From: Halichondria panicea
Taxonomy: Eukaryota; Porifera; Demospongiae; Suberitida; Halichondriidae
Direction of reading: 5' to 3'
NCBI RefSeq assembly: GCF_963675165.1
Contig: NC_087391.1
Location: forward strand, 1,259,001 to 1,323,000
Length of the DNA stretch: 64,000 nt
Position 1 is the first letter of the stretch. Each line of letters opens with the position of its first letter. The notes under the pieces were generated by a model. It was not told the origin of the DNA. It worked only from the letters and a program-made list of their open reading frames with translations, and made no database searches. Position numbers and translations under genes: made by a program. This document shows positions 1 through 64,000 of the stretch, one piece after another.

Positions 1-202
1 TCTGGACAAAAAAATAACACACCTCTTATACAGATGAGTGTGTTTCATACAGGATTTAACTGGCAATTAAATTGAAACCCTAATCTTAACACTATGATGA
101 TAAAGCACTTCTACTACAAACATTCGTGGTTAGTGTTGTCACATGACTAGTGTACGACATAACAGAAAGGTCAACACATGCTACGCCTCAGGCCGGCTCA
201 AC
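1..202 (+). promoter_or_regulatory. 5' flank of array gene 1
   Basis: This is the conserved upstream flank of the receptor-like genes. It holds the block CATTCGTGGTTAGTG followed by the palindromic E-box-like octamer TCACATGA (139-146), then an AGAAAGGTCAACACATGC block just before the first ATG at 203. The same order of blocks recurs about 50-65 bp upstream of the ATG of all ten paralogs. I see no clear TATA box. A promoter role is inferred from conservation between paralogs only. Confidence 0.4.
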
Positions 203-2748
203 ATGAAGGCTAAGATTGTACTACTTTGGAGTTTGGCAGTCTGTGTGTGTACTATTTCCACATCAGTGAGTTATGAGTAACATAGTAATGTAGAGTATTA
301 TTTATTTGCGTACTGAACTAGAAGGCCACTAGCTACATACACCAACTATTATCACTACAGGTGGAAGGTGAGTTCATACTGACAGTCAACTTGGTCAACT
401 ACACCAACCCAACCGGACTGTGTGCTGAATGTGAGAGACCGCTGAATACAGGCTATCCTACAAACACAATACCAGTGTGTTGTGATGAACAACCATTCAA
501 ATCTGGCAACTGTGACAACACAGGAGAGGGGAGATGTGACACAAGGTTCCGTTGGACCATCAGACGATTCGGTGCATCACTAGAGACAAAACCCAGCATG
601 GGATACTTCTTCACAGACTGTACAATGTCCCCCAGCACTTGCCCATTCAGTGAAATGAGCACAACATTCGGTCAAGGTTCAACAGCACTACTAGGAGTAA
701 CACCCAATCCTCTACCTGTTTCAAGCTTATTCTGGACAGTAAGTTAATGTTCAATTCACCTACTATTATACTAATTGTGTTATAATATATACAGGGACGA
801 ATACAGTTCTTCATAGAAGCCATGGACAGTAGACTCCCGAACATAATAGACAGTCTGTTGATTGACCTGGACAACCTCCAACTTGGAGCAGACTTCACAG
901 AGGAGATGACATTCACTGGATTCCACAACATATCTAACATGACCATGAGATTCAGAGTCGAGTGCTCTCCTGGTTTCTGTGGACCTGACTGTAACACAAC
1001 ACCTCAGACCAATCCACGAGTGGCGACATGTCAAGCTGATGGCACTCTAACATGTACTGATAATCGATTTGAGCTTTCACCTCTTGTAGCCTGCAACGAC
1101 TGCCTCTATAATCTGGATATTACTACTGGCTGCTCCACTTGTGTACAGACCAACTATGACCCAGCCACCAATTGTACAGCCTGTCTTCCTGGATACGATA
1201 TTGACCAAAGCTGCTCAACATGTATCAATACAAACTATGATCCTGATACAAATTGCTCTACATGCATTATAGGTACAAGATATGATCCATTGACCAACTG
1301 TGCATCATGTTTGGACACAAACTTCAATCCTCTCAATGGTTGTACATCATGCTTGTTGGAACGCTACGACCTACAGACAAACTGCATCCAGTGCCTACCA
1401 GGCAGGGACATCACCTTAGACTGTACTAGTTGCCTACCCAACAGAGATCCCTCTACCAACTGCATCCAGTGCCTACCAGGCTGGGACATCACCTCAGACT
1501 GTACTAGTTGCCTAACCAACAGAGACCCAGTCACCAACTGCTCCCTCTGCCTACAACCAGACAGGTTCACTGATACAGACTGCAGTGTGTGTGCTCTACC
1601 AGGAGGGGACCCAGCAACACTCTGTCAAACATGCTTGGCCACTAACTTTGACCCTAACACAAATTGCTCTCAGTGCATAGGTAATCGTGATCATGGCTCC
1701 AGCTGCTCCACTTGTCTGCCTGGATATGATAGTAACCGTGACTGTGCAGTGTGTCTATCTGGACGAAACATATCCACAAAATGTACCACCTGTCTGTCTG
1801 GATTCACTGGCAGTAACTGTGAACCTGGTGAGTGCTATACAATACTATAGCCTACACAAAGTGTACTTATGTAACCGTCTGAATTAAAGCACCACTTTGT
1901 GAGACGGTATAAACAACAAATGAAGTCATGTTACTATAAGGGTGAACTGTCAAGTGGTGCTTATATTTGAATGAAGCTATAATTCAGACATTTACGATAT
2001 TGCTACATGCATACACTATAGTACTAATTACAGACTCTTCACTAAGTGTGGGACTGGTGGGTGGTATCGCTGGAGGAGTGGGTGGAGTTTTGCTGCTCAT
2101 CATTCTAGTAATGGCTGTGCTCCTCATCCTACTTACAGTCCGTATCAGAAAGAGTGGTAACAAAGACATCAGTACTGCCACTACTACAGGTGAGGCACTA
2201 GACACATCTAGCTATGCACTTGCTACATATAGAATACACGCAATGAAAGCACCGCGGGTGCTGATGCCTCAGTGGAGGTACCAAAGCTACATAACATAAA
2301 GCTACTAATAGCTAGCTTTTGTACACTTATAATTATCATGATGAACATTTTAAATTTTACTGCATGCAGAATCCAGGAAAACTTAAAGAGTGGGTAATGG
2401 TCGACGATGATTGTTGTTAAAAACGATCGATGCCAAAAGTTCAAGTCTAAAATTAATGGCTGCAAGTCAGCAGAGCCTTGCAGCTCTCTTCTCACTCTTG
2501 TAGCTACCAATAGCTAGCGTTCTAGTGCAGAGCTAACTACTAAGTAGAGTAGCAACACTCGGTGAACAAGTTTTGCTACGGACTCTTCCGAAACAGCAGC
2601 ACTGGCATTCTAAGTAAGCAAAACTAGGCATAACTCAAGAACAAAGCTTTATTTTGTAAATCCACGAATACTAATCCAAGAAAACATGACTAGAAACCTA
2701 TCAAAACTCTTACTTGCGCTTCAATGATCCTTGAGCAGCTGTAGCAGT

Positions 2749-2789
<41 letters not shown>

Positions 2790-3183
2790 TACACACACAC
2801 TACCGTATACCTCGCTTGCGCATGCGCACCGAGGTATAACAATGACACACTATGACTATAGCACTGCTCGAACTATGATCACATGCACTAGTCTGACCAC
2901 TATAGCTTAACTCCACACACATACAGGTAAAGTAGTTACAGAAGTCATGGAAATGAATCAAAATCCTGTGTATAGTATGAGTACAACTGAAACACCAACT
3001 ATGGACCATGAAGCTAACCACACCCACCAGTACGAGACTGTGGACACACCCATTGAAATGAATCAGAACCCTGTGTACAGTGCAACTAATGCTACTAATA
3101 TTGAAGCCGACTACTATGAGAACGATGGTCTGGGCCCAACAAGAAATGAGCAGCAACTGGAATACGATTATATTCAAGTGTGA
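203..3183 (+). CDS. Array gene 1: Notch-ligand-like (MNNL/DSL-like) CxxC-repeat transmembrane protein
   Basis: Exons are 203-265, 361-738, 795-1827, 2034-2189 and 2927-3183, all with GT..AG introns; the joined frame gives 628 residues. Residues 1-21 are a signal peptide. Residues about 22-175 resemble the MNNL domain of Delta/Jagged: an FILTVNLVNYTNPTGLC strand, a VCCD pair, CDTRFRW, a TALLGV segment and W..IQFFIEAMDS. Residues about 200-236 resemble a degenerate DSL domain (FRVECSPGFCGPDC, then TCQADGTLTC). From residue 247 there are 18 CxxC motifs spaced about 13 residues apart, ending in an EGF-like GFTGSNCE. A glycine-rich transmembrane helix spans about 498-527. The tail has two NPVY motifs, YETV, YYEN and a C-terminal YIQV. 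The start is the conserved ATG giving the signal peptide in every paralog. No second terminal exon is seen; the CUL7/9 duplicon follows. The Notch-ligand relationship is by pattern recognition and needs a profile search. Confidence 0.82.
2242..2442 (+). repeat. Interspersed repeat R1, copy in intron 4 of gene 1
   Basis: A roughly 200-bp repeat beginning ATGAAAGCACCGCGGGTGC and running to an AAACGATCGATGCC end. Related copies lie at 8311, 11850, 17414 and 38490, with an inverted copy near 21198. I cannot assign it to a known class. Confidence 0.5.
2752..2800. repeat. (AC)n microsatellite
   Basis: A dinucleotide AC run in intron 4 of gene 1, briefly interrupted by GAT. The equivalent stretch in gene 2 (around 12247-12280) is much shorter and interrupted. 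Confidence 0.9.
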
Positions 3184-3279
3184 AAACTGTACTACAACAA
3201 ATAGCTTAGTGAATAACATTTGACTGTGCCTATGCATGTACGTTGAAGTAACCTTTGGTTTAGAACACATTTTCTAGTA

Positions 3280-3681
3280 CAGTAGAACCTCGCTAATCCG
3301 AATAGAGCGGGACCAGACCCCATCCGAATACATGAAATTTCCGGATTAACAGATGTCATTAATTGATTATGAATATTATTAACGAAGACACTTTTGTACA
3401 TGTATTATGATATTACTGTGGCCAGAAGGGAAGCTGCTAGCTAGAATAGTCTTTATCTCAACTTTCTCTCCAATACAGTGAGTCTTGTGAGCTCTCTCTT
3501 CGTTTTCTTTGCAGTGGCCATTGTCTTGAGCAGTTTATCATTGCTGATTCAGCTAAGCAATTTACATTGCGCATGCGCAGTACTCTATTCTACTGACAGC
3601 CCCTCCTCTTTTTCAGTTCACCATTTTGTCCGGATTTGTGAGGTTCGGATTAAAGGGGTCCGGATTAGCGAGGTTCTACTG
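3280..3681. mobile_element. Tigger-like MITE with CAGTAGAACCTCGCTAATCCG ends
   Basis: Terminal inverted repeats start CAGTAGAACCTCGCTAATCC and end with GGATTAGCGAGGTTCTACTG, with TA on both sides (3278-3279 and 3682-3683). CAGT ends with a TA target are typical of pogo/Tigger-type elements. The paralogous flank after gene 2 (near 12745) reads straight through without it, which is a precise empty site. No transposase frame is present, so it is non-autonomous. Confidence 0.75.
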
Positions 3682-4760
3682 TACTATACATGTACTGTGT
3701 ATACGTGTATAGTTATCTAACTGCTCAGAATTGTTGGTAGAATTGTTGATCTGTTTGAACAAAGTTTCGACTCAACTATGAGTTAGTCTTGCACTAAAAC
3801 GCTGGCTACAAGAGTGAGAAAAGAGCTGCAAAGTAAGCTGCACACTGCAACAGCCACTGTGAAAATTAACCTCTTGCAGATACGCCTAATATTGTGTCCG
3901 CATGCGCAAGCAGCCCCACGTGTGTGATACCTGATTTCTTCTTTTCTTCTTTCATGAGGTCCTGGTAGGCCACAAAACACTGCAATGCTACCACTATGTA
4001 CACAACTCTTTTTTCTGAACCCTGCTTTACAAGGTATACTAAGTTCCACAGTATACCTCCTCTGAGGCACTTTCCCCCTGTAGTTCCGATGTAGATCTTA
4101 TCAACTAGTGTCTAAAAATGCTTAAAGAGCTTACTTTACCCATATATACAATGTCACCATTCCCATCATATTTCAATTTGCATTACTCGTTGATAATGTA
4201 TGGAATTCACTGTAAATGCAAACATTTAATTTGTAACATACATTCCACCTAATTACTTCTTCTATTACACTCTAGAGCGAAGCAAAACATGCCCCAAGGC
4301 ATTAAGCACGGGGTGCTTGTGGGATTTATTTATCTATGGTACCATTATTTAAATCAGTGCATGGCAACACTTATCATTATTTTTAATATTATGACTGCCC
4401 CACTTCTCACACACATGCCCCCACTCACTGGAGTCAGCTGGTTTCTTCTCGTCCTCCGAGGGCAGTAAGTCCACCTGATGCCAGTACACCCAGTAGGCGT
4501 CCCCTAGCCCCTCCCACGTGACCTGGGCAGGGGGTGTGCCATCGTTTGTTTGTAGATATACCCCAAAGTCGCCCATGGAGACGGACTCGTAGGTCTCTCT
4601 GGCCCGAACCTTCATGCCGGGTTGCAGGACGGTCTTCACGTAACGACCGTACTCTCGATCAGAGAGGAAGTGGTCTCGTGATTTGTAAGGGTTCTTCTTC
4701 TCTTTGGCAGGCTGTGTAATGTTATACATGTACGTACGTGAAGTTACAATAGCAATTAAT

Positions 4761-5340
4761 ATAAAGTACCCGTTCCGTTTACGTAGTACGTTCGTAACGT
4801 TTCCGTTTTGACACCGTATTAAAAGCATTGAATTTACCGTACCGTTGCTAATTACCATTGCACGTTGCAAGTACGTTTTGCAGAAAAGTTTTAGAAAACA
4901 AACAAAGAGACAATCCTAGTCATCTCGACTGTCGTAGCTAGACTAGTTACTTAGCTATGCTATGGCTATGTCTAGCTGTAAGCCTAGCTCTAGATCTACA
5001 ACAAAGACATAAAACACACCTTTCACAAGTTCTTCTTCAACTTTCTCATCAAAAAGGATGTCTGCAATCTATAGTCTCTATATGAGTTCTATCTCTGTTC
5101 TACAAGGTTAGAAAACACTAGCTAGCTAGCTATAATATCTAAAAGCTAAGTGCTGCAAAAGTTCTAGCTAGCTAGCTGCGCGCGTGCAGAGCTGCATGGG
5201 TGTGGCCGAAGGAAAATTTAACAACGGTTGATTAGAAAAAAACACACAACGGTACGTAGCGTATCTTGACCGTACTTTTAGCGTTTATTTTGCAACGTAC
5301 CAGCGTACTATGGACGTACTACGTAAACAGAACGGGTAAT
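4761..5340. mobile_element. ACG-rich MITE in CUL7/9 intron, copy a
   Basis: Inverted ends TATAAAGTACCCGTTCCG and GAACGGGTA enclose about 580 bp containing GCTAGCTAGCTGCGCGCGTG. Present at the same place in copies b and c, so insertion preceded duplication. Confidence 0.6.
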
Positions 5341-5518
5341 TGGCTGCTACTATATTATAGGGATGAAGTAAGTACACTTATTAAGGAGAATCGTAAAATC
5401 TACTACACAAGTCAGTAATGAGACAGCAGGTCAGTTAGAGTACAATAAAATGTTCTACTCATTATTTCTAACCCTTTTTTTAAGTGCATAGAAGCTACGT
5501 ATATTGCCTGATACACCA

Positions 5519-5522
5519 CACA

Positions 5523-5558
<36 letters not shown>

Positions 5559-5568
5559 ACACACGTAC
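5519..5568. repeat. (AC)n microsatellite abutting a splice donor
   Basis: An AC run on the plus strand (GT run in the sense of the CUL7/9 fragment) beginning immediately after the exon 3 donor. It varies strongly between duplicon copies: very short in b (about 14699-14720), very long in c (35656-35788). Confidence 0.9.
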
Positions 5569-7027
5569 CTTCTCCTCTACTGGTAGAGTGCCGGCAAAGA
5601 TGGAGACGCCCTTCATAGTCTTGACTGGCTCATTTCCTTCTCGATCAATGGAGCCTTCGAACCAGCCAAAGAACGTGAACAGTTCACTCACGAGCTGATC
5701 CAGAGCAAAGAACTTCTCAAACTCAGAGGGCTTGGAGTTGGAAGTACTAGGGTCAAAGTCTCTACTTTGTGAGTTGGCAGTCATCGAGTTGACTCTCAGG
5801 TATTTCTTGAGCAGTGAGAAGACGTAGCGACCAGGGACCTATGAAATTATGGGGAAAGTTGTAATATCCATATATGGCAATTGCCTACAGGATAACAGCT
5901 GATGACATGACATGTAGAGAGATTAATCAGGCATGCAAGTAGGTTGCTTCAAGCGGGTGGAAAATCACCCACTAACAAGCACTAAAAGAAACCCTGCATT
6001 AATAATTACAAGGACAAAGACAACCCCATCGTGTCATTAAAATGGAATGCTGGACACAACACGATGGTGTGTTGCAATCATGTGCAAGATATGCGCATAC
6101 ATCATCATGTACATGTATGTTGACCACACCCACCTGTGGTAGGGTAATTCCCCTCAGTAGGGCTTCACTTTCTCCAGAGGAGGCAGTCTCAGAGAACAGA
6201 TCGAGAAGCATCTGACGTCCCTGTACAGACGTTAACTGGGAGGAGTCAATCTTAGACAGGTGCAGTAGTACGTATGCTCGACTAGAGAGGTCAAAGGTCG
6301 TCAAAGAGCGTAGCATGTTTCCAGCACTCTTATGGGCAGTACTATCTTTGGTGGCCAAAAGAGTGAGAAGAAGATCGAGGGCTCCGCTCTCTCGAAAAGT
6401 GTTGGCTAATGCTCCGATGTTGGCATAGGCACTAAGGATGTTGAGTGTGTTTGAGAGCATCTTGCCGCTAGAGGGGAGGGTGGACAGTCTCTTAGCCCGA
6501 GAGATGAGGTTGTTTATGTCATCCTTCATTTCAGTGAGGGGCTCTTCCTCGTGGGAGGGCTCTAGAGAGAGAGTGTGTGTGTGTGTGGTTATGGGAATAG
6601 TCCCAGGGGATTTCCCTAGTCGTGTGCACACATTTTTATAGTTCCTGCATTGGCTAATAAACAAAAGAATGTCACTTTTACAGTTTTACAGTGTGCATTT
6701 ACAATACATGTAGTAATCGATATCACAGCCCATGCACTCACCTTCTGTGAGCTTGGTCTCTCCCGGAGATGGCCTCACTATCTCCATCGAGAGCAGCTGT
6801 GGACAGCACGCACTCATCTCCTCCTCCCTCATCCACACCGTATACTCTTGACAGAGTCCATCTCGAGATGTCTTGAGAGAATTGGCCGTGTTGGTGAGTC
6901 TTTTGTCCTCTGAGAGACACCACTTGACGAGGTGCTCTGTGCTTCCCTTGAACACTCTCTGTGTAAACACCTCCACAGGTTTGTAGCTGGCGTTGGTGGA
7001 GAGAGTCACGGAGAAATTCGATTCCAT

Positions 7028-7689
7028 TGTCTTTTATAGCTATACAAACTTGTTACTTGCCAAGCTCACTCTGCTAGTAGAGAAATAATTGTAATCATTA
7101 AATTGTCATGAATAGCTTTGTGTGTGCTAAGCTTCTTTAATACAAGTACATGGCTTTTATGTGCTCCAGGAAACATACATTTTTGATGATTTTCTTCCAG
7201 CTGCACTAAAGCACAGACAGCTGTATTTTTAGCCGAAAGGTCCCAAGGAGATAGCTTAGTCTCAATCCCTCCTGGTATGACGTCTGTGGCGTGTGAGAGG
7301 ATAGAACTTTAATAGCTACAAATTACTAAAGTCATTTCAAATCCGCATGGCTTTCAGTGAGCATCAACTAAGGTAGTTTTAGGGGCGTATCTGTCTCTCC
7401 CCCTTTTATTAAAAAGCTTCTTTGCAACTCAGACATGCAATAATTTTTCTCATGATAATCATTAGAGAGACATCCATCAATAATTATAATTATAAGATAA
7501 CAGGGAGCAGTGCACAATTGTGTAGTAATAAACATGACAAAAAATATATCGCAGGAGGAGCATTTATAATTACTATAACACAACAGTACATACTACTTAT
7601 GGACGTCACAGTACAGAATTATAATTATACATAATGAAAAAATGTCTACCATTAGAACACTATGGGGCATGCGTTATTTGGAGGTGATC
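7028..7689. other. Spacer between CUL7/9 fragment and PP1 remnant, copy a
   Basis: AT-rich, with no coding signal I trust. It is conserved as sequence in duplicon copies b (16157-16771) and c (37219-37830) with many small indels, the pattern of neutral duplicated DNA. It would hold the CUL7/9 promoter if the fragment is transcribed. Confidence 0.5.
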
Positions 7690-8202
7690 CTAGGTTTTAT
7701 TAGAGGCTGCTTTGGTGGTGATGGGTCGATCCGAATTCAGGTCAGAGTACTGATATTTGGCTTTCTTCTCAGAAGGCTTCAAAATCTGCAGAAGAAATAC
7801 TGATTAGTCTTGGTCTTGAATCCTGTACGTTTTTATGGAAATCACACGCACGTGCATTCACCCATAAAAATTTATTTTGAACGAGGTGCACAAATAATTT
7901 ACTGATTGGACCCTAAGCCAACCACTCTAGTAGGTTACTTTTGTTACATTATGGGACCTCCATTAACCTGGCTGTATTATAAAAGATGACCTGCGTAGAA
8001 TCGATTACAGTACAGTTGTGTATTTAACTGGCAAAAAGCCCAATAAATAATTTAAGCTCATGCACTCACCTGGAAAGAACATGAGACTGGAGTCCACACT
8101 CGTCATCCCTCCCGCGTTGTCATTGTCACCACAGTAGTTGGGTGCTGAGAACAGAGTCACCTGCTGCCGTCGTGCAAAGAACTCTTAGCCATCCTCAACC
8201 AC
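7690..8202 (-). pseudogene. Protein phosphatase 1 catalytic subunit, 3'-terminal remnant, copy a
   Basis: Two minus-strand exons: 8202-8070 and 7785-7690. The first reads VVEDG, a stop, then [20 protein letters not shown] and [11 protein letters not shown], matching the conserved C-terminal part of PP1 catalytic subunits, where VVEDGYEFF is expected. The second reads [13 protein letters not shown] and continues to a TAG stop, matching the PP1 tail. A TAA replaces the conserved Tyr codon, and two bases are missing just before the donor, shifting the frame. No 5' exons are present. Parallel orientation upstream of the CUL7/9 fragment suggests the two were neighbours at the source locus. Confidence 0.85.
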
Positions 8203-8310
8203 CTGAAATAGTGAGAATATCTTAATGTTTAGAGTGGCACGTTTGCTAAGGTCATGTGTGATCTTTCAACCCTCCCATACAGAGATACTGTACATATGTT
8301 CCCTATATGA

Positions 8311-8480
8311 ATGAAAGCACCGCAGGTGCTGATGCCTCAGTGGAGATGCTAAAGCTACATAACATAAAGCTACTAATAGCTTTTATACACACGATGAACA
8401 TTTTTGCATTAATTAATTTTGCTGCAAGCAAACTCGGGTAATGATCGACCATGATTGTTGTTAAAAACGATCAATTCCGA
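8311..8480 (+). repeat. Interspersed repeat R1
   Basis: Matches the copy in intron 4 of gene 1, with GCACCGCAGGTGCTGATGCC near its start. Confidence 0.45.
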
Positions 8481-8756
8481 AGGACTTTGGTGAAAGTCTA
8501 CTATACTACTGCTACTGATTCTATCAGAAGAAAATTGCTGTACAACAAACCTACACAGCTTTGTCTCTAGCTAGCTAGCTATATAGCTCTGTGTATGACT
8601 TTTAGGATATTTTCTCTGATGAAACCAGGAAATTTTCCGGGAAAAAATGTCCAATAATTTTGCGCATGCGTAAGCAGTTGATAGCAGGCCTTCTTTTCTA
8701 TGAAGGCCAGTGAAGGAGGCTAATCATCTGAAAGACCTCTCTAAGCTTTCAGAATA

Positions 8757-8963
8757 ACGTATTACTAGAATATTTGCTGGTGAAAAACCATCGCGAATGA
8801 GCCAAATCAGCAGAGGATTTGACCTTTTGCAATAACTATTGCGTTCTAGCAAGGATCGTGTGTATTTACTATATACTGTTTTGCAATTTTATTGTTGCGA
8901 ATTGATCAACTCTCGCAAAGTTCACGTATGTTTGATGCTCGCAAAACATTTTAGTAATACAGT
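8757..8963. mobile_element. MITE family M2 (CGTATTACTAGAATATTTGC ends)
   Basis: About 205 bp with inverted ends ACGTATTACTAGAATATTTG and CAAAACATTTTAGTAATAC, flanked by TA on the left. Other copies are at 11360, 17846 and 38927. Those at 17846 and 38927 occupy the same position relative to the PP1 remnant, so they were duplicated with it. Confidence 0.65.
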
Positions 8964-9357
8964 ATCATAAAATTAAAATTAATTATTGAACCAACAGAAC
9001 TAAAGTTATGCTCAAAAATAATTAGGATAGATATCAGTGTGTATGTTGGTGTGTGATAAGTAGTTGATTCATTTCTGTATTTTTATAATCACACAATAAT
9101 GTAACAATTGCTCATATTACGCTAATAGTAAAGACACACTAAAAGCACATTAAAATAACCTAATGGGCCAATCACAACCACCTGTCAATACTGGTCGGTG
9201 GTCGGTACTAACTACCTCTGGACAAAAATAATAACACACCTCTTATGTATATTAGACTATCAAAGGAATTTCGTGAGTACTTCGTGTGTTTCATAAAGGA
9301 TTCATTTTCACTTGTGCAGTGAACTGTGTAATTGGCAATTAATCCTACAGAGGATGT

Positions 9358-9480
9358 CAGGTTGGTTAGCAAAAGTTAAAAGTTGAAGTGCAGTCAACCA
9401 TAACCACATTAGTAGGAAGAAACACAGTGTGTGGTCATGGTTGAGTGCACTTCAACTTTTAACTTCCGCCAACCAACCTG
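9358..9480. repeat. Long hairpin upstream of gene 2
   Basis: Two arms of about 50 bp (CAGGTTGGTTAGC at 9358; GCCAACCAACCTG ending 9480) flank a loop of about 20 bp. The central parts of the arms also pair (AAGTTGAAGTGCA with TGCACTTCAACTT). The same hairpin lies upstream of gene 6 and nowhere else in the array. Confidence 0.75.
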
Positions 9481-10663
9481 ATGATGATGAAGCATCTCTA
9501 GTACAAACATTTGTGGTTAATGGTGTCATGTGATTAGTGTATGACATAACGGAAAGGTCAACACATGCTACGACTCAGGCTAGGCTCAACATGAAGGCTA
9601 AGATTGTACTGCTTTGGAGTTTGGCAGTCAGTGTGTGTACAAGCTTCACATCAGTGAGTTGTATACAAACAACATAATTATTCAGTAAGGGCATTACTTA
9701 TATTTGAGTACTGAACTAGAAGGCCACTAGCTTTATACACCAACTATTATCACTACAGGTGGGAGGTGAGTTCATACTGACAGTCAACTTGGTCAACTAC
9801 ACCAACCCAACCGGACTGTGTGCTGAATGTGCTATTTCACTGAGTGATGTAACAAGTGCTGGCCAGTTAGTACCAGTGTGTTGTGATGATCAGCCACTCA
9901 AATCAGGCAACTGTGACAACACAGGAGAGGGGAGATGTGACACCAGGTTCCGTTGGACCATCAGACCATTCAGTGCATCACTAGAGACAAGACCCAGCAT
10001 GGGGTACTTCATAACAGACTGTACAATGTCCCCCAACACTTGCCCATTCAGTGAAATGAGCACAACATTCGGTCTAGGTCCAGCAACACTACTGGGAGTA
10101 ACACCCAATCCTCTACCTGTTTCAAGCACAGATTTAACCACGTGGACAGTAAGTTTATGTTCAATTTACCTACATCATTTTTAATTATTATTAACAGGGA
10201 CGAATACAGTTTTTTATAGAGCCAACTGATAGCGGACTCCCGAACATAATAGACAGTTTGTTGATTAACTTGGATGACCTCCAACTTGGAGCAGACTTCA
10301 CAGAGGAGACGACGTTCACTGGATTCCACAACGTATCTCACATGACCATGAGTTTCAGAGTCGAGTGTTCTCCTGGTTTCTGTGGACCTAACTGTGCCAC
10401 CACACCTCAGAACAATCCACGAGTGGTGACATGTCAAGCTGATGGCACTCTAATGTGTACTGATAACCGATTAGACCCTTCACCCCTTAATTGTAGCCTG
10501 CAACGACTGTCTCTATAACCTGGATATTACTACTGGATGTTCCACTTGCGTACAGACCAACTATGACCCAAATACTAACTGTGAATCATGCTTGGACACA
10601 AACTTCAATCCTTTCGATGGTTGTACATCATGTTTGTTGGAACTCTACAACCTACAGGCAAAC

Positions 10664-10875
10664 TGCACCCAGTGCCTACCCAACAGAGATCCCTCTACCA
10701 ACTGCACTCAGTGTCTACCCAACAGAGATCCCTCTACCAACTGTGCCCAGTGCCTACCCAACAGAGATCCCTCTACCAACTGCACTCAGTGTCAACCCAA
10801 CAGAGATCCCTCTATCAACTGTGCCCAGTGCCTACCCAACAGAGATCCCTCTACCAACTGCACCCAGTGTCTACC
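10664..10875 (+). repeat. 39-bp coding minisatellite in gene 2
   Basis: Five tandem 39-bp units, each encoding a C-x2-C-x(9) module of the type CTQCLPNRDPSTN. One unit has Gln instead of the leading Leu and one has Ile for Thr. Confidence 0.9.
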
Positions 10876-11359
10876 AGGCAGGGACATCACCTCGGACTGT
10901 ACTAGTTGCCTACCCAACAGAGACCCAGTCACCAACTGCTCCTTCTGCCTACAACCAGACAGGTTCACTGATACAGACTGCAGTGTGTGTGCTCTACCAG
11001 GAGGGGACCCAGCAACACTCTGTCAAACATGCTTGGCCACTAACTTTGACCCTAACACAAATTGCTCTGAATGCATAGGTAATCGTGATCTCGGCTCCAG
11101 CTGCTCCACTTGTCTGCCTGGATATGATAGTAACCGTGACTGTGCAGTGTGTCTATCTGGACGAAACATATCCACAAGATGTACCACCTGTCTGTCTGGA
11201 TTCACTGGCAGTAACTGTGAACCTGGTGAGTGCTATACAATACTATAGTCTACACAGGGTGTACTTATGTAAACGTCTGAATTAAAGCGCTTCTTTGTGA
11301 GACAATGTAAAGAACAAATGCGAAATGTCCAGTGGTGCTTATATTTGAGTGAAGCTATA

Positions 11360-11567
11360 CCGTATTACTAGAATATTTTGCAGATGAAAAACCTTTGCGA
11401 ATGAGCCAAATCAGCAGAAAAGTTGACCCTTTGCGATCTAACTATTGCGTTCTGGCAAGGATCGTGTGTATTTACTAGTTGGTTTTACGGATATTATTGT
11501 TGCGAATTGATCAACCATCGCAAAGTTCGCAAATATTTGATGCTCGCAAAACATTTTAGTAATACGG
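11360..11567. mobile_element. MITE M2 inserted in intron 3 of gene 2
   Basis: 208 bp with inverted ends CCGTATTACTAGAATATTTT and AAACATTTTAGTAATACGG, flanked by TA duplications (11358-11359 and 11568-11569). Paralogous introns (for example near 25560) read AAGCTATAATTCAGAC with no insert, a clean empty site. Confidence 0.85.
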
Positions 11568-11849
11568 TAATTCAGACATTCACGATAATCCTACATGCAT
11601 GCATACACTATAGTACTAGTTACAGAATCTTCACTCAGTGTGGGAGTGGTGGGTGGTATCGCTGGAGGAGTGGGTGGAGTTTTGCTGCTCATCATTCTAG
11701 TAATGGCCGTGCTCCTCATCCTACTTACAGTCCGTATCAGAAAGAGTGGTAACCAAGACATCAGTACTGCCACTACTACAGGTGAAGCACTAGACACATG
11801 TACTAGCTATGTACTTGCTATACATATAGAAATTGTTAAAATACACACA

Positions 11850-12005
11850 ATGAAAGCACCGCGGGTGCTGATGCCTCGGTAGAGGTGCCAAAGCTACATA
11901 ACATAAAGCTAGCTTTTATACACTTATAATTATCATGATGAACATTTTTAATTTTACTGCATGCAGAATCCAAAGAGTGGGTAATGATCGACAATAATTG
12001 TTGTG
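11850..12005 (+). repeat. Interspersed repeat R1 in intron 4 of gene 2
   Basis: Matches R1 in the same intron of gene 1, so it was present before the two genes separated. Confidence 0.45.
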
Positions 12006-13235
12006 AAGGGGCTGGAGTCGAGGCTAAGCTAAGTACTAAGTAGAGTAGCAACACTCGGTGAACAAATTTTGCTACGAACTCTTCTGAAAAGGCTGCAATG
12101 GCATTCCAAGTAAGCAAAACTAGGCATAACTCAGTAACGAAGCTTTATTTTGCAAATCCACGAATACTAATCCAAGAAAAAATGGCTAGAAACCTATCAA
12201 AACTATTACTTGCACTTCATTGATCCTCGAGCAGCTATAGCAGTCTACACACAGACACACGCACACACACAGACACACTACCGTATACCTCGCTTGCAAA
12301 TGCACACCGAGGCATAATAATGACACACTATGACTATAGCACTGCTTAAACTATGATCACATGCACTAGTCTGACCACTATAGCTTTAACTCCATACAGA
12401 TAAAGAAGTTACAGAAGTTATGGAAATGAATCAAAATCCCGTGTACAGTATGAGTACAACTGAAACACCAACTATGGACCATGAAGCTAGCCACACCCAC
12501 CAGTACGAGACTGTGGACACACCCATTGAAATGAATCAGAACCCTGTGTACAGTACAACCAATGCTACTAATATTGAAGCTGACTACTATGAGAACGATG
12601 GTCTGGGCCCAACGAGAAATAAGCAGCAACCGGAATACGATTATATTCAAGTGTGAAAACTGTACTACAACAAATAGCTTAGTGAATAACATTTGACTGC
12701 CTATGCATGTACGTTCAAGTAACCTTTGGTTTAGAATACATTTTCTAGTACTATAAATTATACATGTACTATGTGTAACTCTGCAGTCTCTCCAGAATTG
12801 TTGGTAGAATTGTTATCTGTTTGAACAAAGTTTCGACTCAACTATGAGTTAGTCTTGCACTAAAGCGCTAGCTACAAGAGTGAGAAAAGAGCTGCAAAGC
12901 TGCAAAGCAAGCTGCACACTGCAACAGCCACTGTGAACTTTAACCTCTTGCAGATACGCCTCTTTTTTTAAATACTGTGTCCGCATGCGCACGCAGCCCC
13001 ACGTGTGTGAGACCTTAATTTCTTCTTTTCTTCTTTTATGAGGTCCTGGTAGGCCACAAAACAATGCAATGCTACCACCATGTACACAACTCTTTTTTCT
13101 GAAATGCTTAAACCCTGCTTTACAAGATATACTAATTTCCACAGTATACCTGCTCTGAGGCAAGTTCCCCCTGTAGTTCCGATGTAGATCTTATCAACTA
13201 GTGTCTAAAAATGCTTAAAGAGCTTACTTTACCTA

Positions 13236-13365
13236 CACTGTAAAACAAAAAAGTGCGGTGGGCACACTAAAACCGTCGCATATAGCACACTTTTTCAAAA
13301 AAGCGTGCTATATGCGACGGTTTTAGTGTGTCCACCGCACTTTTTTTCAATCATTTTTTACAGTG
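13236..13365. mobile_element. Hairpin MITE, only in duplicon copy b
   Basis: A 130-bp near-perfect palindrome: CACTGTAAAA and TTTTTTACAGTG ends, with arms AGTGCGGTGG..CCGTCGCATATAGC pairing to their complement. TA flanks both sides (13234-13235, 13366-13367). Copies a and c lack it at the equivalent point (near 4140 and 32240), so insertion is recent. Confidence 0.85.
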
Positions 13366-13962
13366 TATTTATATATACAATGTCACCATTCCCATCATCA
13401 ATTTGCATTACTCGTTGATAATGTATGGAATTCACTATAAATGCAAACATTTAATTTGTAACATACATTCCACCTAATTACCTCTTCTATTACACTCTAG
13501 AGCGAAGCAAAACAATACCTCAAGGCATTAAGCATGTGGGATTTTATATGGTACCATTATTAAAATCAGTGCATGTGCAACACTTATAAATATATGCCGG
13601 CCCCTCCCCCCACACACACGCCCTCACTCACTGGAGTCAGTTGTTTTCTTCTCGTCCTCCGAGGGCAGTAAGTCCACCTGATGCCAGTACACCCAGTAGG
13701 CGTCCCCTAGTCCCTCCCATGTGACCTGGGCAGGGGGTGTGCCGTCGTTGGTCTGTAGATATACCCCAAAGTCGCCCATGGAGATGGACTCGTAGGTCTC
13801 TCTGGCCCGAACCTTCATGCCGGGTTGCAGGACGGTCTTCATGTAGCGACCGTACTCTCGATCAGAGAGGAAGTGGTCTCGTGATTTGTAAGGGTTCTTC
13901 TTCTCTTTGGCAGGCTGTATAGTATTATACATGTACGTACGTGAAGTTACAGTAGCAATTAA

Positions 13963-14507
13963 TATAAAGTACCCGTTCCATTTACGAAGTACGTCCGTTC
14001 GTAACGTTTCCGTTTTGACACCGTATTAAAAGCGTTGAATTTACCGTACCGTTGCTAATTACCATTGCACGTTGCAAGTACGTTTTGCAGAAAAGTTTTA
14101 GAAAACGAACAAAGAGACAATCCTAGTCATCTCGACTGTCGTAGCTAGATTAGTTACTTAGCTATGCTATGGCTATGTCTAGCTGTAAACCTAGCTCTAG
14201 ATCTACAACAAAGACATAACGCACCATTTTCAACCGTCTCATCAAAAAGGATGTCTGCAGTCTATATATGAGTCCTATCTCTGTTCTACAAGGTTATAAA
14301 ACGCTAGCTAGCTAGCTATAATATCTAAACGCTAACTGCTGCAAAAGTTCTAGCTGGCTAGCTGCGCGCGTGCAGAGCTGCATGGGTGTGGCCGAAGGAA
14401 AAATTTAACAACGGTACGTAGCGTATCTTGACTGTACTTTTAGCGTATATTTTGCAACGTACCAACATACTACGGACGTACTACGTAAACGGAACGGGTA
14501 CTTTATA
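13963..14507. mobile_element. ACG-rich MITE in CUL7/9 intron, copy b
   Basis: Ends TATAAAGTACCCGTTCC and GGAACGGGTACTTTATA are an almost perfect inverted pair here. This is the best-preserved copy for defining the element's ends. Confidence 0.65.
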
Positions 14508-16771
14508 ATTATTGGCTGCTACTGTATTATAGGAATGAAGTAAGTACACTTATTAAGGAGAATCGTAAAATCTACTACACAAGTCAGTAATGAGACAGCA
14601 GGTCAGTTAGAGTACAATCACATTTTCTACTCATTATTCCTAAACCCTTTTTTTTAAGTGCATAGAAGCTACGTATATTGCCTGATACACCACACACGTA
14701 CACACACAAACACACCACACACGTACCTTCTCCTCTACTGGTAGAGTGCCAGCGAAGATGGAGACGCCCTTCATAGTCTTGACTGGCTCATTTCCTTCTC
14801 GATCGATGGAGCCCTCGAACCAGCCAAAGAACGTGAACAGTTCACTCACGAGCTGATCCAGAGCAAAGAACTTCTCAAACTCAGAGGGTTTGGAGTTGGA
14901 AGTACTAGGGTCAATGTCTCTACTTTGTGAGTTGGCAGTCATCGAGTTGACTCTCAGGTATTTCTTGAGCAGTGAGAAGACGTAGCGACCAGGGACCTAC
15001 ATGGGGAAAGTTGTGATATCCATATATGGCAATTGCCTACAGGATAACAGCTGATGACATGACATGTAGAGAGATTAATCAGGCATGCAAGTAGGTCATT
15101 TTCTTGCTTCAAGCGGGTTGAAAATCACCCACTAAAGAAACCCTGCATTAATAAGTACAAGGACAAAGACAACCCCATCGTGTCATTAAATGGAATGCTG
15201 GACACAACACGATGGTGTGTTGCAATCATGTGCAAGATATGTGCATACATCATCATGTATGTTGACCACACCCACCTGTGGTAGGGTAATTCCCCTCAGT
15301 AGGGCTTCACTTTCTCCAGAGGAGGCAGTCTCAGAGAACAGATCGAGAAGCATCTGACGTCCCTGTACAGACGTTAACTGGGAGGAGTCAATCTTAGACA
15401 GGTGCAGTAGTACGTATGCTCGACTAGAGAGGTCAAAGGTCGTCAAAGAGCGTAGCATGTTTCCAGCACTCTTATGGGCAGTACTATCTTTGGTGGCCAA
15501 AAGAGTGAGAAGAAGATCGAGGGCTCCGCTCTCTCGAAAAGTGTTGGCTAATGCTCCGATGTTGGCATAGGCACTAAGGATGTTGAGGGTGTTTGAGAGC
15601 ATCTTGCCGCTAGAGGGGAGGGTGGACAGTCTTTTAGCACGAGAGATGAGGTTGTTTATGTCATCCTTCATTTCAGTGAGGGGCTCTTCCTCGTGGGAGG
15701 GCTCTAGTGTGTGTGTGGTTATGGGAATAGTCCCAGGGAATTTCCCTAGTTGTGTGCACACATTTTTATAGTTCCTGCAATTGGCTAATAAACAAAAGAA
15801 TGTCACTTTTACAGTGTGCATAATTTACAATACATGTAGTAATCTTTATTACGATATGCCATGCACTCACCTTCTGTGAGCTTGGTCTCTCCCTGAGATG
15901 GCCTCACTATCTCCATGGAGAGCAGCTGTGGACAGCACGCACTCATCTCCTCCTCCCTCATCCACACCGTATACTCTTGACAGAGTCCATCACGAGATGT
16001 CTTGAGGGAATTGGCCGTGTTGGTGAGTCTTTTGTCCTCTGAGAGACACCACTTGACGAGGTGCTCTGTGCTTCCCTTGAACACTCTCTGTGTAAACACC
16101 TCCACAGGTTTGTAGCTGGCGTTGGTGGAGAGAGTCACGGAGAAATTAGATTCCATCGTCTTTTATATCTAGAGGGCGTACAAACTTGCTACTTGCCAAG
16201 GCTCACTCTGCTAGTAAAGAAATAATTGTAATCATTAAATTGTCATGAATATAGCTTTGTACGTATGTAAATTAAGCTTCTTTAAGGCTTTTATGTGCTC
16301 CAGGAAACATACTTTTTGGTGATTTTCTTCCAGCTGCACTAAAGTACAGACAGCTGTATTTTAGCCGAAAGGTCCCAAGGAGATAGCTTAGTCTCCTGGT
16401 ATGACGTCTGTGGCTTGTGAGAGGATAGAACTTATAGCTACAAACTAAAGTGTATCAGCCATTTCAAATCCGCATGGCTTTCAGTGAGCATCAACTAAGG
16501 TAGTTTTAGGGGTGTATCTGTCTCTCCCCCTTTTATTAAAAATCTTCTCAGACATGCAATAATTTTTCTCATGATAATTATTAGAGAGACATCCATCAAT
16601 ATTATAAGATAACAGGGAGCAGTCCACAATTTGTGTAGTAAAAAACAGGACAAAAAATATATCGCAGAAGGAGCATTTATAATAATACTACATAGTCTAC
16701 TACTTATGAACGTCACAGTACATTATGTATGTCATTGAACACTATGGGGCATGCGTTATTTGGAGGTGATC

Positions 16772-17306
16772 CTAGGTTTTATTAGAGGCTGCTTTGGTGG
16801 TGATGGGTCGACCCGAATTCAGGTCAGAGTACTGATATTTGGCTTTCTTCTCAGAAGGCTTCAAAATCTGCAGAGAATAGAGAAAGAGAGACTGATTAGT
16901 CTTGGTCTTGAATCCTGTACGTTTTTATGGAAATCATACGCACGTGCATTCACCCATAAAAATTTATTTTGAACGAGGTGCACAAATAAGAAAGCTTCAA
17001 TTCACTGATTGGATCGACCCTAAGCCAACCACTCTAGTAGGTTACATTATGGGACCTCCATTAACCTGGCTGTATTATAAAAGAGATGACCTGCGTAGAA
17101 TCGATTTTTTACAGTACAGTTGTGTATTTAACTGGCAAAAAGCCCAATAAATAATTTAAGCTCATGCACTCACCTGGAAAGAACATGAGGCTGGAGTCCA
17201 CACTCGTCATCCCTCCCGCGTTGTCATTGTCACCACAGTAGTTGGGTGCTGAGAACAGAGTCACCTGCTGCCGTCGTGCAAAGAACTCTTAGCCATCTTC
17301 AACCAC
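16772..17306 (-). pseudogene. Protein phosphatase 1 catalytic subunit remnant, copy b
   Basis: Exons 17306-17174 and 16867-16772, equal in length to copy a (133 and 96 nt). It carries the same TAA in place of the conserved Tyr and the same two-base loss before the donor, so both lesions predate duplication. Confidence 0.85.
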
Positions 17307-17413
17307 CTGAAATAGTGAGAATATCAAATGTTTAAGTGGCACGTTTGCTAAGGTCAATGTGCGATCTTTCAACTAACCTATACAGAGATACTGTACACAT
17401 GTTCCCTATATGA

Positions 17414-17583
17414 ATGAAAGCACCGCAGGTGCTGATGCCTCGGTGGAGATGCTAAAGCTACATAACATAAAGCTGCTTTTATACACACGATGAACATTTT
17501 TGCATTAATTAATTTTGCTGCAAGCAAACTCAAAGAGTGGGTAATGATCGACCATGATTGTTGTTAAAAACGATCAATGCCGA
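17414..17583 (+). repeat. Interspersed repeat R1
   Basis: Same position relative to the PP1 remnant as the copies at 8311 and 38490; part of the duplicon. Confidence 0.45.
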
Positions 17584-17845
17584 AGGACTTTGGTGAAAGT
17601 CTACTATACTACTGCTACTGATTCTATCAGAAGAAAATTGCTGTACATACATGTAGCTGTACAACAGACCTACACAGCTCTGTCTCTAGCTCTGTGTATG
17701 ACTTTTAGGATATTTTCTGATGAAACCAGAATTTTATGGGAAAAAATATCCAATAATTTTGTGCATGCGCAAGCAGGCCTTCTTTTCTATGAAGGCCGGT
17801 GAAGGAGGCTAATCATCTGAAAGACCTCTCTAAGCTTTCAGAATA

Positions 17846-18300
17846 ACGTATTACTAGAATATTTGCTGGTGAAAAACCATCGCGAATGAGCAGAGGATTT
17901 GACCTAACTATGCGTTCTAGCAAGGATTGTGTGTATTTACTATAATTAGATCATGTTTCTCATAAATACTGCAATCTGATTGGTTAGAGGAAATGTTCTA
18001 TCCAATTTAGAAAATCATGTACTTCAATAGAAAATCATGTACTTTACTTAGAAAATCATGTAGCAAAGATTAGATGAGAACATTCAAATCTGATTGGCTA
18101 AATACTCATGGTTGCTATGATCTAAAATGCTTAGACACTGTTTAGGAAGTTTCCACATGATTTAGAAGTCCTCAGGGCTAGTAGAACCCTCACTGCGTTC
18201 GGGATACAACAACCAGCCCTTTGGGCTTCTAAATCATGTAGAAACTTCCTAAACAGTGTCTAACTATTATTTATACTGTTTTGCGATTTTATTGATCAAG
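17846..18300. mobile_element. MITE M2 interrupted by a palindromic insertion
   Basis: The left end (CGTATTACTAGAATATTTGC) and middle match the copy at 38927. The element is interrupted from about 17946 by unrelated AT-rich DNA ending in a long palindrome (18131-18262), then resumes with TACTGTTTTGCGATTTTATT and loses its right end. Confidence 0.6.
18131..18262. repeat. Palindrome with ~39-bp arms
   Basis: Arms TTAGACACTGTTTAGGAAGT (from 18131) and ACTTCCTAAACAGTGTCTAA (ending about 18263) extend inward through AAATCATGT, with few mismatches, around a loop of about 55 bp. Confidence 0.75.
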
Positions 18301-18550
18301 CATCTACCGTATACCCACGAATTTAGTATGGCATGCATGCATGCTACAGAAAGGCTGATATTCCGCGAAAATTAAAACCACAAAAACCTTTCAATCTGCG
18401 AAAGTTTATACCTCAAAATATACCCGCTACAAAGTGTGCAAGTGTGAAACTGCATGCATAAAACAACGTATAGCTATTATGTACACAGACACAAGAATGA
18501 ACACGTGTACCGTATTATTACCATTAATTTATTGTGATTACCACAATTAC

Positions 18551-18752
18551 CGTATATAGCGCAACATTTTCGAGGCACTTAATTTTGTGGAATGGCCTCT
18601 AAAAGGATTTTGTTGAATAAATTTCGTGGGTTGACTACTTACAGAGCACCACTCCACAGCCACACCTTCAATCTTATGCACGTTATAGCAGATAATTCGA
18701 ACAATTTTCGTGGAATAATTGTTGTGTGGCATTGCTGACCCACGAAAATTAA
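18551..18752. repeat. Repeat family B (GCGCAACATTTTCGAGGCAC)
   Basis: Starts CCGTATATAGCGCAACATTT and continues to a CACGAAAATTAAG end. Copies lie at 26868, 46684 and 55369 in comparable positions 3' of other array genes. Confidence 0.5.
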
Positions 18753-18896
18753 GCCAGGAAAGAAGTACATGTATTATGACAACATAATAAAATGAAGGTC
18801 ATGCAAACTTAGACATAAATAGACTTTAGTTCACATAAGCTTACAGGCACAATACTTAAATTTACACGAAATACATGAACTGAATATCCACTCCCA

Positions 18897-19058
18897 GAGA
18901 ACATTAAGATGGTAGAGAATACAGTGAATGGAGTGAGACCGGGCACTCCTGACACGAGACAGCGCACCACAACTGGTGGTATTGAGCTGAAGCCTAATCT
19001 AGTGTACAGTAACATAGCAGCAGACCATGGCAACCAAACTGAGCAAAATGGAGACCAC
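18897..19058 (+). pseudogene. Orphan alternative tail exon of a lost array gene
   Basis: Matches the second 3' exon found downstream of genes 3, 4, 6, 7, 8 and 9 (GGTAGAGAATACAGTGAATG, then the segment encoding PDTRQRTTTGGIELKPN). The acceptor region is damaged by loss of about ten bases relative to paralogs. No array gene lies immediately upstream: the PP1 remnant ends at 17306. It therefore looks like the 3' remainder of a receptor gene whose body was replaced when the CUL7/9-PP1 duplicon arrived or recombined. Confidence 0.7.
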
Positions 19059-19060
19059 TA

Positions 19061-19270
19061 CCGTACGTATAGCGTGTAATTTTCGTGGGGTAAAATATTC
19101 GTGGTTTTCGTGGTTGGAGGTCTGACCACGAATATTTTACCCACGAATGAAGCGACCTTGCCTACCTTTACCTGCAGTGCAAGCAGCAACCACGAAAATA
19201 TTACCCACGAAATGTCTCAATATTGCTGAATCACAAATATTTTGTCCCCCGAAAATTACCCGCTATACGG
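19061..19270. mobile_element. MITE family M1 (pogo-element-like ends)
   Basis: About 210 bp, ends CCGTACGTATAGCGTGTAAT and ATTACCCGCTATACGG, TA at 19059-19060 and 19271-19272. The interior has TTTTCGTGGGG and CACGAATATTTTACCCACGA. It sits inside the orphan tail exon at the same base as the copy in gene 8's tail exon (56075), so both descend from one insertion. Confidence 0.75.
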
Positions 19271-19515
19271 TATTATATGAAGAATCTATGTGTATGACTA
19301 TATATGGTATCTTGAAATATGTTATCAATACGACACATTAAGCACTAGTATTCCAATCACAACCACTATGATACAGTATAGCGTAGTCTTCTGTATAAAA
19401 CAGACTAACAAAAGAAACCTATACAGTTATGAATGCTAACCATCACTGTTGTGTCCTTAGTGATGTCACATGATTAGTTATAGGACACTGTACTGAGCAT
19501 GTAGCTAGGAACAAC

Positions 19516-21932
19516 ATGAAGATCAAATTTGCTTTGTTTTGGAGTGTGGCAGTCAGTGTGTGTGCAAGTTTCACCACAGTGAGTTAAAATTGTAAAAGCT
19601 TTAAGAAGCACAGTTAATTAATTATTACACAGGTGAGAGCTGATTTTGTATTAACAGTCAATTTTATCAACTACACCAACCCAACCGGACTGTGTGCTGA
19701 ATGTGCTGTTCCACTGAGTGATGTGGCAAGTGCTGACCAGCTATTCCCAGTGTGCTGTGATGATCGGCCACTCAGAAACACCAACTGTGACAACACAGGA
19801 GAGGAGAGTTGTGACACCAGGTTCCGTTGGAACATCAGACCATTCGCTGCATCACTGGAGACAAGACCCAGTGCTGCATCCAATCCTGGCAATCCTTCTA
19901 ATTACTTCTTCACAAACTGTCCAACCTCACCCAACTCTGTTTGCCCATTCCCCCAAGTGAGCACAACATTTCCCCAAGGCCCACTAGGTTTCCTGGGTGT
20001 AGCAGCCAACCCTCTACCAGTGATGTCAAGCACAGTGTGGACAGTAGGTTACTTAGTCATTGAGGGATAATAGTGTAATTATGATTTCTTCAGGAACAAA
20101 CACAGTTCTTCATAGAAGCTGTGGACAGTGGACTCCCGAACATAATAGACAGTCTGTTGATTGACCTGGACAACCTCCAACTTGGAGCAGACTTCACAGA
20201 GGAGATGACGTTCACTGGATACCACAACATATCTAACATGACCATGAGTTTCAGAGTCGAGTGCTCGCATGGTTTCTGTGGATCTGACTGTACCACCACA
20301 TCTCAGAACAACCCACGAATGGTGACATGTCAAGCTGATGGCACTCTAACTTGCTATGACAACTTTGACCCTAATACAAGCTGTACTGAGTGTGTGGATA
20401 ACTACAATCTAACCACCAACTGCACGTCTTGTCTATTTGGACGAAACATATCCACAAGATGTACCACCTGTCTGCCCGGGTATGATAGTAACCGTGACTG
20501 TACAGTGTGTTTATCTGGACGAAAAATATCCACAAGATGTACCACCTGTCTGTCTGGATTCACTGGAAGTAACTGTGAACCTGGTGAGTGCTATACAATA
20601 ATATTGTATAGTCAACATAAAGTGTACTTATTTCTACTACAGACTCTTCACTCAGTGTGGGAGTGGTGGGTGGTATCGCTGGAGGAGTGGGTGGAGTTTT
20701 GCTGCTCATCATTCTAGTAATGGCCGTGCTCCTACTTACAGTCAGTATCAGAAAGAGTGGTAACCAAGACATCAGTACTGCCACTACTACAGGTGAAGCA
20801 CTAGACACATGAACTAGCTATGCACTTGCTACATAAAGGCTTCAGAAATTGTCATTGAAAATATAAGAGGATGTAGGACACACTTAACCTTTGGTGACCT
20901 TTCAATTAACATTACAGTTGTCAATAATTATACAGAGGCTATAAAAAAAGAGAAGATAAACATTTTATCCATCAGGGGGAAAAGCTCTTGTTCACCTAGT
21001 GTACGTAACAGAGCCACTGTTCCCCCAGTTTGTGCCCGCTTTCCGATAAACTATTCCAACAGTTAGCTAATTCTGTTGACCCTCTAGATGGTTTTGGTAC
21101 TGATTCTTGTCTAAAGGGTGTAGATCTTTAGCTTTAGAATTTTGTGTATCAATATGATTGTGTAACGTTGATGCAGCCATACTTGAACTTTTGGCATAGA
21201 TCGTTTTTAACAACAGTAATGGTCGATCATTACCCACTCTCTGAGTTTGCATGCTAATGTGTGTATTATGTTATTAGCTTTGGCACCTCCACCGTGGCAT
21301 CAGCACCCGTGAAACATCCATCTTCTCTTTTCTTTTTATAGCCTCCTTTTAAAAGGTCACCAAAGGTTAAGTGTGTCTTACATCCTCTGATGTGCCCGAA
21401 GTCTCCATTCCATGTAACTGAATCAATTCCAATCATTTTTCCTATGTACTTTCCCATTTCAAGCCCACAGCTATCACTGCCCGTGCATCCAGTTTCATTG
21501 ATGCACCCATTTTTTGAGTTGTGGTTACAGTTTTGTCAGTTGTGGTTACAGTTTTGTGGGTTGTGGTCATAATTTTGTGAACTTCTGCTTCTAATTTTTG
21601 CATTCCTATTTTGGCACTGATTACACACCATAATGATCACGTATACTAGTCTGACCACTATAGCTTTAACTACAGATAAAGAAGTTACAGAAGTCATGGA
21701 AATGAATCAAAATCCCGTGTACAGTATGAGTACAACTGAAACACCAACTATGGACCATGAAGCTAACCACACCCACCAGTACGAGACTGTGGACACACCC
21801 ATTGAAATGAATCAGAACCCTGTGTACAGTGCAACCAATGCTACTAATATTGAAGCTGACTACTATGAGAACGGTGGTCTGGGCCCAACAAGAAATGATC
21901 AGCAACTGGAATACGATTATATTCAAGTGTGA
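19516..21932 (+). CDS. Array gene 3: short class-B Notch-ligand-like transmembrane protein
   Basis: Exons 19516-19578, 19633-20043, 20094-20583, 20643-20792 and 21676-21932; 456 residues. With gene 9 it forms class B: the signal peptide begins MKIKFALFW, exon 2 begins VRADFVLTVNFINYTN, the loop before YFFTNC is longer than in class A, and only five CxxC motifs follow the DSL-like segment. Exon 4 lacks two codons in the transmembrane helix (LL rather than LIL). Intron 3 is only about 60 bp. The tail repeats the two NPVY motifs, YETV and YIQV. A phase-compatible alternative last exon lies at 22208-22443 and would give 449 residues. The start is the ATG preceding the conserved hydrophobic leader. 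Confidence 0.82.
20865..21389. mobile_element. Inverted-repeat element in intron 4 of gene 3
   Basis: Ends AGGATGTAGGACACACTTAA and TTAAGTGTGTCTTACATCCT form inverted repeats that extend through CCTTTGGTGACCTTT and a GGCTATAAAAA stretch, about 80 bp per arm with gaps. The interior includes an inverted piece of repeat R1 (about 21198-21310). No credible coding frame. Confidence 0.65.
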
Positions 21933-22207
21933 AAGTACAACAAACACCTTATAGCAATAATGTACACATACAGACACAAAAATTAAACACGTATAATATA
22001 ATTATTACTTACGATTTTACTATTAATCATTGACTATACTGGGAGTCTATATATAAACAAGAGGCTCATTCAACACATGGGTATGTTCTGGGACATCAGA
22101 AAACTGCTAACGTACAATAGCTAGTTTAGTCCTCAACGCAAACTTACACACATGATATTATTTACAACAAATTCAAATACATGTACTGAATATCCACTCC
22201 CACACAG

Positions 22208-22443
22208 ACCCAGCGGACATTGAGGTGGTAGAGAATACAGTGTATGGAGTGGGCACTCCTGACACGAGACAGCGCACCACAACTGGTGGTATTGAGCTGA
22301 AGCCTAATCTAGTGTACAGTAACATAGCAGCAGACCATGGCAACCAAACTGAGCAAAATGGAGACCACCCTCATGGACAATCTACACTACATATAGCTAT
22401 ACTTGCGATGTGTACATGTACTGGCTCCAGAAATTGTTATTGA
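22208..22443 (+). CDS. Alternative 3' tail exon of gene 3
   Basis: Acceptor CACACAG then ACCCAGCGGACATTG. It joins the phase-1 end of exon 4 as DPADIEVVENTVYGV, continues with PDTRQRTTTGGIELKPN, LVYSNI and AADHGNQTEQNGDH, and stops at 22443. It carries Tyr motifs VYGV and YSNI but no NPVY. The conserved coding block among paralogs ends near NGDH, so the true exon end could be a donor or stop not settled here. Use as an alternative to exon 5 is inferred from phase and conservation. Confidence 0.6.
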
Positions 22444-22968
22444 AAAGATCGAGTGCCAGAACAAAAACACACAACCATAAAAGAAGTATTATGCAATGCA
22501 CTGCTCTATTTAACGCTAGGTCCCCTTCATTATGAAAGTGGTGGGCCTCTATTGTGACAGGCTTGTGTGTGTGTGTGTGTGCGTGCGTGCACTAGAATTG
22601 ATTCTGTAAATATAGATTACTGGTGACCGATTTTCAGAAAGCTTAGAAGGAGACCGTTCAGATGTTATGCACAAATCCCAAATTTTGGAACTAGGCAGTT
22701 ATGCTCACGCATTAATAGATAAATATCAGTGTGTATAGCTGCATGCTCTGTATTCTATATGATTCACACAATTGCACATAATTATTATTACGCTATTAGT
22801 AAAGACAAACTAAAAGCACCTAATGGGCCAATCACAACCACCTGTCAATACTGGTCGGTGGTGTTCGGTATACTAACCACTTTCAGACAAACGAATAACA
22901 GGGTCAATAGACATCAAAGGAGTTTTGTGTGTTTCATTCATTTTTACTTGTGAAGTATATATACTGTG
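22444..22968. other. Intergenic spacer between genes 3 and 4
   Basis: Contains a GT/GC-rich stretch (22560-22590) and the conserved block TAATGGGCCAATCACAACCACCTGTCAATACTGG (here given only as a landmark, around 22812-22850) that precedes most array genes. No coding signal. Confidence 0.4.
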
Positions 22969-23670
22969 CAGGGTTTTATCTAGTGGGGGGGAGGGGGGGG
23001 GGTGGCCGGCCGGGGGGGAGCTCAAAAGAAAGGGGAAAATAGGATCTAGACAAGTCTTTTGCTAGAGGATGATTTTACCACAAATCTGCTTTTGGTACAT
23101 GTGGTTTCTAGTGTTGTATTAGTTGGGTGGAGTCCAACCAACTGCGTGGGGTTGGGCACCACTCCAATCTGGGTTTTGTTCCACTGCAGAAAATTTGCAG
23201 CACAATCAGATTGCAGAGTTAAAGTGCTGAAGGTGTGGCTCGAGAATGAACGAGTCAGTAACTCTTTAGTCAAATCAAAATGCAACAATAGTAGACAAGC
23301 CAGCTTGATCCAGGAACGCCAGGTCAGTTAGAGCTAGTGGCATGCAAAAGTGACTCCTGCAGTAGCATTCTAACTGAGCTTTGAGGTTACCGCCCACTTG
23401 GGATTAATCATATTCATGCTTAGCCACACCCTAAAGCTAAGCACCAGTGGAACAAAACCCAGATTGGAGTGGTGCCCAACCCCACGCAGTTGGTTGGACT
23501 CCGCCCAACTAGTGTTGTACAATTACAAACCAGCGTACGTAAGTTACATGGAGTTGCCTGTCAATGCACATTGCTAGGAGTACATCGCTAATAGGAACCA
23601 ACAACAAACAATATAGGGGGCGTGGCCTCCAAATTTTCGCGCCAAACTTTAAATCCTAGATGAAACCCTG
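22969..23670. mobile_element. Composite insertion with CAGGGTTTTATCTAG ends
   Basis: Inverted ends CAGGGTTTTATCTAG and CTAGATGAAACCCTG, with CTGTG repeated on both sides (22964-22968, 23671-23675). Other array genes read through this point as GAACTGTGTAATG. The left interior is strongly G-rich; a second element (23119-23510) is nested inside. Confidence 0.65.
23119..23510. mobile_element. Mutator-like MITE nested in the 22969 element
   Basis: Terminal inverted repeats of about 70 bp (AGTTGGGTGGAGTCCAACCA left; its complement ending CCGCCCAACT right) are flanked by an exact 9-bp direct repeat AGTGTTGTA (23110-23118 and 23511-23519). Long TIRs with a 9-bp duplication are typical of Mutator-like elements. 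No transposase. Confidence 0.7.
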
Positions 23671-23808
23671 CTGTGTAATGAATTGAAACCCTAATCCTAA
23701 CACTATGACGGTAAAAGCACCTCTATATTTGTGGTTAGTGATGTGTCACGTGATTAGGATGACAAAACTGAAAGGTCAACACATGCTATGCCTCAGGCTA
23801 GGCTCAAC

Positions 23809-26195
23809 ATGAAGGCTACGATTGTACTACTTTGGAGTTTGGCAGTCTGTGTGTGTACAAGCTTCCCATCAGTGAGTTATGAGTATATAACAGGATTTAT
23901 TTGCATACTGAACTAAAAGGCCACTAGCTATATACAAACTATTAATTATCACTACAGGTGAAAGCTGATTTTGTATTAACAGTCAATTTTATCAACTACA
24001 CCAACCCAACCGGACTGTGTGCTGAATGTGCTATTCCACTGAGTGATGTAGCAAGTGCTGACCAGCTACCACCACCAGTGTGCTGTGATGATCAACCATT
24101 CAGAAACACTAACTGTGACAACACAGGAGAGGGGAGATGTGACACCAGGTTCCGTTGGACCATCAGACGATTCGGTGCATCACTAGAGACAAGACCTGTT
24201 CCTATACTCAATGCTGAAAACCCTCCCTACTTCTTCACAGACTGTTCAATGTCTTCCAGCACTTGCCCATTCAGTGAAATGGGCACAACATTCGGTCAAG
24301 GTCTAACAGCACTACTGGGAGTAACACCCAATCCTCTACCTGTTTCAAAAACAGATTTTACCACGTGGACGGTAAGTTTGTCTATGGTATGTTTTTCGCC
24401 ATTTTTTACCTGCTCCTATATAGGGATGGCTACAGTTCTTCATTGAAGCCATTGATAGTGGACTCCCAAACATAATAGATAGTCTGTTGATTGACCTGGA
24501 CAACCTCCAACTTGGAGCAGACTTCACAGAGGAGATGACGTTTACTGGATTCCACAACATATCTCACATGACCATGAGTTTCAGAGTCGAGTGCTCTCCT
24601 GGTTTCTGTGGACCTGACTGTAGCACACCTCAGAACAATCTACGAGTGGCGACATGTCAAGCTGATGGCACTGCAACGTGTACCGATAATCGATTAGACC
24701 CTTCCCCTCTTGTAGCCTGCAACGACTGCCTCTACAACCTGGATATTACTACTGGCTGTTCCACTTGTGTACAGACCAACTATGACCCAGCCACCAATTG
24801 CACAGCCTGCCTTCCTGGATACGATATTGACAAAAGCTGCTCAACATGTATCAACACAAACTATGATCCTGATACAAATTGCTCTACATGCATTATAGGT
24901 ACAAGATATGATCCATTGACCAACTGTGCATCATGTGTCGACGTAAACTTCAATCCTTCCGATGGTTGTACATCATGTTTATTGGAATTCTATGATTTAC
25001 AGACAAACTGCACACAGTGTCTACCCAACAGAGATCCCTCTACCAACTGCATCCAGTGTTTACCAGGCTGGGACATCACCTCGGACTGTACTAGTTGCCT
25101 ACCCAACAGAGACCCAGTCACCAACTGCTCCCTCTGCCTACAACCAGACAGGTTCACTGATACAGACTGCAGTGTGTGTGCTCTACCAGGAGGGGACCCA
25201 GCAACACTTTGTCAAACATGCTTGGATAACTTCAATCCTACCTGCACTGAGTGTGTGGCTAACTACGATCTGAACATTAAATGCTCAAGCTGTCTGTTTG
25301 GCTATGATATTATCCGTGACTGTGCAGTGTGTCTATCTGGACGAAACATATCCACAAGATGTACCACCTGTCTGTCTGGATTCACTGGCAGTAACTGTGA
25401 ACCTGGTGAGTGCTATACAATACTATAGTCTACACAGAGTGTATACTTATGTAACCGTCTAAATTAAAGCGTCACTTTGTGAGACGGTATAAACAACAAA
25501 TGAAGTCATGTTACTATAAGGGCGAACTGTCAAGTGGTGCTTATATTATTTGAGTGAAGCTATAATTCAGACATTCATGATATTGCTACATGCATACACT
25601 ATAGTACTAATTACAGACTCTTCACTAAGTGTGGGAGTGGTGGGTAGTATCGCTGGAGGAGTGGGTGGAGTTTTGTTGCTCATCATTCTAGTAATGGCCG
25701 TGCTCCTCATCCTACTTACAGTCCGTATCAGAAAGAGTGGTAACCAAGACATCAGTACTGCCACTACTACAGGTGAAGCACTAGACACATGCACTAGCTA
25801 TGTACTTGCTACATAAAGGCTTCAGAAATGGTCATTGAAAATACACGCAACAATTAACACACTATGACTATAGCACTGCTCAATTAAAGCTATGACCACA
25901 TGTACTAGTCTGACCACTATAGCTTTAACTCCATACAGATAAAGAAGTTATAGAAGTTATGGAAATGAATCAAAATCCCGTGTACAGTATGGGTACAACT
26001 GAAACACCAACTACGGACCATGAAGCTAACCACACCCATCAGTACGAGACTGTGGACACACCCATTGAAATTAATCAGAACCCTGTGTACAGTGCAACCA
26101 ATGGTACTAATATTGAAGCTGACTACTATGAGAACGATGGTCTGGGCCGAACAAGAAATGAGCAGCAACCGGAATACGATTATATTCAAGTGTGA
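23809..26195 (+). CDS. Array gene 4: mosaic Notch-ligand-like CxxC-repeat transmembrane protein
   Basis: Exons 23809-23871, 23958-24371, 24424-25405, 25617-25772 and 25939-26195; 623 residues. Exon 1 is class A (MKATIVLLWS) but the first half of exon 2 is class B-like (VKADFVLTVNFINYTN, FRNTNCDN). Exon 2 then returns to class A (CPFSEMGTTFGQG). This mosaic is most simply explained by gene conversion. Exon 3 encodes 17 CxxC motifs; the DNFNP and LFGYD units are shared only with gene 7. Exon 5 has Ile for Thr after KEV and Ile-Asn for Met-Asn before the second NPVY. A damaged alternative tail exon lies at 27242-27339. Confidence 0.82.
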
Positions 26196-26368
26196 AACTA
26201 CATTCACAACCTTGAGCTATGTACACAGACACGAGAACAAACACGTTAACTGTCATTATGATTACTATAATTATTGGCTATATTATATACTGGGGGTCTA
26301 CGTTCAACATGAGTATGCTCTGGGACATCAGGAAACTGCTGATGTGCAATAGCTAGTTCAGTTCATTA

Positions 26369-26573
26369 CCGTATAGCGGGTATATTTCGAAGGTAAAAAA
26401 TGTTCGTGGTTTTCGCTGATCAAGCATCTACTGTAACATTTATACCCACAAATTTAGTATCGCATGCATGCATGCTGCAGAAAGGCTGCTATTCCACGAA
26501 AATTAAATCCGCGAAAACCTTTCTAACGGTCAATCCGCAAAAGTTTATACCCTCGAAATATACCCGCTATACG
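26369..26573. mobile_element. MITE M1 after gene 4
   Basis: Left end CCGTATAGCGGGTATATTTC and right end CTCGAAATATACCCGCTATA are inverted repeats, TA on the left (26367-26368). The end sequence is shared with the pogo-like element at 47341. Confidence 0.7.
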
Positions 26574-26610
26574 AGTGTGAAACTACATGCGTATAGCTAT
26601 TATGTACACA

Positions 26611-26802
26611 GCAGGGTGTCATACAGGATTCGGAAGTAGAGGGGGGAAATAAGAAAAGTAACTAGAAAATGTTACCCTGTTAGTATGTAAAATTGCCAGC
26701 TATGGACCCAAACTAGTACCTGAATGCAAATTTTAGGGAGGGGGGGGAGAATTGGAGTTAGAGGGGAGATATCCCCCTTCCCCCCCCTGTATGACACCCT
26801 GT
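26611..26802. mobile_element. G-rich insertion with CAGGGTGTCATACAGG ends
   Basis: Inverted ends CAGGGTGTCATACAGG and CCTGTATGACACCCTG; interior rich in runs of G and C. Paralogous positions (for example 46610-46625) read TATGTACACAGACAC without it. Confidence 0.65.
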
Positions 26803-26867
26803 ACAGACACAAGAATGAACACTTGTACCGTATTATTACCATTAATTTATTGTGATTACCATGATTA

Positions 26868-27066
26868 CCGTATATAGCGCAACATTTTCAAGGCACTTAA
26901 TTTTGTGGAATGGCCTCTAAAAGCATTTCGTTGAATAAAGTTCGTGAGTTGACTGCTTACAGAAGCACTCCCCAGCCACACCTTCAATTTTATGCACGTT
27001 ATAGCGAACAATTTTCATGGAATAATTTTTGTGTGGCATTGCTGACCTACGAAAATTAAGCCCCTA
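26868..27066. repeat. Repeat family B after gene 4
   Basis: Begins CGTATATAGCGCAACATTTT; same layout as 18551. Confidence 0.45.
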
Positions 27067-27241
27067 AGAAAGAAGTACATGTATTATGACAACATTATGA
27101 CTACATAATAAAATGAAGGTCATGCAAACTCAACACAAACAGACTTTAGTTCACATAAGCTTACAGGCACGATACTTCATAACAAATTTCAAATACTAAA
27201 TGTACAAGAAATACATGTACTGAATATCCCCTCCCACACAG

Positions 27242-27339
27242 ACCCAGCGAACATTGAGGTGGTAGAGAATACAGTGAATGGAGTGAGACCGGGCACTCCT
27301 GACACGAGACAGCGCACCACACTGGTGGTATTGAGATGA
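27242..27339 (+). pseudogene. Broken alternative tail exon of gene 4
   Basis: Intact acceptor, then the DPANIEVVENTV block with Asn in place of the conserved Tyr (VNGV). One base is lost in the ACCACAACTGG run, causing a frameshift and a TGA at 27337-27339. If spliced, the tail would lack both Tyr motifs. Confidence 0.7.
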
Positions 27340-27467
27340 ACCCTAATCTATAGTGTACAGTAACGTAGCAGCAGATCATGGCAACCAAACTGAGAGTCAG
27401 ATCACTCTCATGAACAATCTATACTAGCTAGACACTTGCGATATGTAAATTGTATTGAGTGCTAATA

Positions 27468-27896
27468 CAGTAGACTCTCGTTAATCCGGCCACCCTTGGG
27501 ACCATGCAGCTTGGCCGGAATAGCGAGGTGGCCGTACTTCAGATAATTAGCCGCGGTTTAAAAACGATCTTACCTCGAATCTAATCACTGATTTGCAGTT
27601 CTTGTCTCGAGGATAATGAAAGATAATGAATCGTTCTGCTCTCTATTTAAGTGTAATCCAATTTTATTTACTAAACCACACCCAAAACATCATATCCGGC
27701 CGTAATACACATATAAAATTACATTGAAAACGTTATTTGGGACAGCCAGCACTGGCCGGTAAACGGAATAGCGAGTAGCCGTACTTCAGGGTAAGTTTTG
27801 TGCCGTAAACATAGAGGTAGCATTCCGTGCCAAACCAAATGGCCGGTATATCGAGGTGGCCGTACTTCAGAGAGCCGGAATAGCGAGAGTCTACTG
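27468..27896. mobile_element. Tigger-like MITE (CAGTAGACTCTCGTTAATCC ends)
   Basis: 429 bp, ends CAGTAGACTCTCGTTAATCC and GGAATAGCGAGAGTCTACTG, TA on both sides (27466-27467, 27897-27898). The interior repeats GGCCG..AGCGAGGTGGCCGTACTTC several times. Confidence 0.75.
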
Positions 27897-28181
27897 TACA
27901 ACAATTGTACTGCTCTATTAAGCGCTAGATCACCTTCATTATGAGAATTGGTTCTGTAAATAGGGTTCAGATGGCCGATGTTCTGATTTTTTGAAAGGTT
28001 GGAAGGAGCCCATTCAGATGGTAGCTCAAATCTCAAATTTGGAACTAGGCCATAATTTCATTGTCAAAAGCAGACGCAGACTCAAAAAACTTTAATTTTA
28101 ACACATAATCTGCAAGACCTTGTGTGATAAGTAGTTGCTATGATCACACAATGATGTAACAATTGCTCTATTAGTAAAGAC

Positions 28182-28627
28182 CAGAGGAGGAACGCCAGGG
28201 TCAATAGGGTCACGTTTAATGAAGGATTAAACATTCTTGTTCTGGGTTCTTGACCTTTACTGCATATATCAACTTAGCGCTTCTGTTCTTTATGTGCCTG
28301 CTTGGAAAGCTTACTATACCTAGATCTATCCAGTGCAGCAAGCCAGTACATCAAAATTTATACCCTATAGCCACAGAAGGCTAATTTCCATATCTTGTGG
28401 TTTCGAAGAATGCAATAAAAGGTCAAAGGTTGCAATTAAATCCTGGATCTCCTCTCTCAAGCTGATTCCTCTGGGGCGCGATAGCTCAACTGATTTCTGT
28501 TGTGAGTTATAAAGAGGATTAAGCTATTGGTGGTGTATAAACTCAGGGGCGCGAGGGTAAGCTCAGTTTTACATGTAAAACATAGGGCCACGTGGTGTTT
28601 TAATTTGACCCTGGCATTCCTCCTCTG
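28182..28627. mobile_element. Mutator-like MITE with exact 9-bp duplication
   Basis: 446 bp, ends CAGAGGAGGAACGCCAGGGT and ACCCTGGCATTCCTCCTCTG, flanked by AGTAAAGAC on both sides (28173-28181 and 28628-28636). The empty site TTAGTAAAGACACAC is seen upstream of other array genes (for example near 9129). Confidence 0.85.
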
Positions 28628-28943
28628 AGTAAAGACACACTAAAATAACCTAATGGGCCAATCACAACCACATGTCAATACTGGTCGGTGGTGGTCGGTA
28701 CCTCTAGACAAAATAACACAACTCCTAGGCTTATAGATGTTAGACTATCAAAGGAATTTTATGTGTTTTTTGCAGGATTCATTTTCACTTGTGCAGTGAA
28801 CTGTGCAATAAACTAACCCTAATCCTAACACAACAGATGGTAAAGCACCTCTAGTGCAAACATTCGTGGTTAATGGTGTCACGTGATTAGTGTATGACAT
28901 AACTGAAAGGTCGACACATGCTACGCCTCAGGCAAGGCTCAAC

Positions 28944-31264
28944 ATGAAGACTACGATTGTACTACTTTGGAGTTTGGCAGTCTGTGTGTGTACAAGTTTC
29001 ACATCAGTGAGTTATGAGTAACATTTAATGTAGGGCATTATTTATTTACGTATTGAACTAGAAGGCCACTAGCTACATACACCAACTATTATCACTACAG
29101 GTGGGAGGTGAGTTCATACTGAGAGTTAACTTGGTCAACTACACCAACCCAACCGGACTGTGTGCTGAATATCTGACTAGACTGAGTGATGTAGCAAGTG
29201 CTGACCAGTTAGTACCAGTGTGCTGTGATGAGCTACCATTCATATCTGGCAACTGCACCAACACAGGAGAGGAGAGATGTGACACCAGGTTCCGTTGGAC
29301 CATCAGACCATTCGGTGCATCACTGGAGACAAGACCCAGCATGGGGTACAGCTTCACAGACTGCACAATGTCCCCCAGCACTTGCCCATTCAGTGAAATG
29401 AGCACAACATTCGGTCAAGGTCCAACAGCACTACTGGGAGTAACACCCAATCCTCTGCCTGTCTCAAGAACAAATTTTAACACGTGGACGGTAAGTTAAT
29501 GTTCATTTCACCTATACCATTATACTAACTATATTAATTGTGTTATAATATATAAATAGGGACAAATACAGTTCTTCATAGAAGCCATGGACAGTGGACT
29601 CCCAAACATAATAGACAGTCTGTTGATTGACCTGGACAACCTCCAACTTGGAGCAGACTTCACAGAGGAGATGACGTTCACTGGATTCCACAACATATCT
29701 CACATGACCATGAGTTTCAGAGTCGAGTGCTCTCCTGGTTTCTGTGGACCTGGCTGTAACACACTTCAGAACAATCCACGAGTGGCGACATGTCGAGCTG
29801 ATGGCACTCTAACATGTACTGATAACCGATTAGACCCTTCACCTCTTGTAGCCTGCAACGACTGCCTCTACAACCTGGATATTACTACTGGCTGCTCCAC
29901 TTGTGTACAGACCAACTATGACCCAAACATAAACTGTCAAGCCTGCCTTCCCAACTTTGATATTGCAACGACTTGCTCATCATGTAACACCAGATATGAC
30001 CCAAACGCTAACTGTGAATCATGCTTGGACACAAACTTCAATCCTTCCGACGGTTGTACATCATGTTTGTTGGAACTCTACGACCTACAGACAAACTGCA
30101 CCCAGTGTCTACCCAACAGAGATCCCTCTACCAACTGCACCCAGTGTCTACCAGGCTGGGACATCACTTCAGACTGTACTAGTTGCCTACCCAACAGAGA
30201 TCCAGCCACCAACTGCTCTCTCTGCCTACAACCAGACAGGTTCACTGATACAGACTGCAGTGTGTGTGCTCTACCAGGAGGGGACCCAGCAACACTCTGT
30301 CAAACATGCTTGGCCACTAACTTTGACCCTAACACAAATTGCTCTGAATGCATAGGTAATCGTGATCTCGGCTCCAGCTGCTCCACTTGTCTGCCTGGAT
30401 ATGATAGTAACCGTGACTGTGCAGTGTGTCTGTCTGGACAAAATATATCCACAAGATGTACCATCTGTCTATCTGGATTCACTGGCAGTAACTGTGAACC
30501 TGGTGAGTGCTATACAATACTATAGTCTACACAGAGTGTACATATGACATATGTCACCGTTTGAATTAAAGCGCCACTTTGTGAAACAGTGTAAAGAAAC
30601 AAATGAGGTCATAGTCATGCGCTATTAAGAATGTCCAAGTGAGTTGTTAGTTTCAGACATTCAGGGTAATACTACATGCATACACTATAACACAGTCGAT
30701 GTTGGACTAGTGGGTGGTATCGCTGGAGGAGTGGGTGGAGTTTTGCTGTTCATCATTCTAGTAATGGCCGTGCTCCTACTTACAGTCCGTATCAGAAAGA
30801 GTGGTAATCAAGACATCAGTACTGCCACTACTAAAGGTGAAGCACTAGACACATGTACTAGCTATGCACTTGCTACATAATGGCTTCAGAAATTGTCATT
30901 GAAAATATAAAATATACACAACAATACACACTATGAATATAACACTGCTCAATTCAAGCTATGATCACATGCACTAGTCTGACCACTATAGCTTTAACTC
31001 CATACAGATAAAGAAGTTACAGAAGTTATGGAAATGAATCAAAATCCCGTGTACAGTATGGGTACGAATGAAACACCAACTACGGACCACGAAGCTAACC
31101 ACACCCACCAATACGAGACTGTGGACACACCCATTGAAATGAAACAAAACCCTGTGTACAGTGCAACCAATGCTACTAATATTGAAGCTGACTACTATGA
31201 GAACGATGGTCTGGGCCCAACGAGAAATGAGCAGCAACCGGAATACGATTATGTTCAAGTGTGA
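28944..31264 (+). CDS. Array gene 5: Notch-ligand-like CxxC-repeat transmembrane protein with an altered stalk
   Basis: Exons 28944-29006, 29101-29490, 29560-30502, 30696-30836 and 31008-31264; 597 residues. In the MNNL-like domain the otherwise invariant second Cys of GLCAEC is Tyr (GLCAEY), which should leave a partner unpaired. Exon 3 encodes 16 CxxC motifs including CNTRYDPNANC, a unit missing two residues. Exon 4 begins with a different acceptor and lacks the SSLS residues (VDVGLVGG), and one Leu-Ile pair is missing from the helix. The tail is standard apart from MKQNPVY. It is followed by CUL7/9-PP1 copy c and has no alternative tail exon. Confidence 0.8.
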
Positions 31265-31529
31265 AACTATATCAAACTTATACATGTAGCTATTATGTGC
31301 ACTCCTGTGTACACATACAAATAAACTGTATTATTAATTACCATTGTGATTACTATATTTGGGGTCTACATTAAAACAAGTCTACAATAAAACAAGAGGC
31401 TCATTCAACACATGCATGGGTATGCTCCAGAGGAGGTACGACACTTTTTTTAATTAGATTCTGGGTGACTCAGTTCGCGCATGTGCACTATCACCCATGC
31501 AATAGAGTATATTTCTGGTCTCGAGGCTA

Positions 31530-31766
31530 GGAAGCTGCTAGCTAGAATAGTCTTTATCTCTCCAATACAGTGAGTCTTGTGAGCTCTTTCTTTCGTTTTC
31601 TTTGCAGTGGCCATTGCCTTGAGCAGTTTATCATTGCTGATTCAGCTACATTGCGCATGCGCAGTACTCTATTCTACTGACAGCCCCTCCTCTTTTTCAG
31701 TTCACCATTTTGTCCGGATTTGCGAGGTTTCGGATTAAAGGGGTCCTGATTAGCGAGGTTCTACTG
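31530..31766. mobile_element. 5'-truncated Tigger-like MITE, duplicon c
   Basis: Matches the right part of the element at 3280-3681, ending AGCGAGGTTCTACTG; the left end is missing. Confidence 0.55.
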
Positions 31767-33092
31767 TACTATACATGTACTATGTATACGTGTATAGTTA
31801 TCTAACTGCTGCAGTCTCTTCAGAATTGTTGGTAGAATTGTTGATCTGTTTGCACAAAGTTTCGACTCAACTATGAGTTAGTCTTGCACTAAAGCGCTGG
31901 CTACAAGAGTGAGAAAAGAGCTGCTAAGTAAGCTGCACACTGCAACAGCCACTGTGAACTTTAACCTCTTGCAGATACGCCTAATATTGTGTCCGCATGC
32001 GCAAGCAGCCCCACGTGTGTGATACCTGAAAGAATCTAATTTCTCCTTTTCTTCTTTCATGAGGTCCTGGTAGGCCACAAAACAATGCAATGCTACCACC
32101 ATGTACACGACCCTTTTTTCTGAACCCTGCTTTACAAAATACTAAGTTCCACAGTATACCTCCTCTGAGGCACTTTCCCCCTGTAGTTTCGACGTAGATC
32201 TTATAAACTAGTATCTAAAAATGTTTAAGAGCTTACTTTACCCATATACAATGTCACCATTCCCATCATATTTCAATTTGCATTACTCGTTGATAATGTA
32301 TGGAATTCACTGTAAATGCAAACATTTAATTTGTAACATACATTCCACCTAATTACCTCTTCTATTACACTCTAGAGCGAAGCAAAATATGCCCCAAGGC
32401 ATTAAGCACGGGGTGCTTGTGGGATTTATTTATCTATGGTACCATTATTTAAATCAGTGCATGGCAACACTTATCATTATTTTTAATATTATGACGGCCC
32501 ACTTCCCACACACATGCCCCCACTCACTGGAGTCAGCTGGTTTCTTCTCGTCCTCCGAGGGCAGTAAGTCCACCTGATGCCAGTACACCCAGTAGGCGTC
32601 CCCTAGCCCCTCCCACGTGACCTGGGCAGGGGGTGTGCCATCGTTTGTCTGTAGATATACCCCAAAGTCGCCCATGGAGACGGACTCGTAGGTCTCTCTG
32701 GCCCGAACCTTCATGCCGGGTTGCAGGACGGTCTTCACGTAACGACCGTACTCTCGATCAGAGAGGAAGTGGTCTCGTGATTTGTAAGGATTCTTCTTCT
32801 CTTTGGCAGGCTGTGTAATGTTATACATGTACGTACGTGAAGTTACAATAGCAATCAATATAAAGTACCCGTTCCATTTACGTAGTACGTCCGTAGTACG
32901 TCCGTAACGTTTCCGTTTTGACACCGTATTAAAAGCGTTGAATTTACCGTACCGTTGCTAATTACCATTGCACGTTGCAAGTACGTTTCGCAGAAAAGTT
33001 TTAGAAAACGAACAAAGAGACAATCCTAGTCATCTCGACTGTCGTAGCTAGACTAGTTACTTAGCTATGCTATGGCCATGTCTAGCTGTAAG

Positions 33093-35115
33093 TAGGCCCT
33101 GGCAAATTATGCTGGCATAATTTGGGGCATAATAGGTTAGGTCATTATGCTGGCATAATTGGAGCATAATAGGGTTAAAATTTTGAATTTGGTCAGTTTG
33201 GTGCAAATGCAATGTTCCTCTGCTGCTGCTGAATGTGTTTTTTCTCTTTTAAATGCCTCTTTTACATCTAGAAGATTATGTTGAATCTTCAGTCTTCATT
33301 TATGTTACAAATGAAATTATCTCTTGTTGCATTGAAATGTACAATACAACAAGAGTTGTTACTACTGCTGAAAAAAGATTATTTATGACGTCAATGTGGG
33401 GCATAATGGGTTCTTTCGACGAGCATAATAGGCTGAATTTGGGGCACTGCTCAAAAGCATACACTACAAAAAAAATTAATCAATTTAACAATTTTTTTAA
33501 TGGTCAAAACAATTGAAACTGAGGTGACATTTATTAATGTAGCTTTAACGAAGTACAAAAAGCGTCAATTCAACTTTTATGTAATAATTATAACAACTAT
33601 TTAAAAATACTTATAAGTATTAATGTATAAAATGTAGTTTTAACATTATTATTGCTAGGTTAAAACTATTGTGTTTTATTGTCAAATCTACTTAAGCCAT
33701 ACATTAAAACAACCATTAAGAAAATACTTATTATAATAAATAAGACTCATTATAGCTAAATAAATTCCTAAAACAACGATTTACAAATGAATCGGTATAA
33801 CAATTATTATTCAATTCAATAAATAACATGTTAATACAAAAATAGTGATAGGAAACGTTCGTAACAACTGAGTGAGACAATGGTATACAATGTTAAATTA
33901 AAAGGACAGTTTTAAATTAATTAGCCCAAGGAATAGTTCTTCTTGGTGTAACATACTGGACTCACAAGTATAGCAGACCGATCACTCTTGACCACACAGA
34001 GTCCACCTATAATAGTAAATACATCATTGTTATTGATATTAATTATTACCGTGTATTATCAATCACCGAGAGGATATCCAACAATGACGCCACTTCTATC
34101 CATTCGTCTGTTTGTTTCGTTTGTTCTCGCATGTCAAGCTTGCCAGTTTAAGGAATTTCTGTAGGAAAAAGTATATGCTTAGAGGTATATTGACAGTGAC
34201 GGTGTTCACCAGAAAACTAGACACTTTATGTTTGTCCCTCACCTCTCACAGAAGTATCATCATCCACTTGGTGTAGTCACAGTCATACCTATTAAAGCCT
34301 TGTAATTATACTGTTGAGAACATTTCATGTCTGTCCCTCACCTCTCACAGAACTAAAAGTATCATCATCCACTTGGTGTAGTCACAGTCATACCTATTAA
34401 AGTCTTATAATTATACTGTTGAGAACACTTCATGTCTGTCCCTCACCTCTCACAGAAGTATCATCACAGTCAGATTTATAGCAGCAAATGTCCAGCATAT
34501 AGAAAGGGTAATCGTCTTCTCTTTTCTTGGAGCACATGGTTTCACAGCTCTAGATCTACTGAGCATGCGCAATCTTAGACTTAGCATAGCCACGCCCACA
34601 ATTTCATTTTAGTTTCTAGGTCCTCTAATATCTATGGTTCTATGCAAACTTGTACATTTCCTTACAATGTTCATGACTGTATATAATTTCACATCACTCA
34701 TGCTATTATAAATGGATTGTTAAAAATATTGATTGTATATAATTATATGTGTGCCTGTGTTAGAACAAATAATTATTATTATTGTTAAATCTAAATTTAT
34801 ATATTGTATTCTAACATGCTGCATGATAGAGTTTCAAATATAATTTAATCAAAATGAGTTTGTTAGTTTGATTTAAGATATCAATAATAGATTCTATGTA
34901 AATTATTGTAGAAATAAAAGACATTGTGTGATTCTACAATATTTTAAGTTAAAACCACATATACTGATTATTTTAACGTTGTCTTTTTATTTTACTAAAT
35001 ATTAAGTTGATTCAACTGTTTAAGAATAGTGTTAAAACGACTATGCAATGTAGTTTCAAATAAAATTTTTTGCAGTGTAATAGGCAGAAAAAGGAGCATA
35101 ATTTGCCTGGGCCTA
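33093..35115. mobile_element. hAT-like element, 2.02 kb, non-autonomous
   Basis: Terminal inverted repeats TAGGCCCTGGCAAATTATGC and GCATAATTTGCCTGGGCCTA are flanked by an exact 8-bp duplication GCTGTAAG (33085-33092 and 35116-35123). Copies a and b show the empty site TCTAGCTGTAA at this point. An 8-bp duplication and short TIRs are hallmarks of hAT elements. The interior is AT-rich, contains a tandem block of TCACAGAAGTATCATCATCC type sequence (34240-34460), and no hAT transposase frame. A frame at 33253-33516 resembles nothing I know. Confidence 0.85.
34236..34463. repeat. Tandem repeat inside the hAT-like element
   Basis: About 2.5 copies of a unit of roughly 110 bp starting TGTCCCTCACCTCTCACAGA and including CCACTTGGTGTAGTCACAGT, with one short indel between copies. 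Confidence 0.75.
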
Positions 35116-35655
35116 GCTGTAAGCCTAGCTCTAGATCTACAACAAAGACATAAAACGCACCTTTCACAAGTTCTTCTTCAACTTTCTCATCAAAAAGGAT
35201 GTCTGTAGTCTATAGTCTCTATATGAGTTCTATCTCTGTTCTACAAGGTTAAAAAACGCTAGCTAGCTAGCTATAATATCTAAAAGCTAACTGCTGCAAA
35301 AGTTCTAGCTAGCTAGCTGCGCGCGTGCAGAGCTGCATGGGTGTGGCCGAAGGAAAATTTAACAACGGTTGATTAGAAAAAAACACACAACGGTACGTAG
35401 CGTATCTTGACCGTACTTTTAGCGTTTATTTTGCAACGTACCAGCGTACTATGGACGTACTACGTAAACGGAACGGGTACTTTATATTGGCTGCTACTGT
35501 ATAGGGATGAAGTAATTAAGGAGAATCGTAAAATCTACTACACAAGTCAGTAACGAAACAGCAGGTCAGTTAGAGTATAATCACATTTTCTACTCATTAT
35601 TCCTAAACCCTTTTTTTTTAAGTGCATAGAAGCTACGTATATTGCCTGATACACC

Positions 35656-35731
35656 ACACACACACACACACACACACACACGTACACGTACGTACGCACA
35701 CGCACACACGTACGCACGCGCACGCGCACGC

Positions 35732-35762
<31 letters not shown>

Positions 35763-35788
35763 ACACACACACACACACACACACGTAC
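35656..35788. repeat. Expanded CA/CG microsatellite at a splice donor
   Basis: More than 100 bp of AC with interspersed ACGT, ACGC and GCGC steps, directly adjoining the exon 3 donor of the CUL7/9 fragment. The alternating purine-pyrimidine composition favours Z-DNA. Confidence 0.9.
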
Positions 35789-37830
35789 CTTCTCCTCTAC
35801 TGGTAGAGTGCCGGCAAAGATGGAGACGCCCTTCATAGTCTTGACTGGCTCATTTCCTTCTCGATCGATGGAGCCCTCGAACCAGCCAAAGAACGTGAAC
35901 AGTTCACTCACGAGCTGATCCAGAGCAAAGAACTTCTCAAACTCAGAGGGCTTGGAGTTGAAACTACTAGGGTCAAAGTCTCTACTTTGTGAGTTGGCAG
36001 TCATCGAGTTGACTCTCAGGTATTTCTTGAGCAGTGAGAAAACGTAGCGACCAGGGACCTACATGGGGAAAGTTGTGATATCCATATATGGCAATTGCCT
36101 ACAGGATAACAGCTGATGACATGACATGTAGAGAGATTAATCAAGCATGCAAGTAGGTAATTTTCTTGCTTCAAGCGGGTGGAAAATCACCCACTAACAA
36201 GCACTAAAAGAAACCCTGCATTAATAATTACAAGGACAAAGACAACCCCATTGTGTCATTAAAATGGAATGCTGGACACAACACGATGGTGTGTTGCAAT
36301 CATGTGCAAGATATGCGCATACATCATCATGTTTGTTGACCACACCCACCTGTGGTAGGGTAATTCCCCTCAGTAGGGCTTCACTTTCTCCAGAGGAGGC
36401 AGTCTCAGAGAACAGATCGAGAAGCATCTGACGTCCCTGTACAGACGTTAACTGGGAGGAGTCAATCTTTGACAGGTGCAGTAGTACGTATGCTCGACTA
36501 GAGAGGTCAAAGGTCGTCAAAGAGCGTAGCATGTTTCCAGCACTCTTATGGGCAGTACTATCTTTGGTGGCCAAAAGAGTGATAAGAAGATCGAGGGCTC
36601 CGCTCTCTCGAAAAGTGTTGGCTAATGCTCCGATGTTGGCATAGGCACTAAGGATGTTGAGGGTGTTTGAGAGCATCTTGCCGCTAGAGGGGAGGGTGGA
36701 CAATCTCTTAGCACGAGAGATGAGGTTGTTTATGTCATCCTTCATTTCAGTGAGGGGCTCTTCCTCGTGGGAGGGCTCTAGTGTGTGTGTGGTTATGGGA
36801 ATAGTCCCAGGGAATTTCCCTAGTTGTGTGCACACATTTTTATAGTTCCTGCATTGGCTAATAAACAAAAGAATGTCACTTTTACAGTGTGAATAATTTA
36901 GTAATCTTTATTACGATATGCCATGCACTCACCTTCTGTGAGCTTGGTCTCTCCCTGAGATGGCCTCACTATCTCCATGGAGAGCAGCTGTGGACAGCAC
37001 GCACTCATCTCCTCCTCCCTCATCCACACCGTATACTCTTGACAGAGTCCATCACGAGATGTCTTGAGAGAATTGGCCGTGTTGGTGAGTCTTTTGTCCT
37101 CTGAGAGACACCACTTGACGAGGTGCTCTGTGCTTCCCTTGAACACTCTCTGTGTAAACACCTCCACAGGTTTGTAGCTGGCGTTGGTGGAGAGAGTCAC
37201 GGAGAAATTCGATTCCATCGTCTTTTATAGCTATACAAACTTGTTACTTGCCAAGCTCACTCTGCTAGTAGAGAAATAATTGTAATCATTAAATTGTCAT
37301 GAATAGCTTTGTGTGTGCTAAGCTTCTTTATAATACAAGTACATGGCTTTTATGTGCTCCAAGAAACATACTTTTTTGATGATTTTCTTCCAGCTGCACT
37401 AAAGTACAGACAGCTGTATTTTAGCCGAAAGGTCCCAAGGAGATAGCTTAGTCTCAATCCCTCCTGGTATGACGTCTGTGGCTTGTGAGAGGATCGATAG
37501 AACTTAGCTACAAACTAAAGTGTATCAGCCATTTCAAATCCGCATGGCTTTCAGTGAGCATCAACTAAGGTAGTTTTAGGGGCGTATCTGTCTCTCCCCC
37601 TTATTATCTTTGCAACTCAGACACGCTCTCATGATACATAGAGACACCCGGTACCCATCAATATTATAAGATAACAGGGAGAGTGCACAATTGTGTAGTA
37701 AAAAACAGGACAAATATATCGCAGAAGGAGCATTTATAATGATTATAATACTATACAGAACATACTAACGGCACAGTACAGGATTACATAATGAAAAAAT
37801 GTCTACCATTAGAACACTATGGGGCATGCG

Positions 37831-38383
37831 TTATTTGGAGGTGATCCTAGAGGCTGCTTTGGTGGTGATGGGTCGACCCGAATTCAGGCTGGAGTACTGA
37901 TATTTGGCTTTCTTCTCAGAAGGCTTCAAAATCTGCAAAGAATAGAGAAAGAGAGACTGATTAGTCTTGGTCTTGAATCCTGTACTTTTTTATGGAAATC
38001 ACACGCACGTGCATTCACCCATAAAAATTTATTTTGAACGAGGTGCACAAATAAGAAAGCTTCAATTCACTGATTGGACCGGACCCTAAGCCAACCACTC
38101 TAGTAGGTTACTTTTGTTACACTAGGGACCTCAATTAACCCGGCTGTACTGATTATAAAAGATGACCTGCGTAGAATTGATTACAGTACAGTTGTGTATT
38201 TAACTGGAAAAAAGCCCAATAAATAATTTAAGCTCATGCACTCGCCTGGAAAGAACATGAGGCTGGAGTCCACACTCGTCATCCCTCCCGCGTTGTCATT
38301 GTCACCACAGTAGTTGCCTTGGGTGCTGAGAACAGAGTCACCTGCTGCCGTCGTGCAAAGAACTCTTAGCCATCCTCAACCAC
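37831..38383 (-). pseudogene. Protein phosphatase 1 catalytic subunit remnant, copy c
   Basis: Exons 38383-38246 and 37932-37831. It keeps the shared TAA and two-base loss, and adds three lesions: five extra bases (CCTTG) in the first exon, a GC instead of GT donor (GCGAGT), and a ten-base loss removing the ancestral stop of the last exon. It is the most decayed of the three. Confidence 0.85.
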
Positions 38384-38489
38384 CTGAAATAGTGAGAATA
38401 TCAAATATTTAGAGTGGCACGTTTGCTAAGGTCAATGTGTGATCTTTCAACCCTCCCATACAGAGATATTGTACACATGTTCCCTATAT

Positions 38490-38641
38490 GAATGAAGGTG
38501 CTGATGCCTCGGTGGAGATGCTAAAGCTACATAACATAAAGCTGTTTTTATACACACGATGAAAATATTTTTGTTTTGCAAGCAACTCAAAGAGTGGGTA
38601 ACGATCGACCATGATTGTTGTTAAAAACGATCAATGCCGAA
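38490..38641 (+). repeat. Interspersed repeat R1
   Basis: Shortened copy, lacking the GCACCGCGG start; part of the duplicon. Confidence 0.4.
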
Positions 38642-38926
38642 GGACTTTGTTGAAAGTCTACTATACTACTGCTACTGATTCTATCAGAAGAAAATTGCTG
38701 TACATACATGTAGCTGTACAACAGACCTACACAGCTCTGTCTCTAGCTAGCTAGCTAGCTATATATCTCTGTGTATGACTTTTAGGATATTTTCTCTGAT
38801 GAAACCAGTATTATAGGAAATTTTACGGGAAAAAATAACCAATAATTTTGCGCATGCGCAAGCAGGCCTTCTTTTCTATGAAAGCCGGTGAAGGAGGCTA
38901 ATCATCTGAAAGACCCTTTCAGAATA

Positions 38927-39139
38927 ACGTATTACTAGAATATTTGCTGGTGAAAAACCATCGCGAATGAGCCAAATCAGCAGAGGATTTGACCTTTTGC
39001 GATCTAACTATGCGTTCTAGCAAGAATTGTGTGTATTTACTATAATATTATACTGTTTTGCGATTTTATTGTTGCGAATTGATCAACCCTCGCAAAGTTC
39101 GCGTATGTTTGATGCTCGCAAAACATTTTAGTAATACGG
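38927..39139. mobile_element. MITE M2
   Basis: Complete copy, ends CGTATTACTAGAATATTTGC and AAACATTTTAGTAATACGG, TA on the left (38925-38926). Confidence 0.7.
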
Positions 39140-39534
39140 TATCATAAAATTAAAAATTAATTATTGAACCAACAGGACTAAAGTTATGCTCAAAAATAAT
39201 ATAGATACCAGTGTGTGTGTGTGTGATAAGTAGTTGATTCATTTCTGTATTTTTATGATCACACAATGATGTAACAATTGCTTATATTACGCTAATAGTA
39301 GACACACTAAAAGCACCTAATGGGCCAATCACAGCCACCTGTGAATAATGGTCGGTGGTCGGTCGGTACTAACTACCTCTAGACAAAATAATAACACACC
39401 TCTTCACCTCTTAGGCCTACATGTATAATATATAGATTTTAGACTTATCAAAGGAATTTCGTGAGTACTTCATGTGTTTCATTTTTACTTGTGCAGTGAA
39501 CTGTGTAATTGGCAATTAATTCTACAGAGGATTT

Positions 39535-39657
39535 CAGGTTGGTTAACGGAAGTTAAAAGTTGAAGTGCAGTCAACCATGACCACATTAGTAGGAAGAAAC
39601 ACAGTGTGTGGTCATGGTTGAGTGCACTTCAACGTTTAACTTTCGCCAACCAACCTG
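39535..39657. repeat. Long hairpin upstream of gene 6
   Basis: Same hairpin as at 9358-9480, with a few arm mismatches (AACGTTTAAC instead of AACTTTTAAC). Both copies lie about 110 bp before the ATG. Confidence 0.75.
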
Positions 39658-39766
39658 ATGATTGTAAGCATCTCTAGAACAAACATTTGTGGTTAATGGT
39701 GTCATGTGATTAGTGTATGACATAACAGAAAGGTCAACACATGCTACGCCTCAGGTTAAGCTCAAC

Positions 39767-42518
39767 ATGAAGGCTAAGATTGTACTACTTTGGAGTTTGG
39801 CAGTCTGTGTGTGTACAAGTTTCACATCAGTGAGTTATATACGAACAGCATAATTATTAAGTAAGGGCATTACTTATTTTCGTACTGAACTATAGAAGGC
39901 CAGTAGCTATTTACACCTATACTAATATCGCTACAGGTGGGAGGTGAGTTCATACTGACAGTCAACTTGGTTAACTACACTAACCCAACCGGACTGTGTG
40001 CTGAATGTCTGAGTTCGCTATATACAAGCTATCCTAACGAGACAATACTTGTGTGTTGTGACGAACTACCATTCAGTACAGCCAACTGTGACAACACAGG
40101 AGAGGGGAGATGTGACACCAGGTTCCATTGGACCATCAGACCATTCGGTGCATCACTAGAGACAAGACCCAGCATGGGGTACTTCTTCACAGACTGTACA
40201 ATGTCCCCCAGCACTTGCCCATTCAGTGAAACGAACACAACATTCGGTCAAGGTCCAACAGCACTACTGGGAGTAACACCCAATCCTCTATCTGTCTCAA
40301 GAACAGACCTTATTGTATGGACCGTAAGTTTGTTCATTTAATTACGATTGCTTACATTTTAACCGTTCATAGGGACAAATACAGTTCTTCATACAAGCCA
40401 TTGAAAGCAGACTCCCGAACATAATAGACAGTCTGTTGATTGACCTGGACAACCTCCAACTTGGAGCAGACTTCACAGAGGAGATGACGTTCACTGGATT
40501 CCACAACGTATCTCACATGACTATCAGCTTCAGAGTCGAGTGCTCTCCTGGTTTCTGTGGACCTGACTGTACCACAACACCTCAGAACAATCCACGAGTG
40601 GCGACATGCCAAGCTGATGGCACTCTAACATGTACTGATAATCGATTAGACCCTTCACCTCTTGTAGCCTGCAGCGACTGCCTCTACAACCTGGATATTA
40701 CTACAGACTGCTCCACTTGTGTGCAGACCAACTATGACCCAGCCATCAATTGCACAGCCTGCCTTCCTGGATATGATATTGACAAAAGCTGCTCAACATG
40801 TATCAATACAAACTATGATCCTGATATAACTTGCTCTACATGTATTATAGGTACAAGATATGATCCATTGACCAACTGTGCATCATGTGTCGACGTAAAC
40901 TTCAATCCTTCCGATGGCTGTACATCATGTTTGTTGGAATTCTACGATCTACAGACAAACTGCACTCAGTGTCTACCCAACAGAGATCCCTCTACCAACT
41001 GCACCCAGTGCCTACCCAACAGAGATCCCTCTACCAACTGTACCCAGTGTCTACCCAACAGAGATCCTTCTACCAACTGCTCCCTCTGCCTACCAGGCTG
41101 GGGCACCACCTCGGATTGTACTAGTTGCCTACACAACAGAGTTCCCTCTACCAACTGCATCCAGTGTCTACCCAACAGAGATCCCTCTACCAACTGCACC
41201 CAGTGCCTACCCAACAGAGATCCCTCTACCAACTGTACCCAGTGTCTACCCAACAGAGATCCTTTTACCAACTGCTCCCTCTGCCTACCAGGCTGGGGCA
41301 CCACCTCGGATTGTACTAGTTGCCTACACAACAGAGATCCCTCTACCAACTGCACCCAGTGTCTACCTAACAGAGATCCCTCCACCAACTGCACCCAGTG
41401 CCTACCAGGCTGGGACATCACCTCAGACTGTACTAGTTGCCTACCCAACAGAGACCCAGTCACCAGTTGCTCCCTCTGCCTGCAACCAGACAGGTTCACT
41501 GATACAGACTGCAGTGTGTGTGCTCTACCAGGAGGGGACCCAGCAACACTCTGTCAAACCTGCTTGGCCACTAACTTCGACCCTACCACAAATTGCTCAG
41601 AGTGCATAGGCAATCGTGATCTCGGCTCCAGCTGCTCTACTTGTCTGCCTGGATATGACAGTAACCGTGACTGTGCAGTGTGTCTTTCTGAACGAAACAT
41701 ATCCACAATATGTCCCACCTGTCTGTCTGGATTCACTGGCAGTAACTGTGAACCTGGTGAGTGCTATACAATACTATAGTCTACACAGAGTGCACTTATG
41801 TGAGTGTCTGACTTAAAGCGCCACTTTGTGAGACAGTATAAAGACAAATGAAGTCATGTTACTATAAGGGCGAACTGCCCAAGTGTTGCTTATATTGGAG
41901 TGAAGCTATAATTCAGACATTCACGATAATTATTACTACATGCATACACTATAGCACTAGTTACAGAATCTTCACTAAGTGTGGGAGTGGTGGGTGGTAT
42001 CGCTGGAGGAGTGGGTGGAGTTTTGCTGCTCATCATTCTAGTAATGGCCGTGCTCCTCATCCTACTTACAGTCCGTATCAGAAAGAGTGGTAACCAAGAC
42101 ATCAGTACTGCCACTACTACAGGTGAAGCACTAGACACATGCACTGGCTACATAATGGCTTCAGAAATTGTCATTGAAAACAGTACACATACACTGACTA
42201 CAGCACTGCCCAAGCTATGATCACATGTATACTAGTTCGACCACTATAGCTTTAACTACAGATAAAGAAGTTACAGAAGTCATGGAAATGAATCAAAATC
42301 CCGTGTACAGTATGGGTACGAATGAAACACTAACTACGGACCACGAAGCTAACCACACCCACCAGTACGAGACTGTGGACACACCCATTGAAATGAATCA
42401 GAACCCTGTGTACAGTGCAACCAATGCTACTAATATTGAAGCTGACTACTATGAGAACGATGGTCTGGGTCCAACAAGAAATGAGCAGCAACCGGAATAC
42501 GATTATATTCAAGTGTGA
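39767..42518 (+). CDS. Array gene 6: longest Notch-ligand-like CxxC-repeat transmembrane protein
   Basis: Exons 39767-39829, 39937-40323, 40373-41756, 41967-42122 and 42262-42518; 748 residues. Class A leader and MNNL-like domain, but the loop after GLCAEC (LSSLYTSYPNETILV) is similar only to that of gene 1. Exon 3 encodes 27 CxxC motifs, the most in the window, through minisatellite growth plus a 195-bp duplication of a five-unit block containing LPGWGTTSD and LHNR. Exon 5 is standard (two NPVY, YETV, YIQV). An intact alternative tail exon at 42784-43019 would give 741 residues. A hairpin element lies just upstream, as for gene 2. Confidence 0.83.
40963..41405 (+). repeat. 39-bp coding minisatellite with 195-bp higher-order repeat in gene 6
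   Basis: Units of 39 bp encoding CTQCLPNRDPSTN. A five-unit block (195 bp) containing TACCAGGCTGGGGCACCACC recurs: that landmark starts at 41091 and again at 41286. This shows expansion by unequal exchange at two scales, always in frame. Confidence 0.9.
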
Positions 42519-42783
42519 AAGTACAACAAACACCTTATAGCTATATGTACACATGCAGACACAAAAATTAAACACATTTAATAATTATTACTTGCGATTT
42601 TACTATTGACTATACCAGGAGCCTATATATAAACAAGAGGCTCATTCAACACATGGGTATGTTCTGGGACATCAGAAAACTGCTAACGTACAATAGCTAG
42701 TTTAGTCCTCAACGCAAACTTACACACATGATATTATTTACAACAAATTCAAATACATGTACTGAATATCCACTCCCACACAG

Positions 42784-43019
42784 ACCCAGCGGACATTGAG
42801 GTGGTAGAGAATACAGGGTATGGAGTGGGCACTCCTGACATGAGACAGCGCACCACAACTGGTGGTATTGAGCTGAAGCCTAATCTAGTGTACAGTAACA
42901 TAGCAGCAGATCATGGCAACCAAACTGAGCAAAATGGAGACCACCCTCATGGACAATCTACACTACATGTAGCTATACTTGCGATGTGTACATATACTGG
43001 CTCCAGAAATTGTTATTGA
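42784..43019 (+). CDS. Alternative 3' tail exon of gene 6
   Basis: Acceptor ACACAG, then the DPADIEVVENTGYGV block (Gly-Tyr-Gly rather than Val-Tyr-Gly), PDMRQRTTTGG, LVYSNI and a stop at 43019. Same length as in gene 3. Phase 1, compatible with exon 4. Confidence 0.6.
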
Positions 43020-43134
43020 AAAGATCGAGTACCAGAACATAAACACACAACCATATAAGAAGTGTTATGCAATGCACTGTTCTATTTAACACTACCCTTC
43101 ATTATGAAAGTGGTGGGCCTCAATTGTGATGGGC

Positions 43135-43171
<37 letters not shown>

Positions 43172-43720
43172 CGTGCGTGCGTGCAATAGAATTGGTTCTG
43201 TAAATATAGATTACTGGTGGCCAATTTTAAGCTTAGAAGGAGACCGTTTAGATGGTATGCCCAAATCACACAAATTTGGAACTAGGCAGTTATGCTCACG
43301 CATTAATAGATAGATATCAGTGTGTATAGCTATATGCTCTGTATTCTATGATCCACACAATTGCACATAATTATTATTACGCTATTATTAAAGACACACT
43401 AAAAGCACTTAATGGGCCAATCACAACAACCTGTCAATACTGGTCGGTGGTCAGTACTAACCACCTCTGAACAAAATAATAACACACCTCTTAGGTATAT
43501 AGATTTTAGACTATCAAAGGAATTTCGTGAGTATTTTTTATGTTTTATGCAGGATTCATTTTCACTTGTGCAGTGAACTGTGTAATGGGGTAGAAACCCT
43601 AATCCTAACACTATGATGGTAAAGCACCTCTAGTACAAATATTGTGGCAGTGATGTCACGTGATTAGTGTACGACATAACAGAAAGGTCAACACATGCTA
43701 CGCCTCAGGCTAACATCAAC
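43020..43720. other. Intergenic spacer between genes 6 and 7
   Basis: Contains a (GT)n run (43135-43169), the conserved TAATGGGCCAATCACAAC block, and the promoter-side blocks of gene 7 including TCACGTGA at 43656-43663. No coding signal. Confidence 0.5.
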
Positions 43721-46155
43721 ATGAAGGCTACGATTGTGCTACTTTGGAGTTTGGCAGTCTGTGTGTGCTTGTACACATCAGTGAGTTATGAGTAACATGT
43801 TAATGTAGAGCATTATTTATTTGCGTACTGAGCTAGAAAGTCGCTAGCTATACACCAACTATTATCACTACAGGTGGAAGGTGAGTTCATACTGACAGTC
43901 AACTTGGTCAACTACACCAACCCAACCGGATTGTGTGCTGAATGTGCTGTTCCACTGAGTTTTGTAGCAAGTGCTGACCAGTTAGTACCAGTGTGCTGTA
44001 ATGATCGGCCACTCAGAAATACCAACTGTAACAACACAGGAGAGGAGAGATGTGACACCAGGTTCCGTTGGACCATCAGACCATTCAGTACATCGCTAGA
44101 GACAAGATCCCCCAGTATGCCCAATGCTGTCAACCTTCCCTATTTCTTCACAGACTGCACAATGTCCCCCAGCACTTGCCCATTCAGTGAAACAAGCACA
44201 ACATTCGGTCAAGGTCCAACAGCACTACTGGGAGTAGCACCCAATCCTCTACCTGTTTCAAAAGTAGATTTTACTATGTGGAAAGTAAGTTTATGTAACA
44301 TTTCACATACACCATTTTTAATATCGAAAAACAGGGACGAATTCAGTTCTTCATAGAAGCTGTGGACAGTAGACTCCCAAACATAATAGACAGTCTATTG
44401 ATTGACCTGGACAACCTCCAACTTGGAGCAGACTTCACAGAGGAGATGACGTTCACTGGATTTCACAACATATCTCATATGACCATGAGTTTCAGAGTCG
44501 AGTGCTCTCCAGGTTTCTGTGGATCTGACTGTATCACCACGCCTCTGAACAATCCACGAGTGGTGACATGTCAAGCTAATGGCACTCTAACGTGTACTGA
44601 TAATCAATTAGACCCTTCACCTCTTGTAGCCTGCAACGACTGCCTCTACAACCTGGATATTACTACTGGCTGCTCCACTTGTGTACAGACCAACTATGAC
44701 CCAGCCACCAATTGCATAGCCTGCCTTTCTGGATACGATATTGACCAAAGCTGCTCAACATGTATCAATACAAACTATGATCCTGATATAAATTGCTCTA
44801 CATGCATTATAGGTACAAGATATGATCCATTGACCAACTGTGCATCATGTGTCGACATAAACTTCAATCCTTTCGATGGCTGTACATCATGTTTGTTGGA
44901 ATTCTACGATCTACAGGCAAACTGCACCCAGTGCCTTCCCTCTACCAACTGCATCCAGTGCCTACCCAACAGAGATCCCTCTACCAACTGCACCCAGTGC
45001 CTACCCAACAGAGATCCCTCTACCAACTGCATCCAGTGTCTACCAGGCTGGGACATCACCTCGGACTGCACTAGTTGTCTACCCAACAGAGACCCAGTCA
45101 CTAACTGCTCCCTCTGCCTACAATCAGACAGGTTCACTGATACAGACTGCAGTGTGTGTGCTCTACCAGGAGGAGACCCAGCAACACTCTGTCAAACATG
45201 TTTGGATAACTTCAATCCTACCTGCACTGCGTGTGTGGCTAACTATGATTTAAACATGAAATGCTCAAGCTGTCTGTTTGGCTATGATAGTAACCGTGAC
45301 TGTGTAGTGTGTCTTTCTGAGCGAAACATATCCACAAGATGTACCACCTGTCTGTCTGGATTCACTGGCAGTAACTGTGAACCTGGTGAGTGCTAATCAG
45401 CCTATAGTGTACTTAAATTAAAGCGCCACTTGTGAGACAGTGTAAAGAAACAAATGAAGCCATGTTACTATAAGGGCGAACTGCCCAAGTGTTGCTTATA
45501 TTGGAGTGAAGCTATAATTCAGACATTCAAGATATTCCTACATGCATACACTATAACAGAATCTTCACTAAGTGTGGGAGTGGTGGGTGGTATCGCTGGA
45601 GGAGTGGGTGGACTTTTGCTGCTCATCATTCTAGTAATGGCCGTGCTCCTACTTACAGTCCGTATCAGAAAGAGTGGTAACCAAGACATCAGTACTGCCA
45701 CTACTACAGGTGAAGCACTAGACACATGTATACTAGCTAAATCAATCTAGCTATGCACTTACTACATAATTATTGCGGCTTCAGAAATTGTCATTGTCCA
45801 GAATATAAAACACACAAGGTATTATACACTGACTATATCACTGCTCGAACTATGATCACATGCACTAGTCTGACCACTATAGCTTTAACTCTATACAGAT
45901 AAAGAAGTTACAGAAGTTATGGAAATGAATCAAAACCCCGTGTACAGTATGAGTACAACTGAAACACCAACTACAGACCATGAAGCTAACCACACCCACC
46001 AGTACGAGACTGTGGACACACCCATTGAAATGAATCAGAACCCTGTGTACAGTGCAACCAATGCTACTAATATTGAAGCTGGCTACTATGAGAACAATGG
46101 TCTGGGCCCAACAAGAAATGAGCAGCAACCGGAATACGATTATATTCAAGTGTGA
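43721..46155 (+). CDS. Array gene 7: Notch-ligand-like CxxC-repeat transmembrane protein
   Basis: Exons 43721-43780, 43874-44284, 44335-45385, 45560-45709 and 45899-46155; 642 residues. The leader is one codon shorter than in the others. The MNNL-like domain mixes class A (VEGEFILTVNLVNYTN) with class B features (LRNTNC, a longer loop before YFFTDC); in CCNDRP the usual Asp is Asn. The conserved Trp-Thr before the exon 2 donor is Trp-Lys. There are 19 CxxC motifs, one in a truncated unit (CTQCLPSTNC), and DNFNP/LFGYD units as in gene 4. The helix has the LL form. The tail reads AGYYENNG. Its alternative tail exon (51377-51654) is now over 5 kb away because of the pogo-like insertion and other repeats. 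Confidence 0.82.
44925..45045 (+). repeat. 39-bp coding minisatellite in gene 7
   Basis: Three units, the first shortened to CTQCLPSTN by an in-frame loss. Confidence 0.85.
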
Positions 46156-46337
46156 ATCAACATTCACAACCTTTAGCTATGTACACAGACACGAGAACAA
46201 ACACGTTTACTGTCATTGTGATTACTATAATAATTGGCTATATATACTGGGGGTATACGTTCAACATGACTGATGAGTATGCTCTGGGACGTCAGGAAAC
46301 TGCTGATGTGCAATAGCTAGTTCATTTCAATTCATTA

Positions 46338-46566
46338 CCGTATAGCGGGTACATTTCGAGGGTAAAAATGTTTGTTGTTTTCACTGATCAAGCATCTACT
46401 GCGAACATTTATACCCAAAAAAATGTTGTATCACATGCATGCATGCTGCAGAATGGCTGCTATTCCACAAAAATTAAATCTGCAAAAATCTTTCTAACGG
46501 TCAATCCGCGAAAGTTTATATATACCCTCGAAATATATATACCCTCGAAATAAACCCGCTATACGG
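46338..46566. mobile_element. MITE M1 after gene 7
   Basis: Ends CCGTATAGCGGGTACATTTC and GAAATAAACCCGCTATACGG, TA on both sides. CCCTCGAAATATATATA is locally duplicated near the right end. Confidence 0.75.
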
Positions 46567-46683
46567 TATATTCAAGTGTGAAACTACATGCATAAAACAA
46601 CGTATAGCTATTATGTACACAGACACAAGAATAAACACGTGTACCGTATTATTACCATTAATTTATTGTGATTACCACAATTA

Positions 46684-46885
46684 CCGTATATAGCGCAACA
46701 TTTTCGAGGCACTTAATTTCATGGAATTGCCTCTAAAAGGATTTTGTTGAATAAATTTCGTGGGTTGACTACTTACAGGAAGCACTCCACAGCCACATCT
46801 TCAATCTTATGCACGTTATAGCAGATAATTCGAACAATTTTCATGGAATAATTGTTGTTTGGCATTGCTGACCCACGAAAATCAA
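46684..46885. repeat. Repeat family B after gene 7
   Basis: Begins CCGTATATAGCGCAACATTT. The sequence after CACGAAAATCAAC diverges from the paralogs; their continuation (AAGCCCCTAGGAAAGAAGTA) resumes at about 51213, on the far side of the inserted DNA. Confidence 0.55.
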
Positions 46886-47504
46886 CCCTTTCCCAGCTTT
46901 AATTAAAACAAGAAAATACAGAATAAATACATATTTTTCTTTAAAAATTCGTATCTCATGAACCATACATTGAAATTACTCGTAACTATTTCCTAAAGGT
47001 AGCCCAGACCCCGGGGGTATCTTGACACCATCATCGTTACCTAGCAACAGACCACCCCCAACTAATTAGCGATTGTTTACAAACATTCATAATTATGTAC
47101 ACAAACAATATTGTATGAAGGCACTAAATAAAGTGTTCTTAATGTTCTCACGGTGACATGGTTCAATCAGGATCTGCAGAAACTTGTCTATGAGGTCGTA
47201 TCGGCAGACGCTCTTTTCCCGGGAAATGTTTTCTTCACCTATACACACAGGTTTACAAGTTCAATGGTTGCTCATGATGTCCACTGCTGAAGTAAGTAGC
47301 TTAAACAAACTTGTATTGAAGCTAGGAAGACTACAGATACTACCATATAGCGGGAAATTTTCGCGGGTGCAAATTTTCGCTATTTGGCTCCCAGAGCCCT
47401 CAGCAGAAATTTTCGCGGTTTTAATTTTCGTGTCAATGCCAATAAACCACACCCACCAATAGGTTTTGCACCTGCGTATACACTAGGTGCGCGTTCTATT
47501 AAAG

Positions 47505-48529
47505 ATGGCTGAGTCTACCTATTCTACAGATACAGTGATCCGTGGCTACCATGTTTACAAGGACATTTGGACTGCTGTGCTAGGAGAGGAATTGTTTTGT
47601 AATAGAGAGAGATTCAACTCTGCAGATCCGTTTGCTGTTTCTGTTGTAAAGGCATCTACAGTTGTTGGCCATGTTCCCCGAAGGATATCGCCTGTTTGCT
47701 CACTATTTCTTCGAAGAAATGGGACTATCAGATGTAGGGTCAATGGAAGTAGACACCACTCTCTTGACTTACCTCAAGGTGGTCTTGAAGTTCCTTGTAT
47801 CCTGACGTTTGAAGGCGCTACAAAAGATGTAAAGAAAGTCCAGACAATTTTAGAGTCTACTCCAGCTATAAAGCCTTGTAATATCAAGATCAAGCCACAG
47901 TCTCCACCAAATAAGAAGATCAAGATTGAGCCACAGTCTCTACCAAACAAGACATTAAAGTTTGCTTCCTTAAATTCTGAAGTTTCAGGGGCTAAGAGCA
48001 CTTGGGCACAGCTTGGAGGCATCGTATTAAGTTCTGAAGACAAGGCAACCATCATCGATGGAGATAAACTCAACGATAAGCACATTAATTTTGCTCAACA
48101 GATGTTAAAGAAGCAATTTCTAAACTTGAATGGCTGTCAGTCTACATTACTGCAAGCAAAACAACCCCTGGCAAACTGTGAACAGGTTATTCAAATTGTT
48201 CATGCATGCGGAGACCACTGGATAGCTCTGTCCACGTTTAGTGCTGATGCTAACTTGGTCAATGTTTATGATTCGGTGTATCACACACTGGATGAAGACA
48301 CAGAAAGAATAATAAAAAATCTGTTAAAGAAAACATACCCCCTCCAGATTCAGATAACTAATACTCAAAAGCAAAAAGGGTCGAGAGATTTTCAATTGCT
48401 GCTATCACTGCTGTTGCGTTTTGCCGTGATCATACTGCCCCCTGGCCCTGTTTTGATCAATCAGCAATGAGGCCACACCTGGTGCAATGTATTGAAAATA
48501 ATAATCTTTTGCCATTTCCTCTCATGTAA
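47505..48529 (+). pseudogene. Transposon-borne HIRAN-like and Ulp1-type cysteine protease gene
   Basis: The ATG at 47505 gives MAESTYSTDTV. Residues about 10-105 resemble a HIRAN domain (YHVYKDIWTA, NSADPFAVSVV, VVGHVPRRISP). A lysine-rich linker follows, with repeated KPQSPPNKKIKIEPQS-like pieces. The C-terminal part resembles the Ulp1/C48 protease fold: HWIALSTF (His) and NVYDSVYH (Asp). At QKGSRD, where the catalytic Cys box should follow, a small deletion shifts the frame. The original frame ends at 48470, while the +1 frame continues with matching sequence (MRPHLVQCIENNNLLPFP) to 48529. The catalytic Cys codon itself is missing. This copy is therefore dead as a protease. Domain names are by recognition. 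Confidence 0.65.
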
Positions 48530-48729
48530 ACTGTCACACTACAGTTTATAATTATTGATGTACAATGTATTGCTATATAAATAAAGTTCATTTTGACTTC
48601 AGTTTAATAAAACATAAATATTATGCACGCACAAGATGAAAATAACAAAATGCAATCACCAAATAAGTTCCTGCATGCATGAGGAAATAGTTAATAGACT
48701 GCATGATAAGTATAGACAAATACAGATCA

Positions 48730-50125
48730 TTACAATAATATACCAGCAGCTTTAAAGCCATTTAATACAAGTGAATCATTTGCTCTAATGTAATCGTATA
48801 AGCTAACTAACCATCTAGCTCCAATGAGTTTCATGAGTGACATCCTGAGGTTAACTGGTGAGATACTTATAGCTCCTTCATCCAATTGCACTTGCACTTG
48901 AGTGGCATACCATTCTCTGAACTTGCTCCTCATGAAATCCTTTGCTGCTTTGTTAATACTGAGATCCATTGGCTGCAAGCGATCTGTACAATTAGCAGGT
49001 ATAGGCACAACAAGGATGTTGTGTTCTTCAAGAAGAGAAGTGACAGGTTCAGTTTGCTGGCCTTTGAAGACATCAAATAGTGCTAGCGCGGCTTGATTCT
49101 TGGAAAGTTTGAGTTCTTTGCGCTTTTGCTCGACATAAGGGATGATAATCAGCTTGATGTATTCTATCATTTTACTTTCATTTGACTAATGGTTTGGGGT
49201 GCATGTAATATGCCAGTCACTTGGGAATTTGTGCTTCGGGAGACAAGCAGAAGTTTTACCTTGGTAGATTAGTTGGGGTGCGAGGAACTCACCAGCCATT
49301 GTTCCACATAGCAGAGCCGTTATTTGACGCTTGTCACCACTCCCGGCAATTTCAACTCTTTTGGAGCCTTTGAGTTCCATTGTCCATGATGATCCTGGAA
49401 CTATACTAATCCCTGTCTGGTCCCAATTAAAAACCAATTCCGGTGGAATATCTTCCATGTCGACTACGGTTTTGACATCATAAATAAATTGTTCTTTTAT
49501 GTTGTCAAAGTTTTCCGGAGTCATTTTCATAGCTGTGCTACCTCTTCTTTTCACAAAATTCATTCGATAAAGAAGGGATTTTGCCCAATTGGCTGTGATT
49601 GCGATTGGACCTCCATTCTCACTAAGGAGGTTTCTATCAGCTCTACGTACAATTGCAGTGGCTGATGCCATTGTTATTGCTGTTGTAATAACCCCACCTC
49701 CTTTACGAACAGCTGTGTATCAAGGCTTTCTCCTAACATCAGTGGTCTACCTCGCTTCTTTTGGGGAAGGGAAGTTACAGAGAGAGGGGTACCATCGTCA
49801 GCCTTTTTTCTGAGCCTAACTTCTGCCAAGTATTTTGCTTTCCATGTTCGAACAGTGCTCTCTTTTAGATTAACATCCAACTCCTTAGAGAAATGTTCTA
49901 CAGCAGAAACAATGCCATTCATTGATGCATATTGAGCAATCATGGCCTGCTGTTCTGGTATAAACTTTGCATACCTTCCTCTTGCCTTTGGCTTCTTTTT
50001 TGAAACTTCCAATACAGCTTTATTGGCATCTCTTATAGTGAAACAGTTAAGCTTGCTGGACAATGGCCCTCTGGTAGCAGGAAGTATAGATTGTCAACTG
50101 GCTGAAAGTAGCGATACAGAGCCAT
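48730..50125 (-). pseudogene. DDE (pogo/Tigger/CENP-B-type) transposase, decayed
   Basis: Read right to left from an ATG near 50125 (MALYRYFQPV). An N-terminal helix-turn-helix region follows (SAVEHFSKELDVNLKESTVR), then KKRGRPLMLG, then the catalytic core: VFNWDQTGI (first Asp), ALALFDVFKGQ (second Asp) and RLQPMDLSINKAAKDF (third Asp), the DDD pattern of DDE_1 transposases. Lesions: a frameshift near the start, another near 49725-49735 and an in-frame TAG at about 49187 in TPNH-stop-SNE, where Trp is expected. Stop at 48730. It cannot make a full transposase. Confidence 0.8.
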
Positions 50126-50518
50126 TTTTAATCAGAGCTCTCCTTTACACACATGCATATATGCACGTGACCCGTAGTGACGTCAGGAATCCAGTACCGG
50201 TGCGTGGGAGTTTATCCCAGTTTTAATTTTCGCGTTGACTACTCTGCCCTCGAAAAACGCGAAAATTTGCACCCCACGAAAATTTCCTGCTATACGGTAC
50301 TCTATAGTTACTTACCAGGTCCAGGAACTTGGTCCGTCTCAAGAGCTTCTTCCTCTGGCTCTTTATTTTCTAGCTTGAAATCTGAGGAGTAGCTTCCTAT
50401 CTGGCTATGATCCCAGTCACTCCCCTCTGACTCAACAAGGCCATAGGCATCGATATCTTCACTGTCTAGCTGCACTAGAGCCTCGCTAAGATTATCCTAC
50501 AAAGGTCTTGTAGCAATT

Positions 50519-51019
50519 ATGCACCTTTCAATGCAAATCCCCACCCCCCCCCCTCCCGGGATAGGGTGGGGATTTGACACTGGGGAGTTGCAAACCACCC
50601 CCCTCTCCAAGGGGGGTAGTTTTCAGTACAAATGCACTACAAATACCCCTCTCCCCCAACCCACGGGATTTGACACAGTCACAAAGAATAAACAACATAG
50701 CACATAATTATGGAGTACACTCTGTATATACAATAGTAAGTCTGTGGTTCTGCTTCAACTCAGTTCAATGAAACCACTGCTCCAGCAATCACAAGTGATC
50801 CAGCTTTCTATACTGGCTGTTTGTTCCTTCCAAAGAGCTACACATGCCAGTGGGAGGTTTATAAAAAAGAACTAGAAGTTAAAATTATAGTATACTGACT
50901 TGTGGCTGCTGAGTATACAAACTTACAAAAGCCCCACCCCAGGGGAAGCAATTTTAATACAAATGACTTACAAATCCCCGGGAGGGGGGGTGGGTGGGGG
51001 TTTGCATTGATAGGTGCGT
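50519..51019. mobile_element. Element with G/C-run inverted ends
   Basis: Left ATGCAAATCCCCACCCCCCC and right GGGTGGGGGTTTGCATTGAT are inverted repeats of about 40 bp; a partial internal copy (50560-50640) includes GGGGATTTGACAC. The runs of five or more G could form quadruplexes. No transposase. Confidence 0.6.
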
Positions 51020-51376
51020 TATCAATTGGTCACTTTTCTTTCGACAATACTGTATGAAGCGTACCTCGAGGCAGCACAATGAAAATACCACGTCAAAGAG
51101 CAGCTCAATGCGCATGTGCTGGTACCTACTACACAGCCCGGACAATCATTTTTTTGAAAATTAGCAGTAGCCATGCCGCCTAGCCTATAGGCGGCTAGAG
51201 CGGGGAAAGGGTTAAGCCCCTAGGAAAGAAGTACATGTATTATGACAACATAATAAAATGAAGGTCATGCAAACTCAACACAAATAGACTTTAGTTCACA
51301 TAAACTTACAGGCACGATACTTCACAATTACTAAATGTACATAAAATACATGTACTGAATATCCCCTCCCACACAG

Positions 51377-51654
51377 ATCCAGCCATTGAGGTGGTAGAGA
51401 ATACAGTGTATGGGGTGAGACCGGGCACTCCTGACACGAGACAGCGCACCACAACTGGTGGTATTGAGCTGAAGCCTAATCTAGTGTACAGTAACATAGC
51501 AGCAGACCATGGCAACCAAACTGAGCAAAATGGAGACCACCCTCATGGACAATCTACACCATGTAGCTATATTTACGATGTGTATACACATGTACTGGCT
51601 CCAGAAATTGTTATTGAAATGATCGAGTGCCAGAATATAAACACAACCATGTAA
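51377..51654 (+). CDS. Alternative 3' tail exon of gene 7
   Basis: Acceptor ACACAG, then DPAIEVVENTVYGVRPG (one residue shorter at the start, RP inserted), then PDTRQRTTTGGIELKPN, LVYSNI and NGDHPHGQST. It then diverges and stops at 51654; that divergent end differs from genes 3 and 6. Phase 1, compatible with exon 4 at 45709, but the intron would be 5.7 kb. Confidence 0.5.
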
Positions 51655-52012
51655 GAAGTGTTATGCAATGCACTGCTCTATTTAACGCTAGGTCCCCTTC
51701 ATTATGAAAGTGGTTGGCCTCAATTGTGATGGGCTTGTGTGTGTGTGCGTGCGTGCATGCACTAGAATTGGTTCTGTAAATATAGATTACTTGTGGCCAA
51801 TTTTTAGAAAGCTTAGAAGGAGACCGTTCAGATGGTATGCCCAAATCCCACAAATTTGAAACTACATGTAAGCAGTTATGCTCACGCATTAATAGATAGA
51901 TATCAGTGTGTATAGCTGCATGCTCTGTATTCTATATGATCCACACAATTGCTCATAATTATTATTACGCTATTAGGAAAGACACACTAAAAGCACCTAA
52001 CGGAATCACAAC
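51655..52012. other. Intergenic spacer before gene 8
   Basis: GT/GC-rich run (51737-51760) and spacer sequence shared with 22480-22800 and 59100-59450. No coding signal. Confidence 0.4.
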
Positions 52013-52433
52013 TAGGCCTTGCCCAATTATGTTATGCTAGCATAATTTTGAGACTAATAGCAGTGGAGCATTGAGCATTATGCCAGCCTAATAGCAAAAA
52101 ATATTAGCCTATTAGGCAATTTTTACCAAATTTTGGTAGAAAGTATGATTTTATAAGCACTATAGCCTCAATAGCTAATACTGAGTATATACGTATGGAA
52201 GGTGCCATAGTAGTACTGTTAACTCTTTTCTAAGATTTCTTTCACCAATATAGTTCTATATTCTATAGTTCCTTAGAACATTATGTTAGAAGCAGCTGTG
52301 ATGTTGCAGTATTATTCTCGTTGATGATTTTTATTGAGACTAATGGGTAAGAATTAAAGACTAATAGGTACAATGCATGAGACTTGGAGACTAGACTAAT
52401 AGGCAACATTTTGAGCATAATGGGCAAGGCCTA
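52013..52433. mobile_element. hAT-like MITE upstream of gene 8
   Basis: 421 bp, ends TAGGCCTTGCCCAATTATG and CATAATGGGCAAGGCCTA, flanked by the exact 8-bp duplication ATCACAAC (52005-52012 and 52434-52441). The ends resemble those of the 2-kb element at 33093. The empty site AATCACAACCACC is found upstream of other array genes (for example 59458-59468). Confidence 0.88.
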
Positions 52434-52725
52434 ATCACAACCACCTGTCTGTCAATACTAGTCGGTGGTCGGTACTAACCACAACAAAATAATAACACAC
52501 CTCTTTGGTATATAGATTTTAGACTATCAAAGGAATTTTGTGAGTATTTTTGCAGGATTCATTTTCACTTGTGCAGTGAACTGTGTAATGGGGCAGACAC
52601 CCTAATCCTAATACCGTGATGGTAAAGCACCTCTATACAAACATTCGTGGTTAATGGTGCGTCACGTGATTAGTGTATGACTAACAGAAAGGTCAACACA
52701 TTCTACGACTCAGGCTAGGCTCAAC

Positions 52726-54860
52726 ATGAAGACTAAGATTGTACTACTTTGGAGTTTGGCAGTCTGTGTGTGTACAAGTTTCACATCAGTGAGTTGTACA
52801 CGAACGACATAGTAAATGCATTACTTATTTACGTACTGAACTAAAAGGCCCCTAGCTTTATACACCAACTATTATCACTACAGGTGGGAGGTGAGTTTAT
52901 ACTGACAGTCAACTTGGTCAACTACACCAACCCAACCGGACTGTGTGCTGAATGTGCTATTACACTGAGTGATGTAACAAGTGCTGACCATTTAGTACCA
53001 GTGTGTTGTGATGAGCTACCATTTAAATCAGGCAACTGTGACAACACAGGAGAGGAGAGATGTGACACCAGGTTCCATTGGATCATCAGACCATTCGGTG
53101 CATCACTAGAGACAAGACCCAGCATGGGGTACTTCTTCACAGATTGTACAATGTCCCCCAGCACCTGCCCATTCAGTGAAATGAGCACAAGATTTGGTCA
53201 AGGTCCAACAGCACTACTGGGAGTAACAGAAAATCCTCTACCTGTTTCAAAAACAGATATTACTGTATGGACAGTAAGTTCATGTTCATTACACATACCA
53301 TTTCCAATTATTTATATACATGCATGCATGTAGGGGCAGATTCAGTTTCTTATAGAAGCTGTGGATAGTGGACTACCAAACAGAATAGACAGTTTGTTAA
53401 TTGACCTGGACAACCTCCAGCTTGGAGCAGACTTTACAGAGGAGATGACGTTCACTGGATTCCACAATATATCTCACATGACCATGAGTTTCAGAGTCGA
53501 GTGCTCTCTTGGTTTCTGTGGACCTGACTGTAAGACCACACCTCTGAACAATCTACGAGTGGCGACATGTCAAGCTGATGGCACTCTAACATGTACTGAT
53601 AACCGATTAGACCCTTCACCTCTTGTAGCCTGCAACGACTGCCTCTACAACCTGGATATTACTACTGGCTGCTCCACTTGCGTACAGATCAACTATGACC
53701 CAATCACCAACTGTACAGCCTGCCTTCCTGGATACAATATTGACCAAAGCTGCTCAACATGTATCAGTACAAACTTTAATCGTGATACAAATTGCTTTAC
53801 ATGCGTGAATAATCGCGATCTCGGCTCCAGCTGCTCCACTTGTTTGCCTGGATATGATAGTAACCGTAACTGTACAGTGTGTCTATCTGGACAAAACATA
53901 TCTACAAGATGTACCACCTGTCTGTCTGGACTCACTGGCAGTAACTGTGAACCTGGTGAGTGCTATACAATAGTATAGTCACTGAATTAAAGCACCACTT
54001 TGTGAGACAGTGTAAAGAAACAAATGAAGTCATGTTACTATAAGGGCGAACTGCCCAAGTGTTGCTTATATATTGGAGTGAAGCTATAATTCAGACATTC
54101 ACGATATTGCTATATGCATACACTATAGTACTAATTACAGACTCTTCACTAAGTGTGGGAGTGGTGGGTGGTATCGCTGGAGGAGTGGGTGGAGTTTTGC
54201 TGCTTATCATTCTAGTGATGGCCGTGCTCCTCATCCTACTTACAGTCCATATCAGAAAGAGTGGTAACCAAGACATCAGTACTGCCACTACTACAGGTGA
54301 AGCACTAGACACATGCACTAGCTACATAGTGGCTTCATTGATACACGCAACAATTAATGAAGTATTATACACACCATGACTATAACACCGTTCAATTCTA
54401 CAATACACAACAATTAATACACTATAGCACTGCTCAATTCAAACTATGATCACACGTACACCACTTCACAGTAGAGCATGCACTCAGCTGCTCTAGGGGA
54501 GGATTCCCAACAATAAGATAGTTACTAGTCTGACCACAATAGGTTTAACTTCATACAGATAAAGAAGTTACAGAAGTTATGGAAATGAATCAAAATCCCA
54601 TGTACAGCATGAGTACAACTGAAACACCAACTACGGACCACGAAGCCATACAAACACATCCTAACATAGTCTACGGGATGAACACTGAAGCTAACCACAC
54701 CCACCAGTACGAGACTGTGGACACACCCATTGAAATGAATCAGAACCCTGTGTACAGTGCAACCAATGCTACTAATATTGAAGCTGACAGCTATGAGAAT
54801 GATGGTCTGGGCCCAACAAGAAATGAGCAGCAACCGGAATACGATTATATTCAAGTGTGA
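52726..54860 (+). CDS. Array gene 8: Notch-ligand-like transmembrane protein with a longer tail
   Basis: Exons 52726-52788, 52884-53273, 53334-53955, 54141-54296 and 54559-54860; 510 residues. The leader and MNNL-like domain are class A, close to gene 10. Only eight CxxC motifs remain, and the 39-bp minisatellite is absent. Exon 5 is 45 bp longer than in all other genes. The extra 15 residues (around THPNIVYGMNTEA) add a tyrosine motif between the first NPVY-like motif (NPMY here) and YETV. The usual YYEN is SYEN. The alternative tail exon (55913-56031) is frame-shifted. Confidence 0.82.
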
Positions 54861-55045
54861 ATCAACATTCACAACCTTTAGCTATGTACACAGACACGAG
54901 AATAAACACGTTTTACTGTCATTGTGATTACTATAATAATTGGCTATATATACTGGGGGTATACGTTCAACATGACTGATGAGTATGCTCTGGGACATCA
55001 GGAAACTGCTGATGTGCAATAGCTAGTTCATATATCAATTCATTA

Positions 55046-55242
55046 CCGTATAGCGGGTACATTTCGAGGGTAAAGGTTTTCACTGATCAAGCATCTACTG
55101 AGAACATTAATTTTATACCCTTGTATCACATGCATGCATGCTGCAGAAAGGCTGCTATTCCACGAAAATTAAATCTACGAAAATCTTTCTAACGGTCAAT
55201 CCGCAAAAATTTATATACCCTCGAAGTATACCCGCTATACGG
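55046..55242. mobile_element. MITE M1 after gene 8
   Basis: Ends CCGTATAGCGGGTACATTTC and GAAGTATACCCGCTATACGG, TA on both sides. Same relative position as the copies after genes 4 and 7, so inherited by duplication. Confidence 0.75.
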
Positions 55243-55368
55243 TATATTCAAGTGTGAAACTGCATGCATAAAACAACGTATAGCTATTACGTACAAAGAC
55301 ACAAGAATGAACACGTGTACCATATTATTACCATTAATTTATTGTGATTACCATGATTACAGTATATA

Positions 55369-55475
55369 GCGCAACATTTTCGAGGCACTTAATTTCATGG
55401 AATAGCCTCTAAAAGGATTTTGTTGAATAAATTTCGTGGGTTGACTACTTACAGGAAGCACTCCACAGCCACATA
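55369..55475. repeat. Repeat family B after gene 8, shortened
   Basis: Begins AGTATATAGCGCAACATTTT and is cut short at CACTCCACAGCCACAT compared with 46684. Confidence 0.45.
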
Positions 55476-55555
55476 TGACAACATAATAAAATGAAGGTCA
55501 TGCAAACTTAACATAAATAGACTTTAGTTCGCATAAGCTTACAGGCACGATAACA

Positions 55556-55900
55556 ACTCGTCAAGATATTTATGAAGGGTGCAGTGGTCTCACCTCTTGT
55601 AGCAAGTATATCTCGTAACTGAATAGGGGTTCACTGGGGTTCAGCAACGGAAACAGTTTGATCTATAGGTCTAATCTATACTATACCCTTGATTGAAAAG
55701 CCTCAGTCACAGAATAATGAGAAACACACCACATTGAAAACCAATGTCAAAATGCAATTAAAAGAGAGATTACGAGATGCGTGTCGTACCGCCTCTGGGA
55801 CATCAGAAAACTGCTAACGTACAATAGCTAGTTTAGTCCTCAATGCATAAACTTACAGGTGCGATATTACAACAAATTCAAATACATGTACTGAATATCC
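55556..55900. repeat. Segment duplicated after genes 8 and 9
   Basis: ACTCGTCAAGATATTTATGA through CGTACCGCCTCTGGGACATC is nearly identical to 58489-58830 and not found after other array genes. It leads directly into the alternative tail exon in both places. Confidence 0.8.
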
Positions 55901-55912
55901 CCTCCCACTCAG

Positions 55913-56031
55913 ACCCAGCGAACATTGAGCTGGTAGAGAATACAGTGTATAAAGTGGGCACTCCTGACACGAGACAGCGCACCACAACTGGTGGTATTGA
56001 GCTGAAGCCTAATCAGTGTACAGTAACATAG
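55913..56031 (+). pseudogene. Truncated alternative tail exon of gene 8
   Basis: Acceptor and DPANIELVENTVYKV block intact. Two bases are lost in AATCTAGTGTAC, giving NQCTVT and a stop at 56031, so the LVYSNI motif is lost. A MITE (56075-56280) interrupts the remaining exon sequence. Confidence 0.7.
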
Positions 56032-56074
56032 CAGCAGACCATGGCAACCAAACTGAGCAAAATGGAGACCACTA

Positions 56075-56280
56075 CCGTATAGCGTGTAATTTTCGTGGGG
56101 CAAAATATTCGTGGTTTTCATGGTTGGAGGTCTGACCACGAATATTTTACCCACGAATGAAGCGACCTTGCCTACCTTTACCTGCAGTGCAAGCAGCAAC
56201 CACGAAAATATTACCAACAAAATGTCTCAATATTGCTGAATCACAAATATTTTGTCCCCCGAAAATTACCCGCTATACGG
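56075..56280. mobile_element. MITE M1 inside gene 8's alternative tail exon
   Basis: Ends CCGTATAGCGTGTAATTTTC and AAAATTACCCGCTATACGG, TA on both sides. Identical insertion point to the copy at 19061. Confidence 0.8.
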
Positions 56281-56540
56281 TATTATGAAGAATCTATGTG
56301 TATGACTATATATGGTATCTTGAAATATGTTATCAATACGACACATTAAGCACTAGTATTCCAATCACAAACACTATCATACAGTATAATGCATATAGTC
56401 TTCTGTAAAACAAGCTAACAGAAGAAAACAAGCTAACAGAAAAAATTTATTCAGTTATGAATGCTAACCATCACTGTGTGCTTAGGGATGTCACATGATT
56501 AGTTATGGGACACTGTACTGAGCATGTAGCTAGGAACAAC

Positions 56541-58145
56541 ATGAAGATCAAATTTGCTTTGTTTTGGAGTGTGGCAGTCAGTGTGTGTGCAAGTTTCACC
56601 ACAGTGAGTTAAATTGTAAAAGCTTTAAGATGCACAGTTAATTAATTACTACACAGGTAAGAGCTGATTTTGTATTAACAGTCAATTTTATCAACTACAC
56701 CAACCCAACCGGACTGTGTGCTGAATGTAGTGTTTCACTGAGTAATGTAGCAAGTGCTGACCAGCTAGTACCAGTGTGTTGTGATGATCTACCACTCAGA
56801 AACACCAACTGTGACAACACAGGAGAGGAGAGTTGTGACACCAGGTTCCATTGGACCATCAGACCATTCGCTGCATCACTGGAGACAAGACCCCCCAATG
56901 TACCCCTTCCTGGCAACCCTCCTAATTACTTCTTCACAGACTGTTCAACCTCACCCAACTCTGTTTGCCCATTCCCCCAAGTGAGCACAACATTCCCCCA
57001 AGGCCCACTAGGATTTCTGGGTGTAGCAGCCAACCCTCTGCCAGTGGTGTCAGGAACAATGTGGACAGTAAGTTACTTAATCATTGAGGGTAAAGAGTGT
57101 AATTGCGATTTCTTCAGGGACAAACACAGTTCTTCATAGAAGCTGTGGACAGTAGACTCCCGAACATAATAGACAGTCTATTGGTTAACCTGGACAACCT
57201 CCAACTTGGAGCAGACTTCACAAAGGAGATGACGTTCACTGGATACCACGACGTATCTCACATGACCATGAGTTTCAGAGTCGAGTGCTCACCTGGTTTC
57301 TGTGGATCTAACTGTACCACAAATGATCCACAAATGGCAACATGTCAAACTGATGGCACTTTAACTTGCTATGACAACTTCGACCTTAATACAAGCTGTA
57401 CTGAGTGTGTGGTTAACTACGATCTAACTACCAACTGCACGTCTTGTCTGTTTGGACGAAACATATCCACAAGATGTACCACCTGTCTGTTTGGATTCAC
57501 TGGCAGTAACTGTGAACCTGGTGAGTGCTATACAATACTATAGTCTACACAGAGTGTACTTATTTCTACTACAGAATCTTCACTAAGTGTGGGAGTGGTG
57601 GGTGGTATCGCTGGAGGAGTGGGTGGAGTTTTGCTGCTCATCATTCTAGTAATGGCCGTGCTCCTACTTACAGTCCGTACCAGAAAGAATGGTAACCAAG
57701 ACATCAGTACTGCCACTACTACAGGTAAAATACTAGACACACCTAGCTAAGCAAATGCTACTTATTATAGTGTCTTCAGAAAATGTCATTGTCCAAAATA
57801 TAAAACATACAAGGTATTATACACTGACTATAGCACTGCTCAATTCAAGGTATGATCACATGCACTAGTCTGCTTTAACTCCATACAGATAAAGAAGTTA
57901 CAGAAGTTATGGAAATGAATCAAAATCCCGTGTATAGTATGAGTACAACTAAAACACCAACTACGGACTATGAAGCTAACCACACCCACCAGTACGAGAC
58001 TGTGGACACACCCATTAAAATGAATCAGAACCCTGTGTACAGTGCAACCAATGCTACTAATATTGAAGCTGACTACTATGAGAACGATGGTCTAGGCCCA
58101 ACAAGAAATGAGCAGCAACCGGAATACGATTATGTTCAAGTGTGA
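56541..58145 (+). CDS. Array gene 9: shortest class-B Notch-ligand-like transmembrane protein
   Basis: Exons 56541-56603, 56657-57067, 57118-57520, 57575-57724 and 57889-58145; 427 residues. Very close to gene 3 in leader, MNNL-like domain and short introns, but only three CxxC motifs remain (CTEC, CTSC, CTTC) before FTGSNCE. The DSL-like segment has lost the TTPQ stretch (CTTNDPQMATC). In exon 4 the charged stretch reads RTRKNGNQ. In the tail, KTPTTDYEA adds a Tyr and IKMNQ replaces IEMNQ. An alternative tail exon lies at 58843-59165. Confidence 0.82.
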
Positions 58146-58842
58146 AACTATATCAAACTTATACATGTAGCTATTATGTGCACTACTATGTACATACATG
58201 TATTATTAATTACCATTGTGATTACTACTTTGACTATACTGGGGGTCTATATTAAAACAAGAGGCTCATTCAACACATGCATGGGTATGCTCCAGAGGAG
58301 GTATGACACTTTTTTTAATTGAATTCCATTGTGATGACGTTTGCTTAGCTGGCAGTTACCGCGACCTTGCCACGACAAACTCTAGGCTTGTAGAAAGTAT
58401 GTAACTGACTGTCTAACTAGCTCTATGTGTTTCTCAAGGTCTCTATGGCTAGCTATAGTGTTTCTCCAGCAGAGGTCCTAGTTAGACTCGTCAAGATATT
58501 TATGAAGGGTGCAGTGGTCTCACCTCTTGTAGCAAGTATATCTCGTAACTGAATAGGGGTTCACTGGGGTTCAGCAACGGAAACAGTTTGATCTATAGGT
58601 CTAATCTATACTATACCCTTGATTGAAAAGCCTCAGTCACAAAATAATGAGAAACACACCACATTGAAAACCAATGTCAAAATGCAATTAAAAGAGAGAT
58701 CACGAGATGTGTGTCGTACCGCCTCTGGGACATCAGAAAACTGCTAACGTACAATAGCTAGTTTAGTCCTCAATGCATAAACTTACACACATGATATTAC
58801 AACAAATTCAAATACATGTACTGAATATCCACACCCACACAG
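58146..58842. other. Intron/3' region between the two tail exons of gene 9
   Basis: The first part (58260-58320) matches the sequence after gene 5, with GCTCCAGAGGAGGTATGACA. From 58489 it is the duplicated block shared with 55556. No coding signal. Confidence 0.5.
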
Positions 58843-59165
58843 ACCCAGCGAACATTGAGGTGGTAGAGAATACAGGGTATGGAGTGGGCACTCCTGACAC
58901 GAGACAGCGCACCACAACTGGTGGTATTGAGCTGAAGCCTAATCTAGTGTACAGTAACATAGCAGCAGACCATGGCAACCAAACTGAGAAAAATGGAGAC
59001 CACTCTTATTACTACACTACATGTAGCTATACTTGCGATGTGTACATCTACTGGCTCCAGAAATTGTTATTGAAAAGATCGAGTGCCAGAACAAAAACAC
59101 ACAACCATAAAAGAAGTATTATGCAATGCACTGCTCTATTTAACACTACGTCCCCTTCATTATGA
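58843..59165 (+). CDS. Alternative 3' tail exon of gene 9
   Basis: Acceptor CACACAG, then DPANIEVVENTGYGV, PDTRQRTTTGG, LVYSNI and NQTEKNGDH. After that it diverges (SYYYTTCSYTCDVYIYW) to a stop at 59165, because of an indel relative to genes 3 and 6. Phase 1. Confidence 0.55.
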
Positions 59166-59752
59166 AAGTGGTGGGCCTCAATTGTGATGGGCTTGTGTGT
59201 GTGTGCATGCGTGCGTGCAATAGAATTGGTTCTGTAAATATAGATTACTGGTGGCCAATTTTTAGAAAGCTTAGAAGGAGACCGTTCAGATGGTATGCCC
59301 AAATCCCACAAATTTGAAACTACATGTAAGCAGTTATGCTCATACATTAATGATATCAGTGTGTATAGCTGCACGCTCTGTATTCTATATGATCCACACA
59401 ATTGCTCATATTATCATTACGCTGATTAGGAAAGACACACTAAAAGCACCTAATGGAATCACAACCACCTGTCTGTCAATACTGGTCGGTACTAACCACA
59501 ACAAAATAATAACACACCTCTTAGGTATATAGATTTTAGACTATCAAAGGAATTTTGTGAGTATTTTGTATGTTTTATGCAGGATTCATTTTCACTTGTG
59601 CAGTGAACTGTGTAATGGGGCAGACACCCTAATCCTAATACCATGATGTAAAGCACCTCTAGTACAAACATTCGTGGTTAATGGTGCGTCACGTGATTAG
59701 TGTATGGCTAACTGAAAGGTCAACCCATTCTACGACTCAGGCTAGGCTCAAT
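59166..59752. other. Intergenic spacer before gene 10
   Basis: GT/GC run near 59195-59220, then sequence shared with the spacer before gene 8 but without the hAT-like insert. TCACGTGA is at 59689-59696. The first base of the block before the ATG differs (CAATATG rather than CAACATG). Confidence 0.5.
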
Positions 59753-62700
59753 ATGAAGGCTAAGATTGTACTACTTTGGAGTTTGACAGTCTGTGTGTGT
59801 ACAAGTTTCACATCAGTGAGTTATATACAAACGACATAGTAAATGCATTACTTATTTACGTACTGAACTAAAAGGCCCCTAGCTTTATACACCAACTATT
59901 ATCACTACAGGTGGGAGGTGAGTTTATACTGACAGTCAACTTGGTCAACTACACCAACCCAACCGGACTGTGTGCTGAATGTCAGACTAGACTGATCAAT
60001 ATAACAAGTGCTGACCAGCTAGTACCAGTGTGCTGTGATGAGCTACCATTCATATCTGGCAACTGTGACAACACAGGAGAAGAGAGATGTGACACCAGGT
60101 TCCATTGGATCATCAGACCATTCGGTGCATCACTAGAGACAAGACCCAGCATGGGGTACTTATTCACAGACTGTACAAAGTCCCCCAGCACTTGCCCATT
60201 CAGTGAAATGAGCACAGCATTCGGTCTAGGTCCAACAGCACTACTGGGAGTAACATCCAATCCTCTACCTGTTTCAGGTTTTACTATGTGGACAGTAAGT
60301 TCATATTTATTCATATACAATTTGAGTTTTAACTCTTTATATAGGGTCGAACACAGTTCTTTATCGAAGCATTGGACAGCATGCTGACGAACGTAATAGA
60401 CAGTCTGTTGATTGACCTGGACAACCTCCAACTTGGAGCAAACTTCACAGAGGAGATGACATTCACTGGACTCCACAACGTATCTCACATGACCATGAGT
60501 TTCAGAGTCGAATGCTCTCCTGGTTTCTGTGGATCTGACTGTTTCACCACACCTCAGAACAATCCACGAGTGGCGACATGTCAAGCTGATGGCACTCTAA
60601 CATGTACTGATAACCGATTAGACTCTTCACCTCTTGTAGCCTGCAACGACTGCCCCTACAACCTGGATATTACTACTGGCTGCTCCACTTGCGTACAGAC
60701 CAACTATGACCCAACCACCAATTGCACGGCCTGTCTTCCTGGGTACGATATTGGTCAAAGCTGCTTAACATGTATCAATACAAACTTTGATCCTGATGCA
60801 AATTGCTCCACATGCATTATAGGCACCAACTGTGCATCATGTTTGGACACACATTTCAATGGCTGTACAACATGTTTATTGGAATTCTACGACCTACAGA
60901 CAAACTGCACCCAGTGCCTACCCAACAGAGATCCCTCTACCAACTGCACCCAGTGCCTACCCAACAGAGATCCGTCTACCAACTGCACCCAGTGCCTACC
61001 CAACAGAGATCCGTCTTCTACCAACTGCACCCAGTGCCTACCCAACAGAGATCCCTCTACCAACTGCACTCAGTGCCTACCCAACAGAGATCCCTCTACC
61101 AACTGCACCCAGTGCCTACCCAACAGAGATCCCTCTACCAACTGCACTCAGTGCCTACCTAACAGAGATCCCTCTACCAACTGCACCCAGTGTCTACCCA
61201 ACAGAGATCCCTCTACCAACTGCACCCAGTGTCTACAACCAGACAGGTTCACTGATACAGACTGCAGTGTGTGTACTCTACCAGGAGGGGACCCAGCAAC
61301 ACTCTGTCAAACATGTTTGGCCACTAACTTTGACCCTAACACAAATTGCTCTGAATGTGTAGGCAATTATGATCTCGGCTCCAGCTGCTCCACTTGTCTG
61401 CCTGGATATGATAGTAACCGTGACTGTACAGTGTGTTTATCTGGACGAAACATATCCACAAGATGTACCACCTGTCTGTCTGGATTCACTGGCAGTAACT
61501 GTGAACCTGGTGAGTGCAATTATTTGTGAGACAGTGTAAAGAAACAAATGATCTCATGTTACTATAAGGGTGAAATGTCCAAGTGGTGCTTATAGAGCTA
61601 TAATTCAGACATTCATGATAATACTACATTACTAGTACTAATTACAGACTCTTCACTAAGTGTGGGAGTGGTGGGTGGTATCGCTGGAGGAGTGGGTGGA
61701 GTTTTGCTGCTCATCATTCTAGTAATGGCCGTGCTCCTCATCCTACTTACAGTCCGTATCAGAAAGAGTGGTAACCAAGACATCAGTACTGCCACTACTA
61801 AAGGTGAAGCACTAGACACATGCACTTGCTACAATGGCTTCAGAAATTGTCATTGAAAAAGAGTGCCAGAATATAAAATACACACGGTTATAGTTATACT
61901 ATGGTTCTAGGGATTTATGGCAGTAAACCCACCAAGCACGAGGGCGAGGTGTGGTTTACGTTGCCATAAATCCCTAGCAACCATAGTATGAGTGTTATAT
62001 ATCCTATGTGATTGGCTAGCTATAATTGCGCATTTACTCCTCTACCATGGTAACTCACGTTTAAACATCAGAAAGTAAAAAGAAAGCATTGTGGAAAAGC
62101 TTGCTCTGTCAATAGCTAGCTAGCTACAGGTACTATTGCTTACCGTTCGACACCCCCACCCTGACTCCTCCTCCATGACTAAAGCCTCACAAACTGCTAA
62201 AGCCACCCATACCCACAGAGCTGGAGCCAGACAGTGCGCAGTGCAGTGCCAAGGCTCCCAGGCTTCCACTAGCACTAGTCGAGCGCCGCCGCCTTCCCTG
62301 AAGGACACCGGTAGAGGGCGGCGGCGCCCGACTACACTAGCACTTGGACTGCACTAGCTTTCTAGCTTGAGAATCTCTTATCAAGTGCCTCACTATCATC
62401 TCCTCACTATCTTTTACTTAAATCTAGCGCTACAGTAGTTTCTACTGCAGTAAAGCAACCAAACATATTTAATATGTGGCAACCTGCACAAATTAAAAGT
62501 AGACAATAATTATTATCTACATGATCTTGTAGCAAACATGTCTGGGGAAATATCAGAGGGAATTATCCCCTGGCCATATCCTAGCAACTGCATGAAAACA
62601 GGATATATAAAGTGTTATTTCGTATAGCTAGTTATTTTCGAGGCACTACATTTTCGCAGTTTTTGCGGATGGACCTGAACGTTGGAAAATTAGTGCTTCG

Positions 62701-63310
62701 AAAATTTGGAATCATTGCTTACTTCCGGTATTGAAATACCTCCCTTACTATAAGGGTGTGGTCATTTGAATCTCATCTTCGAAAAAAAGTTTAGTTTGAG
62801 CAATCTGCGAAAATTTAGTGCCTTGAAAATAACCTGCTGTACGTTATACCTTTATATCATGTTGTCTATAACGTGTAATAAAAGCCAGGTTGCCTCGAGG
62901 CATGATTTGAAAACACATAATTAGCATGAGAATCATCGTGTTTTATGCACTATAATAATATAGGCAACTCAGTCTCATGCTATATCTATTACTTATATCC
63001 CTGCTCAAACTATGATCACATGTCTGACCCCCCTAATTCGCTTTAACTCCATACAGATAAAGTTACAGAAGTCATAGAAATGAATCAAAATCCCGTGTAT
63101 AGTACGAGTACAACTGAAACACCAACTATGGACCATGAAGCTAACCACACCCACCAGTACGAGACTGTGGATACACCCATTGAAATGAATCAGAACCCTG
63201 TGTACAGTGCAACCAATGCTACTAATATTGAAGCTGACTACTATGAGAACGATGGTCTGGGTCCAACAAGAAATGAGCAGCAACCGGAATACGATTATAT
63301 TCAAGTGTGA
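59753..63310 (+). CDS. Array gene 10: Notch-ligand-like protein with the purest CxxC repeat array
   Basis: Exons 59753-59815, 59911-60294, 60345-61509, 61648-61803 and 63057-63310; 673 residues. Class A, with the loop after GLCAEC reading QTRLINITSADQLVP. There are 22 CxxC motifs, including eight near-identical CTQCLPNRDPSTN units, one with an extra Ser (PSSTN). Exon 4 ends ATTKG as in gene 5. Exon 5 lacks one Glu codon (DKVTEVIEM) but is otherwise standard. Intron 4 is enlarged to 1.25 kb by hairpin elements and a MITE. CUL7/9 copy d follows and no alternative tail exon is seen. Confidence 0.82.
60906..61230 (+). repeat. 39-bp coding minisatellite in gene 10
   Basis: Eight tandem units, most differing by zero to two bases, built on CTACCCAACAGAGATCCC. 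One unit carries an in-frame TCT insertion (PSSTN). The high identity implies recent expansion or homogenisation. Confidence 0.92.
61890..61996. repeat. Hairpin element in intron 4 of gene 10
   Basis: Arms ATACTATGGTTCTAGGGATT and AATCCCTAGCAACCATAGTA extend through TTATGGCA..TGCCATAA to about 45 bp each, around a GC-rich loop. Confidence 0.75.
62215..62355. repeat. GC-rich hairpin in intron 4 of gene 10
   Basis: GTCGAGCGCCGCCGCC and GGCGGCGGCGCCCGAC pair, with flanking CTAGCACTAG and CTAGCACTTG lengthening the arms. Base composition is very unlike the AT-rich neighbourhood. Confidence 0.7.
62620..62843. mobile_element. MITE with TATTTTCGAGGCACTA ends
   Basis: Left CGTATAGCTAGTTATTTTCG and right GAAAATAACCTGCTGTACG form inverted ends; AGGCACTA and TAGTGCCT pair further in. 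Related to the M1 and B repeats. Confidence 0.6.
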
Positions 63311-63773
63311 AAACTGTACTACAACAAATAGATGAATAACACTTGACTATACCAAGTAGAACTCTAGCTCTTGCCTTTTCTAGTACTATACATACGTGTA
63401 ACTCTGCAGTCTCTTCAGAATCGTTGGTAGAATTGTTGATTTGTTTGCACAAAGTTTCGATTCAACTATGAGTAATACATTCTCGAGGCACTTTTCCATT
63501 TCCCATGTAGATCTTATCAACTAGTGTGTACATGCTTCAAGAGCTTACTTTACCTACATGTGTACATACAATGTCAACATTCCCATCATCATTAATGTAA
63601 GGAATTCATTGATTTGTAACATACAGTCCAGCTAATTAGCTCTTCTATTAGAAACAAACTGTTTAAGCGAAGCAAAACATGCCTTGAGGCATTAAGCATT
63701 TATTGGCCATACCTAAATATATGCTCCTTCCCCCCCCCCCCACACACACACACGCACACACGCCCCCACTCAC
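63311..63773. other. Convergent spacer between gene 10 and CUL7/9 copy d
   Basis: Equivalent to 3184-4428 in duplicon a but much shorter: the exon 5 candidate of the CUL7/9 fragment and the Tigger-like MITE are missing. Contains a C-run and CA microsatellite (63730-63765). Confidence 0.5.
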
Positions 63774-64000
63774 TGGAGTTAGTTGTTTTCTTCTCGTCCT
63801 CCGAGGGCAGTAAGTCCACCTGATGCCAGTACACCCAGTAGGCATCCCCTAGTCCCTCCCACGTGACCTGGGCAGAAGGTGTGCCGTCGTTGGTCTGTAG
63901 ATATACCCCAAAGTCGCCCATGGAGACTGACTCGTAGGTCTCTCTGGCCCGAACCTTCATGCCGGGTTGCAGGACGGTCTTCACGTAACGACCGTACTCT
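63774..64000 (-). pseudogene. CUL7/CUL9-like fragment, copy d, cut by the window end
   Basis: Exon 4 only: donor side at 63774, CPH segment VRARETYESVSMGDFG to VYWHQVDLLPSED open to the window edge. PSAQVTWEG instead of PPAQVTWEG. The exon 5 region seen in other copies is absent, so this copy is more strongly truncated on its 3' side. Confidence 0.65.

What the first reader, a model, noticed from the sequence alone, without database searches (positions are those of the whole stretch)
203..63310. Tandem array of ten Notch-ligand-like surface proteins
Seen: ten same-strand paralogs with identical five-exon structure and matching splice phases. Their ectodomain pattern (NxxGLC near a first strand, CC pair, CDTRFRW, LLGV, W..FFIEA, then FRVEC..C..TCQADGTLTC) follows the MNNL plus DSL order of Delta/Jagged. 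Known: animals usually have few Notch ligands, with DSL followed by EGF repeats. Inference: this is a lineage-specific expansion of a Delta-like family in which EGF modules were replaced, possibly a diversified cell-cell recognition system rather than canonical Notch ligands.
Basis: partly seen in the sequence, partly recalled or inferred. Interest (0 to 1): 0.9.

Follow-up and report, generated by a model that had tools for sequence, protein, structure and literature searches.

The report
Delta-derived hypervariable surface-protein array
An animal genome (thought to be a sponge) carries dozens of tandem cell-surface genes that descend from the Notch ligand Delta but have lost its Notch-binding parts and vary most in one exposed loop, which suggests that a developmental signal was turned into a variable recognition system.

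Summary
Ten same-strand genes share five exons with intron phases 0,0,1,1; nine are open, gene 2 is frameshifted. They belong to at least 44 places in the genome, 42 on one contig. Profile comparison with six canonical Deltas of the same genome gives E 4e-18 over the C2-DSL region; reversed and shuffled controls give 0.06-0.6. The phase-0 intron after the MNNL tryptophan sits at the same place in 6 of 6 Deltas, and canonical ligands lie within 18 kb of three family sites. EGF repeats are replaced by 13-residue Cys repeats, probably multiplied from the DSL end. In 24 of 24 members examined, DSL cysteine 3, the Notch-binding DSL loop and the strand-2 cysteine are gone, while C2 calcium aspartates mostly stay. 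One apical loop has dN/dS 1.67 against 0.35 for the framework. Similar ectodomains carry unrelated tails in different clusters. Most likely this is a diversified, non-Notch surface-recognition family. Function, polymorphism and species were not testable; both structure predictions failed.

The parts
203..3183 (+). Gene 1; exons 203-265, 361-738, 795-1827, 2034-2189, 2927-3183 (628 aa)
   Evidence: GT-AG introns, phases 0,0,1,1
433..474 (+). Gene 1 hypervariable loop (between CAEC and VCC; in the beta1-2 apical loop by alignment to Delta/Jagged)
   Evidence: dN/dS 1.67 over 24 genes, bootstrap 1.16-2.36; alignments; coordinates counted from the start of exon 2
963..1055 (+). Gene 1 remodelled DSL-like domain (from the C of FRVEC to TCQADGTLTC)
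   Evidence: profile alignment; cysteine table
1056..1827 (+). Gene 1 Cys-repeat stalk; 9 units of exact C-x9-C-x2-C spacing and 18 CxxC pairs, counted from the DSL start
9591..12656 (+). Gene 2; exons 9591-9653, 9759-10148, 10198-11225, 11626-11781, 12400-12656; frame broken in exon 3 near 10485
19516..21932 (+). Gene 3; exons 19516-19578, 19633-20043, 20094-20583, 20643-20792, 21676-21932 (456 aa)
23809..26195 (+). Gene 4; exons 23809-23871, 23958-24371, 24424-25405, 25617-25772, 25939-26195 (623 aa)
28944..31264 (+). Gene 5; exons 28944-29006, 29101-29490, 29560-30502, 30696-30836, 31008-31264 (597 aa)
39767..42518 (+). Gene 6; exons 39767-39829, 39937-40323, 40373-41756, 41967-42122, 42262-42518 (748 aa; longest repeat array of the nine open genes, 18 exact units)
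43721..46155 (+). Gene 7; exons 43721-43780, 43874-44284, 44335-45385, 45560-45709, 45899-46155 (642 aa)
52726..54860 (+). Gene 8; exons 52726-52788, 52884-53273, 53334-53955, 54141-54296, 54559-54860 (510 aa)
56541..58145 (+). Gene 9; exons 56541-56603, 56657-57067, 57118-57520, 57575-57724, 57889-58145 (427 aa; only 3 exact repeat units)
59753..63310 (+). Gene 10; exons 59753-59815, 59911-60294, 60345-61509, 61648-61803, 63057-63310 (673 aa)
22207..22383 (+). Possible alternative 3' tail exon ('5b', DPADIEVVENTVYG...KPNLVYSN) with a phase-1 acceptor; further copies start at 18894, 42783, 51376, 55912 and 58842, a weak one (53% identity) at 27241
   Evidence: acceptor inspected for the copy at 22207 only; use as an exon not tested

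Best explanation
Shown: the ten genes belong to a multigene family derived from Delta. The ectodomain is a divergent Notch-ligand C2 (MNNL) region plus a remodelled DSL region. EGF repeats are not detected; in their place stands a stalk of 13-residue Cys repeats of very variable length. Inferred: (1) the stalk arose by tandem multiplication of the DSL end (like CFQGYMDPSTNCTQC), a motif present in 3 of 6 canonical Deltas of the same genome and in a short-form family member; (2) both Notch-contact sites are lost, so the proteins do not engage Notch in the canonical way; (3) the C2 apex, with conserved calcium aspartates and a long, fast-evolving beta1-2 loop, is the working end and contacts a variable partner (surface protein, glycan or lipid) on an apposed cell or microbe; (4) tyrosine-rich tails (two NPxY, YEN and a C-terminal YDYIQV or YDYVQV in the window; an unrelated tail of up to about 390 residues in cluster 2) pass the signal inward, and ectodomain exons are exchanged among clusters so that similar heads sit on different tails. 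This resembles the logic of paired recognition-receptor families. Confidence by step: Delta ancestry about 0.95; loss of canonical Notch binding about 0.8; diversified recognition about 0.5.
For: hhalign, 12 family members vs 6 Deltas: Prob 99, E 4.2e-18, score 116.3, 175 columns; reversed Deltas score 14.7, best of 20 column shuffles 18.4. The six Deltas match MNNL 6/6 and DSL 6/6 in Pfam and fly Delta, DLL1 and Jagged-1 chains at 9e-37, 1.9e-34 and 2e-32. Phase-0 intron right after W-x in 6 of 6 Deltas and in 10 window and 14 cluster-2 genes. Direct tblastn of family exon 3 to Delta exons at C15:2178387 (1.1e-6) and C15:2184773 (3.6e-6). Synteny: Deltas at C15:2178-2185k next to the 14-gene cluster, a ligand gene at C15:1340.7k about 18 kb past the window, an MNNL match at C15:53.4k 16 kb from the member at 37k. 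Losses and retained columns. Loop dN/dS 1.67 (1.16-2.36), 1.42 with same-length pairs only, framework 0.35. Tails. Ectodomain tree mixes clusters; window as one clade rejected, AU p 0.008. Repeat seam; short form. One Notch-like LNR gene found.
Against: Pfam detects neither MNNL nor DSL convincingly in the family. Both AlphaFold runs failed, so the C2 fold is not shown. The seam motif is absent in 3 of 6 Deltas. dN/dS is pairwise Nei-Gojobori on 24 paralogues: pairs are not independent, the loop has indels, gene conversion is not modelled, and the three other variable stretches give 1.09, 0.38 and 1.11 with intervals that include or lie below 1. The ectodomain tree is weakly supported (2 of 21 inner branches starred) and cluster labels are partly grouped on it (5 changes against a shuffled mean of 8); similar dS within and between clusters could also come from a burst of duplication. 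No expression, polymorphism or binding data. Notch interfaces of this animal may differ from those of fly and human.
Confidence: 0.55

Rival explanations
1. They are still Notch ligands or Notch modulators (for example cis-inhibitors or decoys) that tune the Notch receptor of this animal, with divergence of contact residues tolerated.
For: Delta ancestry; one Notch-like LNR receptor found; C2 calcium aspartates kept. A sponge Delta without EGF repeats, AmqDelta4, is on record (PMC3482393, first of six parts read). Divergent C. elegans ligands are recalled.
Against: 24 of 24 lack DSL Cys3, the G-H-Y stretch of the Notch-binding loop, the second tyrosine of YYG and the strand-2 cysteine; a single substitution in that loop (Jagged-1 F207A, fly Delta F204A) abolishes Notch binding (passages of PMC3888931 and PMC8490980). 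Dozens of copies with one fast-evolving apical loop are odd for a developmental ligand.
Confidence: 0.2
2. Ordinary copy-number drift: tandem duplication with gene conversion and relaxed constraint, no recognition role; loop variation is neutral.
For: Gene 2 is frameshifted; one of the 44 places is a fragment and one is in two pieces; some cluster-2 frames break off (K7, K8); CUL7/9-like fragments recur between the genes.
Against: 9 of 10 window genes are open; framework dN/dS 0.35, exon 3 0.30, tail 0.32; the loop's bootstrap interval lies above 1; all 10 tails keep 2 NPxY, YEN and YDY[IV]QV.
Confidence: 0.15
3. A recognition family, but for gametes, larval settlement or microbes rather than for self and non-self.
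For: Same sequence evidence as the main reading: a fast loop, a stalk of variable length, signalling-type tails.
Against: Nothing here points to gametes, larvae or microbes; no expression data.
Confidence: 0.2
4. The ectodomain is not related to Notch ligands; the resemblance is a Cys-spacing coincidence.
For: No useful Pfam or PDB sequence hit of the family alone.
Against: E 4.2e-18 against controls at 0.06-0.6, same intron position and phase, synteny, 24 of 38 Delta-conserved columns kept in at least 90% of 24 members.
Confidence: 0.02

Closest known systems
Delta/Serrate/Lag-2 (DSL) Notch ligands, Delta type (Pfam MNNL PF07657 + DSL PF01414)
   Same: Signal-peptide-like start, C2/MNNL then DSL order, one TM-like segment, tyrosine-rich tail; same phase-0 intron; 24 of 38 Delta-conserved columns
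   Different: No convincing Pfam match, no EGF detected, DSL Cys3, YYG second tyrosine and Notch-binding loop lost, strand-2 Cys lost, two extra Cys in the apical loop, 13-residue repeat stalk, at least 44 places
AmqDelta4 of Amphimedon queenslandica (PMC3482393)
   Same: A sponge Delta without EGF repeats
Cnidarian DSL-only and MNNL+3xDSL genes (PMC2770060, passages)
   Same: Notch-ligand domains in non-canonical arrangements
   Different: They repeat whole DSL domains; here a 13-residue unit resembling the DSL end is repeated. This genome also has two places with three DSL matches in a row on C4
Allorecognition gene families (Hydractinia, Botryllus fuhc, sponge aggregation factor; recalled, and seen as titles and abstract starts)
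   Same: Works like: many or highly variable surface proteins with signalling tails
   Different: Other ectodomain folds (recalled); polymorphism and function are not shown here

Membership tests
DSL Notch ligands | MNNL/C2 domain by curated profile (PF07657) | tested here: not met
   0 of 12 ectodomains at E<=10; genome search with MNNL gives 29 matches, none in the window
DSL Notch ligands | C2-DSL region homologous to Delta by profile-profile comparison, with controls | tested here: met
   E 4.2e-18, 175 columns; reversed and 20 shuffled controls E 0.06-0.6
DSL Notch ligands | DSL domain with six Cys and a YYG motif | tested here: not met
   Cys3 0 of 24; second Tyr of YYG replaced by Cys in 24 of 24; Pfam DSL in 2 of 12, best E 8.8, and E 1.1 in the short-form member
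DSL Notch ligands | Notch-binding DSL loop (Jagged-1 F207 / fly Delta F204 region) | tested here: not met
   G-H-Y columns 0 of 24; role of F207/F204 from passages
DSL Notch ligands | EGF repeats after DSL | tested here: not met
   No EGF family in Pfam scans of three full proteins; 13-residue repeats instead. A lone EGF-like end (CLSGFTGSNCE) before the TM is seen by eye
DSL Notch ligands | Gene structure shared with genuine Deltas | tested here: met
   Phase-0 intron after W-x in 6 of 6 Deltas and in 10 window and 14 cluster-2 genes
DSL Notch ligands | C2 calcium-site aspartates as in Jagged-1 (D72, D140); per PMC5538765 not conserved in DLL1/DLL4, so not defining for all ligands | tested here: met
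   CDT invariant in 12 of 12; D140 column 23 of 24 (0.96); numbering by counting on chain 4cbz; PMC5538765 passage
DSL Notch ligands | C2 fold in a structure model | tested here: inconclusive
   AlphaFold mean pLDDT 31.1 on a query that contains 20 intron residues
DSL Notch ligands | Binds and activates Notch | not testable with these tools
   needs a binding or co-culture assay
Variable recognition-receptor array | Tandem paralogues with a positively selected loop on a conserved framework | tested here: met
   Loop 1.67 (1.16-2.36) vs framework 0.35; pairwise method, caveats in the Against line
Variable recognition-receptor array | Population polymorphism and a recognition phenotype | not testable with these tools
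   one assembly only

The most novel reading that the evidence does not exclude
An animal turned a Notch ligand into a self/non-self (allorecognition-type) system: dozens of Delta-derived heads with a hypervariable C2 apical loop, length-variable stalks grown from the DSL end, and exchangeable signalling tails, freed from Notch. It would be a variable recognition family built on the Notch-ligand C2-DSL scaffold rather than on Ig, LRR or lectin folds.
Probability: 0.3. Interest if true: 0.95.

Novelty: new variant of a known kind. Interest (0 to 1): 0.8.

Why it matters
Notch ligands are a core developmental toolkit, and ligand counts per genome in the passages I saw are small (five Deltas in the sponge Amphimedon, called remarkably high for a non-bilaterian; seven in a snail; PMC2770060). 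A branch of at least 44 Delta-derived places that has shed its Notch contacts while one apical loop evolves fast would show how a cell-contact signal can be recruited for recognition. If the animal is a sponge, it gives concrete candidate genes for the old question of how sponges tell self from non-self. It also offers a case of a repeat module apparently born from the end of a domain, and of heads exchanged between arrays with unrelated tails.

Tried and rejected
Pfam and PDB sequence searches of the family alone found nothing useful; the answer came from canonical Deltas of the same genome used as a bridge. AlphaFold was tried on the C2-DSL region and on the repeats; both failed, so no fold search was run. 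Scans of the genome contigs and viral contigs collections found no relative; these are collections of prokaryotes and viruses and say little about animals. NOD (PF06816) found no Notch (nothing rang in its control genomes either), LNR (PF00066) did. The idea that the repeats came from another gene was tested: the listed matches (150 of 200 candidates scored, list cut) lie in family loci except two on C12 with 47% identity, E 3.8e-8 and five stops inside each, which I did not follow. A first fragment alignment for folding was misaligned and dropped. A recent whole-cluster copy of the window was rejected by the AU test, with the caveat that recombination violates a single tree. I looked for the species among sponge genome notes (listing and abstract starts only) and saw no 131 Mb assembly there.
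Full report
What was checked. The window is C15:1259001-1323000 of a 131 Mb assembly in 39 contigs. Gene models built from open frames, GT..AG sites and homology give ten plus-strand genes with five exons each: a signal-peptide-like exon (20-21 codons), an MNNL-like exon (378-414 nt), a large exon (403-1384 nt), a TM-like exon (141-156 nt) and a tail exon (254-302 nt). Phases are 0,0,1,1 in nine; gene 2 carries a short insertion in exon 3 that breaks its frame. Signal peptide and TM were judged by eye.

Size of the family. The exon-2 peptide of gene 1 finds 45 matches at E<=1e-3, which make 44 places: 10 in the window, 15 at C15:1.07-1.13 Mb (one a 29-residue fragment, one in two pieces), 14 at C15:2.19-2.305 Mb, 2 at C15:1.92-1.96 Mb, 1 at C15:37 kb and 2 on C6. 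Counts are lower bounds by the tool's statement. MNNL gives 29 matches and DSL 26 in the genome, none of them in the window family. LNR gives three matches in two genes: a Notch-like one on C10 (EGF repeats plus LNR) and one on C17 that looks like a GlcNAc-phosphotransferase (identified by eye).

Is it Delta? Pfam says almost nothing: no family at E<=10 for three joined proteins; among 12 ectodomains no MNNL, and DSL in two at best E 8.8, with a few unrelated chance families of better E-value. The bridge is the canonical Deltas of the same genome. Six were read by eye from open frames; all six match MNNL and DSL in Pfam, and their profile matches fly Delta, DLL1 and Jagged-1 chains at 9e-37, 1.9e-34 and 2e-32. 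Against a profile of these six, the family (9 window and 3 cluster-2 sequences) aligns over 175 columns from the first C2 strand to the DSL end at E 4.2e-18, score 116.3. The reversed Delta alignment scores 14.7 and the best of 20 column shuffles 18.4. Pairwise identity is 24-31 per cent. All six Deltas have a phase-0 intron directly after the W-x of the MNNL domain; in five the next exon opens with G-x-x-[QE], in the sixth with INYDF. The family has the intron at the same residue and phase. Family exon 3 also hits Delta exons directly by tblastn (1.1e-6 and 3.6e-6). Two Deltas lie immediately beside the 14-gene cluster, one ligand gene about 18 kb past the window, and an MNNL match 16 kb from the C15:37 kb member. 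Descent from Delta is as good as shown.

What changed. Of 38 columns conserved in at least 5 of 6 Deltas, 24 are kept in at least 90% of 24 family members (10 window, 14 cluster 2; the last two 'lost' columns lie beyond the point where I trimmed the family). Lost in 24 of 24: the strand-2 cysteine, the second tyrosine of YYG (now Cys), DSL cysteine 3 and the G-H-Y stretch. In known ligands the long beta2-3 loop is Notch site 1, held by a disulphide to strand 2 (passage of PMC5538765), and one substitution in the DSL loop (F207A in Jagged-1, F204A in fly Delta) abolishes Notch binding (passages of PMC3888931 and PMC8490980). Both sites are thus remodelled. Kept: the aspartates at the Jagged-1 D72 and D140 positions, which coordinate calcium at the C2 apex; CDT in 12 of 12, the D140 column in 23 of 24, numbering by counting on chain 4cbz. 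These aspartates are not conserved in DLL1 and DLL4. Gained: two cysteines in the apical loop (24 and 23 of 24) and one in the beta2-3 region (24 of 24).

The stalk. After the DSL-like part come units of C-x9-C-x2-C, typically CLPNRDPSTNCTQ: 3 to 18 exact units in the nine open window genes and 2 to 52 in the 14 cluster-2 genes as far as the open frame runs (gene 2 counts 0 because its frame is broken; K7 and K8 break off early). The longest open frame is 862 codons in K13; a C6 member has one of 731 codons. A like motif ends the DSL domain of three canonical Deltas: CFQGYMDPSTNCTQC, CKPGYTDESTNCVQC, CLEGFNNTSTNCTQC. Against 2000 shuffles of each sequence these matches are reached 0, 8 and 6 times; the other three Deltas show none (reached 218 to 1152 times). 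The C15:37 kb member is a short form whose DSL still ends CVPGWDPHKNCSEC, followed by one further unit. I infer that the stalk grew from the DSL end. Outside family loci the repeat search listed only two stop-containing places on C12 (list cut).

Variation and selection. Over 24 genes, pairwise Nei-Gojobori dN/dS is 1.67 in the loop between CAEC and VCC (bootstrap 1.16-2.36; 1.42 with the 72 pairs of equal loop length), 1.09, 0.38 and 1.11 in three other variable stretches, and 0.35 (0.23-0.52) in the exon-2 framework. Exon 3 C2/DSL is 0.30, the window tail 0.32, the window TM exon 0.62. Sixteen random exon-2 codons reach the loop value in 0.3% of 5000 draws. By alignment to fly Delta and Jagged-1 the loop lies between strands 1 and 2, the apical loop that takes part in phospholipid binding in known ligands and varies between them. 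Pairs are not independent and gene conversion is not modelled, so this is good but not final evidence.

Heads and tails. The window tail (two NPxY, YET, YEN and a C-terminal YDY[IV]QV in 10 of 10) recurs in the 1.07-1.13 and 1.92-1.96 Mb clusters and gave no match in the 2.19-2.305 Mb cluster (local tblastn); a C6 tail resembles it by eye. The 14 genes of the 2.19-2.305 Mb cluster carry another tyrosine-rich tail of up to about 390 residues with no match in the window. Thirteen of these tails are 68-97% identical to each other in best local matches, while the tail of the gene next to the Deltas (K14) is only 28-48% identical to them, although its ectodomain dS to the rest (0.22-0.24) is like that among the others (0.20-0.26). 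The ectodomain tree mixes the two clusters and rejects one clade for the window (AU p 0.008, quick tree), but only 2 of 21 inner branches are strongly supported and the labels are partly grouped (5 changes, shuffled mean about 8). I infer exchange or conversion of ectodomain exons between arrays.

What it most likely does. Shown: Delta-derived proteins with a TM-like segment, under purifying selection over most of their length, with one apical loop above 1. Inferred: contact of that loop with a variable partner, and signalling through tyrosine motifs that recall PTB- and SH2-binding sites (motif meanings recalled, not tested). Canonical Notch binding is unlikely but untested. A self/non-self role is the boldest reading (0.3).

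Limits. Species identity and sponge origin are untested. Structure predictions failed. Literature: the searches listed no title describing such a family; I read the first of six parts of PMC3482393 and passages of PMC2770060, PMC3888931, PMC8490980 and PMC5538765. The library holds open-licence papers only.

Noticed in passing
window 4349-7308, 13624-16162, 32454-37224, 63700-63999 (minus strand): Recurring frames of a CUL7/CUL9-like gene between the array genes (two frames tested: CUL7_CUL9_N 3.7e-9 at 6686-7033, Cul7 5.1e-21 at 13624-14025; the other copies by likeness), apparently duplicated with them.
   Followed up: partly
window 18894, 22207, 42783, 51376, 55912, 58842 (weak copy 27241): Extra tail-like exon 'ENTVYG...KPNLVYSN', related by eye to exon 5; possible alternative 3' exon giving a second tail.
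   Followed up: partly
window 47487-48470 (+) and 48730-50093 (-): An ORF with a weak HIRAN match (1.2e-5), and minus-strand frames one of which matches DDE_1 (3.4e-7); probably a mobile element between genes 7 and 8.
   Followed up: partly
G000 C4:5457205-5457588 and C4:5594023-5594406: Two places with three DSL matches in a row in one open frame, like the DSL-only genes reported from cnidarians.
   Followed up: no
G000 C12:1.815-1.869 Mb, C2:2.04-2.08 Mb, C6:3.99-4.03 Mb, C14:5.64-5.70 Mb: Further clusters of MNNL and/or DSL matches: canonical-type Notch ligands also look expanded in this genome.
   Followed up: no
cluster-2 gene K13 (L027, from C15:2198912 downward) and L048 (C6:5299501-5306500): Very long 13-residue repeat arrays: open frames of 862 and 731 codons.
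   Followed up: partly
exon 2 of genes 1 and 6, cluster-2 genes K2, K6, K11, and the C6 members: The hypervariable loop falls by eye into a few recurring types (for example RPLNTSYPTDT against PLSDVASADQL) shared across clusters, as if loops were shuffled.
   Followed up: no
G000 C12:5748508-5748678 and C12:5814801-5814971: Two stop-containing places with 47% identity to the 13-residue repeat outside the family loci.
   Followed up: no
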